A stretch of DNA of 54,728 nt from Oscillospiraceae bacterium. Lineage in GTDB: Bacteria; Bacillota; Clostridia; Oscillospirales; Ruminococcaceae. The number at the start of each line of letters is the position of its first letter. Within the stretch, counting starts at the first letter, position 1. Positions 1 to 54,728 of the stretch are shown here, one piece after another. Below the pieces are notes generated by a model, which was not told where the DNA came from, searched no databases, and saw only the letters and a list, made by a program, of their open reading frames with translations. The stretch is from assembly GCA_017466865.1 (NCBI GenBank), contig JAFTTI010000002.1:1-54728 (forward strand). The letters run 5' to 3'. Both the position numbers and the translations under genes were made by a program.

Positions 1-199
1 CCCTATGCTCTTGCGGGATACTATCATACCCCCGGCAACTGACGTATGCCCATACGCATCGGAATACTCGCATCCTGCTTGAAAATGCTTTGTTCCTTTG
101 CCCTCCGCAGTCCATTTGACAACCTGTTTCTTATCCGGATTCCACCACCCCGGACTCTCTTTGAAGGCATAACTGCCGTTATCTCTGCATCATCGGGTT
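1..199 (-). promoter_or_regulatory. T-box leader (partial, gene off left edge)
   Basis: Read on the minus strand, this stretch has the signature of T-box Stem I. AGAGAG is followed by a TCCGG/CCGGA stem that closes a GGTGGTGGAAT-type loop (about 160-134). GCAGT and ACTGC (about 177-107) can form the lower stem. A TGG triplet at 114-112, followed by A, sits where the specifier is expected, so tryptophan is the best guess, with low certainty. A CGTATG/CATACG hairpin at about 57-44 could be Stem III. No clear T-box or antiterminator sequence is visible before the window ends, so it probably lies just outside together with the regulated gene. Confidence 0.65.
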
Positions 200-205
200 T
201 ATTAC

Positions 206-234
206 AGTATACACTGCCTCGCAGTATTTGTCAA
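206..234 (-). promoter_or_regulatory. Promoter for the left-edge T-box transcript
   Basis: The minus strand has TTGACA (234-229), a 17-bp spacer and TATACT (211-206), a near-consensus housekeeping promoter. It points leftward into the T-box leader and starts transcription near position 199. Confidence 0.8.
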
Positions 235-242
235 CACTTTTT

Positions 243-362
243 TTAGTCAACTGTGATGTAATTTTTCTTATAATAAGCGTAGAGGTCAAGTCCTACTTTA
301 AGTGAAACGAGTGCACATGCTACTATGCCGACGATTAAAAATGCTCTTGCAAGACCTTTCAT
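243..362 (-). CDS. 39-residue single-span membrane protein
   Basis: A short gene of 39 codons plus stop. It starts at an ATG (362) behind a perfect AAAGGAGG ribosome binding site and lies 18 bp after the fakA-like stop codon, so it is probably cotranscribed with it. The product begins MKGLARAFLIVGIVACALVS, a short basic N-terminus followed by one hydrophobic segment, and ends with a charged tail (DLYAYYKKNY). The basic-start, single-helix pattern suggests a membrane peptide. No family is recognised and no function is proposed. The strong ribosome binding site and codon use like its neighbours support it being real despite its length. Confidence 0.6.
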   Translation of the reverse strand: MKGLARAFLIVGIVACALVSLKVGLDLYAYYKKNYITVD

Positions 363-380
363 AATGAAATCCTCCTTTTA

Positions 381-2039
381 TTATTCAACTGAAATGATAT
401 AGTAATAAACAGGCTGACCGCCGTTTATCATTGTAACTTCTGCCTTTCCGCCGAGTTTTGAACGGATAAGTTCACAAGTTTCTTCTGCCTTTTCATCTGT
501 TACATCAGAGCCATAGATGAGCGTGATGAATGAACTTGTGCTCTTGAGTAACTTCTTTGTGAGTTTATATGTTGCCTTTGTAACATCGCTGTCTGAGAAA
601 GCGAGTTTGCCGTTTTCGAGAGCGAGGATTTCGCCCTTCTTGATTTTCTTTCCGTTGATTTCGGAATCTCTTGCGGCAAATGTTACCTGACCTGTCTGAA
701 CATTTTCTGTTGCTTCCTTCATAGCAATTCTGTTTGTGTTTGTATCCGCTGTATCATCGAATACGAGCATAGCAGAAATTCCCTGAGGGATAGTCTTTGC
801 GGGGATAACGACAACCTTTCTGTCGGCAAGTTTTACTGCCTGTTCAGCCGCCATGATGATGTTCTTGTTGTTGGGAAGAACAAATACTGTCTGAGCGGGA
901 GTTGCGTGGATAGCCTGTAAAATATCGTCTGTTGAGGGGTTCATTGTCTGACCGCCCTTAACAACACAGTCTACGCCGAGGTCCTTGAACATTTCTTCAA
1001 TTCCGTTTCCTGCGGCAACAGCAACAAAGCCGTATTTCTGTGATGGGTCAACCGACTTGTATTCATACTTGGGCTTGGGAGTGTTTGCTTCTCTTAACTT
1101 GCCTTCATGCTGAATACGCATATTTTCAATCTTGGGCTTGGGATTATTTACAAATCTACCGAATTCAAGTGCTTTCTGTAAAGCCTTTCCGGGATTGTCT
1201 GTATGAACGTGTACCTTGATGATTTCATCGTCTTCAACGACAACAACACAGTCGCCGATTGTTTCAAGATATGCTCTGAGTTTTAAAGCATCAGGGCAAT
1301 CCTTATTCTTTTCAACGATGAATTCTGTGCAGTATGTGAAGTTTATGTCTTCTTCTGAATCTGTAACGACAAATGCAGAAACGCTGGGTTTCTTTGTATC
1401 CTTATCTTCAGCGGGAGTTTTTACCTTTCCGCCCTTGAAGATGTCAAGCATTGCTTCAAAGATAACTAAAAGTCCCTTACCGCCCGCGTCAACAACGCCT
1501 GCTTTTTTAAGAACAGGTAACTGTTCGGGAGTTTTGTCAAGTGCGTCTGAAGCCGCCTTGCATACTTCTTCCCATAAAATTACTGAACTTTCGCAATCTG
1601 CTGAAATTTCTTCAGCCTTTTCATAAGCCATTCTCGCTACTGTAAGGATTGTTCCTTCAGTAGGTTTCATAACTGATTTATATGCGCCTTCAACACCGAG
1701 TTTGAGAGCGAGAGTAAGATCCTTGGGGCCTGCTGTTTCCTTTCCCTGAAGACCCTTTGAAAATCCTCTGAAAATAAGCGAAAGGATAACGCCTGAGTTT
1801 CCTCTTGCGCCTCTTAAAAGTGCTGATGCTGCTGTATCCGCAACGTGAGAAACGGGAACACCGTCGCCCATAAGTCTGAGTTCTGATACTGTATTGCCGA
1901 TTGTCATTGACATGTTTGTGCCTGTGTCGCCGTCGGGAACGGGATAAACATTGAGTTCGTCAACTTCCCTTCTTTTATCCGAAATCGAGACCGAAGCCGA
2001 GATAAAAGCGTCACGAAGCATCTTTCCGTTGATAACCAT
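381..2039 (-). CDS. fakA: DAK2/FakA-like fatty acid kinase family protein (YloV)
   Basis: A 552-residue protein of the FakA/YloV family. In characterised relatives FakA binds ATP and phosphorylates fatty acids presented by a FakB (DegV-type) carrier, feeding exogenous fatty acids into phospholipid synthesis. Residues 30-43 (NVYPVPDGDTGTNM) are the DhaL-type nucleotide/metal site with its conserved aspartates, and GARGNSGV (about 77-84) is the second conserved loop. The rest is the family's central and C-terminal region, and the length is typical. The ATG at 2039 has an AAGGAG site. It follows a Gls24/YloU gene, the pairing seen across Firmicutes. No fakB is in view, so substrate class is inferred from the family. 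Confidence 0.85.
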   Translation of the reverse strand: MVINGKMLRDAFISASVSISDKRREVDELNVYPVPDGDTGTNMSMTIGNTVSELRLMGDGVPVSHVADTAASALLRGARGNSGVILSLIFRGFSKGLQGKETAGPKDLTLALKLGVEGAYKSVMKPTEGTILTVARMAYEKAEEISADCESSVILWEEVCKAASDALDKTPEQLPVLKKAGVVDAGGKGLLVIFEAMLDIFKGGKVKTPAEDKDTKKPSVSAFVVTDSEEDINFTYCTEFIVEKNKDCPDALKLRAYLETIGDCVVVVEDDEIIKVHVHTDNPGKALQKALEFGRFVNNPKPKIENMRIQHEGKLREANTPKPKYEYKSVDPSQKYGFVAVAAGNGIEEMFKDLGVDCVVKGGQTMNPSTDDILQAIHATPAQTVFVLPNNKNIIMAAEQAVKLADRKVVVIPAKTIPQGISAMLVFDDTADTNTNRIAMKEATENVQTGQVTFAARDSEINGKKIKKGEILALENGKLAFSDSDVTKATYKLTKKLLKSTSSFITLIYGSDVTDEKAEETCELIRSKLGGKAEVTMINGGQPVYYYIISVE

Positions 2040-2091
2040 AACCGTTTAAAACTCCTTAAATAAATTAAAAATGAAACTTTATACCTGCCTT

Positions 2092-2445
2092 TTACGGATT
2101 TTCCATTCCGTCGATATAAACATCAATTCTGTCGGGTGTGAACCCTGTTTCATTTTCTATAACATACTTTACTTTATGCTTTATGCTGTCTGTTATCGCG
2201 TTGATATTTGTTCCGTATCTTACGATAATATGAAGACTGATTGAAAAGAAATCCTTGCTTTTCTTTATCGAAACGCCCTTGTCGATTTTATCCTTATCGC
2301 CCGAGATGAAGCCGATAAAATCCTGTTTCGCATCAGAACTCATACCAACAACACCGAAACAGTTTGTAACAGTAGCTCCTATGAGTTTAACGAGATATTC
2401 CTTTGAAACAGTTATACTTCCGAGTTGATTTTCGATTTTAAGCAT
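2092..2445 (-). CDS. Asp23/Gls24 family protein (YloU-like)
   Basis: A 117-residue Asp23/Gls24 envelope-stress-response family protein. Conserved features are the N-terminal GSITVSKEYLVKLIG, the CFGVVGM turn at about residue 34, and the amphipathic alternation in FSISLHIIVRYGTNINAI. Family members are small cytoplasmic or membrane-associated proteins, and the YloU subgroup is typically encoded just upstream of fakA/yloV, as here with a 52-bp gap. It has an AAAGGAG site before the ATG at 2445 and its own promoter at 2491-2519. The exact biochemical role of the family is not settled. Confidence 0.85.
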   Translation of the reverse strand: MLKIENQLGSITVSKEYLVKLIGATVTNCFGVVGMSSDAKQDFIGFISGDKDKIDKGVSIKKSKDFFSISLHIIVRYGTNINAITDSIKHKVKYVIENETGFTPDRIDVYIDGMENP

Positions 2446-2490
2446 AAAAATTTCACTCCTTTCGAATGAAGATGTGAATATACACTATAC

Positions 2491-2519
2491 ACTATACCAC
2501 ATAATCAGATGGATTTCAA
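2491..2519 (-). promoter_or_regulatory. Promoter of Gls24-fakA-small membrane protein operon
   Basis: Minus-strand TTGAAA (2519-2514), 17-bp spacer, TATAGT (2496-2491), about 45 bp upstream of the Gls24 start. It is divergent from the hisS promoter. Confidence 0.75.
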
Positions 2520-2557
2520 GAGAAAAAATAATATTTCAACTTTAATATTCCCCTCTA

Positions 2558-2586
2558 TTGCTTTTTTTATAAAATAGGTGTATAAT
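2558..2586 (+). promoter_or_regulatory. Promoter of the hisS gene run
   Basis: TTGCTT (2558-2563), 17-bp spacer, perfect TATAAT (2581-2586), 40 bp before the hisS start. No T-box is visible in this short leader, so hisS is not controlled by one here. Confidence 0.75.
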
Positions 2587-2625
2587 ACTATGGATTAGGC
2601 AAAACTTTTTCGGAGGTATGAAAAA

Positions 2626-3933
2626 ATGGAACTTATAGCAAAAAGACCCAACGGCACAAAAGATATGATTCCCGCTGAGGCACACAAATGGCACACAGTT
2701 GAAAAAGTTGTTTCAGAAACAGCAGAATGTTTCGGCTTTAAAGAAATCCGTTTTCCTATGTTTGAAGAAACAGGTCTTTTCAAGCGTTCAGTAGGAGATA
2801 CAACAGATGTTGTCCAGAAAGAAATGTATACAGTTTCCTCAAAGGGCGATGACACATTCACTCTCCGCCCCGAAGGAACAGCAGGAACAGTCCGCGCCGT
2901 TTTACAGAACGGACTTTTAAACGAAGCACTTCCCCTTAAAACATATTACATCATCTCATGTTTCAGACATGAAAAGGCACAGAAAGGAAGACTCAGAGAA
3001 TTTCACCAGTTCGGTGTTGAAATGTTTGGAAGCAAATCCTATCTTGCCGACGCTGATGTAATAGCACTTGCACAGAGTGTTCTTTTAAGACTCGGCATTG
3101 AAAATACAGTTCTCAACATAAACTCAATCGGATGTCCTCACTGCAGAGAAAAATATCAGGCTGCCTTAAGAGAATATTTCGGAAAATATACAGACAAACT
3201 CTGCTCGACCTGTCTTTCAAGAATGGAAAAGAATCCTATGCGTATTCTTGACTGTAAGAGTGAGATATGCTCTGATATTGCAAAGGACGCACCCATTATC
3301 CTTGATTTCCTCTGTGATGAATGTAAGGAACATTTTGAAAACCTTAAAGAAAACCTTACAGAAAGAGGAATCGCTTTCAAGGTAAATCCCAAGATAGTCC
3401 GTGGACTTGACTATTACACAAAGACAGTTTTCGAATTCGTTTCAGACTCAATCGGCGCACAGGGAACAATCTGCGGTGGCGGAAGATATGACGGTCTTGT
3501 TGAACAGTTAGGCGGACAGCCTACTCCTGCTTTAGGCTTTGCTATGGGTATTGAAAGACTTCTTCTTACTATGGAAGCAGAAAACTGTGAATTCAATCAG
3601 CCTAAAACCTGCGACATCTACATCGCCGCTATGGGTAAGGCTGCTGAAAAGAAAACAGTTTCGCTCGTTTCAGCACTCCGTGATGAAGGATACCACGCTG
3701 AAAGCGATGTTATGGGCAGAGGTCTTAAAGCACAGATGAAATATGCCGACAAGATGGGCGCTAAATTCACACTCGTTCTCGGTGATAACGAACTCGAATC
3801 GGGAAAAGCAAAGCTCAAGAATATGAAAAAGGGCGAAGAAACAGAAATCTCACTCGGTGATAAATTCATTGATGATTTTTCAGACGCTATGATAGCAGAA
3901 ATGTTTGACGTCGAAGAAATGTTCAAGGGGTAA
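2626..3933 (+). CDS. hisS: Histidyl-tRNA synthetase
   Basis: A 435-residue class II synthetase that charges tRNA-His. The sequence shows GTKDMIP near the start, RPEGTAG (81-87), the motif 2 region RHEKAQKGRLREFHQFG (114-130), the histidine-specific RGLDYYTKTVFE (259-270), and a C-terminal anticodon-binding domain (about 330-420). The insertion domain carries paired cysteines (C170/C173, C193/C196, C230/C233), a pattern common in clostridial HisRS that could bind metal. The ATG has a GGAGG site. It is the first gene of a plus-strand run that also holds aspS and argS. YhfC starts 5 bp after the stop, suggesting coupling. Confidence 0.96.
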   Translation: MELIAKRPNGTKDMIPAEAHKWHTVEKVVSETAECFGFKEIRFPMFEETGLFKRSVGDTTDVVQKEMYTVSSKGDDTFTLRPEGTAGTVRAVLQNGLLNEALPLKTYYIISCFRHEKAQKGRLREFHQFGVEMFGSKSYLADADVIALAQSVLLRLGIENTVLNINSIGCPHCREKYQAALREYFGKYTDKLCSTCLSRMEKNPMRILDCKSEICSDIAKDAPIILDFLCDECKEHFENLKENLTERGIAFKVNPKIVRGLDYYTKTVFEFVSDSIGAQGTICGGGRYDGLVEQLGGQPTPALGFAMGIERLLLTMEAENCEFNQPKTCDIYIAAMGKAAEKKTVSLVSALRDEGYHAESDVMGRGLKAQMKYADKMGAKFTLVLGDNELESGKAKLKNMKKGEETEISLGDKFIDDFSDAMIAEMFDVEEMFKG

Positions 3934-3938
3934 AAAAT

Positions 3939-4745
3939 ATGCTTGACTCGTTTTTTACAGATTTATCCGTTCCGACTTCTGTAATTGTGATGGCGGTGAT
4001 TTCAGCCGTTATAAACACAATCGGCTGGATAATCCTTCTTATCGTCTTTAACAAGAAGATGAAAACAAAGTTTACCGTTTCGCTTATCGGTATGCTCGCA
4101 TTCTTTGTTTCACAGACGGTTATAAGGATGCCCCTGCTCTCTGTTCTGCAGATGACGATGCCGAAATTTATGGCATTTACATCATCACCTTTAGGAATAA
4201 TTCTTATAGGCGGACTTACGGCAGGTCTTTTTGAAGAAACAGCAAGGCTTGTCTGCGTTTCTATTATGAAACCCGAAAACCGTCATTTTAAAAATTCGGT
4301 TTCTTTTGGTTTAGGACACGGGGTTTTCGAAGCGGTTACACTTGTCGGATTTACAATGATTTCAAATCTTATCGTTATGATAATGATAAATTCGGGAGCG
4401 TTTTCGGAAATACTGAAAACAATGTCCCCCGTTGACAGAATGACTATAACTCCCACCCTGATGGCTCTTTGCGGTGCTAAGCCTTATACATTCATTCTCG
4501 GAATACTTGAAAGAGCGTCGTCAATAACATTCCATGTCTTTGCCTCATATCTCATCTTCAAGGGAAAAAGAGAAGGAAAGACAATACAGTATTACATAAC
4601 AGCCGTTCTTCTTCACACGCTTTCCAATTCGATTATCGCTATCGGAAATATCTTTGTTATAGAAGGAATATTTGTTGTTTCGGCGATTATCGGGATAATT
4701 TATCTTGTAAAAAAATATAAATCAGAAAAAGTCTCGGATTCATAA
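3939..4745 (+). CDS. YhfC-family intramembrane metalloprotease-like protein
   Basis: A 268-residue polytopic membrane protein with about seven to eight hydrophobic segments. Signature elements of the YhfC family (related to CPBP/Abi glutamic intramembrane proteases) are FEETARL (about residues 96-102, the E-E pair), GHGVFEA (about 127-133) and LLHTLSNS (about 226-233). These put glutamate and histidine in successive helices, consistent with an intramembrane active site. The start is 5 bp after hisS with an AAGGGG site, so it is probably translated from the same message. The substrate is unknown. Family assignment is firm, and protease activity is inferred. Confidence 0.75.
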   Translation: MLDSFFTDLSVPTSVIVMAVISAVINTIGWIILLIVFNKKMKTKFTVSLIGMLAFFVSQTVIRMPLLSVLQMTMPKFMAFTSSPLGIILIGGLTAGLFEETARLVCVSIMKPENRHFKNSVSFGLGHGVFEAVTLVGFTMISNLIVMIMINSGAFSEILKTMSPVDRMTITPTLMALCGAKPYTFILGILERASSITFHVFASYLIFKGKREGKTIQYYITAVLLHTLSNSIIAIGNIFVIEGIFVVSAIIGIIYLVKKYKSEKVSDS

Positions 4746-4767
4746 ATTAAGAGGAGAGATTTATTAT

Positions 4768-5337
4768 ATGGCTACTTCACAGAATAATAATGTCGTAAAG
4801 GTTGCAGGTTCTGTTGTAGGAATAGCGCTTATGCTGTTTGCGGGAATATTCCTTTTTATAGGAATTATTTTCCTGATACTTTCAGCCGTTTTTTTGGAGG
4901 TCAATAAATTTCACGCTGAAAACTACATTCCGACAGAAGCGGTAATTTCAGAAATAAGAATTTGTTCGGATTCAAGCGACGCTTATGCAACTTATGTGAT
5001 TGATGGTAAAAAAATAAAATCCAAACTTGATGTATATTCTTCCGATATGTATGAAGGACAGGAAATAGAAATCTATTATAACCCCGAAAATCATTCCGAT
5101 ATAACATATCTTGAAGGAATGAGAATTTTTACTACTGTTTTTTCGATTATAGGTGCCGTTCTCACCGTCATAGGACTTATTCCTCTCATCATAGGAATTG
5201 TTATAGTGGTAAAATGCAACAAAAAGGCAAAAGCACAGGTTTCTATGGTCAGCGAAATGAAAGCCGCGGATTACAGCGACAGATACACAAATAACGATGA
5301 TGACCGCTATGGCGGTCTCGGCGAAGGAATAGAATAA
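4768..5337 (+). CDS. DUF3592 membrane protein (copy 1)
   Basis: A 189-residue protein with an N-terminal hydrophobic helix (about 12-45), an extracytoplasmic beta-rich domain, a second helix (about 115-148) and a hydrophilic tail rich in Asp/Arg. The middle has the DUF3592 pattern: FHAENYIPTEAVISEI, a YVIDGKK strand and the conserved EIYYNPENHSDITYL near the second helix. It is a paralogue of the next gene, 15 bp downstream. Function is unknown. Placement between hisS and aspS looks incidental. GAGGAG site before the ATG. Confidence 0.7.
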   Translation: MATSQNNNVVKVAGSVVGIALMLFAGIFLFIGIIFLILSAVFLEVNKFHAENYIPTEAVISEIRICSDSSDAYATYVIDGKKIKSKLDVYSSDMYEGQEIEIYYNPENHSDITYLEGMRIFTTVFSIIGAVLTVIGLIPLIIGIVIVVKCNKKAKAQVSMVSEMKAADYSDRYTNNDDDRYGGLGEGIE

Positions 5338-5352
5338 CAGGGGGATTTTATT

Positions 5353-5865
5353 ATGAATGATATGGAAACTTTAAAAAAGGGTAAAATCGTCGGTATAGTT
5401 TTCGGCATAATACTTGCCGTTGCTTCTCTGATAACTATTCTTGTAGGTATTATTTTTGTAAATCTCTCAGATGGTATTTCTGAATCAGAAGCAGTAAAAA
5501 AAGAAACTTTCATTCCGACAGAAGCGACGATAGTCAATATGGTCCGCGTTAAAGACTCGATAGGTGGAGCATACACAGATCACGACTGGCATGTATATAT
5601 TGAATTCGATGTTGACGGCAGAAAATACAGCACAGAACTCAACTATTATAATTCCGATATGACTATCGGGCAGAAAGTAAACATCCTTTATAACCCCGAT
5701 GACCCCGAAGATATAATATACGAAAAGAATTCAGATATTGTAACCACTTCTTTTACAGCTATCGGAATAGGCATAGCCATTTTCGGAATAATCACACTCG
5801 TTTTAGGAATTATAATCGCTGTAAAATGCACAAAATCCTATAAAGCACTTAAAGAAAGTATGTAA
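5353..5865 (+). CDS. DUF3592 membrane protein (copy 2)
   Basis: A 170-residue tandem paralogue of the preceding gene. It shares a first helix (about 14-38), the FIPTEATI segment, an external domain (WHVYIEFDVDGRKYSTEL) and the hallmark VNILYNPDDPEDIIY before a second helix (about 128-155). It lacks the long charged tail of copy 1. The pair probably arose by duplication. DUF3592 proteins are membrane proteins of unknown role. GGGGG site before the ATG. Confidence 0.7.
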   Translation: MNDMETLKKGKIVGIVFGIILAVASLITILVGIIFVNLSDGISESEAVKKETFIPTEATIVNMVRVKDSIGGAYTDHDWHVYIEFDVDGRKYSTELNYYNSDMTIGQKVNILYNPDDPEDIIYEKNSDIVTTSFTAIGIGIAIFGIITLVLGIIIAVKCTKSYKALKESM

Positions 5866-5920
5866 ACGGCAGAATTTGCCGAAGAATAAATAACAGCAAA
5901 TTATACAGGAGAGATTAATT

Positions 5921-7702
5921 ATGGCAGACAATATGAAAGGTCTTAAGAGAACACATTACTGCGGTGAGGTTGTTACTGCGGGAGAAACAGTTACTGTCGG
6001 CGGATATGTTGACACAGTAAGAAACAAGGGCGGAATTATATTCATAGTTCTCCGTGACAGAACAGGTGTTGTTCAGCTTACATTCAATGAAACAACAGAC
6101 AAGACTGTTTTTGAAAAAGCAGCAGATTGCCATTCCGAATATGTTTTGATGGCAAAGGGCGTTGTAAGAGAAAGAGAAAGCAAGAACGACAAAATCCCCA
6201 CAGGTCATGTTGAAATCTTTGTTGATGATCTCCGCGTTCTCGCAAAGGCAGAAACAACTCCCTTTGAAATAGTTGACAACTCAAACACAAACGAAGAACT
6301 CCGTCTTAAATACAGATACCTTGACCTTAGAAGAACACCTTTACAGCAGAATATTATGACTCGTTCAAAAATCGCAAAGGTTGCAAGGGATTATTTCTAT
6401 GAAAACGGATTTATCGAAATAGAAACTCCCATGATGATTAAATCAACTCCCGAAGGCGCAAGAGACTATCTTGTTCCCTCAAGAGTTCATAACGGAAAGT
6501 TCTATGCTCTTCCTCAGTCACCACAGATTTATAAGCAGCTTCTTATGATTTCAGGATTTGACCGTTACATTCAACTTGCAAGATGTTTCAGAGATGAAGA
6601 TTTACGTGCTGACCGTCAGCCTGAATTCACACAGATTGACCTTGAAATGTCTTTCGTTGATGTTGAAGATGTTATGCAGATGGCTGAAGGTTTTGTAAGC
6701 CGTGTGTTTAACGATGTTTTAGGAAAAGAAATTAAAGTTCCCCTTCCCCGCTATACTTATGAAGACGCTATGAACCGTTTTGGTTCAGACAAGCCTGATA
6801 CAAGATTTGAAATGGAAATACAAGATATTTCTGATATTGTTAAATCTTGTGAATTCTCTGTATTCACATCTGCTATCGAAAACGGCGGAAGCGTTCGTGC
6901 AATAGTTGCTAAAAACGGCGCATCTGTTCTCACAAGAAAAGAAATCGACAAGTTAACAGAACACGCAAAGGGTATCGGTGCTAAGGGCCTCGCCTTTGTA
7001 AGATGGGTTGACGATGCACCCGCTTGTTCTTTCGCAAAGTTTATGAAGGAAGAAGAACTTTCTGCTATCTATGAAAGACTCGGCGCTGAAAAGGGCGACG
7101 TTATCCTTATAGTTGCTGATAAGAATTCAACTGTTCTTTCAACACTCGGCGCTCTTCGTCTTAAAGTTGCTAAACAGCTTGACATCATCCCCGAAGACCA
7201 GTTCAATTTCTTATGGATAACAGAATTCCCATTCTTTGAATGGAATGAAGAAACAAAACACTGGGACGCTATGCATCATCCTTTCACAATGCCTATGGAT
7301 GAATGTCTTGAATATCTTGACACAGACCCAGGAAAAGTAAAGGCAAAGGCTTATGACCTTGTTTTAAACGGCGTTGAACTTTCATCAGGCTCAATAAGAA
7401 TTACCGACTTTGAACTTCAGCAGAGAATGTTCAGAGCGTTAGGTCTTACCGATGAAGAAATCGAAAAGAAATTCGGCTTCCTCGTTGACGCTTACCGCTA
7501 TGGCGCAGCGCCTCACGGCGGAATGGGTATAGGTCTTGACAGACTCGCTATGATTATGTGCGGTGCTGACAGTCTTCGTGATGTAACAGCATTCCCGAAG
7601 GTTCAGAACGCATCAGAACTTATGTCCGCTTGTCCTGCCGAAGTTGACAAGGAAAGTCTTGACGCTTTAGGCATCGCCGTTATTAAGAAAGACGACGAAT
7701 AA
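5921..7702 (+). CDS. aspS: Aspartyl-tRNA synthetase
   Basis: A 593-residue class II synthetase of the long bacterial type. It has an OB-fold anticodon domain (about 12-105), then the catalytic core with motif 1 (YFYENGFIEIETP, 158-170), motif 2 (RCFRDEDLRADRQPEFTQ, 221-238), the bacterial GAD insertion (about 290-420) and motif 3 (GGMGIGLDRLAM, near 540). It charges tRNA-Asp. Whether it also charges tRNA-Asn cannot be told without locating asnS or gatCAB. The ATG has an AGGAGAG site. It is followed 32 bp later by ddl. Confidence 0.96.
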   Translation: MADNMKGLKRTHYCGEVVTAGETVTVGGYVDTVRNKGGIIFIVLRDRTGVVQLTFNETTDKTVFEKAADCHSEYVLMAKGVVRERESKNDKIPTGHVEIFVDDLRVLAKAETTPFEIVDNSNTNEELRLKYRYLDLRRTPLQQNIMTRSKIAKVARDYFYENGFIEIETPMMIKSTPEGARDYLVPSRVHNGKFYALPQSPQIYKQLLMISGFDRYIQLARCFRDEDLRADRQPEFTQIDLEMSFVDVEDVMQMAEGFVSRVFNDVLGKEIKVPLPRYTYEDAMNRFGSDKPDTRFEMEIQDISDIVKSCEFSVFTSAIENGGSVRAIVAKNGASVLTRKEIDKLTEHAKGIGAKGLAFVRWVDDAPACSFAKFMKEEELSAIYERLGAEKGDVILIVADKNSTVLSTLGALRLKVAKQLDIIPEDQFNFLWITEFPFFEWNEETKHWDAMHHPFTMPMDECLEYLDTDPGKVKAKAYDLVLNGVELSSGSIRITDFELQQRMFRALGLTDEEIEKKFGFLVDAYRYGAAPHGGMGIGLDRLAMIMCGADSLRDVTAFPKVQNASELMSACPAEVDKESLDALGIAVIKKDDE

Positions 7703-7734
7703 TATATACTCACACACAAAGGAGTTGTTGTAGT

Positions 7735-8808
7735 ATGTCAAAGATAAAGGTTGCCGTTATTTTCGGTGGAACTTCTCCCGAACACGATGCATCTTTGTCA
7801 TCAGCGACAAATATCATAAAAAATATCCCCGAAGATAAATATGAAGTTATCGCTGTGGGGATTACTAAAAAAGGAAGATGGCTTTATTATCCCGGCGATG
7901 TTTCACTTCTGACAACAAGCCGTTGGGAAAGTCACCCTGACTGCACACCCGCAGTTTTAAGCCCCGACCCTATCCATAACGGATTTATCCTTTTAGGCGA
8001 AGACTCGGCTATTAAAAAGGTTGATGTTATCTTCCCTGTTTTATTCGGAAGAAACGGAACAGACGGTGCTATCGAAGGGCTTTGTGAAATGTCGGGTATT
8101 CCTTATGTAGGAAGCGGAATCCCTGCATCTGCAAACTGTATGGATAAGGATATTGCAAACACAATTTTAGAAGCAAACGGTATTCCCACTGCGAGAAGAA
8201 TTATCGTTTCAAGACCTGACCTTAAGCGTATGGACGATATTTCATCAGAAGTTGCATCACGCCTTGGTTTCCCCGTTTTTGTAAAACCTGCTTGCGGTGG
8301 GTCATCACTCGGTGTTTCAAAGGCTTATGACGCAGAAGGTCTTTCAAACGGAATAAAACTCGCTTTTGCACACGATAATAAAGTTATAGTTGAAGAATGT
8401 CTTACAGGCAGAGAACTTGAATGTGCTGTTTTCGGCTCGGACAAGCCTTTATCTTCCCCCGTTGGTGAAGTTACATTCGATGGCGATTTCTATAACTATG
8501 ACGCAAAATATGTTTTAGGCTCGACAAAACTTATAGCTCCCGCTGAAATAGATGAAACATCTGAAAAGGCGATAAGAAATATGGCTGTCAAAGTTTTTAC
8601 AGCACTCGATTGCTGTGGCTTTGCTATGACAAGTTTCTTCCTTTCCCCTACGGGAGAAATTACTTTCGGTGAGATAAATACCCTTCCCCGTATGTCAAAC
8701 ATAAGCCTTTATCCCAGACTTATGAAAGAACTGGGCATAACTCTCCCCGAAATCTTGGATAAACTCATTTCACTCGCTCTCGAAAGAGCGGAGATAACAA
8801 CCGACTAA
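7735..8808 (+). CDS. ddl: D-alanine--D-alanine ligase
   Basis: A 357-residue ATP-grasp ligase that joins two D-alanines for the peptidoglycan precursor. The N-terminus VIFGGTSPEHDASLSSA is the family signature. Substrate and ATP-grasp motifs include FVKPACGGSSLGVSKA (about 182-197), VIVEECLTGRELECA (about 218-232) and a C-terminal FGEINTLPRMS metal-binding loop (about 312-322), where N-T-L-P matches the typical N-T-x-P-G region without the glycine. The length and the GGTSPEHD/VSLxSA type start suggest the longer Ddl subgroup. No van genes are nearby, so normal D-Ala-D-Ala synthesis is expected. AAAGGAG site before the ATG. Confidence 0.9.
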   Translation: MSKIKVAVIFGGTSPEHDASLSSATNIIKNIPEDKYEVIAVGITKKGRWLYYPGDVSLLTTSRWESHPDCTPAVLSPDPIHNGFILLGEDSAIKKVDVIFPVLFGRNGTDGAIEGLCEMSGIPYVGSGIPASANCMDKDIANTILEANGIPTARRIIVSRPDLKRMDDISSEVASRLGFPVFVKPACGGSSLGVSKAYDAEGLSNGIKLAFAHDNKVIVEECLTGRELECAVFGSDKPLSSPVGEVTFDGDFYNYDAKYVLGSTKLIAPAEIDETSEKAIRNMAVKVFTALDCCGFAMTSFFLSPTGEITFGEINTLPRMSNISLYPRLMKELGITLPEILDKLISLALERAEITTD

Positions 8809-8819
8809 CAGGAGATTTT

Positions 8820-9233
8820 ATGAAAAAAGATATACTTCTCACAATGACAAGCGTTCAGTATATCGGTAAGGAACGCTCTGAAACCGAACTCATCACATCG
8901 GGAACTTTGGAAAAAACAGCCGATGGTGTTATTGTCAGTTATGAAGAAAGTGAAGCGACAGGCTTTGAAGGCTCAAAGACAACAGTTACCTGCAAAGGAA
9001 ACGACATCGTCGATATAAGACGTCAGGGTGCAAACAACTCAACGCTTATAATAGAGCCCGGAACAAAGCATCACTGCCATTACGGAACACCCTTCGGTGA
9101 TTTCACAGTCGGAATCTACGCCCACAAAATCGAAAACTCACTCGATGAAGACGGCGGACGACTTTATTTAAAATACACAGTTGACATAAATTCAAGTTAT
9201 ATTTCAGACAACGAAATTTTCTTGACTATATAA
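8820..9233 (+). CDS. DUF1934 family protein (YwiB-like)
   Basis: A 137-residue soluble beta-rich protein of the DUF1934 family. Members start with a strand like ILLTMTSVQ and carry the glutamate-rich SYEESEATGFEGSKTTV (about 41-57) and GTPFGDFTVGIYAHKI (about 90-105), seen here. The family is typically encoded directly upstream of argS in Firmicutes (ywiB-argS in Bacillus), and here argS starts 16 bp later. The predicted fold is a calycin-like barrel. No biochemical role is established. AGGAG site before the ATG at 8820. Confidence 0.8.
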   Translation: MKKDILLTMTSVQYIGKERSETELITSGTLEKTADGVIVSYEESEATGFEGSKTTVTCKGNDIVDIRRQGANNSTLIIEPGTKHHCHYGTPFGDFTVGIYAHKIENSLDEDGGRLYLKYTVDINSSYISDNEIFLTI

Positions 9234-9249
9234 AAGGAGCATAAGAAAA

Positions 9250-10947
9250 ATGAACTTAATCAAGAACTCGCAGGATGAACTCCGTCAGATTATTTTAAAC
9301 GCACTCGGTGAGGGTGTCGCATCAGGAGAGCTTCCCGCAGAACCCATTCCATCATTCAACATTGAAATTCCCGCTGACCGTTCACACGGCGACTTTGCAA
9401 CAAATGTTGCTATGGTATGCGCAAAGGCATTCAGACTTCCCCCAAGAAAAATCGCTGAAATAATTTCAGAAAAGGTTTATTTAGAAGGAAGTTTTTTCTC
9501 GAAGTGTGAAGTTGCAGGCCCCGGATTTATAAACTTCTTCCTCGCTGACAAGTGGTATTCTGTTGTTATAGACACAGTTCTTTCAGAAGGAAATTCTTAC
9601 GGAAGAACAAATCTCGGCGAAAACAAGAAGGTTATGGTAGAATTCGTTTCTGCCAACCCCACAGGCCCTATGCATATCGGTAACGCAAGAGGCGGTGCAA
9701 TAGGCGACTGTCTTGCTTCCGTTCTCGACTGGGCAGGTTTTGATGTTACAAGAGAATTCTATGTAAACGACGCAGGAAATCAGATTGAAAAATTCGCAAC
9801 TTCTCTCGAAGTCCGTTATTTACAGCTTTATAAAGATGGCATCGAGCTCCCCGAAGACGCTTATAAGGGCGATGACATTATAGAACACGCAAAGGCTTTT
9901 GCTGAAATCAACGGCGACAAGTTTGTTGAAGCTGAAAGTTCCGAAAGAAGAAAAGCACTCGTTGATTATGCACTTCCTTTAAATATCGCAAAACTCAAAT
10001 CAGACCTTGAAAAATACCGCATCTTCTATGATGTATGGTTCTTGGAAAGCGGACTTCACAACTCGGGAAAGGTTATGGAAGTTGTCGAAAAGCTCAAGGA
10101 AAAAGGTCTTGCATATGAAAAGGACGGCGCTGTTCTTTACTGTTCAAACAAGGTTGCAAGAGAAAATGATGATGAAGTTGTAGACGATGTTCTCGTAAGA
10201 ACAAACGGTATTCCTACATATTTCGCAGCAGACATCGCTTATCACTACAACAAGTTCGTTGAAAGAGGTTTCGACAAGGTTATCGATGTATGGGGCGCTG
10301 ACCACCACGGTCATGTTGCAAGACTCAAAGGCGCTATGGCCGACCTTGATGTAAACCCCGACAAACTCGATGTTGTTCTTATGCAGATGGTTCGTCTTAT
10401 GAGAAACGGCGAAGTTGCAAAGCTTTCAAAGCGTTCAGGAAAGTCTATAACACTTTCAGACCTTTTGGAAGAAATTCCTATCGACGCAGCAAGATTCTTC
10501 TTCAATCTCCGTGAGGCTAATTCTCATTTCGATTTCGACCTCACTCTCGCTGTTGAACAGTCATCGCAGAATCCTGTTTACTATGTTCAGTATGCTCACG
10601 CAAGAATATGCTCAATTCTCCGCAATCTTAAGGAAGAAGGCGCTGTTCCTGCTGAAAAGGGCTCGGATTTCACAATTCTTTCAAAGACAGAAGAAAAGGA
10701 CCTTATCCGTCATCTCGCAGCGCTCCCCAACGAAATTGACGAATCCGCAAAGGCTTATGACCCCGCAAGAATCACAAGATACAGTATGGAACTTGCAACA
10801 CTTTTCCACAAGTTCTATGCCGCTTGTCATGTTAAAGGCGAAGAAGATGCAATAAAGGCTGCTCGCCTTTCACTCTGCGAGGCTGTAAGACTTGCTCTCG
10901 AAAACTGCTCTGAAATCCTCAAAATCGACTGTCCCGACAAAATGTAG
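9250..10947 (+). CDS. argS: Arginyl-tRNA synthetase
   Basis: A 565-residue class I synthetase charging tRNA-Arg. The order is an N-terminal Add-1 domain (about 5-100), ANPTGPMHIGNARGG (135-149, the HIGH motif as HIGN), the Rossmann core, KLSKRSG (about 397-403, KMSKS equivalent), and the alpha-helical DALR anticodon domain (about 445-565). AAAAGGAGC lies before the ATG. The stop codon TAG (10945-10947) sits inside the first unit of the 95-bp repeat, and the final codons (CPDKM) match the repeat-internal sequence seen again at 11028-11039, so the repeat appears to have contributed the C-terminal codons or arisen by copying them. Confidence 0.96.
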   Translation: MNLIKNSQDELRQIILNALGEGVASGELPAEPIPSFNIEIPADRSHGDFATNVAMVCAKAFRLPPRKIAEIISEKVYLEGSFFSKCEVAGPGFINFFLADKWYSVVIDTVLSEGNSYGRTNLGENKKVMVEFVSANPTGPMHIGNARGGAIGDCLASVLDWAGFDVTREFYVNDAGNQIEKFATSLEVRYLQLYKDGIELPEDAYKGDDIIEHAKAFAEINGDKFVEAESSERRKALVDYALPLNIAKLKSDLEKYRIFYDVWFLESGLHNSGKVMEVVEKLKEKGLAYEKDGAVLYCSNKVARENDDEVVDDVLVRTNGIPTYFAADIAYHYNKFVERGFDKVIDVWGADHHGHVARLKGAMADLDVNPDKLDVVLMQMVRLMRNGEVAKLSKRSGKSITLSDLLEEIPIDAARFFFNLREANSHFDFDLTLAVEQSSQNPVYYVQYAHARICSILRNLKEEGAVPAEKGSDFTILSKTEEKDLIRHLAALPNEIDESAKAYDPARITRYSMELATLFHKFYAACHVKGEEDAIKAARLSLCEAVRLALENCSEILKIDCPDKM

Positions 10948-11137
10948 GCGGGTAGCACCCGCGGGCGATTCGTTACGAAGTTTGTTCAGTAAATAAAAAA
11001 ATAGCTCGGTAACAACAGGACAGAGCGTCCGACAAAATGTAGGCGCGTGGTCGCGCGGAACAATTTGTTACGAAGTTTGTTCAGTAAATAAAAAATGGCT
11101 CGGTAACCGCATTTGTCGGTTATCGGGCTTTTTGCAT
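10931..11137 (+). repeat. Modular 95-bp intergenic element, two tandem units after argS
   Basis: Two units with a period of exactly 95 bp (10950 matches 11045; 10976 matches 11071). Each has TGTAGGCG, where TAG is the argS stop in unit 1. A GC-rich hairpin follows (GCGGGT-AGC-ACCCGC in unit 1, GCGCG-TGGT-CGCGC in unit 2), then the conserved linker ACGAAGTTTGTTCAGTAAAT plus an A-run, and a GCTCGGTAAC arm. Only unit 2 completes the terminal hairpin. Related copies follow the NCS2 permease, spo0A and M23 peptidase genes, always in the sense of the upstream gene. Confidence 0.85.
11098..11133 (+). terminator. argS intrinsic terminator
   Basis: GCTCGGTAACCG and CGGTTATCGGGC pair over 12 bp (two G-T wobbles) around a 7-nt loop and are followed by TTTTT. 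This is the distal hairpin of repeat unit 2. Confidence 0.8.
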
Positions 11138-11156
11138 AACCTATAAAATACTACGA

Positions 11157-11260
11157 TAAAACGAAAAGATTGCCCGTATTTTCTAGGAAACACGACGACG
11201 CCGTACTGGTGTACTGCTAGGAGTGTTGACGACGAAAGACGGGCGAGATTTCTCGTTTTA
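11157..11260. repeat. Structured intergenic element, copy A
   Basis: TAAAACGA (11157-11164) pairs with TCGTTTTA (11253-11260), and TTGCCCGT (11170-11177) pairs with ACGGGCGA (11239-11246), with AAA/TTT and a tandem G-A between them. The enclosed 61 nt holds GGAAACACGACGACG, GTAC-TGGT-GTAC and AGGAGTGTTGAC. Copy B at 24466-24570 shares this core almost exactly but has compensatory changes in the stems. Strand is uncertain because both directions end in T-runs. It could be a structured RNA, a terminator or a small non-autonomous mobile element. Confidence 0.75.
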
Positions 11261-11274
11261 TTACCCGACGAACT

Positions 11275-11304
11275 AAAAAAGACACTCATTATGAGTGTCT
11301 TTTT
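11275..11304 (-). terminator. spoVS terminator overlapping its stop codon
   Basis: GACACTCA and TGAGTGTC (8 bp, extended by A/T pairs) close a 3-nt loop that is the TAA stop of spoVS itself. T-runs flank both sides. Confidence 0.85.
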
Positions 11305-11546
11305 ATGCTTATTCTTATTCCGCTTTTCTCTTCGCCATTGATACTTACATCAAAAAAGTCTATATCCGATAAAAAGGGTATGTCTGTCATCTGTTTTGCA
11401 GCAGCTACGGCTTTGACCGCCTGATTTACAGCACCTGCACCTATTGCATCAAGTCTTACATCATAATCTTCTTCTAGAGATTTTACTATCGCACCCGATA
11501 ACGCTTTCACCTTTGAATATGACGATACCTTAAAAGTCTTTTCCAA
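11289..11546 (-). CDS. spoVS: Stage V sporulation protein S
   Basis: An 85-residue SpoVS (Alba-like fold). The conserved core AIGAGAVNQAVKAVAAAK (about 35-52) matches the family almost perfectly, as do the N-terminal FKVSSYSKVKALSGAI and the C-terminal INGEEKSGIRISI. Bacillus SpoVS is needed for progression to late sporulation and coat assembly. The length is normal. It lies 9 bp after ymdB, as in other Firmicutes, so the pair is probably cotranscribed. The last codons form the 5' arm of the terminator. Confidence 0.93.
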   Translation of the reverse strand: MEKTFKVSSYSKVKALSGAIVKSLEEDYDVRLDAIGAGAVNQAVKAVAAAKQMTDIPFLSDIDFFDVSINGEEKSGIRISIKRHS

Positions 11547-11555
11547 AAAATCACC

Positions 11556-12323
11556 CTATCTTACAATAAGTCTTTCAATGTTTCTTGCCTTGCCCGTTTT
11601 TTCATCAAAGTCTATTACAACGCCATTAAGGAATGGAGGTTCTTCCGATTCTTCAAATCTTACGGGATAATGAAGTCGCATTTTATCAACGGCAAGTTCA
11701 TTCTTAACACCTAAAACAGAATTTTCAGGGCCTGTCATTCCGACATCGGTTATATATGCGGTATGTCCGTCGATAATTGTTTCGTCTGCGGTCTGAACAT
11801 GTGTATGAGTTCCCATAACGGCGGTAACCCTGCCTTTTAAATACTGTCCCATACACTTCTTTTCAGCGGTAGCCTCTGCGTGAAAATCGACAAATATATT
11901 AGGGGTATCTATTTCTTTGAGGAGTCTGTCTGCCTCATCGAAAGGGTTTCCGATAGGTTCCATATAAACAACGCCCATAAGGTTTATTATTGCAACAGAA
12001 AATCTTCCCATATCGAGTGTTGTGACGCCTTTTCCTATAACTCCCTCAGGGTAGTTTGAAGGGCGCAGAACGGCATCGTTTTCTTCATAGATAGAAACAG
12101 ATTCTCTTCTTTTGAAAGAGTGGTTTCCCGTTGTGATAACATCGGCACCGTTTGAGAGTAAAAATTCAGCGCTCTGTTTTGTCATTCCGTTACCCTGTGC
12201 CGAATTTTCTCCGTTTACAACAGTTATATCAATACCTTTTTCCTTTTTGATTTTAAAGATGTTGGCCGCAAAAAAATCACACCCCGATTTTCCGACAACA
12301 TCACCGATAAAAAGCAGTTTCAT
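11556..12323 (-). CDS. ymdB: YmdB-family metallophosphoesterase
   Basis: A 255-residue calcineurin-like phosphodiesterase of the YmdB family. Metal-site motifs are FIGDVVGKSG (5-14, D8), VNGENSAQG (about 36-44, E39), TTGNHSF (about 64-70), VDFHAEATAEK (about 145-155) and GTHTHVQTAD (about 170-179). Bacillus YmdB hydrolyses 2',3'-cyclic mononucleotides and affects biofilm and motility decisions through RNA turnover. It precedes spoVS, the conserved arrangement. The start is 2 bp after the upstream membrane-protein stop with only a weak AAGAGA site, so it probably depends on translational coupling. Confidence 0.93.
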   Translation of the reverse strand: MKLLFIGDVVGKSGCDFFAANIFKIKKEKGIDITVVNGENSAQGNGMTKQSAEFLLSNGADVITTGNHSFKRRESVSIYEENDAVLRPSNYPEGVIGKGVTTLDMGRFSVAIINLMGVVYMEPIGNPFDEADRLLKEIDTPNIFVDFHAEATAEKKCMGQYLKGRVTAVMGTHTHVQTADETIIDGHTAYITDVGMTGPENSVLGVKNELAVDKMRLHYPVRFEESEEPPFLNGVVIDFDEKTGKARNIERLIVR

Positions 12324-12325
12324 TT

Positions 12326-12964
12326 TTATTTTTCTCTTTTCTTATTTAGTTTTATTGAAAGCACTATGGAAACAGCGCTCATTATTATTATAAGACCTGC
12401 GATAAGTCCTGTGCAGGCAGCGAAATATTCCTGCGGCAAGATTAAAACAACGGGGTCTGTATAAGGGTTCATCATCCAATAATCGTTTGAAAAAGCAATC
12501 TTATGGAACATAGTAAAGGTTTCTTCCCAGAAAAGAACTGCGGGAATACCCACAACTATGGGTAGGATGACCGCTATAAGTCCCCCGATTTTAAGGTATG
12601 TAAATTGTTTCATCTTTATGTTCACAACAGTTAAAACGATAGTTCCCAAAAGACAGACATACATAGCGATCTCTATTGCGACAAAAATTCTCTTTACCTC
12701 ATAAAAATGAATTCTTCCCTCTTCTGACTGGGGGGTGTTCTCAAATTCGAGTGTATCAGGGCCGAAAATGCTGTTATAACTTATAAGCGTATCATAATCG
12801 TTTCTTGCATCTTCTTCTGTGAAACCTGCCATTGCGGGAATAGATAATTTTTCAGACATAAAATAATAAAGCGGTCTGAAATTAAGAGAAATCACAATGG
12901 CGGATGTCATTATGAAAACCGCAAGTATAATTCCTGACAATACATTTTGTATTTTTTCTTTCAT
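12326..12964 (-). CDS. TIGR01906/DUF1461 membrane protein, Lit-like
   Basis: A 212-residue protein from an ATG (12964) behind a strong GGGAGG site; an upstream in-frame start at 13003 has no comparable site. It has an N-terminal helix, a long external loop, then three further helices (about 85-105, 115-140, 175-200). FEE-type aromatic and histidine residues (TMFHKIAF), W and DPVVLILPQEYF match the DUF1461/TIGR01906 family. That family includes Enterococcus Lit, an intramolecular transacylase that converts diacyl lipoproteins to the lyso form. Acyltransferase activity here is inferred from the family. It is encoded with ymdB-spoVS. Confidence 0.7.
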   Translation of the reverse strand: MKEKIQNVLSGIILAVFIMTSAIVISLNFRPLYYFMSEKLSIPAMAGFTEEDARNDYDTLISYNSIFGPDTLEFENTPQSEEGRIHFYEVKRIFVAIEIAMYVCLLGTIVLTVVNIKMKQFTYLKIGGLIAVILPIVVGIPAVLFWEETFTMFHKIAFSNDYWMMNPYTDPVVLILPQEYFAACTGLIAGLIIIMSAVSIVLSIKLNKKREK

Positions 12965-13001
12965 ATATTCCTCCCGGTATATAAAATAACAAGATATTTT
13001 C

Positions 13002-13035
13002 AAAAAAGAAAGGTATCGGGCAACAACCCGATACC
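13002..13035 (-). terminator. Terminator after the SprA-related gene
   Basis: GGTATCGGG and CCCGATACC form a perfect 9-bp stem with a 6-nt loop, followed on the minus strand by TTTCTTTTTT. Confidence 0.9.
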
Positions 13036-13047
13036 CTCTTTATCTTT

Positions 13048-13617
13048 TTAAGCAACTGTGTCAAGTGTCGAACCGACGGGTGCGCCTTTTCCGCCCTCGC
13101 CTACTCTGAATTTTTCAGAATTATCGCCTCTTGTGGTTGTTCTTGTCGTTCCGCCTGAAACAAAGGTTTCACCACACTCGGGGCATACGCCTGTGTGGAT
13201 TGTTACGGACTGAGAAACGATTTCTTTTCCTTCGCGTTCTGCTTTATCACGGTTTCTTACAACATGTTCCTGCTCGTGTCCCCTTACAGCTGCCATAGCA
13301 CTGGCTTTAGGGATTTTAGTAGGTGTCTGGAATGAAACGCCTGAGTCATCAGAACCATCGACATATCTTCTTTCCTTACAGGTCTGACATTCTTCCTCTT
13401 TGAACCCATCCTGAAATTTGCCGAGTTTCTTATTCCCGTTATTCTTCTCACCTTCGGCTGAAAGCTTTGATAAATTCCCTTCTTCGCGTGGCTCATTCCT
13501 GCCTATCTTGTTTACACCGTAAGCCATATAAGCCTTGTTATATGAAGAAACGGGGGCTGTAAACGGGTTTCTTTCAGCAAAAGATGCACCGCTGTTATAA
13601 ACTGAGCCTATTTCCAT
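13048..13617 (-). CDS. SprA-related zinc-metalloprotease-like protein
   Basis: A 189-residue protein from the ATG at 13617 (AAGGAGG site); a longer in-frame start adds 26 unlikely residues. The C-terminal half matches the SprA-related family: ECQTCKERRYVDGSDD, FQTPTKI, AVRGHEQEHVVRNRDKA with an HEQEH (HExxH) metalloprotease-type helix, and an HTGVCPECGETFVSGG zinc-ribbon-like segment. The N-terminal 70 residues are low complexity and hydrophilic. Proteolysis is suggested only by HExxH. It has its own promoter and terminator. The ribosome binding site lies in the loop of a CACAC/GTGTG mini-hairpin. Confidence 0.75.
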   Translation of the reverse strand: MEIGSVYNSGASFAERNPFTAPVSSYNKAYMAYGVNKIGRNEPREEGNLSKLSAEGEKNNGNKKLGKFQDGFKEEECQTCKERRYVDGSDDSGVSFQTPTKIPKASAMAAVRGHEQEHVVRNRDKAEREGKEIVSQSVTIHTGVCPECGETFVSGGTTRTTTRGDNSEKFRVGEGGKGAPVGSTLDTVA

Positions 13618-13666
13618 AAATCCACACCTCCTTGTGTGAAAAATAAAGACACTACTCCTTATACAG

Positions 13667-13695
13667 ATTATAACACCCTTTTTTCTATAAATCAA
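13667..13695 (-). promoter_or_regulatory. Promoter of the SprA-related gene
   Basis: Minus-strand TTGATT (13695-13690), 17-bp spacer, TATAAT (13672-13667), 50 bp upstream of the start. Divergent from the glycosyltransferase promoter. Confidence 0.75.
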
Positions 13696-13717
13696 TGGTA
13701 TATTTATAAAAAAATCA

Positions 13718-13746
13718 TTGTTTAATTTATTGCATTATGCTATAAT
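13718..13746 (+). promoter_or_regulatory. Promoter of the TPR glycosyltransferase gene
   Basis: TTGTTT (13718-13723), 17-bp spacer, TATAAT (13741-13746), 33 bp before the chosen ATG. Confidence 0.7.
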
Positions 13747-13778
13747 AATGGGGATAAAGAAATTTGCGGGGTGGATTT

Positions 13779-15449
13779 ATGCTTCTCACAATAGGAATGA
13801 TAATGAAAAACGAGGAAAAGAATCTTCCTCTTTGTTTAGAGGGAATAAAGCCGATTTTAGAAGCACTTCCTTCAGAACTCATTATTGTTGATACAGGCTC
13901 TACGGATAACTCTGTTGAAATCGCAAAGAAATATACCGACAATGTCAGATATTTTGAATGGTGCAACGATTTTTCAGCAGCAAGAAATGTATCTTTAGAG
14001 GGTGCAAAAGGCGAATGGTATATGTTCCTCGATGCCGATGAAATCTTTACAGACACAAGCGGAATAATAAACTTCTTCAAATCGGGTGAATATAAAAATT
14101 ATAATTCAGCAACTTATGTTGTAAGAAACTATAACGATTATGAAAAAACAGAATTTGCTGATTTTATAGCACCCCGTCTTACAAAGATTCTTCCCGGTAC
14201 AAAATTTGAAAGAGCTATCCATGAAGGACTTAACACCTACGGTTACCCTCTCAAAAACATAGATAACGCAATATGTGACCATTTCGGATATGTTATAACC
14301 GATGACACAGCCAAAAGCAAATGCGAAAGAAATCTTCCTCTTATTCTTAAAGAACACGAGAAAAACCCCGATGATTCAATGATTTATATGCAGCTTGTCG
14401 AGTCTTACAGAGGCGTTGATGAAGATGAAGCTCTGCGCTATTGCGATGAGGGTATAGAACTCAACAACAGAACACCCCATTATTCTGCACATATGATCTA
14501 TATCCATAAAGCAGACCTTCTTGCTAAAAGAAAAATGTATGAAGAAGCACTCGCTGTTATCGAAGCGCGTGAAGAATTCAAAAGACGCCCCGATGTTGAC
14601 AGCGTTGTCGGAATGGATATTGACTTTTACTATACAAAAGCATTTCTTTTTGCCAACCTCGAAAAAACTGCTGAGGCTATCCCTGCTTTCAGAGAATATT
14701 CGGCATTCTATAAAGAATACTGCATAAAAGGAAAATACCGCACTCCCGATACAATGCTCGGTGCTATAAGATATGCAAACCCCGATTCTCTTGCACACGC
14801 TATGATAACAGCCGTTAAATGCTGTATCAAAGAAAACAAGATGAATACCGCTCTTGATTTTCTTTCATCAGTTCCTGTTAAGGAAAAACTTTCCGATTCG
14901 CCATATATGGCGCTTTATATCAAAACTCTCATAGTTGTATGCAGAGGACTTAACAACTATTCTCAGATAAAAAGAATTTACAGTTCTCTTTCGGATGATA
15001 TAAAATATATCTTCTGTGGATATATCGGTTCTTATATGTCTGAACACGGCGCAGATTTTGCAAAAGAAGTTTTAAAACTTCATATCAGTTCTGATATAGA
15101 TAAGGCGCTTTCCATCTATATAAACTGTGAGGAAAAAGACCTTTCGGAAACAGAACTTGTAAATTCGCTCAAAGAGATAAAAACTGTTATGGAACGGAAC
15201 GAAGAAGTAAGAGCACTTGCAAAGTTCGCAGCAGACGGTATCAAGAAAAAGATTGATAGCAAACTCAAAGCACCCGCTACCGATGAACTTTCGGAACTTG
15301 CAAAAATCGTTAAGGGAAATATCAGAAATCTTATTTCAAACGGCAACATCGCAGAGGCAAAGCTCTATCTTTCACAGCTCAAAGCCTTATGCCCTATGGA
15401 TAACGAAATCACCGTTTTAGAAAATATGATAGAGAACAGTTTACATTAA
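13779..15449 (+). CDS. Family 2 glycosyltransferase with TPR-like C-terminus
   Basis: A 556-residue protein. Residues 1-110 are a GT-A glycosyltransferase domain: LTIGMIMKNEEKNLPLCL, IIVDTGSTDNSVEIAKK (the nucleotide-sugar aspartate), WCNDFSAARN and MFLDADE (DxD-like). From about residue 190 the rest is helical with TPR-like repeats (YMQLVESYRGVDEDEALRYC, LLAKRKMYEEALAVIE and others). This combination is common in clostridial SunS-like or TPR-glycosyltransferases. Acceptor and sugar are unknown. The ATG at 13779 has GGGGTGG upstream; an alternative TTG 15 bp earlier is less likely. Monocistronic, ending at a bidirectional terminator. Confidence 0.85.
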   Translation: MLLTIGMIMKNEEKNLPLCLEGIKPILEALPSELIIVDTGSTDNSVEIAKKYTDNVRYFEWCNDFSAARNVSLEGAKGEWYMFLDADEIFTDTSGIINFFKSGEYKNYNSATYVVRNYNDYEKTEFADFIAPRLTKILPGTKFERAIHEGLNTYGYPLKNIDNAICDHFGYVITDDTAKSKCERNLPLILKEHEKNPDDSMIYMQLVESYRGVDEDEALRYCDEGIELNNRTPHYSAHMIYIHKADLLAKRKMYEEALAVIEAREEFKRRPDVDSVVGMDIDFYYTKAFLFANLEKTAEAIPAFREYSAFYKEYCIKGKYRTPDTMLGAIRYANPDSLAHAMITAVKCCIKENKMNTALDFLSSVPVKEKLSDSPYMALYIKTLIVVCRGLNNYSQIKRIYSSLSDDIKYIFCGYIGSYMSEHGADFAKEVLKLHISSDIDKALSIYINCEEKDLSETELVNSLKEIKTVMERNEEVRALAKFAADGIKKKIDSKLKAPATDELSELAKIVKGNIRNLISNGNIAEAKLYLSQLKALCPMDNEITVLENMIENSLH

Positions 15450-15452
15450 GAT

Positions 15453-15478
15453 AAAGGACAACCTAAAGGTTGTCCTTT
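15453..15478. terminator. Bidirectional terminator between glycosyltransferase and eno
   Basis: AAAGGACAACC and GGTTGTCCTTT form an 11-bp stem with a 4-nt loop, with T/A runs both ways. The eno stop codon lies in the loop, so the last eno codons form one arm. Confidence 0.9.
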
Positions 15479-16698
15479 TCTATTAGAATAAGTCTGTTAT
15501 ATTTACAAGTACGCTCTGTTCTGCAGGGTGCACCTGTTTTTATGAACTCTGTTCCGAGGGCAACCGAAAGGTCGGCTATCGTTGTATCCTCGGTTTCGCC
15601 CGAACGATGCGACATTATAACCTTCATATTGTTCTTTTTAGCAAGAGATACGGCTTCTATCGTTTCTGTCAGAGTTCCTATCTGATTAGGCTTTATGAGA
15701 ACAGCATTTGCTGCATTCTTTTCTATCCCCTCTTTTATTCTTTTTGTATTGGTAACAAAAAGGTCGTCGCCGACAAGATTTATTCTGTCTCCGAGCCTTT
15801 CGGTCAAAGCCCTCCAGCCACGCCAGTCCTCTTCACCAACGCCGTCCTCAATAGATATTATCGGGTATTTATTGCAGAGTTTTTCCCAGTAAGAAACAAG
15901 TTCCGAATAGGTATAAACCGTTTTTCTTTTGGGAAGAGTGTATTTCCCGTTTTCTCCCGTCCATTCACTTGCGGCGGCATCAAGAGCTATCTTGACTGTA
16001 TCCAATGAATAACCCGCTTTGTCGATTGCCGAAAGAATGAACTCTATCGCCTCTTCATCGCTTGAAAGGTCAGGGGCATATCCTCCCTCATCACCGACAG
16101 TTGTAAGATAACCTTCTGCTTTTAAAATTTTTCCTAATGAATGATATATTTCGCAACCTATTCTTACCGCCTCGGAAAAACTTTCAGCGCCAACGGGAAC
16201 AATCATAAATTCCTGAATGTCAATATTATTCGATGCGTGTGCACCGCCGTTTAAAATATTCATCATAGGAACAGGAAAGCTTTTAGCCAGCGTTCCGCCG
16301 AGATAACGATATAATGGCATTCTCTTTTCGTTCGCAAAAGCTTTTGCTACCGCCATAGAAACAGCGAGAATAGCGTTAGCACCAAGTTTTGATTTGTTCT
16401 CTGTTCCGTCAAGGCGGCAAAGAACGCTATCAATTTCTTCCTGCTTGTCGGTTTTAAGAATGGCAAGCGCGGGAGATATAACGGTATTTATATTGCTTAC
16501 GGCATTTTTAACGCCCTTGCCGAAAAATCTTCCGTCGTTATCACGGAGTTCTATCGCCTCAAACTTTCCCGTTGATGCACCCGACGGAACGGAAGCTTCT
16601 CCACAGACTCCGTCTGTCAAAGTAACCCTTGCCATAACTGTCGGGTTTCCTCTTGAGTCGATTATTTCAAAACCTTCAACCTTTTCTATTTTCTGCAT
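15463..16698 (-). CDS. eno: Enolase
   Basis: A 411-residue enolase (2-phosphoglycerate to phosphoenolpyruvate), slightly shorter than the usual 425-435 residues. Hallmarks include DSRGNPTV (14-21), SVPSGASTG (about 37-45), the GDEGGYAP catalytic loop, metal ligands in ALDAAASE, SIEDG and VGDDLF, LIKPNQIGT with the catalytic lysine, and SHRSGETEDTTIADL near the C-terminus. Motifs are intact, but the sequence is somewhat divergent (DAAASE for the usual DCAASE, TGAPCRTERTCKYN near the end). The start is set by a GGAGG site embedded in a terminator-like hairpin, an unusual arrangement for a central glycolytic gene. Confidence 0.95.
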   Translation of the reverse strand: MQKIEKVEGFEIIDSRGNPTVMARVTLTDGVCGEASVPSGASTGKFEAIELRDNDGRFFGKGVKNAVSNINTVISPALAILKTDKQEEIDSVLCRLDGTENKSKLGANAILAVSMAVAKAFANEKRMPLYRYLGGTLAKSFPVPMMNILNGGAHASNNIDIQEFMIVPVGAESFSEAVRIGCEIYHSLGKILKAEGYLTTVGDEGGYAPDLSSDEEAIEFILSAIDKAGYSLDTVKIALDAAASEWTGENGKYTLPKRKTVYTYSELVSYWEKLCNKYPIISIEDGVGEEDWRGWRALTERLGDRINLVGDDLFVTNTKRIKEGIEKNAANAVLIKPNQIGTLTETIEAVSLAKKNNMKVIMSHRSGETEDTTIADLSVALGTEFIKTGAPCRTERTCKYNRLILIEKDNL

Positions 16699-16705
16699 AA
16701 AAAAT

Positions 16706-16737
16706 CCTCCATATACTTTTTTATGAGTATATGGAGG
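16706..16737 (-). promoter_or_regulatory. Terminator-like hairpin carrying the eno Shine-Dalgarno
   Basis: On the minus strand CCTCCATATAC pairs perfectly with GTATATGGAGG (11 bp, 10-nt loop) and is followed by ATTTTTTATG. GGAGG is the eno ribosome binding site, 7 nt from the ATG. The same element can terminate cheC transcription or hide the eno start. Confidence 0.85.
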
Positions 16738-16755
16738 TTTGTTTATTTTATTCAG

Positions 16756-17355
16756 TTATCTTCCGCGTTTTATTCTTTCCGCTATGGGAGCTACATATTT
16801 CTGCCCCGGAATGAATACTGCAAATTCCTTGGAACCGTTTTCTGTAATCTGTAAAACCGTATTTACGAAAACGAGTAACTCATCTGCATCTTTAGCAACA
16901 GATTCAGCGAGATTCTGACATCTTTCGGGGGTAGAAATATCAACAAGCATACCGAGCTGGTCTGAAAGTGCGTTACAGAACTGCGCCGATATTATGTTTG
17001 TCATTTCAAAGATAACAGATTCATCCATTTCATTAAGGTCTGCCCAGGAGGAAAGTTTCTTTTCATAATAGGTTGAAATAACTCTCTCTGCGAACTGAGC
17101 AGGGATAATATGGATAAGTTTTCCGTAAATATCGCCCGAAATATTTATAAGCATAGTGAGTGCACCGCCCGATATTGCAGAAAGAAGGCGTGTTGCATCC
17201 TCGAGTTTAATCAGCTTCACATCGGGGATTGATATGTCGGTGCCTGTATTTATCATTGTAGAAAGTGCGGTTGCAGCATTTCCCATTCCGACATCGGTAA
17301 GACCGCGGAGAAGGTCTGTCTGTTCAGCACTGAGAACTGTCATCATATCTGCCAT
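16756..17355 (-). CDS. cheC: CheC-family CheY-P phosphatase
   Basis: A 199-residue chemotaxis protein CheC homologue, which dephosphorylates CheY-P. Both internal active-site repeats are visible. The first is DVGMGNAATALSTMI (about 21-35), matching the E/D-x-G-x-G-N-A pattern. The second is ESVIFEMTNIISAQFCNALS (about 111-130), with the E-x-x-N pair of the phosphatase site. CheD, CheA and receptors are not in the window. It is followed by eno and preceded by a terminator, so it appears to be its own unit. Orphan CheC proteins also occur with non-chemotactic response regulators. Confidence 0.85.
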   Translation of the reverse strand: MADMMTVLSAEQTDLLRGLTDVGMGNAATALSTMINTGTDISIPDVKLIKLEDATRLLSAISGGALTMLINISGDIYGKLIHIIPAQFAERVISTYYEKKLSSWADLNEMDESVIFEMTNIISAQFCNALSDQLGMLVDISTPERCQNLAESVAKDADELLVFVNTVLQITENGSKEFAVFIPGQKYVAPIAERIKRGR

Positions 17356-17380
17356 AATATCAATCCTCTGAAATAAGTGT

Positions 17381-17419
17381 AAAAATATAGGGTTATCGGA
17401 AAATAATAACCGATAACCC
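17381..17419 (-). terminator. Terminator after mgsA
   Basis: GGGTTATCGG and CCGATAACCC form a perfect 10-bp stem with a 10-nt loop. The minus strand then reads TATATTTTT. Confidence 0.85.
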
Positions 17420-17450
17420 CATTTGTCGTTTTAAAGGGGTTCGCCTTGTT

Positions 17451-17855
17451 TTAGATGGGCGATTTTGCAATTTCACGCCAGTCAAGGTCACCTCTTTCGA
17501 GAGCATGGATAAGAGCCTCGGCTGTTGCGATATTTGTCGCAAGAGGAATGTTATGGACGTCGCAAAGACGGAGAAGATCCATTTCATTTGGTTCATGCGG
17601 TTTAGGAGAAATAGGGTCTCTGAAGAAGAGAAGAAGGTCTATTTCGTTGCAGGAGATTCTTGCAGCAATCTGTTCGCCGCCACCCTGACTTCCGCTTAAA
17701 TATTTCTGAATTTCAAGCCCTGTTGCCTGGGCAACCTGCTTTCCTGTAGTTGCTGTCGCACTGAGATTATGTCTGCTGAGTATTCCGCAGTATGCGATAC
17801 AGAACTGAACGAGTAATTCTTTCTTTGAGTCGTGCGCTATAAGTGCAATATTCAT
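17451..17855 (-). CDS. mgsA: Methylglyoxal synthase
   Basis: A 134-residue protein converting dihydroxyacetone phosphate to methylglyoxal plus phosphate, a bypass of lower glycolysis. Hallmarks are IALIAHDSKKELLV (start), the phosphate-binding ATATTGKQVAQATG (about 35-48), SGSQGGGEQIAARI (about 53-66), LLFFRDPISPKPHEPN (catalytic Asp, about 76-91) and PLATNIATAEAL (about 107-118). The ATG at 17855 has GAAAGGAC upstream and gives the normal family length. It lies 50 bp after minD; min genes and mgsA are neighbours in several clostridia. With the fucO-like dehydrogenase at 47.8 kb it could feed propanediol formation. Confidence 0.93.
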   Translation of the reverse strand: MNIALIAHDSKKELLVQFCIAYCGILSRHNLSATATTGKQVAQATGLEIQKYLSGSQGGGEQIAARISCNEIDLLLFFRDPISPKPHEPNEMDLLRLCDVHNIPLATNIATAEALIHALERGDLDWREIAKSPI

Positions 17856-17905
17856 AATCTTTTTCAGTCCTTTCGAATTAGAGTACCCTTTTTCTCTCAA
17901 TCAAA

Positions 17906-18646
17906 TTACGTTATTTTTACTGTCAAAGGAACATCTTCGCCCTTTATTCTTCTTGTGATAGCGTCAAACGCATGGAATGCATCTGACTGTGAAGGAATAG
18001 GAATACCCTTTCCTGTTGAAATTGTAACATTGTCATCATCGGGAATAACGCCTATAAGCTGAACGCCTACTGTGTCGATGATTTCGTCAAGGTCAGAAAC
18101 AAGTTCTTCACCAAAGATTTTTCTGTTCATCTTATTGATGATAAGGCGCTGTTTTTTATTCTGTCTTTTATAGAATTCGTCAGACATGAGTCTTCCGTCA
18201 CGAACACAGATTGGGTCTGGTGTTGTAACGATGAGGATAAGGTCTGAGTTTGCGACAACATCGAAAACGCTTTCGCTGATGCCTGCTGATGTATCTATAA
18301 TGATATAATCATAATATTTTCTCATTGATTCGCAGATTTCTTTGATCTGGTCTGCGTCGAGTGTTGCATAGGGGTCTTCAGGTGCACAGACGATTGAAAG
18401 GTTCTGAGCCATTTTAATCTGTGTCGAAGCGGCAAGTATATCGCATTTCCCTGCGAGAACGTCACCTAAGTCGTGTTGTATTATGTCTTTAACGCCAAGC
18501 ATAATATCAAGGCATCTGAGACCAAAGTCAAGTTCAATAATGAGTGTTCTGCTTCCCTGTTTTGCAAGAGCATAACCCATTCCTGAACAGATAGAAGATT
18601 TGCCTGTTCCTCCCTTACCGGAAGTTACAGCGATAACGGTAGCCAT
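17906..18646 (-). CDS. minD: MinD-like ParA/MinD ATPase without a C-terminal membrane helix
   Basis: A 246-residue deviant Walker A ATPase. SGKGGTGKSS (9-18) carries the signature lysine, IIELDFGLRCLDIMLG is switch-like, IIIDTSAGI is Walker B, and LIINKMNR is present. Sequence and gene order (followed by mgsA) favour MinD, the activator of the MinC septum inhibitor. However, it ends at EDVPLTVKIT, about 20 residues short of canonical MinD, and lacks the amphipathic membrane-targeting helix. No minC or minE is nearby. The ATG at 18646 has AAAGGAGAG. A FleN/FlhG-like or other ParA-family role is possible. Confidence 0.8.
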   Translation of the reverse strand: MATVIAVTSGKGGTGKSSICSGMGYALAKQGSRTLIIELDFGLRCLDIMLGVKDIIQHDLGDVLAGKCDILAASTQIKMAQNLSIVCAPEDPYATLDADQIKEICESMRKYYDYIIIDTSAGISESVFDVVANSDLILIVTTPDPICVRDGRLMSDEFYKRQNKKQRLIINKMNRKIFGEELVSDLDEIIDTVGVQLIGVIPDDDNVTISTGKGIPIPSQSDAFHAFDAITRRIKGEDVPLTVKIT

Positions 18647-18705
18647 ACGGATTCTCTCCTTTCGGGTAACTAATACCTGCCAATAAGCATAGTGTACCAT
18701 ATACT

Positions 18706-18733
18706 ATTTTACCATAAAATCATTATTTGTCAA
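18706..18733 (-). promoter_or_regulatory. Promoter of minD-mgsA
   Basis: Minus-strand TTGACA (18733-18728), 16-bp spacer, TAAAAT (18711-18706), 60 bp upstream of the minD start. Confidence 0.65.
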
Positions 18734-18872
18734 AGCAAAATGAGCCTCACAAACAAAAATTGTAGACTTAACAACATTTTCCCCATTTGCCTTGTGCAAA
18801 TTTCACAATCTGGTTTCGGGAATAATTTTCCACTTATAAATTCTGTAACAAAATATCCCTATTTTATACAAA

Positions 18873-18905
18873 AAACCACGATATGCAAAAAACATATCGT
18901 GGTTT
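18873..18905 (-). terminator. gdhA terminator
   Basis: AAACCACGATATG and CATATCGTGGTTT form a perfect 13-bp stem with a 7-nt loop, followed by TTTTGTATAA on the minus strand. The rest of 18647-18872 holds only the minD promoter and A/T-rich sequence. Confidence 0.9.
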
Positions 18906-18931
18906 TGTAATTCCTTTTAAAAGGCTATGTA

Positions 18932-20284
18932 TTAAACAACGCCCTGAGCCTTCATTGCTTCTGCAACCTTTAAGAAACCTGCGATGTTAGCACCTGCTAC
19001 GAGGTCATCACCGAGGCCGTATTCGTTAGCAGCCTTGATTGAAGCGTCGAAGATGTTCTTCATGATGCCCTTGAGCTTAGCATCAACTTCTTCTGCTGTC
19101 CAGCTGTAACGCATTGAGTTCTGTGACATTTCGAGACCTGAAACAGCAACACCACCAGCGTTAACTGCCTTTGAAGGAGCAACGATAACACCCTTGCTCT
19201 TGAGGAATGCAACTGCTTCGTTTGTTGTAGGCATATTTGAAACTTCTACATAGTACTTAACGCCGTTAGCAACGATCTTTTCTGCTTCTTCCATACCAAC
19301 TTCGTTCTGAGTAGCACAAGGCATGATGATGTCAGCCTTAACGCCCCAGGGCTTTTCACCCTTATGGAATTCAGCACCGAACTTATCAGCATAGTCTTCA
19401 GCTCTGTTACGGCATGAAGCACGCATTTCAAGCATGAATTCAATCTTTTCGGGTGTGTTGATGCCATCCTTATCATAGATGTATCCGTCAGGACCTGAGA
19501 TTGTTACAACCTTACCGCCGAGTTCTGTAACCTTGAGAGCAACGCCCCATGCAACGTTACCGAAACCTGAAACAGCAACTGTCTTGCCCTTGATGTCATC
19601 GCCGAAATGCTTGAGCATTTCAACTGTGTAGTAAACAGCACCGAAACCTGTTGCTTCGGGACGGATAAGAGAACCGCCGTAAGGAATACCCTTACCTGTG
19701 AGAACTCCTGTGAATTCGTTTCTGAGTCTCTTATACTGACCGAACATATAACCGATTTCACGAGCACCAACACCGATGTCACCTGCGGGAACGTCGAGGT
19801 CAGCACCGATATGCTTTGAAAGTTCTGTCATAAAGCTCTGGCAGAAAGCCATAACTTCTCTGTCAGACTTGCCCTGAGGGTCGAAGTCTGAACCACCCTT
19901 ACCACCGCCCATGGGGAGTGATGTGAGTGAGTTCTTGAAAATCTGTTCAAATCCGAGGAACTTGATAATTCCAAGGTAAACTGAAGGATGGAAACGGAGA
20001 CCGCCCTTGTAAGGACCGATAGCAGAGTTGAACTGAACTCTGAAACCTCTGTTTACCTGAACCTTGCCGTTGTCATCAACCCAGGGAACACGGAAAACGA
20101 TCTGTCTTTCGGGTTCAACGATTCTTTCAAGAACACCTGCTTCAACGAGGTCGGGTCTCTTTTCGATAACGGGCTGGATTGTTTCGAGAACTTCTGTTAC
20201 TGTCTGAATGAATTCAGGTTCGCCTGCGTTTCTTTTCTTGACTGTTTCAAGAAGTTCGCTTAAATACTGGTTTGTGATTGCCAT
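18932..20284 (-). CDS. gdhA: NADP-type glutamate dehydrogenase
   Basis: A 450-residue hexameric glutamate dehydrogenase that assimilates ammonia with 2-oxoglutarate. Hallmarks: VQVNRGFRVQFNSAIGPYKG, SLPMGGGKGGSDFDP (catalytic lysines), DVPAGDIGVGAREIGYMFG, GKGIPYGGSLIRPEATGFG (all typical of the bacterial NADP enzyme), and the GFGNVAWG dinucleotide fold. The ATG at 20284 has AAGGAGG and gives the family length exactly. It has a consensus promoter and its own terminator, so it is monocistronic. Confidence 0.96.
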   Translation of the reverse strand: MAITNQYLSELLETVKKRNAGEPEFIQTVTEVLETIQPVIEKRPDLVEAGVLERIVEPERQIVFRVPWVDDNGKVQVNRGFRVQFNSAIGPYKGGLRFHPSVYLGIIKFLGFEQIFKNSLTSLPMGGGKGGSDFDPQGKSDREVMAFCQSFMTELSKHIGADLDVPAGDIGVGAREIGYMFGQYKRLRNEFTGVLTGKGIPYGGSLIRPEATGFGAVYYTVEMLKHFGDDIKGKTVAVSGFGNVAWGVALKVTELGGKVVTISGPDGYIYDKDGINTPEKIEFMLEMRASCRNRAEDYADKFGAEFHKGEKPWGVKADIIMPCATQNEVGMEEAEKIVANGVKYYVEVSNMPTTNEAVAFLKSKGVIVAPSKAVNAGGVAVSGLEMSQNSMRYSWTAEEVDAKLKGIMKNIFDASIKAANEYGLGDDLVAGANIAGFLKVAEAMKAQGVV

Positions 20285-20357
20285 TGGAATATTCCTCCTT
20301 AAAATTCGTTTATCAAAGTAAAACGACAAAATAAGTCGCTCTTTTACCATATTCTAA

Positions 20358-20386
20358 ATTATAGACTATGAGGCGTAATTTGTCAA
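20358..20386 (-). promoter_or_regulatory. Consensus promoter of gdhA
   Basis: Minus-strand TTGACA (20386-20381), 17-bp spacer, TATAAT (20363-20358): both hexamers perfect. The remainder of 20387-20619 is A/T-rich. I see no gene in it, only a weak CCCG/CGGG hairpin at about 20572-20587. Confidence 0.9.
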
Positions 20387-20619
20387 ATAATTTTTTGCAA
20401 TTTTTCGTCATTTTTCTTGCAGATTTATACTATTGCATATTTTTATCGCCGACATTGTCTTTTTCATAGTCAAATATAACAAAACCGACAAAATCCGCCG
20501 ATTTCAAAAATGCAATTTTCCCTTCATTTTGAAAGATATATAAAAATATATTGCAAATAACGAAAGAAAATTCCCGTGTAGTCGCGGGAGAACATATCGC
20601 AATGAAATTTTGTCGCAAA

Positions 20620-20650
20620 AAGAAAAATCCCCTTTTCAAAAGAGGATTTT
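20620..20650 (-). terminator. Terminator after the yjfB-like gene
   Basis: On the minus strand AAAATCCTCTTTT pairs with AAAAGGGGATTTT around a very short loop and is followed by TCTTTTT. Confidence 0.75.
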
Positions 20651-20658
20651 CTTTTTTC

Positions 20659-20844
20659 TTATGCACGGACATCGAGAAGATGACCGAATGATGCAGCGCC
20701 GTCAGTCATTGTCTGAACAAGTTGTTCTGCCTGAGCGGATTCTGTTTCAAGAGCTTTATCAAGCATTTTGAGCGAGATATTCTGCATAAGTTCAGTCTGC
20801 TTCATATATGAGGCAGTGTTTGCAATGCTCATGGTTAAATCCAT
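20659..20844 (-). CDS. YjfB-like putative motility protein
   Basis: A 61-residue helical protein matching the small YjfB motility family: an N-terminal MDLTMSIANTASYMKQTELM, then an amphipathic NISLKMLDKALETESAQAEQL and a short tail. Family members are encoded in motility regulons of Firmicutes but lack a defined function. Strong support comes from its own promoter, a perfect flagellar-type sigma factor site 50 bp upstream (20894-20920). GAAAGGAGCG lies before the ATG. It is flanked by a terminator and the convergent end of gdhA regulatory DNA. Confidence 0.75.
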   Translation of the reverse strand: MDLTMSIANTASYMKQTELMQNISLKMLDKALETESAQAEQLVQTMTDGAASFGHLLDVRA

Positions 20845-20893
20845 AAACGACGCTCCTTTCGTTTTAGTAGAGGAAAACCCTCTCTATAAGAAT

Positions 20894-20920
20894 ATATCGG
20901 CATATTTTTTATAAAGTTTA
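20894..20920 (-). promoter_or_regulatory. Sigma-28 (SigD/FliA) type promoter of yjfB-like gene
   Basis: Minus-strand TAAA (20920-20917), 15-bp spacer, GCCGATAT (20901-20894): a full match to the SigD consensus. The -35 overlaps the fruK stop codon. Confidence 0.8.
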
Positions 20921-21820
20921 GAAGTTTTCAAAAAGTTTTTCTATCATTTCTTTTTTCGCAAGGTCAGAAGAAAATGCCGTCGCACCGCCCGAGGCTGTTC
21001 CGAGTTTTAAGGCATAGTCAGAATTCTCCCCTCTTTCGATACCTGCTAAAAATCCTGCAAGCATAGAATCCCCCGCACCGACAGAGTTTATAACTTCTCC
21101 TTTTAGTGCTTCACAGAAATGGCTTTCTCCGTTTTCGTCTATAAGCAAAGCGCCATTTTCAGCCATTGAAACAATGACATTTTCTGCACCCATACTCTGC
21201 AACTTCCTTGCATATATTTCAGCAGTTTCGGGAGTGTTTATATCTACCCCGAAAATCTCACCGAGTTCGATATGATTAGGCTTTATAAGATATGGTTTTA
21301 AGGGAAGGACTTTTTTTAAAAGTTCACCCGAAGCGTCAACGACGAATTTTATTCCCTTACCCGAAAATCTTTCCATAATGATTTCATAGATATTATCGGG
21401 AACGGATTTCGGAACGCTTCCTGCTAAAACGAGAACATCCCCCTCTTTTAAAACAGAAAGGCTATCTAAAAATTTATTGAGATATTCCTCTGAAACAACG
21501 GGGCCTATACCATTTATCTCTGTTTCTTCATCTGATTTTATCTTTATATTTATTCTCGAAAATCCATCGGGAAGTTCTGTGAAAAGTGTTTCAATGCCAA
21601 ATTTTTGCATTTCTTCTTTTAATGCCTTGCCCGTAAAACCTGCTATAAATCCCGTTGCAACGGATTTTACATCAAGTTCGGATAAAACTCTTGAAACATT
21701 TATCCCTTTTCCTCCAAAGAAAACCTGCTCTTTTGAAGTTCTGTTTACAGTTCCCGTTTTTATATCCTTAACGCCCACAACATAGTCAATAGCGGGGTTA
21801 AGGGTTACTGTATAGATCAT
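20918..21820 (-). CDS. fruK: 1-phosphofructokinase
   Basis: A 300-residue PfkB-family sugar kinase of the FruK/LacC branch. The start IYTVTLNPAIDYVV is the branch signature, GGKGINVSRVLSELD (about 36-50) is the first PfkB motif, and INSVGAGDSMLAGF (about 244-257) holds the catalytic aspartate and anion hole. It would phosphorylate fructose 1-phosphate to the 1,6-bisphosphate. No fructose PTS genes flank it. The start overlaps the stop of the upstream lipoprotein gene (ATGA) with GGAGG inside that gene, indicating translational coupling. Tagatose-6-phosphate kinase is the main alternative. Confidence 0.85.
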   Translation of the reverse strand: MIYTVTLNPAIDYVVGVKDIKTGTVNRTSKEQVFFGGKGINVSRVLSELDVKSVATGFIAGFTGKALKEEMQKFGIETLFTELPDGFSRINIKIKSDEETEINGIGPVVSEEYLNKFLDSLSVLKEGDVLVLAGSVPKSVPDNIYEIIMERFSGKGIKFVVDASGELLKKVLPLKPYLIKPNHIELGEIFGVDINTPETAEIYARKLQSMGAENVIVSMAENGALLIDENGESHFCEALKGEVINSVGAGDSMLAGFLAGIERGENSDYALKLGTASGGATAFSSDLAKKEMIEKLFENF

Positions 21821-22677
21821 AGATAAAATCCTCCGCCTTGTCTGAGTGAAATAAGTCGATACCCTGCGGGAACTGAAACAAGTTCATCAGGAACATCTGC
21901 GCTGTAATCAAGAACCTTGCATAATGTCTTGCCGTCGCTTACATATACAAGTATTTCTCCGCCCTCGTGATAATAGAATTTTATCGTTCCGTTATTGTCT
22001 TTTACAGCATCATATTCATAGGTAACGCCGTTTATTTTTTCCTTGCCCGATGTAAACTCTGCGTTTTCGTATTTCCCCGCAGAAAATCCCTTTATCGCAT
22101 CGGGAATGGTTATCGGCAAATCAGCCTCGTTCTGTTCTATGGCAAGTTTGGTATCGTGCATTAAAAGATAAGCCTTGTCGCCATTTATAACTGTTCCGAG
22201 CCTTGATGAACCGGGGTTGAACTGCATTCCGCTTACACCGTTTTTTATTCCTATTGTAACAGTAAGGTCAATGACAGTTCCATCCTCCATTTTATAGGGG
22301 AGTGAAACTTTCGCCCATATAGGTTTTTTGCCCGAACCAAAAACATTCCTATATATGTTCATAGTCCGTTCTCCCGCTGAAAATCCCTGCTTTTTTGTAG
22401 TAGTCGTTGTGGTAGCAACAGTCGTTGTAGTTACGGGAGTAGTAGTGGTTTCGGGAGTGGTTGTTGTAACAGTAGTCGTTGTGACTGTTGTGGTAGTTAT
22501 GGGAGTAGTTGTTGTTTCGGGAGTAGTAGTGGTAACTATAGGGGTTGTTGTGGTAACTCTCGCTGTTGTAACAGGTATTTCGTCTTCTGCTTTTTTCTTC
22601 ATTCCCTGCAAAAGAGTGCAACCCGTAAGCATAAGCGATAAAATCACCGATAACGCTATTACTTTTCCGTTTTTCAA
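21817..22677 (-). CDS. Lipoprotein with Thr-rich linker
   Basis: A 286-residue secreted lipoprotein. It has an N-terminal basic/hydrophobic signal with lipobox LTGC (C20). Residues about 38-95 are a low-complexity linker of Thr, Pro, Glu and Val (TTTTPETTTTP type repeats), encoded by ACA/ACT/ACC runs. The C-terminal 190 residues form a globular beta-rich domain (IWAKVSLPYKMEDGTVIDL, NGTIKFYYHEGGEILVYVSDG) without a recognised family, possibly an extracellular binding domain. The start codon is TTG behind GGGGGAGAGG. It is translationally coupled to fruK. A second, truncated lipoprotein with Thr-rich linker lies at the right edge. Confidence 0.75.
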   Translation of the reverse strand: MKNGKVIALSVILSLMLTGCTLLQGMKKKAEDEIPVTTARVTTTTPIVTTTTPETTTTPITTTTVTTTTVTTTTPETTTTPVTTTTVATTTTTTKKQGFSAGERTMNIYRNVFGSGKKPIWAKVSLPYKMEDGTVIDLTVTIGIKNGVSGMQFNPGSSRLGTVINGDKAYLLMHDTKLAIEQNEADLPITIPDAIKGFSAGKYENAEFTSGKEKINGVTYEYDAVKDNNGTIKFYYHEGGEILVYVSDGKTLCKVLDYSADVPDELVSVPAGYRLISLRQGGGFYL

Positions 22678-22708
22678 AGCCTCTCCCCCTTATAATCTAT
22701 TTTAAATA

Positions 22709-22737
22709 AGTATATCATAATGACAGATTTTTTTCAA
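22709..22737 (-). promoter_or_regulatory. Promoter of lipoprotein-fruK
   Basis: Minus-strand TTGAAA (22737-22732), 17-bp spacer, TATACT (22714-22709). Confidence 0.75.
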
Positions 22738-22744
22738 CATATTG

Positions 22745-22773
22745 TTGCAATCGTTTTCTTTTTGTTGTAAAAT
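22745..22773 (+). promoter_or_regulatory. Promoter of the NCS2 permease gene
   Basis: TTGCAA (22745-22750), 17-bp spacer, TAAAAT (22768-22773). Only about 40 nt of leader follow, too short for a purine riboswitch. Confidence 0.65.
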
Positions 22774-22820
22774 GCATATTAAGGGCGTAACGCTCAATCT
22801 ATAAGAAATGGGGTATTCTT

Positions 22821-24260
22821 TTGGACAAGTTTTTCAAACTGAAAGAAAACAACACAACTGTCAGAACTGAAATTGTTGCCGGTCTGACAACATTCTTCGC
22901 GATGGCTTACATCGTATTCGTAAATCCCGATCAGGTTGCAGCAGGTGGTGCGGCTGGTTGGCTCGCAGGTGCAGGTGCAGACGCTACTGCTCTCGGCAGA
23001 ATCTGGAACGCAGTTTACATCGCTTCAATCCTCGCAGCTATTGTCGGAACTCTCCTCTATGCATTCTATGCAAAGCTCCCCTTTGCTCAGGCTTGCGGAA
23101 TGGGACTCAACGCATTCTTCTGCACAACATTCGTTTCAGGCGCATATTTCGCAGGAACAGACCTCATAACAGGTTATCATTCAGGACTTGTTATCATCTT
23201 TATTTCAGGTGTTGTATTCCTCATCCTTTCAGTAACGGGCCTTCGTGAATACATAGCAAAAGCAATGCCCGACTGTCTTAAAAAGTCAATACCCGCAGGT
23301 ATCGGTCTTTTTATCGCTTACATCGGATTCCAGAATGTAGGTATCATTCAGGCTAATCAGTATACACTCACACAGTTTGTTGACATAAACGGTGCAAGAC
23401 TCGCAGGAGATATGGCTCCCGTTATTCCCGCTCTCGTAGCACTTTTAGGTTTCATCATCATCGCTGTTCTCGGAAGACTCAAAGTTAAGGGTAATGTTAT
23501 TATAGGTATTCTCGCTTCAACAGTTATCTATTATCTTTTCACATGGCAGCTTCCTTCACTCGACCTTTCAGCTATTGGTCAGTCATTCAAGGATTTCGGC
23601 GAAGTAGGTTTCTTAGGTCTTTTCAATGGTGATGCCTGGAAAAACGCATTCTCGGGCGCACACATCGGCGGAATTTTCAATGCTATTATGCTTATTATAA
23701 CATTCTGCCTCGTTGATATGTTCGATACATTAGGAACACTTTACGGAACAGCTTCAGAAGCAGATATGCTCGACGAAAACGGCGACCCCATAAGAGTAGG
23801 CAAATCTATGATGGCAGACTCAATTGCAACAGTTACAGGTTCGCTTTTCGGAACATCAACATGTACAACTTTCGTTGAATCAGCATCAGGCGTTGCAGCA
23901 GGAGGAAGAACAGGTCTTGCTTCTCTCGTAACTTCAATCTGCTTCGCTGTATGTCTTTTCTTCAGCCCACTTGCAAGTATCATTCCTTCAGCAGCAACAG
24001 CACCCGCACTCATCTATGTAGGCGTTCTTATGCTCAAGAACTTTGCAAAGGTTGATATGGAAGATTTAGGCTCTGCAGTTCCTGCATTTTTAACTCTCGT
24101 TATGATGCCTCTTACATACTCTATCTCAAATGGTATCGGCATCGGTGCTATCGCTTACACACTCATCGCTCTCGCAACAAAGAAATACACAAAGAAGGAC
24201 ATCACTGTTACAGTTATAGCAGCACTCTTCATCATTCGTTTCATCTTTGTTACAATGTAG
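22821..24260 (+). CDS. NCS2-family (AzgA-type) purine permease
   Basis: A 479-residue membrane transporter with about 13 hydrophobic segments. The AzgA/PbuG-type signature starts with TEIVAGLTTFFAMAYIVFVNP (about 16-36). Then come GMGLNAFF, the conserved FCLVDMFDTLGTLYGTA region with its charged residues, GTSTCTTFVESASGVAAGGRTGL, and MPLTYSISNGIGIG. It should import adenine, guanine or hypoxanthine by proton symport. The specific base is not evident. The start codon is TTG with GGGG about 10 nt upstream; no in-frame ATG is nearby. The stop TAG is the first element of a downstream 95-bp repeat. Confidence 0.9.
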   Translation: MDKFFKLKENNTTVRTEIVAGLTTFFAMAYIVFVNPDQVAAGGAAGWLAGAGADATALGRIWNAVYIASILAAIVGTLLYAFYAKLPFAQACGMGLNAFFCTTFVSGAYFAGTDLITGYHSGLVIIFISGVVFLILSVTGLREYIAKAMPDCLKKSIPAGIGLFIAYIGFQNVGIIQANQYTLTQFVDINGARLAGDMAPVIPALVALLGFIIIAVLGRLKVKGNVIIGILASTVIYYLFTWQLPSLDLSAIGQSFKDFGEVGFLGLFNGDAWKNAFSGAHIGGIFNAIMLIITFCLVDMFDTLGTLYGTASEADMLDENGDPIRVGKSMMADSIATVTGSLFGTSTCTTFVESASGVAAGGRTGLASLVTSICFAVCLFFSPLASIIPSAATAPALIYVGVLMLKNFAKVDMEDLGSAVPAFLTLVMMPLTYSISNGIGIGAIAYTLIALATKKYTKKDITVTVIAALFIIRFIFVTM

Positions 24261-24369
24261 TGGGGCAGCCCCCACGGGCAGTTCGTCACGAACTTTGTTA
24301 AGTAAATAAAAAAGAGCTCGGGAATGACAAATTGTTGTTTCCGAGTTTTCATTTTGGTGCGTGGTCGCA
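24258..24369 (+). repeat. Modular 95-bp element after the NCS2 permease
   Basis: Begins at the NCS2 stop (TGTAG, as at argS). The hairpin GTGGGG-CAGC-CCCCAC is followed by the ACGAACTTTGTTAAGTAAAT linker and an A-run, then CTCGGGAA...TTTCCGAG with TTTTCATTTT as terminator. About 95 bp after the start the sequence GGTGCGTGGTCGCA resembles the opening of argS unit 2 (GGCGCGTGGTCGCG), suggesting a decayed second unit. Confidence 0.8.
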
Positions 24370-24394
24370 TAAAATAAAAAGACGAAATAAAAAT

Positions 24395-24418
24395 AATCCC
24401 CCACACCTGTGGGGGATT
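24395..24418. terminator. Terminator between NCS2 and glgP
   Basis: AATCCCCCACA and TGTGGGGGATT form a perfect 11-bp stem on a 2-nt apex. T-rich sequence follows on both strands, best on the minus strand for glgP. Confidence 0.8.
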
Positions 24419-24465
24419 TCTTGTTTTAAAAAATGAATAGACTGTGCTTTTCCCGAAATCAAGCG

Positions 24466-24570
24466 TAAAAACAAAAATATCACCCGTATTTCAAGGAAAC
24501 ACGACGACGCTGTACTGGTGTACTGCGAGGAGTGTTGACAAAGAAAGACGGGTGAGATTTCTTGTTTTTA
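24466..24570. repeat. Structured intergenic element, copy B
   Basis: TAAAAACAA (24466-24474) pairs with TTGTTTTTA (24562-24570), and TCACCCGT (24480-24487) pairs with ACGGGTGA (24548-24555). The core matches copy A (11157-11260) almost base for base, including GGAAACACGACGACG, GTACTGGTGTAC and AGGAGTGTTGAC. Stem differences are compensatory. Its right end includes the glgP stop codon, so it abuts that gene's 3' end. Confidence 0.75.
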
Positions 24571-26964
24571 CTTTGTGAGGTTCCAGATGTCGCGTGCGTA
24601 GTCTTCTACTGCTCTGTCTGCTGAAAAGATTCCTGCGCCTGCGATGTTGTTGAGTGACATCTTGTTCCAAGCTGTTGTATCCTTATACTTTTCTGATGAG
24701 AACGCCTGTGCTCTCTGGTAATCAGCAAAGTCTGCGAGAACCATATAAGGATCCTTATATCTGAGTGAATTTGCAACTTCTTCGAATGTGCAGCCATTTA
24801 TTCCACGATACATTCTTTCGATAGCCGCTCTGATGATGTAGTTATCGTTATAGTAGTTTTCAGGGTTATAGCCCGATGCCTTCTTCTGAAGAACCTCATC
24901 TTTAAGCATACCGAATGTGATGATGTTATCAGGGCCTACCGCGTCACCGATTTCGATGTTAGCACCATCGAATGTTCCGAGTGTTACAGCACCGTTGAGC
25001 ATAAGCTTCATATTACCTGTTCCCGATGCTTCTGTTCCTGCGAGAGAAATCTGTTCTGAAATATCACTTGCAGGCATAAGGATTTCTGAAAGTGTAACCT
25101 TATAGTCTTCGAGGAAGTAAACAGCGAGTTTATCCTTGATCTTATCGTTCTTTCTGATTTCTTCAGAAATAGCCCAGATCATCTTGATAATCTGTTTAGC
25201 AAGATAATATCCGGGGGCTGCCTTAGCCGCGAAGATATATGTCTTTGGTGTGAAATCCATATCAGGATTTTCAAGAAGCGCATTATACTGTGCGATGATG
25301 TTAAGAGCGTTAAGGTGCTGACGCTTGTATTCATGAAGACGCTTTACCTGAACGTCAAAAATACTGTCTGTATTGAGAACAACGCCTGAATGCTGTTTGA
25401 TATATTTTGCGAAAGTTTCCTTATTCTGCTTTTTAACCTTAGCAAGTTTGTTAAGAACCTGTGTATCATTTTCAAATACGCAGAATTTCTTGAGTTCAGA
25501 AGCGTCCTTAAGGAACTTCTCGCCGATTGTTTCAGTAAGAAGCTTTGTAAGGCCGGGGTTTGACTGATAAAGCCATCTTCTGTAAGCGATACCGTTTGTA
25601 ACGTTCTTGAACTTATGAGGTGTATCTATGTATTCATTATTGAAAACTTCGTGCTTGATGATTTCAGAATGGAGCTTTGATACGCCGTTTACGCTGTGTG
25701 ATGCATCAAGACAGAGGTTAGCCATATGAATCTGGTTGTTCTGAATGATAGACATTCTTGAAACTCTGCCTGCGTCGCCTGTTCTTTCCATAAGAGCAGA
25801 GCAGTATCTCTGGTTGATTTCGCAGATGATTGAGTAGATACGGGGAATAACTTCCTTAACGAGATTCTGATCCCATTTTTCGAGAGCTTCCGCCATAACT
25901 GTATGGTTTGTATATGCAAATGTGTTTCTAACGATATGCCAAGCCTTGTTCCAGCTATAACCACAATCGTCAAGAAGAATTCTCATAAGTTCGGGGATAG
26001 CGAGAGTGGGGTGTGTATCGTTGATATGTATAGCAACCTTTTCGTGAAGGTTATCGAGTGTTCCGTAAACGCTCATATGATGGTTTACAATATCACCGAC
26101 AGAAGCGGCGCAGAGGAAATACTGCTGACGGAGACGGAGTGATTTTCCTTCTAAATGGTTATCGTTGGGGTAAAGAACCTTTGAGATAGCCTGAGCCATA
26201 CTGTTCTGACCGAGAGCCTTGGCATAATCACCCTGATTGAACATAGCCATATCAAATGAGGGAGATTTAGCCTGCCAGAGTCTTAAAACAGAAACTGCTT
26301 CTGAATCATAACCAGAAACATACATATCATAAGGAACAGCAAGAACTGTTGAGTAGTCAACATGTGAAACATGGTGATACTGATTATCCCAGTATTCGTT
26401 GAGCTTTCCGTCGAAATGGATTTCAACCGCCTTATCGAGCTTGGGAACAAGCCATACCTGACCGCCTGGGAGCCAGTTGTCAGGAAGTTCTGTCTGCCAG
26501 CCGTTTTCAATCTTCTGACGGAAAATACCGTATTCATAACAGATTGAATAACCCATACCGGCATAGCCCTGTGTTGCAAGACCATCAAGATAACAAGCTG
26601 CGAGTCTGCCGAGACCACCGTTTCCGAGACCTGCGTCTGGTTCGTATTCATAGATATTGTCGAGCTTGATGCCATATTCTTTGAGAACATCACGGACTTC
26701 GTTCTGAATACCAAGGTTATAGAGTGATGTCTTTAAAGAACGGCCCATAAGAAATTCCATTGAGAGATAGTAAATCTGCTTTTTACCTTCTGAATGGACC
26801 TTGTTCATAAACTTTCTGCGTTTTCTTCTGAGGTGTGAAACAACAACTGATGCGAGTGCTTCATACACCTGCTTATCTGAGGCTTCGTTGGGTTCAAGAT
26901 TATAATCCATCTGAACCTTCTGAAGAAACTCCTCCTTGAGCTGCTTTTTAGTAAGTTCTGCCAT
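24568..26964 (-). CDS. glgP: Glycogen/maltodextrin phosphorylase
   Basis: A 798-residue GT35 phosphorylase releasing glucose 1-phosphate from glycogen or maltodextrin. Hallmarks: MEFLMGRSLKTSLYNLG, EYEPDAGLGNGGLGRLAACYLD, HINDTHPTLAIPELMRIL, QVKRLHEYKRQHLN, and the pyridoxal-phosphate site EASGTGNMKLMLNGA (about 635-650, Lys forming the Schiff base). The length is normal. The ATG at 26964 follows AGGTGG; an in-frame GTG 12 bp upstream overlaps that site and is less likely. Monocistronic with its own promoter. It fits with the GH13 enzyme at 29.9 kb in storage-glucan turnover. Confidence 0.95.
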   Translation of the reverse strand: MAELTKKQLKEEFLQKVQMDYNLEPNEASDKQVYEALASVVVSHLRRKRRKFMNKVHSEGKKQIYYLSMEFLMGRSLKTSLYNLGIQNEVRDVLKEYGIKLDNIYEYEPDAGLGNGGLGRLAACYLDGLATQGYAGMGYSICYEYGIFRQKIENGWQTELPDNWLPGGQVWLVPKLDKAVEIHFDGKLNEYWDNQYHHVSHVDYSTVLAVPYDMYVSGYDSEAVSVLRLWQAKSPSFDMAMFNQGDYAKALGQNSMAQAISKVLYPNDNHLEGKSLRLRQQYFLCAASVGDIVNHHMSVYGTLDNLHEKVAIHINDTHPTLAIPELMRILLDDCGYSWNKAWHIVRNTFAYTNHTVMAEALEKWDQNLVKEVIPRIYSIICEINQRYCSALMERTGDAGRVSRMSIIQNNQIHMANLCLDASHSVNGVSKLHSEIIKHEVFNNEYIDTPHKFKNVTNGIAYRRWLYQSNPGLTKLLTETIGEKFLKDASELKKFCVFENDTQVLNKLAKVKKQNKETFAKYIKQHSGVVLNTDSIFDVQVKRLHEYKRQHLNALNIIAQYNALLENPDMDFTPKTYIFAAKAAPGYYLAKQIIKMIWAISEEIRKNDKIKDKLAVYFLEDYKVTLSEILMPASDISEQISLAGTEASGTGNMKLMLNGAVTLGTFDGANIEIGDAVGPDNIITFGMLKDEVLQKKASGYNPENYYNDNYIIRAAIERMYRGINGCTFEEVANSLRYKDPYMVLADFADYQRAQAFSSEKYKDTTAWNKMSLNNIAGAGIFSADRAVEDYARDIWNLTK

Positions 26965-27010
26965 TATGTTAACCACCTATCATATATATATAAATATTTA
27001 TGCAAAAAAC

Positions 27011-27039
27011 ATTATACACCAAACCCCTGATTTTTTCAA
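27011..27039 (-). promoter_or_regulatory. Promoter of glgP
   Basis: Minus-strand TTGAAA (27039-27034), 17-bp spacer, TATAAT (27016-27011), 47 bp before the chosen ATG. Confidence 0.75.
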
Positions 27040-27127
27040 TAAGAAAACGATACCAACAACAGAAAATCGGGAATATAGCACATTTTTTTCAGATTTTTTA
27101 CCATTTCATAGTCAAATAGACTTAAAA

Positions 27128-27556
27128 TCACACTCTTTTTCTTATTCTGAACAAGGTTGAAACACCCACAACGCCAAGGGCAACCGCCGCGGCTATTCCG
27201 AATGAACGGAGCAGATTTTCGAAAAAGAGGGCAGAATTATTGGTTGTGAAATAAAGCATTGTGTCATAGATAAGTTTCCCTGGGACAAGTGGAATAAGCC
27301 CTGTTACAAGATATACTGTAACGGGAGTTTTGTTTACCCTCGCAAAAATCTCACAATATACAGTCATAACAGCTGCCGCAAAAAGATAAGCGACGGTTTC
27401 GGGCTGTGGCACAAAATATTCCGCTAAAATAAAAGCACCATGCGAAACAACACCCGCAAGGCAGGAAAATATAAGGTTTTTCCCCTTTATTCCGAAAATG
27501 ACAGCAAAGGCGAGTGATGAAAGTGCAACAGATACAAAATCAAGAAGAATATTCAT
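27128..27556 (-). CDS. Threonine/serine exporter, ThrE C-terminal half
   Basis: A 142-residue integral membrane protein with four to five helices, matching the ThrE_2 (DUF3815) half of the two-gene threonine/serine exporter. Conserved pieces are AFAVIFGIKGKNLIFSCLAG, VARVNK-like FARVNKTPVTVY and the LIPLVPG turn (GLIPLVPGKLIYD) before the last helices. The start overlaps the upstream half by 4 nt (ATGA) and has GGGGGC upstream. Corynebacterium ThrE is a single fused polypeptide; many Firmicutes split it as here. Confidence 0.8.
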   Translation of the reverse strand: MNILLDFVSVALSSLAFAVIFGIKGKNLIFSCLAGVVSHGAFILAEYFVPQPETVAYLFAAAVMTVYCEIFARVNKTPVTVYLVTGLIPLVPGKLIYDTMLYFTTNNSALFFENLLRSFGIAAAVALGVVGVSTLFRIRKRV

Positions 27557-28308
27557 ATAAGCGCCCCCTTTGCAAAGAAAACAACGGCAACGCCTATAGC
27601 TATCCCCGAGGCTGTGAGTATCGCCTCTGAAAGACCTGAAATTCCCGAAAGATAATCTTCTGACATAAAATCACGCATACAGTTCGTAAGCGCTATTCCG
27701 GGAACTAAAGTTATCAGTGCGCCCGTCATCGCAATATCGGAATGTGAACAGAATCCGAAAAACGAAGAAAGCGAAGTTATAACCGCTATCAAAGCGGCAG
27801 AAATTATGCTTGTGAAAAAGTTATTGAAACGCTGTTTTTCGAGGAAAAACAGAATTATTCTTGTTATCGCCGCCGAGAGAAGCGCTGTTAACATATCGCC
27901 GATACTTCCGCCCAAAGAAAGAGAATATGAAAGTCCCACCGCGGCAAAAGCGATAGTTTCTGCCAAAAGCCCCGAACCCTTTTCTTTTCTTATATTTTCA
28001 AGTTCTTTTCTTGCAACAGAAATATCGGGCTTTGTTTCACATATCTTTCTTGAAAGTGCATTTAAAAGTTCGAGTCTGTGAAGATTTGTGTCCTTTCCCT
28101 TTATGCGCATTGTTTTTGTAAGCGGTTCGCCGTCTTTTTCAGAAACAGTTGCAACGATATTCACATGTGTTGCCGAAACGGAACAGGAATCATATCCATA
28201 GGATTTGAGGATAAGTTCCATAGTTTCTTCAACTCTTCGTATTTCAGCACCGCAGTATAAAAGCTCGGCACCCATATCAACAGCGAACGAAAGCGTTGTT
28301 CCTTTCAT
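27553..28308 (-). CDS. Threonine/serine exporter, ThrE N-terminal half
   Basis: A 251-residue ThrE (DUF1212) protein. Residues 1-110 form the soluble part (DMGAELLYCGAEIRRVEETM, SVSATHVNIVATV), followed by about five helices, with VPGIALTNCMRDFMSEDYLSG as the family's P-G-x-x-x-x-N signature. With the next gene it should export threonine and serine by proton antiport. GGAGG lies before the ATG. The pair is preceded by a terminator after the cheX-like gene, so it probably has its own weak promoter, though none is obvious in the 12 bp between terminator and ribosome binding site. Confidence 0.8.
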   Translation of the reverse strand: MKGTTLSFAVDMGAELLYCGAEIRRVEETMELILKSYGYDSCSVSATHVNIVATVSEKDGEPLTKTMRIKGKDTNLHRLELLNALSRKICETKPDISVARKELENIRKEKGSGLLAETIAFAAVGLSYSLSLGGSIGDMLTALLSAAITRIILFFLEKQRFNNFFTSIISAALIAVITSLSSFFGFCSHSDIAMTGALITLVPGIALTNCMRDFMSEDYLSGISGLSEAILTASGIAIGVAVVFFAKGALI

Positions 28309-28328
28309 AATAATCCTCCGTATTTAAA

Positions 28329-28363
28329 AAGACAACAAAGGCTTTTCATTCCTTTGTTGTCTT
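28329..28363 (-). terminator. Terminator after the CheX-like gene
   Basis: AAGACAACAAAGG and CCTTTGTTGTCTT form a perfect 13-bp stem with a 9-nt loop, followed by TTTAAA on the minus strand. The thrE start is only about 20 bp further on. Confidence 0.85.
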
Positions 28364-28375
28364 CTTGTCTTAAAA

Positions 28376-29278
28376 TTATTCAGCCTTTATCTTATCTGAT
28401 GAGATGATAACGGATATTGTTCCGAATGGGAAGCAGATAGGCATAGTAAACATTGAGCCCTTTGTTGAAAGTTCTATGCTTTCCTTTGAAATCTGGGGTT
28501 CAAGCTGAAGTTCCATCTGCTTGTTGTTTGACATATTTACTGTGAAAAGTCCGTTATGTAAATTCAAGAATTCCGCAACAGATTCTCTTGCGAGTTCATC
28601 GAAACTGTCAAGTTCTTCGTGTGAATATCTCTTTGCGAATTCAACCATAGCCGCTTCAGGACCTTCAATTGCTGTAAATACATTTCCCTTTCCGTTTACC
28701 ATCTGATAAGAGATTTTTTCTGCTTTATAAGATGTTGTTGCTTCGGGAGCTAAAGGAATAAAATCATCGCCTATGAAACGGATGATATTCTTGAAAACGA
28801 GTGATGTATATTCTGTAAAGAATTCAACATCTGAATCGAATGTGTTGAAGATATAGAAATTGCGGATGATTGTGTCGATTTTACGGTTCTGGTCATCTGT
28901 GAAATCGCGTTCTTCAATAAGGTTGTTTTCCTTATATTTAGCGAGAGCATTTGCAAACTGTTCGTTTGTGAGGTAACCCTTGTCAACAAGCGCCTGACCG
29001 ATAACGAGGTGAGCCTGTTTCTGATTTGAGAGAAGAGTGTCTACCTGTGATTCTGTCATATAGCCCTTTTCAACGGCAATATCACCGAATCTCTTGTCCA
29101 TTCTCTGCTGTTCTGCGTGAACTTCGTCAACCTGTGCGCCTGTCATATATCCTGCGTTGATAGCGAGAACGCCGAGTTTTGCGCGGGCGAATTTCTGCAT
29201 TTCAAGAGCTTCTATAAGCTGCTGCTTTGTAACGAGCTTTTCGTTAAAAAGATAGTTTCCGAAAAATTGTGTAAACAT
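28376..29278 (-). CDS. CheX-like phosphatase with MshEN-type N-terminus
   Basis: A 300-residue protein of two parts. Residues 1-110 hold three repeats of the MshEN/GspE N-terminal type: LFNEKLVTKQQLIEALEMQ, FGDIAVEKGYMTESQVDTLL and IGQALVDKGYLTNEQFANAL. In other proteins this fold binds cyclic-di-GMP or ATP. Residues about 140-300 look like a CheX/CheC-class domain (ARESVAEFLNLHNGLFTVNM, the E-x-x-N signature). The upstream gene encodes a CheY-like receiver, 6 bp away, so the likely role is dephosphorylation of that partner. Cyclic-di-GMP binding is speculation. Confidence 0.7.
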   Translation of the reverse strand: MFTQFFGNYLFNEKLVTKQQLIEALEMQKFARAKLGVLAINAGYMTGAQVDEVHAEQQRMDKRFGDIAVEKGYMTESQVDTLLSNQKQAHLVIGQALVDKGYLTNEQFANALAKYKENNLIEERDFTDDQNRKIDTIIRNFYIFNTFDSDVEFFTEYTSLVFKNIIRFIGDDFIPLAPEATTSYKAEKISYQMVNGKGNVFTAIEGPEAAMVEFAKRYSHEELDSFDELARESVAEFLNLHNGLFTVNMSNNKQMELQLEPQISKESIELSTKGSMFTMPICFPFGTISVIISSDKIKAE

Positions 29279-29284
29279 AATGGG

Positions 29285-29662
29285 TTACTTCCTTTCAGCG
29301 ATTTTTTCGATGATTTTTGTAACATCGTCAAAGTTTACGGGCTTCTGTAAAAATTCATAAGCACCTGCTGCTATTGCAATCTTGAGGTTATCCTGTGTAC
29401 CTACTGATGAAGCCATAACAACCTTTGCCGCTGAATCGTATGCGAGAATATCGATAAGCGCTTCAACGCCGCTCTTTTCAGGCATAACTATATCCATAAA
29501 AACAACATCGGGCTTGTTTGCCTTATAAACATCAACAGCCTCGTTGCCGTTTACCGCTTCGAAAACAGTTGTAATTCCGAGTGATGCAAGATGGTCTTTC
29601 ATCTTCTTTCTGACAAGAACCGAGTCATCGCTGATCTGAACTTTAATATCCTTGATTTCCAT
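29285..29662 (-). CDS. CheY-like stand-alone response regulator
   Basis: A 125-residue receiver domain with no output domain. The acidic pair is D12/D13, the phosphorylation site D57 (VVFMDIVMPEKSG), the conserved Ser/Thr is near S85 (VVMASSV) and Lys is K107 (FLQKPVNF), all intact. It is probably paired with the CheX-like phosphatase encoded 6 bp downstream. No histidine kinase is in view. The ATG at 29662 has a GAGGAGAG site; an earlier in-frame start adds seven residues without a site. Confidence 0.88.
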   Translation of the reverse strand: MEIKDIKVQISDDSVLVRKKMKDHLASLGITTVFEAVNGNEAVDVYKANKPDVVFMDIVMPEKSGVEALIDILAYDSAAKVVMASSVGTQDNLKIAIAAGAYEFLQKPVNFDDVTKIIEKIAERK

Positions 29663-29836
29663 AATATCTCTCCTCACTTTCAAAGTGTCAAATATACACT
29701 CTTATTCTATATTATATTTATAAGGATTTCAATAGATTTTAAAAATATTCCACAAAAACACTTAATACCACCACCCTTTTTTGTTCAAAAAATACAACAG
29801 TTTTTGGAAAATGTTTGTTTTTGCGATAAAGATATG

Positions 29837-29865
29837 TTGCAAAAATATCTGAAATATGGTAAACT
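29837..29865 (+). promoter_or_regulatory. Promoter of the GH13-DUF1653 gene
   Basis: TTGCAA (29837-29842), 17-bp spacer, TAAACT (29860-29865), 32 bp before the ATG at 29898. Confidence 0.6.
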
Positions 29866-29897
29866 CATTTTGTATAACAATTAAAGGAGAATTTTTT

Positions 29898-31478
29898 ATG
29901 GCAAACTGGGTAAACAGTTCGGTTTTTTATCACATCTATCCGTTAGGATTCTGCGGTGCACCGATGCTCAATGCTGGCGGTGAACCCGTTAACAGAATAA
30001 AGAAGATTTCAGAGTGGATTCCTCATATAAAAGAAGGAAATTTCAATGCTTTATATTTAGGCCCTGTTTTTGAAAGTTCGGTTCACGGTTATGATACGAA
30101 AGACTATCGTGTTATCGACAGAAGACTCGGAACAAACGCTGATTTCAAGGCACTTTGTGAAGAGCTCCACGAAAACGGGATAAAAATAGTTTTAGACGGC
30201 GTTTTCAATCATGTAGGGCGCGATTTCTTCGCTTTCAAGGATTTACAGGAAAACGAATACACATCACAGTATAAAGACTGGTTTTATGTCAATTTTTCGG
30301 GAACAAGCCCCTATAATGATCCCTTCTCTTATGAAGGCTGGCAGGGACACTATAACCTCGTAAAACTCAATATCTCAAACCCTGAGGTTGCTGATTATAT
30401 TTTAAAGAGTGTTGAAATGTGGATGGATGAATTTGGTATCGACGGTCTTCGCCTTGACGCTGCTGACTGTGTTGACCTTGAATTTTTCAAGAAACTCCGC
30501 AGTTTTACAAAGTCTAAAAATCCTGATTTCTGGCTTATGGGTGAAATCATCCACGGCGACTATACCCGCTGGGCGAATAACGATGTTTTAGACAGCGTTA
30601 CAAACTATGAATGTCAGAAGGGTATTTATTCATCACACAACGACAAGAACTACTACGAAATTTCATATTCACTCAACAGACAGTTCGGAAACGGCGGAAT
30701 TTATAAGAATTTAACCCTTTACAGCTTTGTTGACAACCACGATGTAAACAGACTTGCGTCGTTCTTAAAACGCCCCGAATATCTTAAAAACTGTTATACT
30801 CTTATGTATACTATGCCCGGTGTTCCCTCTGTTTATTACGGAAGTGAATGGGGAATAAAGGGAGAAAGAACATCTGCATCTGACGCTGTTCTTCGCCCCT
30901 CTTTAGACCTTGACAATATCCCCGATGCTGATATGGATCTTTTTAATCACATAAAAGAACTCGGAAGACTTCACGCAGAACTCTTACCCGTTCAGGTCGG
31001 AGATTATGAAAATGTCCTTATAAGAAACGAACAGCTTGTATTCAAGAGAAGCTGTGCATCAGGAACAGTTTATGTTGCTTTAAACCTCGCTGACCATAAT
31101 GCAGAAGTAGGTTTCAATATGAATGGTGCTTGTCTTGTTGACAGACTTTCGGGCGACAAGCAGTATATTCCTCAGAACAACTATATTTCTATCAATATGC
31201 CTCCATTCTCATCAATGATTTTAGAAGAAGGAAACGCCGCAAAGGTTGCTCCTCAGGTTGAAGAACAGGGCATTTTAATCGGAAGAATGTATAAACATTT
31301 CAAAGGCAATACATATATCGTTATCGCTATCGGAAAAGACTCTGAAACAATGGAAGATGTCGTTATCTATCAGGAACCTGCGGGTGAAAAGAAGGTATGG
31401 GTCCGTCCTCTTTCAATGTTCTCGGAAGAAATCGAAAGAGATGGCAGAAGAATAAAGAGATTTACACTTATCGACTGA
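29898..31478 (+). CDS. GH13 alpha-amylase family enzyme fused to DUF1653
   Basis: A 526-residue cytoplasmic protein (no signal peptide). Residues 1-390 are a GH13 barrel: conserved region I is LDGVFNHVG (99-107), II is GIDGLRLDAAD with nucleophile D187, III is LMGEII with acid/base E216, and IV is FVDNHDVNR with D282. A C-terminal beta domain follows. Residues about 460-526 (GRMYKHFKGNTYIVIAIG, WVRPLSMF) match DUF1653, a small domain normally found alone. Probably acts on maltodextrin or a short alpha-glucan; the exact linkage cannot be read. The ATG has AAAGGAG. A membrane protein gene follows 19 bp later. Confidence 0.85.
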   Translation: MANWVNSSVFYHIYPLGFCGAPMLNAGGEPVNRIKKISEWIPHIKEGNFNALYLGPVFESSVHGYDTKDYRVIDRRLGTNADFKALCEELHENGIKIVLDGVFNHVGRDFFAFKDLQENEYTSQYKDWFYVNFSGTSPYNDPFSYEGWQGHYNLVKLNISNPEVADYILKSVEMWMDEFGIDGLRLDAADCVDLEFFKKLRSFTKSKNPDFWLMGEIIHGDYTRWANNDVLDSVTNYECQKGIYSSHNDKNYYEISYSLNRQFGNGGIYKNLTLYSFVDNHDVNRLASFLKRPEYLKNCYTLMYTMPGVPSVYYGSEWGIKGERTSASDAVLRPSLDLDNIPDADMDLFNHIKELGRLHAELLPVQVGDYENVLIRNEQLVFKRSCASGTVYVALNLADHNAEVGFNMNGACLVDRLSGDKQYIPQNNYISINMPPFSSMILEEGNAAKVAPQVEEQGILIGRMYKHFKGNTYIVIAIGKDSETMEDVVIYQEPAGEKKVWVRPLSMFSEEIERDGRRIKRFTLID

Positions 31479-31497
31479 TAAAAAGGAGAGAAAAAAT

Positions 31498-32061
31498 ATG
31501 TCTGAAAAGATAAAACCCTTTCGCAGCACATTACATTTCCCTGAATGCAGAAGAAAGATGAAAATATGCAAAGCGGCAACATTTTTCCCTATTTCTGTTG
31601 TTGCTTTGAGCGCTGTTGTCGGAACAATTATCATCCTTATAAAAGGCGGAATCTCTATTGTAAATGACGAGGCAAACTATCTTTTCGGAACTCTCGTTAT
31701 GTGGTCAATAATAACAGCCATTCCTTCGGCTTGTGTCATTATGGGATATAAAATCCCCTGTTTCCCTGCGGGTCTTGCATTTGCCTTAATGGCGGCTTTC
31801 ATTGAAAATACCGCACTTATGATAACCTCGTTTTTAGGTGTAATGTCCTGCGTTATCGCATTTTTCTATATATGTGAAATGGATGACCTTAAAAACACCT
31901 ATGGTTATCCGAGTTTCCGTGAGGATTGTGAGTTTGAATACCTTCGGACAACAAAATCAATAATAGATGCCGAAAGTGAAAGACTTGGCGAAACAAAAGA
32001 AGAAACTGAAGAAATTTCTGAAGAAACAGAAGAAACTTCCGAAGAAAAAACAGAAGAATAA
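31498..32061 (+). CDS. Membrane protein with acidic C-terminal tail
   Basis: A 187-residue protein of unknown family. A short basic N-terminus with two cysteines (about 16 and 23) precedes about four hydrophobic segments (about 28-45, 60-82, 88-104, 105-125). The tail from about residue 150 is almost entirely Glu, Thr and Ser (EETEEISEETEE). AAAAGGAGAG lies before the ATG, 19 bp after the GH13 gene, so it is probably cotranscribed. No function is proposed. Confidence 0.6.
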   Translation: MSEKIKPFRSTLHFPECRRKMKICKAATFFPISVVALSAVVGTIIILIKGGISIVNDEANYLFGTLVMWSIITAIPSACVIMGYKIPCFPAGLAFALMAAFIENTALMITSFLGVMSCVIAFFYICEMDDLKNTYGYPSFREDCEFEYLRTTKSIIDAESERLGETKEETEEISEETEETSEEKTEE

Positions 32062-32068
32062 AAGAAAA

Positions 32069-32099
32069 AAAGCCCCGTGGAAATTATCCACGGGGCTTT
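32069..32099. terminator. Bidirectional terminator at the edge of the accessory island
   Basis: AAAGCCCCGTGG and CCACGGGGCTTT form a 12-bp stem with a 7-nt loop. The minus strand then has a long T-run, and the plus strand TTTATATT. Confidence 0.9.
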
Positions 32100-32103
32100 A
32101 TAT

Positions 32104-32967
32104 TCAATTTGCTGCTTTTTCAGAGACATCAATCTTTATTTTCTTTTTACCCTTCGGTTCAAAGGGTATAATAGCATCATTTTCATCATAACTTGTATGA
32201 TTTCTTTCGCTGATGATATAGCCGTTTTCATCACAGTTATATTCAGTGATACAGACAGAGTCTGCATGGGGTAATTGCGTTATACTGCGGACTATATTTC
32301 CGCTTTCTTCGGAATATTCATTTACCTTGATCTCGATAAGGCTTCCTATATCTTTTAAACCTGTCTGGTTCATTGTGGTTTTGACAACTCTTCCCTTATC
32401 GTCATACTCCGTAACTATGTTCAGACATTCATCGATATCCATAAAGGTTTTATAGAGTTTTCCGTCAAGCGAATATTCATAGTCTATTACCTTTTCACTG
32501 TTCTCGATATGATCGGTAATAACTTCTTTCTTAAGAAAGCTGTCATCATCGCTGTAATACTTTTCGGTTTCCTTTATAAGTTCGCCGCCTTTGTATTCTT
32601 TTGTATACATATAATGCTCGTTGGCATTTATTCTGAATACAGTTTTTGAAACATCGTTTCCGTTTTCGTCAGAGGTAATCTCTGTTGTTTCGAAAATTCC
32701 GTTTCCCTTGATATATGTTACACCTCTTTTCGATTTTATAATCTCATCATCGGGTGAACAGGTTACTTCTTCAGTATAGTTAGCCTCCTGACTTGACCAT
32801 AAAACATTTCCGTCTTTATCAAAACAAACCTTTTCTTTTTCGTTGTTTATCTCGATAATCTGTTTTATCGTTCCGTTCGGATAATAGGATATAACCCTTT
32901 CTCCGTTATCGTCGGATCTGCATACTGCTGCGGGGGTGTAATCTTTTTCTTTGATTGTTCTGCTCAT
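32104..32967 (-). CDS. Uncharacterised protein with YD-like repeats
   Basis: A 287-residue hydrophilic protein from an ATG (32967) with AAAAGGAG; an earlier in-frame start lacks a site. It contains many degenerate strand-turn-strand units of the form (I/V)xxYDxxGxxxK, such as SYYPNGTIKQII, CFDKDGNVLW, YEYSLDGKLYKTF, TEYDDKGRVVKT and TEYNCDENGYII. This resembles RHS/YD or MORN-like text repeats, though no family is assigned. It has no signal peptide or membrane helix. It is the last gene of a five-gene run and its 5' end overlaps the previous gene's stop region. Function unknown. Confidence 0.6.
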   Translation of the reverse strand: MSRTIKEKDYTPAAVCRSDDNGERVISYYPNGTIKQIIEINNEKEKVCFDKDGNVLWSSQEANYTEEVTCSPDDEIIKSKRGVTYIKGNGIFETTEITSDENGNDVSKTVFRINANEHYMYTKEYKGGELIKETEKYYSDDDSFLKKEVITDHIENSEKVIDYEYSLDGKLYKTFMDIDECLNIVTEYDDKGRVVKTTMNQTGLKDIGSLIEIKVNEYSEESGNIVRSITQLPHADSVCITEYNCDENGYIISERNHTSYDENDAIIPFEPKGKKKIKIDVSEKAAN

Positions 32968-32986
32968 GGTTATAATTCTCCTTTTC

Positions 32987-34453
32987 TTATAAATCAATTA
33001 TATGTCTTGTTTCTGCGTCGATGATATTCTTGTTTTCATCTGTATCACAGAGATATTCCGTTTTTCTTAAAACATCTGATATAGCAACTTTATTTCTTTC
33101 AGAATAACACTCTACCATATATATGAGTTTTCCGTTTTCATCAGAAAGTTCGGCATAAGAAATATCTCCGCCATCATCATATATGATTGTAAGGTCATAA
33201 AAAGCCTTTATATCGTCAATAGTATCTATGACCTTGATATGATTATAGGTTTCGGTTTTTTCAAGGGATGTATGTTGTGTAACACGGTCGCCGTTTCTTA
33301 TGGTTTCCTCTTTTTCGGCAAGAGTGATATGCTCATAATAGCGAAGAAAATCCGCTTCATCAAAGCATTTTTCATATAAACCCGTGTCTTTGTATTTTTT
33401 GATGATACTTCTCATCTTCTGCCTTACATCCGCTTCTTTAAGTCTTATATACTCAAAATACTCTATATACTTTTCAGCAATAGTATCTGATATTCTGATT
33501 TTCTGATTATCCGTCAGATGCATTGTCGTTTCTACAGCGAATAAAGTATCAAACGAAAGTCTTACTATCTCTGTGAAAAGAATACGAAGAATAACCTTGT
33601 ATTTAATAGTTTCAATAGTATATTCAGATTCTTCATCGCCCAGAAAATGCCTTGTGAGTTTTTCGGTTGTACTGAGTGAATCTGCTATTTCATCACCATT
33701 CAGTCTTATCGTATCACGGGATTTCTTTTTATGACCTTTAAAGTTCTTATTGTCATAAAAAGCTATTCTTTCTATCGGGAAAAGATAGTTTCTGTTCATA
33801 CATTTTGTTATGTATTCTTCTATCTTGTTTTTAGAAATTCCTATCTTTTTCAGGCAACCATTGTAATCACGGATAAAACCTGTCGGTTCGTCTGCTGTGT
33901 CAAGCGACAGACGGGCAACCGAGGATTTTTCACTATCCTTTAATTTATAACAGAGCATATCGGGCGAGATGTATTTCATCTCGCTCACAACCCCGTTGTT
34001 AAACTGGTGGAAAAGTTCAGATTTTATCTTGTCATCTGTCAGAGGAAAGCCCTTCACATACTGATTGATATGTAAAAGTTCGTTTTCGCCGACTTGTCCT
34101 ATGTCTTTCGAATGATATATTTCTATATCATCGGGATATTCGCCATAGTTTTTGATTATGAATACATCTTCAGGCATCCCCGATGAGTTATATGCTATAT
34201 ACCTTTTATAGCCTTTGTGTTTTTCAACAGAGAACAATATGTCTTTCGTTCCCTTCCTGTATTCTTTTATGAGTTCAGAAGGGAAAAGTCTGCCGAAAGA
34301 AATAATATAATCACTCGATTCATAGCTGAAAGAAACAGATGTCTTTGTTCTTTGGACATCTTTTACAGATTCCGAGAGATTTCTTATGTATTGTTCCTTT
34401 TTCACCACCTCTGGTAAGGTGGTGAATCTATGATGATTTCTTTGCTGTAACAT
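32987..34453 (-). CDS. Large uncharacterised accessory protein
   Basis: A 488-residue soluble protein with no recognised domain. The N-terminal half is mixed strand and helix, and the middle (about 215-395) is helical and charged. The C-terminal 60 residues carry strand-turn motifs (IIYDDGGDISYAELSDENG, TRHIIDL) like those of the downstream protein, hinting at shared ancestry or binding mode. The start is set by AAAGGAG before the ATG at 34453. It follows a GX3-repeat gene by 16 bp and precedes the YD-like gene, so it is probably part of one operon. No signal peptide or transmembrane helix. Confidence 0.55.
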   Translation of the reverse strand: MLQQRNHHRFTTLPEVVKKEQYIRNLSESVKDVQRTKTSVSFSYESSDYIISFGRLFPSELIKEYRKGTKDILFSVEKHKGYKRYIAYNSSGMPEDVFIIKNYGEYPDDIEIYHSKDIGQVGENELLHINQYVKGFPLTDDKIKSELFHQFNNGVVSEMKYISPDMLCYKLKDSEKSSVARLSLDTADEPTGFIRDYNGCLKKIGISKNKIEEYITKCMNRNYLFPIERIAFYDNKNFKGHKKKSRDTIRLNGDEIADSLSTTEKLTRHFLGDEESEYTIETIKYKVILRILFTEIVRLSFDTLFAVETTMHLTDNQKIRISDTIAEKYIEYFEYIRLKEADVRQKMRSIIKKYKDTGLYEKCFDEADFLRYYEHITLAEKEETIRNGDRVTQHTSLEKTETYNHIKVIDTIDDIKAFYDLTIIYDDGGDISYAELSDENGKLIYMVECYSERNKVAISDVLRKTEYLCDTDENKNIIDAETRHIIDL

Positions 34454-34469
34454 GATAAAAACTCCTTTC

Positions 34470-34949
34470 TTAGTTGAATAATTCTTTGACGATGAAATCG
34501 GGGAAATCTATTTCCTCATCGGAGGGGATCTGGGACTCGTAGTCCTCTATTCCTTCTTCGAAGCATCTATCGCCGTAGCCGTCTTTGTAGCCTTCGTAAT
34601 ATCCCGCTTTAGTGCCTTCTTCGCGACCTGCCTCAAAGCCGTCGGCAGCACCATCTCTGTTTCCGTCATCGTTAGCATTAGCCGCCACATCCTGATGTTC
34701 AATGGAAAAACCTTTCTGGTACCCGTCATTGTAGCCTTTTTTCTTGCCTTCCTCGAGTCCCTCCAGGTAGGCATCGAGGAGTGCCTCGTCGAACTCCTCT
34801 TGACTCATAGCTTTGACGCTTTCTGCTTTTGGGATTAAATCCTTGATGTTTTCGCTGTCGGATAAGTGATTTCTGTTTTCTACCATAGCTGTAGAACCTC
34901 CTTTGTAATATGTAAGATTGGTTGTAAAATCTGTTTTGTTCTTAAACAT
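34470..34949 (-). CDS. GX3-repeat protein 1
   Basis: A 159-residue acidic protein with two blocks of glycine every fourth residue: EGLEEGKKKGYNDGYQKGF (about 70-88) and DGFEAGREEGTKAGYYEGYK (about 105-124). This GxxxG period-4 pattern resembles the deca-GX3 motif of eukaryotic Yae1/Lto1, but homology is not established. Two starts are possible: ATG at 34949, with GGAGA inside the upstream gene, and ATG at 34886 with a stronger AAAGGAGG site. The block is preceded by a helical acidic segment. Function is unknown, and two relatives lie upstream. Confidence 0.6.
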   Translation of the reverse strand: MFKNKTDFTTNLTYYKGGSTAMVENRNHLSDSENIKDLIPKAESVKAMSQEEFDEALLDAYLEGLEEGKKKGYNDGYQKGFSIEHQDVAANANDDGNRDGAADGFEAGREEGTKAGYYEGYKDGYGDRCFEEGIEDYESQIPSDEEIDFPDFIVKELFN

Positions 34950-34951
34950 GG

Positions 34952-35320
34952 TTATATTTCTCCTTCCTTCTTTTTTGCGTCGTAGCCGTCGTCGTAGCCT
35001 ATTTCGTACCCTTTATTTTCGCCATCGGGGAAACTTTCTTCGTAGGCAAGGTCGTATGCGTAATCATAGCCGACGTTGTAGTTTCTTTCGTATGTCTGGT
35101 CAATGCCTTCATCGAACCCTGCCTGATAGCCTTCGCCGTAGCCCTGCTTTTCGCCGTCTTCGCGACCCTGCATTCGCGCATTATAGAGGGCGAATTGACG
35201 CATCATTGTGTCATCCTGTGTGGGTTCGGGGGTTTTTGATGTTTTGATTTCTTCTGCTGCTCTATCGTCGAGGCAGATGGTGATTTCGCTGATGTTGTCT
35301 GAAATTTTAATTGTTAACAT
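34952..35320 (-). CDS. GX3-repeat protein 2
   Basis: A 122-residue acidic protein. After a short beta-like N-terminus (LTIKISDNISEITICL), residues about 52-72 (GREDGEKQGYGEGYQAGF) and 100-116 (GENKGYEIGYDDGYD) place Gly at every fourth position. Between them a Tyr-rich variant (YNVGYDYAYDLAYEE) keeps the same period with Ala or Tyr. AAAGGAG lies before the ATG at 35320. The stop is 2 bp from the next start, implying translational coupling. It is similar in design to the genes on either side. Confidence 0.6.
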   Translation of the reverse strand: MLTIKISDNISEITICLDDRAAEEIKTSKTPEPTQDDTMMRQFALYNARMQGREDGEKQGYGEGYQAGFDEGIDQTYERNYNVGYDYAYDLAYEESFPDGENKGYEIGYDDGYDAKKKEGEI

Positions 35321-35370
35321 ATAATATGTACTCCTTTGTGTTTTAATATAATTTTTTTATTTATGGTTGA

Positions 35371-35535
35371 TTACAAAAACAGCATGTCCACTTTTAGTTT
35401 TTTTGGGACTCTGTTCTCGTCAACCGGTTTATCAGTCGCCTCTTCCCAGACTCTTTCTCCGTAGCCTTCGTCCTTGCCCGCTTGCTTACCTGCCTCGTAG
35501 GCCGTGCGGATGATAATTGTAAGCAGTTCCTCCAT
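35371..35535 (-). CDS. GX3-repeat protein 3 (short)
   Basis: A 54-residue protein from an ATG (35535) with AGGAGGTG; an in-frame upstream start at 35592 with AAAGGAAC would add 19 residues. It contains one short GX3 block, AYEAGKQAGKDEGYGERVW (about 12-30), then a hydrophilic tail. It is the first gene of the five-gene accessory run. No promoter is obvious in 35593-35748, which is A/T-rich and otherwise shows nothing I can name. Confidence 0.5.
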   Translation of the reverse strand: MEELLTIIIRTAYEAGKQAGKDEGYGERVWEEATDKPVDENRVPKKLKVDMLFL

Positions 35536-35748
35536 GGTTTTTACACCTCCTTTCTTGTTAAGATTATTGATTGCGTTATTCGTATTGAGCATAATTTTTT
35601 GTTCCTTTCATTTAATTTTTTTTGGGGGTTTCAACCGCCCTCACTTACTACAGTCGTAAAAATCAAAGTTTTCCGCTCAAAATTTTAAATTTGTAATAAA
35701 TGATATAAATCCCGCTGAAACAAACTCTATAATTGTTTAATACGCACA

Positions 35749-35781
35749 AAAACACCCCCGATTAAACCTCGGGGGTGTTTT
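35749..35781. terminator. Terminator separating the two accessory transcription units
   Basis: AAAACACCCCCGA and TCGGGGGTGTTTT form a perfect 13-bp stem with a 7-nt loop. T-runs on both strands; on the minus strand it ends the 35.8-37.6 kb unit. Confidence 0.9.
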
Positions 35782-35804
35782 TTATATACTATTATAATAT
35801 AATA

Positions 35805-37010
35805 TTATGAGAACATATCCGACAATGCCTTCTCTTTCAGATATTCTTCCATTCTGCCATCAGGATCTAATTCGATATCGATAAGTTTTCTTAACAAACT
35901 GAGTCTTGCTGATTCTACATCGTCTTCGGTTATGGTTATTTCTTCGGGTATGCTGTTTTCAGCCATAGACATTTCATGAAGCATTGATTTAATAATAGGT
36001 TGCTTTGCTTTCTCATTTGTTTTCGATGAGAGTTTAATGCCATAACCAGCAAGTTCGTCTATAAAAAGCCTTCTGTTCGCTGAAACAGTTCCCTTTTTTT
36101 TAATTTCACAATTTTTAATTTTACAGTAGCTGGTAAAAACTACATTGAGTAAATTGCAGTTATAATATCCACAGGGTTTTTCAGGGTCGTCCTCTTCTAT
36201 ATTAATGTCTTTTAATTCTTTTAATAATTTCAGCTCTGAGTCGATAAGTTTTTTGATTTCCTCTGTTTCGCTATAGTCTTTAACATAATATGCTGCAAAA
36301 TTTTTGTTAATAACGCTTTCTACCTTGTTTTCTTCTTCTTTAGCATATTCTTTCATAGCATCCTCATTTTTATTTTGCAGCGAATATACAATTCTTTCTG
36401 TAGAAAACAACGGGAAAAAATTGATTCCTTTTTTATTGTTTCCTTCTTTATTAATTTTTTCGAATATTGAAATTATATCTTTGTTATTTTGGCTTTTTTC
36501 CATTGCCATAACAAAATCTTCAGATATCAATCCATATTTTTTTTCGTTGTTTTCCATCTTTGATATATTCAAAGGAAATTTTCTGGGTATTTCTATTTTA
36601 TTTGCTTCTTCTGAATATCCTTCTTTTTGAAGCGCGGCCTTCTCTTCCTTCAGTTTTCTTGCTTCACCTTCAGAAATGTCATCATACGGATATTTTTTGT
36701 TATATTTTTTTCTGGCCTCATTCTTACACACTGTTATAATGTATGGCCAGAAATTATTTTTTCCATTTTGGTTTTTCTTATTGCTTTCATTATATGCCTC
36801 GATACATTTTATTAAATTTTCCTTATTAAGAATCTTATCACCTATAGCTTCAAAGTAGCATTCTTCATTTAAGCCATCCTGATTTTTTTCCTTTAATTTC
36901 CAATATAAATCCCATTGAATGTTCTTTAATTGGTTTTGATAGTCCTTTACCGCTTCATTGAGTTGTTCATCAGTCATAACATTGAATTGTTCAGTATTCT
37001 TTATACCCAT
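35805..37010 (-). CDS. Uncharacterised Lys/Glu-rich protein
   Basis: A 401-residue protein rich in Lys, Glu and Asn, distinctly more A/T-rich than neighbouring housekeeping genes. It is mostly helical with no membrane segment. Residues about 85-110 (NNFWPYIITVCKNEARKKY) faintly resemble the helix of a sigma-70 region 2, but no region 4 helix-turn-helix is evident, so I do not call it a sigma factor. The C-terminal 60 residues are acidic helices. GAGGTGATT lies before the ATG, 18 bp after the CARF-like gene, so the two probably form one operon. Function unknown. Confidence 0.55.
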   Translation of the reverse strand: MGIKNTEQFNVMTDEQLNEAVKDYQNQLKNIQWDLYWKLKEKNQDGLNEECYFEAIGDKILNKENLIKCIEAYNESNKKNQNGKNNFWPYIITVCKNEARKKYNKKYPYDDISEGEARKLKEEKAALQKEGYSEEANKIEIPRKFPLNISKMENNEKKYGLISEDFVMAMEKSQNNKDIISIFEKINKEGNNKKGINFFPLFSTERIVYSLQNKNEDAMKEYAKEEENKVESVINKNFAAYYVKDYSETEEIKKLIDSELKLLKELKDINIEEDDPEKPCGYYNCNLLNVVFTSYCKIKNCEIKKKGTVSANRRLFIDELAGYGIKLSSKTNEKAKQPIIKSMLHEMSMAENSIPEEITITEDDVESARLSLLRKLIDIELDPDGRMEEYLKEKALSDMFS

Positions 37011-37028
37011 ATCTAATCACCTCATTTA

Positions 37029-37622
37029 TTAAAGATCAATAATAGCTTTCATAGCTTTTTTAGGGTTCTTATATTTTTTGTTATTGGCTAAAAGATTTAC
37101 ATAAAAATCTTCTGTCATATTGCGCATTATAATCGGGTCTGATGTTTCTTCTTCTATATCATAAACTCCTCTTACATCGGTATTTTTAAGATTTTTATAG
37201 GCGAATGAGAGAAGTGTAAACATCGTCATGAGATATGTTCGGGGACATCCCGATAAATCAGCATAGATTATTTCGTCATCTTTAAGGCTGTCTATGATTT
37301 TTTTGGTTGTATCTTTGGTTATGTATCCATCGACAATTATCTCGTCGTCACATCTGAAAGCGAAATCTTTATGACTATTCGTTCTGAATCTGTTTATTAT
37401 ACATTCTTTTATAGTGTTTATCTTTTCTGATTCACCGTCTGCGTGATAGTAAATCCCTGAAAGAGATATGGTGCCGTATTCTTCAGGCAGGTTTTCTACC
37501 ATAAGTTCAACAGGGATATTCGCCGTAGTATCTTCTTCCATAAAATCAAACCAATACTTTTTCTCGCTGTCGGGTGAATATTCTTCACAATCGACAAAAA
37601 ACATAAATCTCAAATTCTTCAT
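37029..37622 (-). CDS. Protein with CARF-like core motif
   Basis: A 197-residue protein. Residues about 117-157 (IIYADLSGCPRTYLMTMF, then NTDVRGVYDIEEE) read as strand - D-x-S-G-x-x-R loop - long helix - strand. This is the layout of the ligand-binding core of CARF domains such as the DxTHG (Csx2/TM1812) group. The N-terminal half is mixed alpha/beta (NLRFMFFVDCEEY, TISLSGIYYHADGESEK). No nuclease or helix-turn-helix domain is attached, and no CRISPR array or cas gene is in the window. AAAGGAG lies before the ATG. It could be a sensor for the adjacent 401-residue protein. The similarity is by eye only. Confidence 0.5.
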   Translation of the reverse strand: MKNLRFMFFVDCEEYSPDSEKKYWFDFMEEDTTANIPVELMVENLPEEYGTISLSGIYYHADGESEKINTIKECIINRFRTNSHKDFAFRCDDEIIVDGYITKDTTKKIIDSLKDDEIIYADLSGCPRTYLMTMFTLLSFAYKNLKNTDVRGVYDIEEETSDPIIMRNMTEDFYVNLLANNKKYKNPKKAMKAIIDL

Positions 37623-37746
37623 ACAAAAACAACTCCTTTAAGCTTAAATATTTCCAATTGGATTATAACATACTTTTTTCATTATGTATACAAAAACGGC
37701 ATAAAATTTTATAAAACGCGTATATTAAATCTTATGGAGGGATTTT

Positions 37747-38841
37747 ATGTCGGCGAAAACTGTAAAAAACATTGTTATAACCGCTTTTCTTATAATACTT
37801 ATAATTTTCTGTTTCTGGAGATATGATGATGTTTTTCTTCTTTTAAAAACACTTCTTCTATCCCTGCGCCCTGTTATAATAGGTATAGGCTTTGCTTTTC
37901 TCATAAATTCTTTTGCGATAAAGGTTATGAAATTCTGGCGTGCGGACAAAATCCCCGAAAAAATCGCCTGGATAATTTCTTCGCTGATAGTTTATATCGC
38001 ATTTATAGGCATTTTTTCATTGGCACTCTATTTTGTAATCCCGAGCCTTATCGAAAGTGTGCGTCAGTTTTTCTCTGATTTCGATTCCTACTATAAGCGC
38101 TTTTCGGAAACATTGAAGGAACTTCCGTTTCTTAGTTTCATAGAAAAACTACTCCCCTCTGCTGAAAAGATAAGGGACTATATTCCTAAAGCGTTTTCTG
38201 CTTTTTCTGATACTTTAGGCGGAATTGCAAAAGTCTTTGCGGATACTTTAATAGGCTTTGCGGTTTCTTTTTATTTTGTTTTAGGTAAAGAATCCTTCAA
38301 AGAGGGGGCTAAAAAACTTGCAATGTCTTTTCTTCCCGAAAAGATATATAAAAAGGGAGAGGATTTATACTCGACATCCGTTAAAACCTTTTCGGGATTT
38401 TTAAGCGGTCAGCTTACAGATTCTTTCATTATGGGGATTCTGTGTTTTATCGGAATGGCGGTTTTAGGATTCCCCTATCCTTTACTGATAAGTTCGATAA
38501 TAGGGTTTACAAATATAATCCCTGTTTTCGGGCCTGTTATGGGAACAATCCCCTCGGCATTCATTCTTCTTTTTGCCGACCCTATGAGCGCTGTATGGTT
38601 TGTTGTTTTTATCCTCATATTACAACAGATTGAGGCACAGCTTATCTATCCGAGAGTTGTGGGAACATCCGTCGGTCTTAAACCTTTCTGGACACTTTTT
38701 GCCATAATTGTCGGCGGAAATCTTTTCGGAATATGGGGAATGATTATAGGAATACCTCTTTTATCTGTCATTCAGAGTGAGATTATGAAGCACGCAGATG
38801 CGCGTAAATTCGGAGTTTTTGTCGAAAAATGCGATAAATAA
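37747..38841 (+). CDS. AI-2E family (UPF0118) transporter
   Basis: A 364-residue polytopic membrane protein of the AI-2E exporter family. It has paired N-terminal helices (about 8-50), a helix at about 75-100, a long amphipathic region, then helices from about 155, with the conserved GQLTDSFIMGILCFIGMAVLG, IPVFGPVMGTIPSAFI and YPRVVGTSVGLKPFWTLFAI blocks at the usual places. Members have been proposed as autoinducer exporters or sodium/proton antiporters, and the substrate is not inferable. GGAGGG lies before the ATG at 37747. It is followed by spo0A, and its last codons contain a TGTCGAA box. Confidence 0.85.
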   Translation: MSAKTVKNIVITAFLIILIIFCFWRYDDVFLLLKTLLLSLRPVIIGIGFAFLINSFAIKVMKFWRADKIPEKIAWIISSLIVYIAFIGIFSLALYFVIPSLIESVRQFFSDFDSYYKRFSETLKELPFLSFIEKLLPSAEKIRDYIPKAFSAFSDTLGGIAKVFADTLIGFAVSFYFVLGKESFKEGAKKLAMSFLPEKIYKKGEDLYSTSVKTFSGFLSGQLTDSFIMGILCFIGMAVLGFPYPLLISSIIGFTNIIPVFGPVMGTIPSAFILLFADPMSAVWFVVFILILQQIEAQLIYPRVVGTSVGLKPFWTLFAIIVGGNLFGIWGMIIGIPLLSVIQSEIMKHADARKFGVFVEKCDK

Positions 38842-38873
38842 ACCTTGATTTCGGGATAACCTTGTGATATGAT
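38820..38873 (+). promoter_or_regulatory. spo0A promoter with candidate 0A box
   Basis: TTGATT (38845-38850), 17-bp spacer, TATGAT (38868-38873), 44 bp before spo0A. A perfect TGTCGAA (38820-38826), the Spo0A binding consensus, lies 18 bp upstream of the -35 within the end of the transporter gene. Confidence 0.6.
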
Positions 38874-38916
38874 AAAAATATGGAAAAAATTAGTAATTCT
38901 TTGGAGGTAATCCCGA

Positions 38917-39699
38917 ATGACAACGAAAACAAAAATACTTTTATGTGAAAACGGAATAAATGGCGAATCCGTTTCAGCGACAGCACTCAAGAACAACGGT
39001 TTTATCGTTACAACAAGGCAGAAAAACGGAAATGATGCCATTGAAGCGATAAAAGACGAACACCCCGACATTGTTATAGTTGATGCCGAAATGCAGGGTG
39101 CTAACGCTGAAAGTGTCATAAACAGAGTAAAGGCTGATATGATTGTTCCGCCAAAATTTATCGTGATAACATCTTACGGTCAGATTGAAGAAGAGGAAAA
39201 ACTTATGAAAATAGGTGCTGCCGAAGTAATAAAAAAGCCTTTCGGCGTTCAGACCCTTGTTGAGAAAGCAATTTCTGTCAGCAAGGAAATAAATCAGCAG
39301 AAAGACGAAATCAATATGGAAGTCATAGTTACAGAAATCATACATCAGATAGGCGTTCCCGCACACATAAAGGGTTATCACTATCTTCGTGAAGCAATAG
39401 TAATTTCTGTCTATGATGAAGAAATGCTTGAAAGCGTTACAAAAATTCTCTATCCTACTGTTGCAAAGCGTTTTGACACAACATCATCAAGAGTTGAAAG
39501 AGCAATCCGACACGCAATAGAAATTGCCTGGGACAGAGGCGATGTTGATACTTTAAACTCCTATTTCGGATATACAGTAAATACAGGCAAAGGAAAACCT
39601 ACAAACAGCGAATTTATAGCGCTTATTTCGGATAAACTCCGTCTTCGCTATAAAAGAGAAATTGCCGTTTCAGAAAAAAGATTTGCAGTAAACAGATAA
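38917..39699 (+). CDS. spo0A: Stage 0 sporulation protein A (Spo0A)
   Basis: A 260-residue master regulator of sporulation entry. The N-terminal receiver (about 6-120) has phosphoacceptor D56 ([10 protein letters not shown]) and K107 (VIKKPFG), but the usual Asp-Asp pocket is C10-E11. The C-terminal DNA-binding domain (about 145-250) is highly conserved: [39 protein letters not shown] (recognition helix) and [22 protein letters not shown] lies before the ATG. In most Firmicutes spo0A follows spoIVB; here it follows an AI-2E transporter. A modular repeat lies directly downstream. Confidence 0.92.
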
Positions 39700-39710
39700 T
39701 AAAAAAGCAC

Positions 39711-39781
39711 CCAAAGGCGAGCCGCCTTTGGCATATCGTAATTAAAAAACAAGGGTATCGAGTTTTTAGCTCGGTACCCTT
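39711..39781. repeat. Short variant of the modular element, after spo0A
   Basis: Opens with a perfect 9-bp hairpin, CCAAAGGCG-AGC-CGCCTTTGG. Then come CATATCGTAATT with an A-run, and a 12-bp hairpin AAGGGTATCGAG/CTCGGTACCCTT. The same second hairpin ends the 46.1-kb copy. On the minus strand it is followed by GTTTTTTAATT, making a good secF terminator, so it serves the convergent genes. Confidence 0.8.
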
Positions 39782-39811
39782 AATTACTTCTATATAGTCA
39801 TTGCTTTAATT

Positions 39812-40744
39812 TTATGCGTTTTTCTTTTTCTTTCCTCTTGTCTGCCAGAGGATCCAGAGAGGACAAACAATAAAGATTGTTGAGTAAACACCTGAGATCA
39901 TGCCGAAGATGAGAGGAGTTGAGAATGAAAGGATTGATGTTATTCCGTAAACCGAACCTACAATTGAAACACATATCATAGCAGTAACTGTTGTGATAGT
40001 TGTGTTGATTGTTCTCTGAATACATTCATTAAGGCTTCTGTTTACGATTTCAACGATATCGCCTCTCTTACCTGCGAGTTTCTTGTTTTCACGGATTCTG
40101 TCGTAAACAACGATTGTGTCGTTGATTGAGTAACCGAGAATTGTAAGAACAACCGCCATGAAGTTTGCGTTGATTTCGTATCTGAAAAGAACGAATGCGC
40201 CGAATACGATGATAACATCGTGGATAAGGCCGATGATTGCGAAAACACCCGCTGACCAACCGCTAACCGCTTTAAATCTGAAAGCAATATAGATTATTGT
40301 TACGAGAAAAGCAAGTCCTACCGCTACCATACATTTAACGAAGAATTCCTTACCTGCTGTTGGCTTAACATCACTTGATGAGATAAGGTCGAGATTGTTT
40401 TCTGCATATTTTTCCTTGAGTGTGTTTGTGAGTTCAAACTGCTTGTCGGCTGTAAGACCTTCGTTTGAAGCGAGTGAAACATTCATTGTCTTGCTTTTTG
40501 TTGCAAAGTCTTCGCCGATTGTTACAACCGCTGTTGTCTTTGTTATCTTTTCAACATCAGCTTTGAACTGTGTGTCGCTGATTTCGCCATCGTAGATATA
40601 AGTGAGGATTGTTCCTCCCTTGAAGTTGATAGAAAGGTCAACCCCGAAGATTGCTGTCGCTATTGCAACAAGCACTATAAGAACACTCGAAAGTGTGAGG
40701 AAAATTTTCTTCTTTCCTAAAAAGTCAAAATTCTTATTCTGCAT
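39812..40744 (-). CDS. secF: Protein translocase subunit SecF
   Basis: A 310-residue SecF with six membrane helices. It begins FDFLGKKKIFLTLSSVLI, and has the short external domain with VDLSINFKGGTILTY (D-F-x-G-G signature), then ILGYSINDTIVVYDRIREN (proton-pathway helix, about 215-235) and a basic C-terminal tail. With SecD it uses the proton gradient to drive late steps of Sec export. The ATG at 40744 has GGAGG located inside the 3' end of secD, which it overlaps by 11 bp. Confidence 0.93.
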   Translation of the reverse strand: MQNKNFDFLGKKKIFLTLSSVLIVLVAIATAIFGVDLSINFKGGTILTYIYDGEISDTQFKADVEKITKTTAVVTIGEDFATKSKTMNVSLASNEGLTADKQFELTNTLKEKYAENNLDLISSSDVKPTAGKEFFVKCMVAVGLAFLVTIIYIAFRFKAVSGWSAGVFAIIGLIHDVIIVFGAFVLFRYEINANFMAVVLTILGYSINDTIVVYDRIRENKKLAGKRGDIVEIVNRSLNECIQRTINTTITTVTAMICVSIVGSVYGITSILSFSTPLIFGMISGVYSTIFIVCPLWILWQTRGKKKKNA

Positions 40745-42137
40745 CTTTCTTCGCACCTCCGTAAAGAACAGGATTGCGTAACGCCTTGAACTTTGAAAGC
40801 GAAACAAGCATGAGTTTTGAAGCAGTTACCGCCATAACGAAGTTAAGGATAATACCTGCTATAAGTGTATATCCCAGTGAATAAACTGTTCCTTCTGTTG
40901 AAGCACCGAACCAACGGAATATAGGACTTAAGATTGTAGCAAAGAAACTGTCTGAAACGCCGAATGCACCCATAAGGATAACGGCTACGAATACTACTGT
41001 GATGTTACTGTCGAAGATTGCTGTAAAGCCCTTGTCGTAAGCGACCGAAAGTGCGCCGTCGATTGACTTTCCTGCTCTGAGTTCTTCTTTGATTCTTTCG
41101 TTTGTGATGATGTTTGCGTCAACGCCCATACCAACCGAAAGGATAATACCTGCGATACCGGGAACTGTGAGTGTTGAACCATTCATAAATCCGAAAAATC
41201 CTGTTACTGCGCAAATCATACCCGCAACCTGTCCTAAAAGACCGATTGAAGCAACCGCACCGGGAAGTCTGTAAACGCAGATCATGAAGATACAGATAAG
41301 AACGAATGCGATAGCACCTGCTATTGCCATAGCGTCTCTTGCACCAAGACCGAGTGTTGGTGAAATTGTTGAGAATGAAGATGTTTCAAGTTTGAAAGGA
41401 AGAGCACCTGAATTGATTTTGTTTGCAAGTGCCGCTGCTTCTTCTGCATCAGCGAAAGCACCTGAAATTGTTGCGTTTCCGCCTGAAATAGGTTCTCTTA
41501 CATTAGGAGCGGAAATGAGTGTATCGTCCATCCAGATTGAGAGAACTTCTTTTGATTCATAAGCTCTCTTTGTAGCCTCATAGAATTTATCCTTACCTGT
41601 TTCTGAAAGTGTAAGGTAAACAACATAACCACTATCGTCATCAAGACCGGGAACCGCTCTCTGAACATCAGCGCCCTGAAGGAGAATTTCCTCTGTAAGT
41701 CCTGTGGGAACACCCGCTTCGTCAACTTCTGTTCCGAGACGGAATGTTAAAAGCGCTGTTTCGCCGATTTCCTTAACGGCCTGTTCGGGGTCGAAGTTTT
41801 CTTCGCCTGACTGCCAGGGGAATCTTACGATAATTCTCTGGTTATTGTAGTCTGTATAACATTCAGAGTCTGTGATACCTAAAGTAACAAGTCTCTGATT
41901 GATGGTTGCTGTTGCAGCGTCCATCTGTTCTGTTGTTGCGTCTATTCCTTCGGGGGGAGTGAATGTTACGTCAACCCCTCCTCTGATGTCTATTCCCCAA
42001 CGGATGTCGTTAAGGTTCTTGACATATTTTGTCTGAACATCACCATACTGATAAGTAAGCCCTGTTACCTGAACTACTGTAAAGAGTATGATGAAGATGG
42101 ATACAATGAAAAATACTGGTTTTCCAACTCTTTTCAC
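40734..42137 (-). CDS. secD: Protein translocase subunit SecD
   Basis: A 467-residue SecD: an N-terminal helix (about 8-28), the external P1 domain (DIRWGIDIRGGVDVTF, the D-x-R-G-G signature), ISAPNVREPISGGNATISG, and five C-terminal helices including PGIAGIILSVGMGVDANIITNERIKEELR. It is a separate gene from secF, overlapping it, as in clostridia other than those with a SecDF fusion. The start codon is GTG behind AGGAGG. A small inverted repeat, GACTT-T-AAGTC, lies in its leader (about 42169-42179). Confidence 0.93.
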   Translation of the reverse strand: MKRVGKPVFFIVSIFIILFTVVQVTGLTYQYGDVQTKYVKNLNDIRWGIDIRGGVDVTFTPPEGIDATTEQMDAATATINQRLVTLGITDSECYTDYNNQRIIVRFPWQSGEENFDPEQAVKEIGETALLTFRLGTEVDEAGVPTGLTEEILLQGADVQRAVPGLDDDSGYVVYLTLSETGKDKFYEATKRAYESKEVLSIWMDDTLISAPNVREPISGGNATISGAFADAEEAAALANKINSGALPFKLETSSFSTISPTLGLGARDAMAIAGAIAFVLICIFMICVYRLPGAVASIGLLGQVAGMICAVTGFFGFMNGSTLTVPGIAGIILSVGMGVDANIITNERIKEELRAGKSIDGALSVAYDKGFTAIFDSNITVVFVAVILMGAFGVSDSFFATILSPIFRWFGASTEGTVYSLGYTLIAGIILNFVMAVTASKLMLVSLSKFKALRNPVLYGGAKKDAE

Positions 42138-42192
42138 AGTTTTCTGCCTCCTGTTGATTTTTTTATGACTTTAAGTCAAAGCATACTCTATT

Positions 42193-42221
42193 ATTATATA
42201 GCATTTCCCCGTCATTGTCAA
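42193..42221 (-). promoter_or_regulatory. Promoter of secDF
   Basis: Minus-strand TTGACA (42221-42216), 17-bp spacer, TATAAT (42198-42193): both hexamers perfect. Confidence 0.9.
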
Positions 42222-42254
42222 ATATTTTCTTTTTTGCCACAAATCCCTTGAATA

Positions 42255-42283
42255 TTGATTTTAGGCATTTCTTGTGATATACT
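42255..42283 (+). promoter_or_regulatory. Promoter of ABC ATPase-trmN6-rsmI
   Basis: TTGATT (42255-42260), 17-bp spacer, TATACT (42278-42283), 34 bp before the TTG start. Confidence 0.75.
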
Positions 42284-42316
42284 GAAAAAAGTATGAACTG
42301 AAAGGAGGAGGCTCTT

Positions 42317-43501
42317 TTGGACGAAATTCTGATAAACGCCCGCCATGTCTGCAAAAAGATAACAAAAAGAAAAAAGGGTTCTTCGCTTTTCAAACCCGAA
42401 TATGAAGAAATAACCATACTTTCGGGCGTAAATCTTACTGTCAATAAGGGCGAGTGTATTGTCGTCATCGGTGAAAGCGGTGCGGGAAAAACCCTTCTTC
42501 TCGATATCCTTTCGGGAAAAGACAAGGAATTTACGGGTGAACTTTCTCTTTCACCATCTGCATATATAAACGAGATTGTCAAAAAACTCTCACCGAGGCT
42601 TTCGGGAGAGAAGAACATACTTCATATTCTTTCAACATTCGGGATAAAGAAGAAGGAAGCAATTTCTTTTTACGATAAAATTGCCGTTTTTTCAGAGCTT
42701 TCTGAAAACCTCGAAAAGCCTGTGCGTGAATATTCTTTCGGAATGAAAATGCGACTTGTATTTTCTGCGGTTGCTTTTTTGGGGGCGGGGCTTGTTATCA
42801 TCGACGATATGCCATCGGCTTTTGACAGAGTTTTTATGAAAAAAGTTACTGATAAAATTGAGGAACTCCGCCTTATGGGGACAAGCTTTGTTTTATCGGA
42901 TAATACAATAAATCTTCCCCTCTCGCTTTCGGCAAAAACTGTTTCGATGGCAGGCGGAAAGATGATTTCTGTCGGAAATCCCACAGAAGAAACAACCCGC
43001 TTTTTAGAAAAAGCACTTTCTGACAGAGAAAGAAAGATAACAGAATTTTTTGAAAGACAGCCCCTTTCAGAGCGTGAACTTTCACGCTGGGGAAATCAGA
43101 ATATTGAAATTTTAGGCGTTGACCTTTTTTCAGGAAACGGCAAGAAATGCTATGATTTTGACCCCGAGGGCAGAATGGTTATAAGAATAGAATATAAAAT
43201 AAACCGTCCCGTTTCGGATATAGGATTTTCTGTCGGCATTTTCGGTGCTGACGGAGTATGCCGTTATTTTACGGATACATATATAGACGAGGTATTGGTC
43301 GATATAAAACAGAGAGGGCGAATTTCTCTTATTTTAGAGCGTTCGGGGCTTATGGAAAATTCATACCGCATAGATGTCGCTGCGCACGACAAGGCGGGAA
43401 TGCCTTATGATTATGTATTGGGAATTGCAAAGTTCAAAACATCATCCCCCATAAACGACAGAGGAATGTATCGTCCTTTACACCGCTGGGAAAACGACTG
43501 A
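42317..43501 (+). CDS. Wzt/TagH-like ABC ATPase, orphan
   Basis: A 394-residue protein. Residues 1-235 are an ABC ATPase: Walker A GESGAGKT (52-59), signature REYSFGMKMRL (137-147), and Walker B LVIIDD (159-164) with Asp at the position of the catalytic Glu. Residues about 255-394 form a beta-sandwich like the Wzt C-terminal carbohydrate-binding domain (MVIRIEYKINRPVSDIGFSVGIF). Such proteins energise export of O-antigen or teichoic-acid-like polymers, but no Wzm/TagG permease is adjacent. The start codon is TTG behind AAAGGAGGAGG. The next gene, a methyltransferase, is 13 bp away. Confidence 0.75.
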   Translation: MDEILINARHVCKKITKRKKGSSLFKPEYEEITILSGVNLTVNKGECIVVIGESGAGKTLLLDILSGKDKEFTGELSLSPSAYINEIVKKLSPRLSGEKNILHILSTFGIKKKEAISFYDKIAVFSELSENLEKPVREYSFGMKMRLVFSAVAFLGAGLVIIDDMPSAFDRVFMKKVTDKIEELRLMGTSFVLSDNTINLPLSLSAKTVSMAGGKMISVGNPTEETTRFLEKALSDRERKITEFFERQPLSERELSRWGNQNIEILGVDLFSGNGKKCYDFDPEGRMVIRIEYKINRPVSDIGFSVGIFGADGVCRYFTDTYIDEVLVDIKQRGRISLILERSGLMENSYRIDVAAHDKAGMPYDYVLGIAKFKTSSPINDRGMYRPLHRWEND

Positions 43502-43514
43502 GGTAGCAGGAAAA

Positions 43515-44246
43515 ATGTCAGAAAAGAAATTTGAAAAAATATCAGAAAAACTCTCTCTTGCCGTTTCGGATGAACACTCTTTCGGGACAGACGCTTTTCT
43601 TTTAGCATCATTTTCAGCTCCGCGAAGAAAAGATATGGTATGTGATTTGGGAACAGGCTGTGGGATAATCCCCTTTTTAATGAAAAAAGGATTTTCACCG
43701 AAAGTAATCTATGCCGTTGACATTCAGGAAAATGCGATAAATCTTTTAAAAGAAAGTATTTCTGTTTCGGGAGTTGACGACATCATCCCCATATGCGCTG
43801 ACCTTAAAACTTTATGGAATGATGCGCCTATAGGCAAACTCGATATAGTATCCTGCAATCCGCCTTATAAGGTTTCGGGTGCGGGGATAGAAAGTGAACT
43901 TACTGCGCATAAAATCGCAAGGCACGAAATTTTATGCAACATAGATGATGTCTGTAAAGCAGGGGCAAGGCTTCTGAAATTCGGCGGAAAGTTATGTATA
44001 TGCAATCGCCCCGAAAGGCTTTCTGATGTTATCTTTGCGATGAAAAACAATGGTATTGAGCCAAAGACTATAAGGTTTGTAAGTAAAACCCCCTCGGATG
44101 CGCCTTGGCTTTTTTTAATCGAGGGCAGAAAGGGCGGAAAGCCTTTTATGAATGTTATGAAAAACCTTTATATAAAAGATGAAAGCGGAAATTTCTCAGA
44201 AGAGATGATGTCGATTTATGAGAAAGAGGCAAAGGAGGAAGAGTGA
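43515..44246 (+). CDS. TrmN6-like tRNA1(Val) adenine methyltransferase
   Basis: A 243-residue class I SAM methyltransferase of the YfiC/TrmN6 group, which in E. coli forms m6A37 in tRNA1-Val. It has an SLAVSDEHSFGTDAFLLASF N-terminal motif (about 13-32), SAM motif CDLGTGCGIIPFLM (about 43-56), IYAVDIQENA and the N6-adenine methylase tetrapeptide NPPY (in SCNPPYKVSG). The C-terminus ends in a Glu/Lys-rich tail. Its stop overlaps the rsmI start (TGATG), the usual trmN6-rsmI pairing in Firmicutes (yabB-yabC region). Confidence 0.85.
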   Translation: MSEKKFEKISEKLSLAVSDEHSFGTDAFLLASFSAPRRKDMVCDLGTGCGIIPFLMKKGFSPKVIYAVDIQENAINLLKESISVSGVDDIIPICADLKTLWNDAPIGKLDIVSCNPPYKVSGAGIESELTAHKIARHEILCNIDDVCKAGARLLKFGGKLCICNRPERLSDVIFAMKNNGIEPKTIRFVSKTPSDAPWLFLIEGRKGGKPFMNVMKNLYIKDESGNFSEEMMSIYEKEAKEEE

Positions 44247-45085
44247 TGTCTGGCAAACTTTATGTTGTAGGGACACCAATAGGGAATCTTTCCGATATGA
44301 CTCCCCGTGCTTTAGAAATTCTTTCTTCGGTTGATTTTATCGCCGCTGAAGATACAAGGGTTACATTAAAACTTCTTAACTGTTTTGAAATAAAAAACTC
44401 ACTTATGAGTTATCATAAATTCAGCGATGATTCTGTTGCTGAAAAAATATGTATGAGAATTTTAGCGGGTGAAAACTGTGCAATAGTTACCGATGCGGGA
44501 ATGCCCTGTGTTTCTGACCCCGGCGAAGAACTCGTTAAAAAAGCTTATGAAATGGGGATTGAAGTTTCTGTTATCCCCGGCGTTTCAGCCGCCATTTCAG
44601 CACTCGCTATCAGTGGACTTAATACCGCGCGTTTCGCTTTTGAAGGATTTTTACCCGTTAACAAAAAACAGAGAAAAGAAATTCTTTCAAAACTCTCTAC
44701 TGATACTCACACCCTTATTTTTTACGAAGCGCCGCATAAACTCATAGACACTCTTTCGGATTTATATGAAAATTTCGGAGAGAGAAAAATCTCTTTATGC
44801 AGAGAACTTACAAAGCTCCACGAAGAAGTTATAAGAACAACTCTTTCTGAGGCGGTTTCTCTTTATGATGATGAAAAAAAGCCGAGGGGAGAATATGTCC
44901 TCATAATCGAGGGGGCTGATGAAAAAGATTTGAGGGAAGATTTTTCAATAGAGGATGCAATAGAAATCGCAAGAAAAAATATCTCTGACGGAATGAAACC
45001 GACGGATGCCTGTAAACTTGCGGCAAAGAAAACGGGATTTTCAAAAGGCGAAATTTATTCTCTTATTTCATCCGACAAGACATAA
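44246..45085 (+). CDS. rsmI: 16S rRNA (cytidine1402-2'-O)-methyltransferase
   Basis: A 279-residue tetrapyrrole-methylase-fold enzyme. Hallmarks: LYVVGTPIGNLSDMTPRALE (about 5-24), FIAAEDTRVT (about 32-41), SYHKF, IVTDAGMPCVSDPGEELV (about 78-95), PGVSAAISALAISGL and GFLPVNKKQR, FYEAPHKL. It 2'-O-methylates C1402 in 16S rRNA. The ATG at 44246 overlaps the previous stop and has AGGAGG 7 nt upstream; an earlier GTG at 44243 is less likely. Confidence 0.93.
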   Translation: MSGKLYVVGTPIGNLSDMTPRALEILSSVDFIAAEDTRVTLKLLNCFEIKNSLMSYHKFSDDSVAEKICMRILAGENCAIVTDAGMPCVSDPGEELVKKAYEMGIEVSVIPGVSAAISALAISGLNTARFAFEGFLPVNKKQRKEILSKLSTDTHTLIFYEAPHKLIDTLSDLYENFGERKISLCRELTKLHEEVIRTTLSEAVSLYDDEKKPRGEYVLIIEGADEKDLREDFSIEDAIEIARKNISDGMKPTDACKLAAKKTGFSKGEIYSLISSDKT

Positions 45086-45101
45086 TTTAATAAAAAGGAA
45101 T

Positions 45102-45143
45102 AAAACACCTCTCTTATGTTAAAACTACATTCGGAGGTGTTTT
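45102..45143 (+). promoter_or_regulatory. Terminator-like hairpin carrying the spoIIQ-like Shine-Dalgarno
   Basis: AAAACACCTC (45102-45111) pairs with GAGGTGTTTT (45134-45143) across a 22-nt loop, followed by TCTATG. GGAGG in the 3' arm is the ribosome binding site of the M23 peptidase gene, 9 nt before its ATG. Confidence 0.75.
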
Positions 45144-45146
45144 TCT

Positions 45147-45863
45147 ATGAAAAAATACAATTCGTCAAAAATAAATTTATTCAAAGGAAAAGGTTTTATC
45201 ATTTCGGTTACTGCCTGCGCGGCGGTTGTTGCGGCAGCAGGATTCATAACCTATAACGAAACGGCAAAAAGTCTTGAAAATCAGTTATCGGTTGAAAGAG
45301 TAACCGAATCAACGCAGAAAGTTCCCTCTTATGAAGAAATCAAAGAGGCGAACAAGGAAAAGAAAAATGTAGAAAAAGAAACAACGGCAAAAACGGAAGA
45401 ACCAAAGGTTGCAACCGAGGTTAAAATCAGCGTTGCACCAAGCGTTAAACAGAAATTTGTCTATCCCGTTGCGGATGAGGTTATCGTTCCTTTCAGCGAG
45501 GGTGAACTTGTTAAATCGAAAACGCTCAACTGCTGGAAAACTCACGATGGGGTTGACATAAAGGCGGAAAACGGAACGCAGGTTGCGGCTATGACTTCGG
45601 GCAGGATTGTTTCTGTAAAAGATGATGCTTTATGGGGAGTTTCGATTATAATCGACCACGGAAACGGCATTGAGGGGCATTATTACGGACTTGCCAAGAA
45701 TGTCGGCGTAAAGCCTGACCAGATGGTTGCATCGGGTGAAATCATCGGCGTTGTCGGAAACACAGCGGAATGCGAAACCGCAGAAGAACCGCATCTTCAT
45801 TTCGGTGTTAAGAACAACGGCGAATGGATAAACCCTATCGACTATATCAGAGCGAATATGTAA
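45147..45863 (+). CDS. M23 peptidase, SpoIIQ-like
   Basis: A 238-residue membrane-anchored protein. One N-terminal helix (about 15-36) follows a basic cytoplasmic tail. A Lys/Glu-rich stalk covers about 50-100, and an M23/LytM domain about 104-238 with H133 and D137 (THDGVDIKA) and H216/H218 (EEPHLHFGV). All zinc ligands are present, as in clostridial SpoIIQ and unlike Bacillus SpoIIQ. SpoIIQ anchors the engulfment channel with SpoIIIAH; that role is inferred from architecture. The SD sits in a terminator-like hairpin. The stop TAA abuts the tandem modular repeat. Confidence 0.8.
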   Translation: MKKYNSSKINLFKGKGFIISVTACAAVVAAAGFITYNETAKSLENQLSVERVTESTQKVPSYEEIKEANKEKKNVEKETTAKTEEPKVATEVKISVAPSVKQKFVYPVADEVIVPFSEGELVKSKTLNCWKTHDGVDIKAENGTQVAAMTSGRIVSVKDDALWGVSIIIDHGNGIEGHYYGLAKNVGVKPDQMVASGEIIGVVGNTAECETAEEPHLHFGVKNNGEWINPIDYIRANM

Positions 45864-46119
45864 GGCGAGCCGCCTTTGGCATATCGTTTCCGAGTTTGTT
45901 CAGGTAGTTAAAAAAAGAACTCGGAAATGACAATCGTTGTTTCCGAGTTTGTTTTCAGGGCGAGCCGCCTTTGGCATATCGTTTCCGAGTTTGTTCAGGT
46001 AGTTAAAAAAAGAACTCGGAAATGACAATCGTTGTTTCTGAGTTTGTTTTCAGGGCGAGCCGTCTTTGGCAATCCGTAATAAACAATCAAGGGTATCGAG
46101 TTTGTGGCTCGGTACCCTT
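45861..46119 (+). repeat. Modular 95-bp element, two full tandem units plus short third
   Basis: Units begin at 45864 and 45959 and a third at 46054, each 95 bp apart and nearly identical. Each has AAGGCG-AGC-CGCCTT (or variant), CATATCGT, TTTCCGAGTT, a linker with A-run, AACTCGGAAA and a second TTTCCGAGTT. The middle arm can pair with either TTTCCGAGTT. Unit 3 continues into the AAGGGTATCGAG/CTCGGTACCCTT hairpin shared with the spo0A copy. The first unit starts at the M23 stop codon. Confidence 0.9.
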
Positions 46120-46186
46120 GTTACTTCTATTCTGTCATTACCCTTTGGGTGTCCTTTTCTTACATATTTATGAACTGTCCGTTTTA

Positions 46187-46474
46187 TTAAATTCCGAATA
46201 TAAGATCTAATATTCCTTTATGAAAAAAGCTCGGGTCAAATCCATAGTTTGTGCTGATGAAAAGGATAAGAGCAAACATAACTATCGCTGAAAGTATCGC
46301 TATTACCGAGGTAACGATATTTATCTTTATAAGGTGTGTTTCTTTCTTTTTAAGTGAAAATACTATCGCTATTACCGCAACTATTATGCCTTCGATCGGA
46401 AGTCCCATTAATCCGAGAACAAGGGCAAGAACAGAAACAAGCATTGATGGTATATGAAATTTTTTCTCTGTCAT
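46187..46474 (-). CDS. Small DUF4190-like membrane protein
   Basis: A 95-residue membrane protein with two to three helices: about 10-40 (SMLVSVLALVLGLMGLPIEG, IIVAVIAIVFSL), a KKKETH loop and about 48-72. The arrangement resembles DUF4190 proteins, often found near stress regulators. It starts 3 bp after the anti-sigma stop with GGGG inside that gene, so it is translated as part of the sigma operon and may be an accessory membrane sensor. That role is only contextual. Confidence 0.6.
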   Translation of the reverse strand: MTEKKFHIPSMLVSVLALVLGLMGLPIEGIIVAVIAIVFSLKKKETHLIKINIVTSVIAILSAIVMFALILFISTNYGFDPSFFHKGILDLIFGI

Positions 46475-46477
46475 ATT

Positions 46478-47131
46478 CTAATTACCCCTTTCCCAGAGAA
46501 CGATGTTCTCGTCAGTATCTTCGTCATAGTAGTAAATTGTCTGGATTTTCGGTTTGTCGTTCTTATTGAAAAGAAGTTCCTTTTCTTCGCCGGATGAATA
46601 GATATTACTCATTTTTTCGTGGAGCATTATTCTCATCTGATAAGAAACGGCAACGGCTTTTTCTTTATCGAAATCTTCATCGGTTGAAAGACGGTTTCCG
46701 TTTTCATCATAAACATCAGGAAGAAGGAAAAATGACTTTTTCGCCCCTTCTTTTCTTACAAACCATAAGTTTCCGTCGGCGTCTTCTTCGATGCAGATTT
46801 TGTCTTCTAAAGCGTATTCATAATATCCCATAGGTAAATCTGATGTGAACATAACTAAAAATCCTAAATTGCATACGCTTAAAAGAAAGACGCTTATCAT
46901 TACAACAGTAACGACATTTTCTATAAACATTCGTCTTTTTATGCGCTTGATAACGGCTATATCGTCTTTGAAATCAGCGCTTACGGGTTTTTCCATTATC
47001 TCTAATTCTTTTCTGCATTTTTCACAGCCTGAAATATGCTTTGCAACAAGTTCACGGCTTTCTTCGCTACACACTTTATCTGCATATAACGGAAGAAGGT
47101 CGCCTATGAGTTCGCAGGATGTCTTATTCAT
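46478..47131 (-). CDS. Anti-sigma factor with zinc-finger
   Basis: A 217-residue protein. It opens with a putative zinc-finger (zf-HC2) typical of anti-ECF-sigma factors: CELIGDLLPLYADKVCSEES, then HISGCEKCRKEL, giving H-x3-C-x2-C at about 29-36. One membrane helix follows at about 80-102, then an extracytoplasmic domain (about 105-217) with LWFVRKEGAKKSFFLLP. GGAGG lies before the ATG at 47131, which overlaps the sigma gene by 8 bp. It should hold the sigma factor at the membrane until an envelope signal arrives. Confidence 0.85.
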   Translation of the reverse strand: MNKTSCELIGDLLPLYADKVCSEESRELVAKHISGCEKCRKELEIMEKPVSADFKDDIAVIKRIKRRMFIENVVTVVMISVFLLSVCNLGFLVMFTSDLPMGYYEYALEDKICIEEDADGNLWFVRKEGAKKSFFLLPDVYDENGNRLSTDEDFDKEKAVAVSYQMRIMLHEKMSNIYSSGEEKELLFNKNDKPKIQTIYYYDEDTDENIVLWERGN

Positions 47132-47615
47132 ATTTTTCCTCCAGTTTCTCTGAAATTTTAAGTTTGCCACGATGGAATGTTACTCTCGCCCAGCTTTCAG
47201 TCTTGCCAAAAATATCGGCTATCTGCTTGAAAGAAAGTTCGCTGAAAACGCGAAGAGAAAAAACCTCCTTATAAGGTTCTTCAAGGTTATGAAGAATTTT
47301 ATATATAGAAACGGCTTCTGAACTATCGCTGATTTTCTCAACAAAATCCGATTTCACATCGGGAATGTCGACGGGAAGTTCATCATCTGAAAACCGTTTC
47401 TGTTTTTTTATATGGTTTATAAAAAGGTTTCTCGCTATCTGACACAACCAGGTTTTTATACTGCTTTTTCCTTCGAATTTATCAAGGGATTTCATTGCCC
47501 TGAAAAAAGTTTCCTGGGTTATTTCTTCTGAAATTTCCTCGCTTTTTGAGAGTGACATCATATAAAGGTAAACATCGTGAAAATATGTATTGTAGAGCTC
47601 TTCAATTGTATTCAT
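47124..47615 (-). CDS. ECF-family RNA polymerase sigma factor
   Basis: A 163-residue sigma-70 family ECF factor. Region 2 is about 5-75 (LYNTYFHDVYLYMMS, ITQETFFRAMKSLDKFEG, TWLCQIARNLFINHIKK). Region 4 is about 105-160 (LEEPYKEVFSLRVFSELSFKQIADIFGKTESWARVTFHRGK, a helix-turn-helix). It is translationally coupled to the anti-sigma gene and a small membrane protein. GGGAGG lies before the ATG. A possible autoregulatory promoter is noted upstream. Confidence 0.92.
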   Translation of the reverse strand: MNTIEELYNTYFHDVYLYMMSLSKSEEISEEITQETFFRAMKSLDKFEGKSSIKTWLCQIARNLFINHIKKQKRFSDDELPVDIPDVKSDFVEKISDSSEAVSIYKILHNLEEPYKEVFSLRVFSELSFKQIADIFGKTESWARVTFHRGKLKISEKLEEKYE

Positions 47616-47635
47616 ATTTTCCCTCCCTCTATATA

Positions 47636-47664
47636 TCCGACAACGCAGAATAAATTTCGTTACA
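47636..47664 (-). promoter_or_regulatory. Possible ECF-type promoter of the sigma operon
   Basis: Minus-strand TGTAAC (47664-47659) and GTCGGA (47641-47636) are 17 bp apart and resemble ECF promoters (TGAAAC/TGTAAC with a CGTC-like -10). The match at -10 is imperfect. Confidence 0.35.
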
Positions 47665-47772
47665 AACTTTCAGAAAAATTTTATTTATACGCATTTAGTT
47701 TATTATGCGTTCATTACTCTGTTTTTCAATGCAGTTTTAAATGAGTTTATTATCAGAATCTGTTAAAACTTC

Positions 47773-47802
47773 AAAAGCCGTACTTTATAGGGTACGGCTT
47801 TT
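47773..47802 (-). terminator. Terminator after the fucO-like gene
   Basis: AAAAGCCGTAC and GTACGGCTTTT form a perfect 11-bp stem with an 8-nt loop, followed by a short T-rich tract on the minus strand. Confidence 0.85.
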
Positions 47803-47812
47803 GCTGTTTTAT

Positions 47813-48961
47813 TTAGATGAGTGAACGATAGAGTTTTTCTATGTCAGCAACAGATGTATCCTTGGGGTTTCCGGGGCGACAAGCGTCGTCGAATGCCGAC
47901 TGTGAAAGGAATGCGATGTCTTCTTCCTTTACAATATCTTTAAGGTCAGCAGGGATTCCTACATCAGAAGAAAGTTTCTTTACTGCGTCTACAGCTGCTT
48001 TTCTGTATTCTTCCTGTGACATTGTATCTGTTCCCGAAACGCCCATAGCCTTTGCGATATCTCTGTATTTTTCGCCTGTTGCTTCTGCGTTATATTCCAT
48101 AACTGTAGGAAGGATAATTGCGTTTGCAACGCCGTGAGGTGTATCATAAAGTGCGCCTAAAGGATGAGCCATTGAATGAACAATGCCAAGTCCTACATTA
48201 GAAAATCCCATTCCTGCGATATACTGACCGAGAGCCATTCCCTCTCTGCCCTTTGGATCATTTTCACAGGCACCGCGGAGTGATGCTGCGATAATTTCGA
48301 TAGCTTTTAAATGGAACATATCTGTCATTTCGCAAGCACCCTTTGTGATGTAGCCTTCGATAGCGTGAGTAAGAGCATCCATACCTGTTGCGGCTGTAAG
48401 GCCCTTTGGCATTGTGCTCATCATATCGGGATCAACGAAAGCAACAACGGGGATGTCGTGAACATCGACACAAACCATTTTTCTGTCTTTTTCTTCGTCT
48501 GTGATAACATAGTTTATAGTAACCTCAGCGGCTGTTCCTGCTGTTGTGGGAACAGCTAAAATAGGAACGCAGGGGTTCTTTGTGGGCGCAACGCCTTCAA
48601 GACTCTTTACATCTGCGAATTCAGGGTTTGTTATGATGATGCCTATTGCCTTTGCTGTGTCTATTGATGAGCCTCCGCCTACTGCTACTATACAGTCAGC
48701 GCCTGATGCCTTAAAGGCTTCAACGCCGTCCTGAACATTCTTTACCGAAGGGTTTGCTTTGATTTCAGAAAAAATCTCATAGGGGATGTTTTCCTTTGAA
48801 AGAAGATCGGTAACTTTTGCTGTTACACCGAATTTGATAAGGTCGGGGTCTGAACAAACAAATGCTTTTTTAAATCCTCTTGCCTTGATTTCATTTGAAA
48901 TTTCAAGGATAGCACCCGCACCGTGATATGATGTTCCGTTTAAAACAATTCTCTGAGCCAT
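47813..48961 (-). CDS. fucO: Iron-containing alcohol dehydrogenase, lactaldehyde reductase-like
   Basis: A 382-residue group III alcohol dehydrogenase. The NAD-binding VAVGGGSSIDTAKAIGI (about 92-108), VPTTAGTAAEVT, and metal ligands in GMDALTHAIEGYI and VHSMAHPLGALYDTPHG (D and three His) are all intact. The N-terminus (RIVLNGTSYHGAGA) and overall pattern are closest to FucO, which reduces lactaldehyde to 1,2-propanediol. With mgsA, a methylglyoxal-to-propanediol route is conceivable. Other short-chain aldehydes are possible. AAAGGAG before the ATG; monocistronic. Confidence 0.85.
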   Translation of the reverse strand: MAQRIVLNGTSYHGAGAILEISNEIKARGFKKAFVCSDPDLIKFGVTAKVTDLLSKENIPYEIFSEIKANPSVKNVQDGVEAFKASGADCIVAVGGGSSIDTAKAIGIIITNPEFADVKSLEGVAPTKNPCVPILAVPTTAGTAAEVTINYVITDEEKDRKMVCVDVHDIPVVAFVDPDMMSTMPKGLTAATGMDALTHAIEGYITKGACEMTDMFHLKAIEIIAASLRGACENDPKGREGMALGQYIAGMGFSNVGLGIVHSMAHPLGALYDTPHGVANAIILPTVMEYNAEATGEKYRDIAKAMGVSGTDTMSQEEYRKAAVDAVKKLSSDVGIPADLKDIVKEEDIAFLSQSAFDDACRPGNPKDTSVADIEKLYRSLI

Positions 48962-48995
48962 AATAGAAAAACTCCTTTCAAAATTTATTGTATAA

Positions 48996-49024
48996 ATTAT
49001 ATCATATTAAAGGAGTCATTTCAA
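48996..49024 (-). promoter_or_regulatory. Promoter of the fucO-like gene
   Basis: Minus-strand TTGAAA (49024-49019), 17-bp spacer, TATAAT (49001-48996), 35 bp before the start. Confidence 0.75.
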
Positions 49025-49108
49025 TAAAAATTGTGTAAAATCTTCAAAAAATTAAAAGTGAAAGACGGCCGAGCTTTAAAATCATTAAAAACGATATTCC
49101 GAGCGAGT

Positions 49109-50554
49109 TTAACGCGGTAGAAAGTGCAAGGTTTCTCGTTTTACCCCGCCGTGACCACCGAAAATTCTCCATTCTCCAAGTCCTAAACGGCTTATGAGAT
49201 AATTTCTTTCTTCGGCTGAAAGGTCTTTGTCGGTGTCAACAGATGTCATAAGTATAGGGGCGTATTTGTTATATTCTTTCTGTTCGGCTGTTAAGTCTCG
49301 GGTATTGACATATATATCGCCCGAAAAAACGATGTGGTTTTTATAGTCTATAAGAACAATCTCGCCCTTTAAATGACCGCCTTTTCCCTCGAGGATTTCA
49401 AAATCCATATCACCGAAAGAAAACTCCCCGACGCTCTGTAAAGGAAGCCCTGTTTCTGTTCTCTTTTTTGAGATAACCTTTATTTTCTCTGGGTTTGCGG
49501 GATAATACCCCGTTACCGTTTTGCAGATGTTGACATATGGTTTATGGAGTTTGTTCTGTTCCCTGAAACCGTCTTTTCCCTCGTGTTCAGCTTTGATACA
49601 CAAAGCAGAATTTTCGCTCATAAGAACTTCATCGAAAGATGACAGAAGGCCCGCGTGGTCAACATCGGCGTGAGTGATTAAAACCTGCTTTTTCATATCA
49701 TCATAAGAGGGAAGAATTTTTCTTATAACCTTTTCCATTTCATCTTTATAACAAGCGTATCCGCTGTCTATGAAAAGTGCTTCTTCTTTATGCTTTATTA
49801 TTGCGGTGTTGCTTCCGCAGGGTGGCTCAATAAGGACTATTTCTGTATCATCACTTACTGTATGATGCGTTATTCTGGGATTGAAATTCTCTCCCTTATA
49901 ACGATGGATAAGGTCTGCGAATTTTCCTATGCTGTCAAAGGTTTTATATGGCGAAAGACCTCTTTCATCGAGTGTCTGCATAGCGAGGTTTGTATTTATC
50001 AAAAGAGTGTTTTTTTCTTCTTCAGAAAGATGCGCTTTTCCTGCGATTTCAGAAACAAAACTCTCATAGAAAATACTGTTATCAAAAACCTTTTCTGTAT
50101 GGTTATAATCAAGAACTTTAACGGGGCATATCTTTTCTGCCGATTTTAAAAAGTTCTTTATCTTTTCTGAATTATCGACAAAAAGCCCCATTTTGAAATA
50201 CTGATAATCTGTTCCGTTTTCTTCAGAACTGATATATGAAATATTGAAATCAAATTCATCTATAAGCGAAAGAACATCGGTTACACTTCCCGGAGTATCT
50301 TTAAGGCAGAATTCTATTAAAACCACTCCCCTTTCAGATTTATCTCCGTTTATATAACCTATCTCCGAAAGTCTTTCATCGGCTTTTTTAAGTTGTTCTT
50401 CTGTTCCCATAGCGTCGATAAAAAGGGTGTGGGAGTCTATCGCTTTGTTATAGCTTACTCTCGTTATATTTATGCCGAGTTCCGAAAAAAGTCGACTTGC
50501 TTTTAAAAACGAACCTATATCATCGGGCATTGTTGTTATATATGTTTTCTTCAT
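49109..50554 (-). CDS. ACT-domain and metallo-beta-lactamase-fold fusion protein
   Basis: A 481-residue protein. Residues 1-145 hold two ACT-like modules (DDIGSFLKASRLFSELGINI and LKDTPGSVTDVLSLIDEFDF), the fold used for amino-acid sensing. After a linker, residues about 220-470 are a metallo-hydrolase: ALFIDSGYA, VLITHADVDHAGL (H-x-D-x-D-H, with Asp replacing the second His of HxHxDH), EGKGGHLKGEIVLID, and IVFSGDIYV with GGHGGV near the end. Substrate unknown. The ATG at 50554 is chosen over an upstream TTG; its ribosome binding site is weak (GGTGAAG). Monocistronic between two terminators. Confidence 0.75.
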   Translation of the reverse strand: MKKTYITTMPDDIGSFLKASRLFSELGINITRVSYNKAIDSHTLFIDAMGTEEQLKKADERLSEIGYINGDKSERGVVLIEFCLKDTPGSVTDVLSLIDEFDFNISYISSEENGTDYQYFKMGLFVDNSEKIKNFLKSAEKICPVKVLDYNHTEKVFDNSIFYESFVSEIAGKAHLSEEEKNTLLINTNLAMQTLDERGLSPYKTFDSIGKFADLIHRYKGENFNPRITHHTVSDDTEIVLIEPPCGSNTAIIKHKEEALFIDSGYACYKDEMEKVIRKILPSYDDMKKQVLITHADVDHAGLLSSFDEVLMSENSALCIKAEHEGKDGFREQNKLHKPYVNICKTVTGYYPANPEKIKVISKKRTETGLPLQSVGEFSFGDMDFEILEGKGGHLKGEIVLIDYKNHIVFSGDIYVNTRDLTAEQKEYNKYAPILMTSVDTDKDLSAEERNYLISRLGLGEWRIFGGHGGVKRETLHFLPR

Positions 50555-50580
50555 ATTCTTCACCAAAAATTCTTATAAAA

Positions 50581-50616
50581 AACCGCAGACCTCTCCTTAA
50601 AAGAACATCTGCGGTT
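50581..50616 (-). terminator. Terminator after the acyl-CoA synthetase fusion gene
   Basis: AACCGCAGA and TCTGCGGTT (9 bp, extended by flanking A/T pairs) close an 18-nt loop and are followed by a T-run on the minus strand. Confidence 0.85.
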
Positions 50617-50629
50617 TTTAGTTTTTAAA

Positions 50630-52957
50630 TTACTTATTAGCGTCCTGCGCTCTGATTTCTGAACGACGGATCTTTCCGCTTCCTACTGTTTTAGGAAGGC
50701 TGTCACGGAATTCAACAACTCTGGGGTATTTATAAGGAGCTGTATGTTCCTTGACATAAGTCTGGATTTCCTTTTTGAGTTCGTCTGTGCCTTCTGTTCC
50801 GTTTGTGAGAACGATTGTAGCCTTTACAACCTGACCTCTGATTTCATCGGGAACGCCTGTAACGGCACATTCAAGAACATAGGGAAGTTCCATGATAACG
50901 CTTTCGATTTCGAAAGGTCCTATGCGGTAGCCTGATGACTTGATAAGGTCATCGACTCTGCCGACATACCATAAATAACCGTCTTCGTCCATTCTTGCTG
51001 TATCGCCTGTGTGATACCAGCCGTCATGCCATGCTTCCTTTGTGCTTTCTTCGTTTCTGTAATAGCTCATAAAGAGTCCGCAAGGCTTGTTTTCGCCGAC
51101 CTTGATACAGATTTCACCTGTTTCACCGTCACCTGCTTCTGTTCCGTCTGCGTTGAGAACATGAACATCATAAAGTGGGTTGGGTTTACCCATACTGCCG
51201 GGCTTTGGTTCCATTCCGACAAAGTTTGCAACAGAAAGTGTTGTTTCTGTCTGACCGAAACCTTCCATAAGTGAGATACCTGTTGCTTTCTTGAACTGAT
51301 AGAAAACTTCGGGATTTAAAGCTTCGCCCGCGATTGTTGCATATTTAAGGCTTGAAAGGTCGTATTTGGAAAGGTCTTCCTTTATGAAGAAACGATACAT
51401 TGTGGGGGGTGCACAGAATGTTGTTATATTATACTTCTTGAACATAGGAAGGATGTCTTCAGCGTGGAATCTTTCAAAGTCATAAACAAATACCGCTGTT
51501 TCACACATCCACTGACCATAGAGTTTTCCCCATAAAGCCTTGCCCCAGCCTGTATCTGAGATTGTGAAATGGATTCCGTTGGGGTCAACATTATGCCAGT
51601 ATCTTGCTGTTGTGTAGTGTCCTAAAGGATATTTGAAATCATGCATTGCGATTTTGGGGTATCCTGTTGTTCCCGATGTAAAGAACATAAGCATAGGGTC
51701 GCTTCCGCATGAAGTATCTTCTGTTCTTTCATATACATTTGAGAAGTTGGGAAGTTCAGAATTAAAGTCGTTCCAGCCTTCTTTCGCCTTACCAACGATG
51801 ATTTTTGTTTTAAGTGAGGGACAGTTGGGAGCAGCGAGGTCAACTTCATCGGAAACAGTTCCGTCTGATGTACATACGATAGCAGAGATTTCTGCTGAAT
51901 CGAAACGATATTCAAAGTCGTGTTTAACAAGCTGATTTGAAGCAGGGATTACTATTGCACCGAGTTTATGAAGAGCAAGGATTGAGAACCAGAACTGGTA
52001 ATGTCTTTTAAGAACGAGCATTACCTTATCGCCCTTCTTTATTCCGAGTGAGCTGAAATAGTTTGCTGTCTGTGCTGAATATTCCTTCATTTCTTTAAAT
52101 GTGAATACTCTTTCGTTCTTATCATTATCAACATGAATCATAGCAACCTTATCGGGTGACTTTTCAGCCATAGCGTCAACGATATCGAAAGCAAAGTTGA
52201 ATTTTTCTTCGTTCTTGAATTTAACAGATGAGAGTTTGCCCATTTCATCTGTTTCACAAGTTACGAACTTTTCTGAAACATGATGTGTTATTCCTGCTTT
52301 ATCGAAGTTTGTATGTGTGAATTCCTTTACTTCGTTCTTAAGTTCGGGAACTTCATCGGCATCGGCAGGCTTCATAACGAGCGCATAAATTTCACAATCT
52401 TCACCGCCGAGAGCGATTTCATCGTGAGGGATTGAGCTGTCATAATAGATACAGTCGCCTTCATAGAGAGTTTCTGTATGATTTCCGACAACCATACGGA
52501 GTGTTCCCTTGATAACGATATCCATTTCCTGACCTGCATGTGTTGAAAGGTTACGGGGTCTTGTGAGTGCTTCTTCTGAATAGGGGATTACTACATGATA
52601 AGGTTCAAGCATCTTGTTCTTGAACTTATGAGCAAGGCGGTTATAGCCGAAACCTGCTCTTCTTACGATGGGCTTGCCCTTGCCCTTTCTTGTTACTGTA
52701 TATCCTGTGAGCGCGGGTGAGTTACCTTCCATGAGTTCTGTTATATCAACACCAAAAACTCCTGCACACTTATGGATAAATGTAAAGCTGAAATCAGTTT
52801 CACCATTTTCCATCTTTTCATATTCTTCGACAGAAAAACCTGTTTTCAAAGCCATAAGTTCCTTTGAAATTCCCATATCCTCGCGGAGAGTACGGATACG
52901 CTGTGCAACCTCGCGGATGCTCTGTTCTGTTGTCTGATTGTTTGCGTTTGCTGACAT
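50630..52957 (-). CDS. XRE-cupin-AMP-dependent acyl-CoA synthetase fusion
   Basis: A 775-residue three-part protein. Residues about 14-72 are an XRE-type helix-turn-helix (VAQRIRTLREDMGISKELMA). Residues about 115-195 form a cupin (STHAGQEMDIVIKGTLRM, GDCIYYDSSIPHDEIAL). Residues about 250-775 are an acyl-CoA synthetase: P-loop MFFTSGTTGYPK (424-435), EGFGQTETT, GWYHTGDTARMDEDGYLWYVGR and PKTVGSGKIRRSEIR (catalytic Lys). XRE-cupin proteins are usually stand-alone regulators; here the regulator is fused to the enzyme. The leader is a T-box, so expression responds to an uncharged tRNA. The acyl substrate is unknown. AAAGGAG before the ATG. Confidence 0.9.
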   Translation of the reverse strand: MSANANNQTTEQSIREVAQRIRTLREDMGISKELMALKTGFSVEEYEKMENGETDFSFTFIHKCAGVFGVDITELMEGNSPALTGYTVTRKGKGKPIVRRAGFGYNRLAHKFKNKMLEPYHVVIPYSEEALTRPRNLSTHAGQEMDIVIKGTLRMVVGNHTETLYEGDCIYYDSSIPHDEIALGGEDCEIYALVMKPADADEVPELKNEVKEFTHTNFDKAGITHHVSEKFVTCETDEMGKLSSVKFKNEEKFNFAFDIVDAMAEKSPDKVAMIHVDNDKNERVFTFKEMKEYSAQTANYFSSLGIKKGDKVMLVLKRHYQFWFSILALHKLGAIVIPASNQLVKHDFEYRFDSAEISAIVCTSDGTVSDEVDLAAPNCPSLKTKIIVGKAKEGWNDFNSELPNFSNVYERTEDTSCGSDPMLMFFTSGTTGYPKIAMHDFKYPLGHYTTARYWHNVDPNGIHFTISDTGWGKALWGKLYGQWMCETAVFVYDFERFHAEDILPMFKKYNITTFCAPPTMYRFFIKEDLSKYDLSSLKYATIAGEALNPEVFYQFKKATGISLMEGFGQTETTLSVANFVGMEPKPGSMGKPNPLYDVHVLNADGTEAGDGETGEICIKVGENKPCGLFMSYYRNEESTKEAWHDGWYHTGDTARMDEDGYLWYVGRVDDLIKSSGYRIGPFEIESVIMELPYVLECAVTGVPDEIRGQVVKATIVLTNGTEGTDELKKEIQTYVKEHTAPYKYPRVVEFRDSLPKTVGSGKIRRSEIRAQDANK

Positions 52958-52993
52958 ATTTGTCTACTCCTTTCGATTAGGTTATGGGGCAAT

Positions 52994-53274
52994 AAAAAAA
53001 CGCCCCAAAGTTTTGATTACTTTGAGACGAGTAAAACCCGCGGTACCACTCAAATTGCGAAGAATTATTATTCTTTCACCACTTTCAGACTCGGCCTTTC
53101 GGCTTAAGCCCTATGCATTAACGCAGCCTCACGAGAACGCTTACTGTAATTTTAAAAGTTTCAGCATTCCAACTCAGAAGGGATATTCATTATAATACGC
53201 TGTTGCCTCACACCGCCCGACAACTCTCTGAAAACGCCTGATTTATAACGAATTTGTCTTCGTCTTTGTTTTTG
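52994..53274 (-). promoter_or_regulatory. T-box riboswitch upstream of the acyl-CoA synthetase fusion
   Basis: On the minus strand, Stem I has AGAGAG, a TTGTC/GGCAA stem and a GGGCGGTGTGA loop (about 53229-53205). The T-box sequence AGTGGTACCGCG is at 53050-53039. It is followed by a terminator: CGTCTCAAAG/CTTTGGGGCG (53029-53001) and a T-run (53000-52994). The specifier region reads GAATATCCCTTCTGAG (about 53188-53173). ATC (Ile, 53184-53182) is one reading, but TAT, CTT and TTC are also possible, so the amino acid is not assigned. Confidence 0.9.
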
Positions 53275-53281
53275 TGTAATT

Positions 53282-53310
53282 ACTATAACATTTTAAACCA
53301 CAAAAGTCAA
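53282..53310 (-). promoter_or_regulatory. Promoter of the T-box transcript
   Basis: Minus-strand TTGACT (53310-53305), 17-bp spacer, TATAGT (53287-53282). Confidence 0.8.
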
Positions 53311-53372
53311 TATATTTTCAGGTAAAAAAATTCCTAAAAAAATTTGTCGGTATAAAGTCCGTTTTTTGCATA

Positions 53373-53401
53373 TTGAACAAACGAGGTATTTATGCTATAA
53401 T
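53373..53401 (+). promoter_or_regulatory. Promoter of the epimerase gene
   Basis: TTGAAC (53373-53378), 17-bp spacer, TATAAT (53396-53401), 36 bp before the ATG. Confidence 0.8.
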
Positions 53402-53436
53402 ACATTATTATATTATAAAGAACGGGAGATGTTAAT

Positions 53437-54414
53437 ATGGAAATCTTCATAACAGGCGGAACGGGAAACATCGGTCAGTATGTTACTCTTTTACTCCTTG
53501 AAAAAGGTCACAAGGTAAAGATGCTTACAAGAACGCCCGAAAGAATACCTGCTTTTCTTTCTATGGAAAATCTTACTGTTATAGGCGGAACATTATCTGA
53601 TTATGACATAATCGAAGATGCATTAGAAGGTTGTGACGGGGTTATTCATATCGCTCTCGGCTGGGGAAATTCTCCCTATACAATGATGAAAGAAGATACT
53701 CTTTCTACTGCTTTTCTTCTCGAAGCGGCTGAGAAAAAGGGTGTCAAAAAATTCATCTATACAAGTTCGACAGCAGCGCTCGGCAATTTAAGAAACGGAA
53801 TGGGTGAAGAAGCGCTCCGCGTTCCGACAGACCTTTACGGCGCTACAAAAGCATCATCTGAAATGTTTGTTTTAGGTTTCAGAAATTTCTATGAAAGACA
53901 GGGCGTTTTCGGAGAAGAAGTTAAGATGAAAAGAAACATCATCCGCCCCGGATATACATATTCTAACCCTGCTGTTGAAGGCGGTGCTTCACAGGCTGAT
54001 ATGCGTTTTAAGAATATTGCGGATAAGATAGTAAGAGGCGAAGATATAACTCTTCCCATAAACGACGGAACGCAGTTTTTATCATCCCGTCAGATAGCTG
54101 AGGTTTATCTTAAAATAATAGAAAGCGATATGAATGAAGAAATTTTCTTTGCTCTCGGAAACAGATTTATCTCATGGTATGAAATCGCGCTTATTGCGAA
54201 AGAACTTTATCCGCAGTCACAAAGCAAAGTAACTGCTATCGGCGAAAAGGAAGAACCTACATACTACTCTGTCGAGAAACTGAAAAATGTTTTAGGTCTT
54301 TCTTTTGACGGAATGGACGATATGAGAGAACACATAAAATGGAACATAGAAAGAGCTGTAGCTTTGAAAGAGGGCAGAAAAATTCACGATGTCGTTCACG
54401 AATTTGATAAATAA
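53437..54414 (+). CDS. NAD-dependent epimerase/dehydratase family protein
   Basis: A 325-residue extended short-chain dehydrogenase. The Rossmann motif is FITGGTGNIGQYVTLLLLEKG (G-x-x-G-x-x-G, about 4-23), with CDGVIHIALGWG in the fourth strand. KKFIYTSSTAALGN supplies the Ser/Thr, and DLYGATKASSEMF (about 130-142) is the catalytic YxxxK with Tyr and Lys intact. RPGYTYSNPA follows. Such enzymes act on nucleotide sugars or small ketones; the substrate is not identifiable. GGGAG before the ATG. Expressed from its own promoter. The next promoter overlaps its 3' end. Confidence 0.85.
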   Translation: MEIFITGGTGNIGQYVTLLLLEKGHKVKMLTRTPERIPAFLSMENLTVIGGTLSDYDIIEDALEGCDGVIHIALGWGNSPYTMMKEDTLSTAFLLEAAEKKGVKKFIYTSSTAALGNLRNGMGEEALRVPTDLYGATKASSEMFVLGFRNFYERQGVFGEEVKMKRNIIRPGYTYSNPAVEGGASQADMRFKNIADKIVRGEDITLPINDGTQFLSSRQIAEVYLKIIESDMNEEIFFALGNRFISWYEIALIAKELYPQSQSKVTAIGEKEEPTYYSVEKLKNVLGLSFDGMDDMREHIKWNIERAVALKEGRKIHDVVHEFDK

Positions 54415-54432
54415 CGCACATTATGGTATAAT
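54404..54432 (+). promoter_or_regulatory. Promoter of the right-edge lipoprotein gene
   Basis: TTGATA (54404-54409), 17-bp spacer, TATAAT (54427-54432). The -35 lies in the last codons of the epimerase gene. Confidence 0.8.
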
Positions 54433-54462
54433 GAATATACTTTATAATAAAGGAGAAAAATT

Positions 54463-54728
54463 ATGAAAAAAATTTTACTTATAAGCCTTATGGCTTCGTT
54501 TCTTTCCCTCTCGATGACAGGTTGCATCGCGAGAGAAGTGACACAGGATGTTATGACAGAAATCCCCGAAACAACGCCTGCAACAGAAGAAACAACAACT
54601 GTTCTTTCTGACACAGCGCCCGAAACTTTAAGGGTTTCTCCACTCCCCCAGACTATCGACATAAATAATCTTCCAGAAGACTGCACACTTTTTGCATCGT
54701 TTGAATACGCTGACCTTAATGCCGAAGA
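54463..54728 (+). CDS. Lipoprotein, 3' end missing
   Basis: The first 88 codons of a gene cut by the window edge. The ATG at 54463 follows AAAGGAG. The product starts with a lysine-bearing signal peptide and a lipobox SMTGC (C21), followed by a Thr/Glu/Pro-rich stretch (TEIPETTPATEETTTV) and the start of a globular domain (LPEDCTLFASFEYADL). The layout parallels the Thr-rich lipoprotein at 21.8 kb, so both are probably surface lipoproteins. The functional domain lies outside the window. Confidence 0.75.
   Translation, partial: MKKILLISLMASFLSLSMTGCIAREVTQDVMTEIPETTPATEETTTVLSDTAPETLRVSPLPQTIDINNLPEDCTLFASFEYADLNAE

Follow-up and report, generated by a model that had tools for sequence, protein, structure and literature searches.

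The two repeats analysed here lie in a 54,728-nt stretch of an Oscillospiraceae bacterium contig (the window) and are members of a large family of hairpin repeats dispersed in Clostridia and their relatives. They are probably non-autonomous mobile elements that fold back on themselves and bear a conserved core of RNA (or single-strand DNA). The initial annotation had offered a functional RNA or a mobile element as alternatives. Support was obtained for both, from covariation and G.U pairing for the first and from dispersal and target duplications for the second, and not for the implied choice between them. Small palindromic repeats are common; this family has a strand-specific covarying core that is found across genera and on different ends and was not matched in Rfam 15.

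The two copies occur as described and form a direct repeat of 103 nt (11157-11259 and 24466-24568; 83% identity). The swaps described for the closing stems are present, both ACGA/TCGT versus ACAA/TTGT and TTGCCCGT/ACGGGCGA versus TCACCCGT/ACGGGTGA. Each copy forms a hairpin of ~105 nt on the + strand (Table 1), and both fold beyond chance. The + strand fold of copy 1 has an energy of -43.9 kcal/mol against a shuffled mean of -23.3 (z -6.69) and that of copy 2 an energy of -46.3 kcal/mol against -22.4 (z -7.88), with 0/200 shuffles equalling either. The - strand folds are good yet weaker (z -5.2 for copy 1 and -7.6 for copy 2). The core had been described as unpaired and was found to be a paired stem interrupted by two internal loops in mirror arrangement. 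From Pfam matches, copy 1 is flanked by argS (+) and spoVS (-), and copy 2 by a xanthine/uracil-type permease gene (+) and the glycogen phosphorylase gene glgP (-). The family far exceeds two copies, and the window itself holds a third, truncated copy that CM R2 did not report in the window at E<=1.

Table 1. Coordinates, strand and supporting evidence of repeat features in the window.
Feature	Position	Strand	Evidence
Copy 1, full hairpin	11151..11266	+	CM R2 92.1 bits, E 1.4e-21 (window search)
Copy 1 loop 1, 5' side TAGGA, opposite 11228-11233	11184..11188	+	sequence and covariation structure
Copy 1 loop 1, 3' side GACGAC	11228..11233	+	sequence and covariation structure
Copy 1 loop 2, 5' side GACGACG, same motif on opposite arm	11194..11200	+	sequence and covariation structure
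Copy 1 loop 2, 3' side TAGGA	11218..11222	+	sequence and covariation structure
Copy 2, full hairpin	24461..24575	+	CM R2 97.1 bits, E 6.4e-23 (window search)
Copy 2 loop 1, 5' side AAGG, opposite 24537-24542	24493..24496	+	sequence and covariation structure
Copy 2 loop 1, 3' side GACAAA	24537..24542	+	sequence and covariation structure
Copy 2 loop 2, 5' side GACGACG	24503..24509	+	sequence and covariation structure
Copy 2 loop 2, 3' side GAGGA	24527..24531	+	sequence and covariation structure
TAA stop of glycogen phosphorylase gene, within copy 2 right arm	24568..24570	-	
Third copy, 5'-truncated, 3' half only (GATATTCCGAGCGAGTTTAACG...TTTCTCGTTTTA)	~49093..49143	+	repeat family D6 and sequence

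The DNA element is a single long imperfect palindrome with the core at the hairpin apex. In the core, a 2x3 internal loop occurs two times, in opposite (mirror) orientation and ~10 positions apart, below a short tip stem. The loop typically has the form C-[AA/GCA]-G, and in the genus of the window C-[UA/GAC]-G or near variants; in some distant rows its letters are matched partly (e.g. L089, L070 and the second hits of L218 and L215). Stem sequence varies from copy to copy, the length of the hairpin is nearly constant within the genus (~105-115 nt), and stem and apex combine modularly among the genus copies. When a wider stretch was folded, 3 of 41 loci (L069, L080 and L083) lacked a single long hairpin.

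Covarying homologues of the structure proposed in the initial annotation were found. A MAFFT alignment of 22 genus copies (A1; 22 of 30 loci, with fragments and near-duplicate neighbours omitted) revealed compensatory changes at 16 of 27 pairs. Across 45 copies from many genera, changes on both sides were observed at 24 of 28 pairs, a value reached in 5/500 shuffles and close to the shuffled mean of 20.1, in an alignment that was fitted to the model. Measured by cell, 93.5% of the 45-copy alignment was paired compared to 66.0% after shuffling, and 334 cells were changed on both sides compared to 103.7 (reached in 0/500 shuffles; slid versions gave at most 101). We also counted pair types in the outer stems of 35 copies, leaving out L165, for which no anchor was found. 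The 490 cells comprised 365 Watson-Crick, 48 G.U, 1 A.C, 54 G.A and 22 other, with 16 of these 22 in five rows that look one base shifted (L043, L123, L151, L152 and L163); the recount excluding these rows gave 41 G.U and 1 A.C. Outside the genus, the + folds of 41 matches contained 219 G.U pairs compared to 116 on the - folds, the - fold being richer in 9 matches and tied in 2; four reverse-strand rows of alignment A2 were excluded from this count and from the gene-context test below. Covariation together with the one-strand G.U bias fits selection on a single-stranded fold, acting on one strand, here the + strand.

It is unlikely that the repeats are plain miniature transposons with a functionless core inherited from one ancestor, whose pairing is kept by arm-to-arm repair. 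Such repair would not prefer G.U over A.C on one strand (48:1), nor would it keep the non-Watson-Crick loop letters in most copies across many genomes and on different stems, even though the modular stem and apex combinations in the genus would fit gene conversion and the relative G040, discussed below, has many near-identical copies. The strand bias is no proof of RNA, because single-stranded DNA likewise favours G.T over A.C. The + hairpin might be a single-stranded DNA substrate for a strand-specific recombinase, in the manner of attC hairpins and REP sequences, with selection for folding acting on DNA during transfer rather than on RNA. We regard this as unlikely. The one-strand bias would agree with it, as would a fixed orientation beside stop codons in which the folded strand is antisense to the gene, also the layout of integron attC sites, and inverted pairs, which occur at 7/45 loci (five were folded, each with both hairpins within one outer stem). 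Against it, the neighbours of the window copies are housekeeping genes rather than cassettes, the matching target duplications in G040 point to double-strand cutting, and the Y1 transposase domain PF01797 was not found in five of the six genus genomes. These five include the genome of the window (14 copies, ~75% complete) and the copy-rich G002 (28 copies); overall, PF01797 was matched in 18 of 38 genomes, 16 of them above the cut-off.

The genomic copy count proposed as a check gave 14 copies in the genome of the window, and 28 (G002), 29, 5, 7 and 0 in five congeners. More widely, the core was detected in 88/391 genomes of the class and 19/398 of the phylum, mostly on different stems. A phage origin was rejected: the first search pattern had 0 matches in viral contigs and the second matched one contig (L131).

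Signs of movement came from the relative G040. One set of its copies is exactly 161 bp long, with matching TNA target duplications around 13 of the 14 full copies; this set thus spread in the manner of a miniature transposon. The second set has different ends and TA flanks in 6/6 copies read, which are indistinguishable from the element's own ends; the two sets have 25 of 27 apical nucleotides in common. The G040 end pattern occurred 115 and 96 times compared to 8 and 15 times for the control. G040 also has dispersed copies of ~47 bp that lack the core, with duplications matching in 10 of the 16 read, so that movement in this genome does not require the core, unless it was lost after insertion. 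The target duplications that the initial annotation proposed to look for were thus present in G040, but in the genus of the window, where the ends are palindromic and the arms vary between copies, none was readable. Unoccupied sites were found among the congeners. After glgP, the genome of the window and G002 carry one variant and a remnant of another, G003 carries the other variant, and the element is absent in G001 and G005 (the site in G004 was unreadable). The dispersed copies, the G040 duplications and the occupied and unoccupied orthologous sites together fit a mobile element. The elements have the MITE traits of being short, multi-copy and dispersed, and are putatively non-coding.

Many copies in the genus lie beside a stop codon, in one fixed orientation. 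Using a crude ORF caller on 22 of the 28 copies in G002 and 13 of the 14 in the genome of the window, we found that a - strand gene stops between -13 and +5 nt relative to the model right end in 14/22 and 6/13 copies, respectively, and a + strand gene stop at the left end in 0/35. Convergent gene ends flank 13/22 and 7/13 copies. Outside the genus the right gene is on the - strand in 22 of the 37 cases having one, a weak trend, and G040 has no placement bias (8/20). This arrangement raises the somewhat unlikely alternative that the repeat is a terminator or 3'-end structure of its neighbours, with an A-rich left and a U-rich right arm, stopping or stabilising transcripts in one or both directions, and with its copy number due to gene conversion rather than transposition; this could overlap with the mobile-element explanation. 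The coincidence of right ends with stop codons in 20/35 copies, the frequent convergent ends and the U-rich 3' arms of the window copies favour it. However, both window loci have terminator-like hairpins distinct from the element, upstream of the copies on the + strand, and the element itself was not called on that strand; a simple terminator was rejected on the ground of these separate sites. The conserved two-loop core would be superfluous for termination, the G040 copies lack the placement bias, and the site after glgP in G005 has, judged by eye, a plain terminator-like hairpin and no element. Neither the upstream terminator-like sites nor promoter-like sites, whose number did not exceed chance (0 and 1), indicate transcription of the window copies.

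We favour mobile elements with a conserved core. Relatives in G040 spread as tiny transposons, and one strand keeps a folded core, so that the repeats resemble both mobile DNA and functional RNA. A transposase would act in trans on the element ends. The core may work in single-stranded form, RNA being the likeliest once the repeat is transcribed, and could bind a host factor or undergo processing. Action as a single strand would explain why pairing is kept up on one strand by compensatory and G.U changes and why elements that differ in their ends have the same core. For the genus of the window, copies may be retained at gene ends, beside the stop codon and in antisense orientation to the gene; there the hairpin could stop or destabilise transcripts that read through into the gene from behind. 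As a tentative extension, independent miniature-transposon families with different ends may have adopted a single RNA core that a factor shared by Clostridia recognises, the core being spread or kept through swapping between families. Some elements have two inverted cores, and a transcript from either side would then hold one. If this is true, two-core elements carry a built-in RNA signal making insertions tolerable to the host, which might for example control how the inserted RNA is transcribed or degraded. Should the core be an RNA signal, it would be a candidate RNA family that reaches tens of copies in some gut genomes, would provide a handle on why bacterial interspersed palindromes adjoin gene ends, and would bear on whether such palindromes act as selfish DNA, as RNA regulators or as both.

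In agreement with the initial annotation, no known RNA family matched. At the gathering score, Rfam 15 returned only a T-box elsewhere in the window and neither copy, and only two tRNAs, both in L035, among 17 relative loci; at a loose cut-off, applied to the copy 1 region only, the best E was 0.13, far below gathering. The family was not recognised by description in the open-access literature searched, and the core could be among previously published candidate structured RNAs from microbiomes (PMC8040213).

Among mobile repeats, MITEs are alike in being short and dispersed with inverted-repeat ends, duplications (in G040) and many near-identical copies per genome. Unlike MITEs, the present element is one palindrome over its whole length and has a strand-specific conserved core common to elements with different ends; in the genus of the window, the arms covary and differ and no duplication is readable, unlike in a classical MITE. 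Integron attC sites end in an R-box (GTTRRRY) and lie in gene-cassette arrays. This candidate was rejected, as the right ends are mostly GTTTTA or GTTTTTA (by eye), a misfit to the R-box, and the window copies neighbour argS, spoVS, glgP and the permease gene, which are not cassettes. Pneumococcal BOX and RUP are modular hairpin repeats, RUP presumably being mobilised in trans, and are alike in this modularity, by description alone. REP/BIME and GTAG/CGTC palindromes are similarly palindromic, dispersed, near gene 3' ends, between convergent genes and sometimes in inverted pairs. REPs are 20-40 bp, and GTAG and CGTC repeats are named in several phyla, Firmicutes not among them in the relevant part of that study (PMC3733652). 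The present element, at ~105 nt or longer, exceeds this size, and no RAYT-type Y1 gene was found in the genome of the window. Movement as a REP by a Y1 transposase was rejected from the distribution of PF01797 given above. The bcr repeats of the Bacillus cereus group are intergenic; bcr1-bcr3 have been classed as MITE-like, functional RNA elements were predicted for bcr10 and bcr18, and 84/165 and 62/155 repeats in two strains were found within mRNAs (PMC3446304). By this description alone, they are alike in being intergenic and in combining MITE-like with RNA-element character. Within the family itself, the right flank of the truncated third copy in the window corresponds, by eye, to the flank of an intact G002 copy (L160).

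The hairpin element belongs to a dispersed, covarying and strand-biased family with a conserved core. The initial annotation had described two copies of a structured element, and both were confirmed by reading the window sequence, where they form a direct repeat of 103 nt and are 83% identical. Both + strand copies fold far better than dinucleotide shuffles, and the stem differences quoted between them indeed maintain pairing. The core, which had been taken as unpaired, is actually a stem with two internal loops. The view that the element matches no known RNA family was borne out by a scan of Rfam 15 at the gathering score, which found nothing at either copy; in a loose Rfam 15 scan of the copy 1 region, all matches were far below gathering.

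Covarying homologues were found within the genus and beyond it. In the genus, 22 full copies selected out of 30 loci align nearly gap-free at 110-116 nt, with compensatory changes in 16 of 27 pairs. A covariance model of these copies (R1) and a broader one (R2) were used in searches, with E-values resting on short calibration. R2 counted 14 copies in the window's genome, G000, and 28, 29, 5, 7 and 0 in its congeners G002, G003, G004, G005 and G001, several of these genomes being incomplete. By eye, the 36 listed copies of G000 and G002 are modular in build: the outer arms are alike, often TAAAACGAAAAGA and its complement, and are combined in different ways with three kinds of apex and several sequences of the second stem. 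Half elements were also seen. At loci L022, L029 and L005 the 5' half of the hairpin ends near the core loops, in several cases running on into a G+C hairpin that resembles that of the D2 repeats, and at L126 and L128 half-element pieces lie left of full copies.

Outside the genus, R1 matched 16 of 148 family genomes and 22 of 295 order genomes at E<=0.001, mostly as fold-back hairpins of ~85-220 nt (38/41 loci). Their stems and ends are far from those of the window copies, the apex is of the same kind, and some share short stretches with the window copies, such as CGTATTTC. With R2 at E<=1e-4, matches were found in at least 88 of 391 class genomes and at least 19 of 398 phylum genomes, which are lower bounds because the samples overlap and include G000 itself and just nine candidates were scored per genome. 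The exact core pattern matches 12 contigs in a collection of named genomes, from the ruminant uncultured Oscillospiraceae MAGs RGIG6418 and RGIG8503 and two Bacillota MAGs that are termite-gut by their isolate names; in the four contigs of the latter, the same core sits on longer hairpins. One hairpin core (L131, 4898-4980, - strand) lies near the end of a 5101-base, putatively viral IMG/VR contig. We aligned 45 matches from the R1-matched genomes, the genus, the core-pattern MAGs and one viral contig. In this alignment, which favours the structure because it was fitted to the model, 93.5% of cells are paired and both-side changes occur in 24 of 28 pairs (shuffled mean 20.1, 24 or more in 5/500). 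The cells with both-side changes number 334, compared to 103.7 in shuffles and <=101 in slid versions.

A two-by-three internal loop, typically C-[AA/GCA]-G, makes up the core and occurs once per orientation, with ~10 positions between the invariant G-C pairs and a short tip stem above. Both G-C pairs are present in 45/45 aligned copies. Both loops of copy 1 are UA/GAC, those of copy 2 are AA/AAA and GA/GAC, and the loop letters are still recognisable in most of the distant matches (CAAGG[C/A]..GCAG..tip..CAAG..AACGCAG). We infer that the mirrored loops are the arrangement a two-fold symmetric binder would need.

Read on the + strand, 490 outer-stem cells of 35 copies comprise 365 Watson-Crick, 48 G.U, 1 A.C, 54 G.A and 22 others; leaving out five rows that look to be one base out of register, the 420 remaining cells have 41 G.U and 1 A.C. 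Mutation with no strand under selection should yield G.U and A.C mismatches about equally, so the fold being maintained is that of the + strand. RNA is the simplest reading of this bias. G.T is also tolerated better than A.C in single-stranded DNA. The bias is less pronounced in the 41 matches from outside the genus, with 219 G.U on the + fold compared to 116 on the - fold; per match, 30 have more G.U on the + fold, 9 have less and 2 are equal.

In the related genome G040, copies of the family have inserted in a transposon-like manner. Two sets of copies are present. The 157-bp TAGC...GCTA set has TA on both flanks in 6/6 copies, and because it is constant this TA may be part of the element. 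The second set starts GAACCTGTCTTCAC and is 161 bp long in 14/14 full copies read; its end pattern gave 115 and 96 matches per strand compared to 8 and 15 for the control. Of the two marks of mobility proposed by the initial annotation, target-site duplications are found here (matching TTA, TAA or TCA, a TNA duplication, in 13/14), and clean empty sites were not found behind argS. Dispersed short G040 elements of 46-47 bp (including L174-L187) hold little beyond two transposon ends and lack the core. Since 10 of 16 of these read also have matching duplications, the core does not seem to be needed for movement in G040, unless it was lost after insertion. Elements with unlike ends share a near-identical apex, 25/27 letters between the two G040 sets. 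Seven of 45 further loci have a second match close by in opposite orientation, and in all five of these that were folded both hairpins lie inside a single outer stem, giving one folded core per strand; L097 has three closely spaced matches on one strand. Among known repeats, MITEs, REP/BIME palindromes and bcr- or BOX-type repeats come closest; MITE status holds for G040 and may hold for the window's genus. In the best explanation, with which the rival explanations overlap, a transposase would act in trans on the element ends and the core would act as RNA.

Placement next to genes, based on a simple, crude ORF caller, is also biased. The right neighbour is on the - strand for 19/21 G002 copies having a right gene and 10/13 G000 copies, and its stop codon lies -13 to +5 nt from the model's right end in 14/22 and 6/13, respectively. 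No + strand gene stops at the corresponding left-end distance in the 35 copies of the two genomes. Neighbours are convergent in 13/22 (G002) and 7/13 (G000) copies. In G040 no right-gene strand bias was observed (- strand in 8/20). Selection that favours or disfavours transcripts containing the folded strand would account for such placement. In the part of the literature consulted, REP sequences are likewise palindromes that lie close to the 3' ends of genes and in the gaps of convergent gene pairs (PMC3733652). Tested for REP membership, the family fell outside that class. A + strand transcript is not obvious at the window copies, because the + strand has terminator-like sites upstream of copies 1 and 2, and promoter-like sites are no more frequent than expected by chance.

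The sites vary between congeners. After the glycogen phosphorylase gene, the window's variant is present in G000 and G002, and a remnant of a second variant comes next to it on the far side; this second variant is the one present in G003; G005 has a terminator-like hairpin, G001 a different gene, and the G004 piece did not reach the gene end. Copy 1 is common to G000 and G003 behind argS and is absent from the 520 nt examined in G002, G001, G005 and G004. In each of these four genomes the downstream sequence also looks different by eye, and the sites therefore do not count as clean empty ones.

Coordinates of hairpin copies and other signals in the window
Feature	Coordinates	Strand or placement	Source or detail
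Hairpin copy 1	11157-11259	+	
Hairpin copy 2	24466-24568	+	
Third hairpin copy	near 49093-49143		truncated
D2 repeats	10934-11000, 11029-11095, 24247-24313, 45848-45914	three of four in sense to a + strand gene	window repeat search
Tandem 95-nt repeat	45864-46053	near gene ends	99% identical; window repeat search
66-nt repeats related to the 95-nt tandem	39716-39781, 46054-46119	near gene ends	window repeat search
D1 direct repeats	22402-22551	overlap ORF 21817-22677 (-)	48-nt reference length, 12-18-nt spacing
T-box leader	53020-53275	-	Rfam RF00230, 118 bits

The D2 repeats consist of a short G+C hairpin, then a TTCGTTACGAAGTTTGTT-like stretch, then an A-rich stretch. Of these repeats, three start at or near a + strand gene stop codon (10947, 24260, 45863), in sense orientation, the reverse of the hairpin element's, and one duplicates the final codons of argS. 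The 95-nt and 66-nt repeats are alike in build (GGCGAGCCG.CTTTGGCA...CTCGG). D1 is probably a low-complexity stretch of the protein of the ORF it overlaps. The T-box lies upstream of ORF 50630-52957. AMP-binding enzyme, cupin and HTH domains were matched in the product of this ORF, which would be an unusual T-box target if the two belong together.
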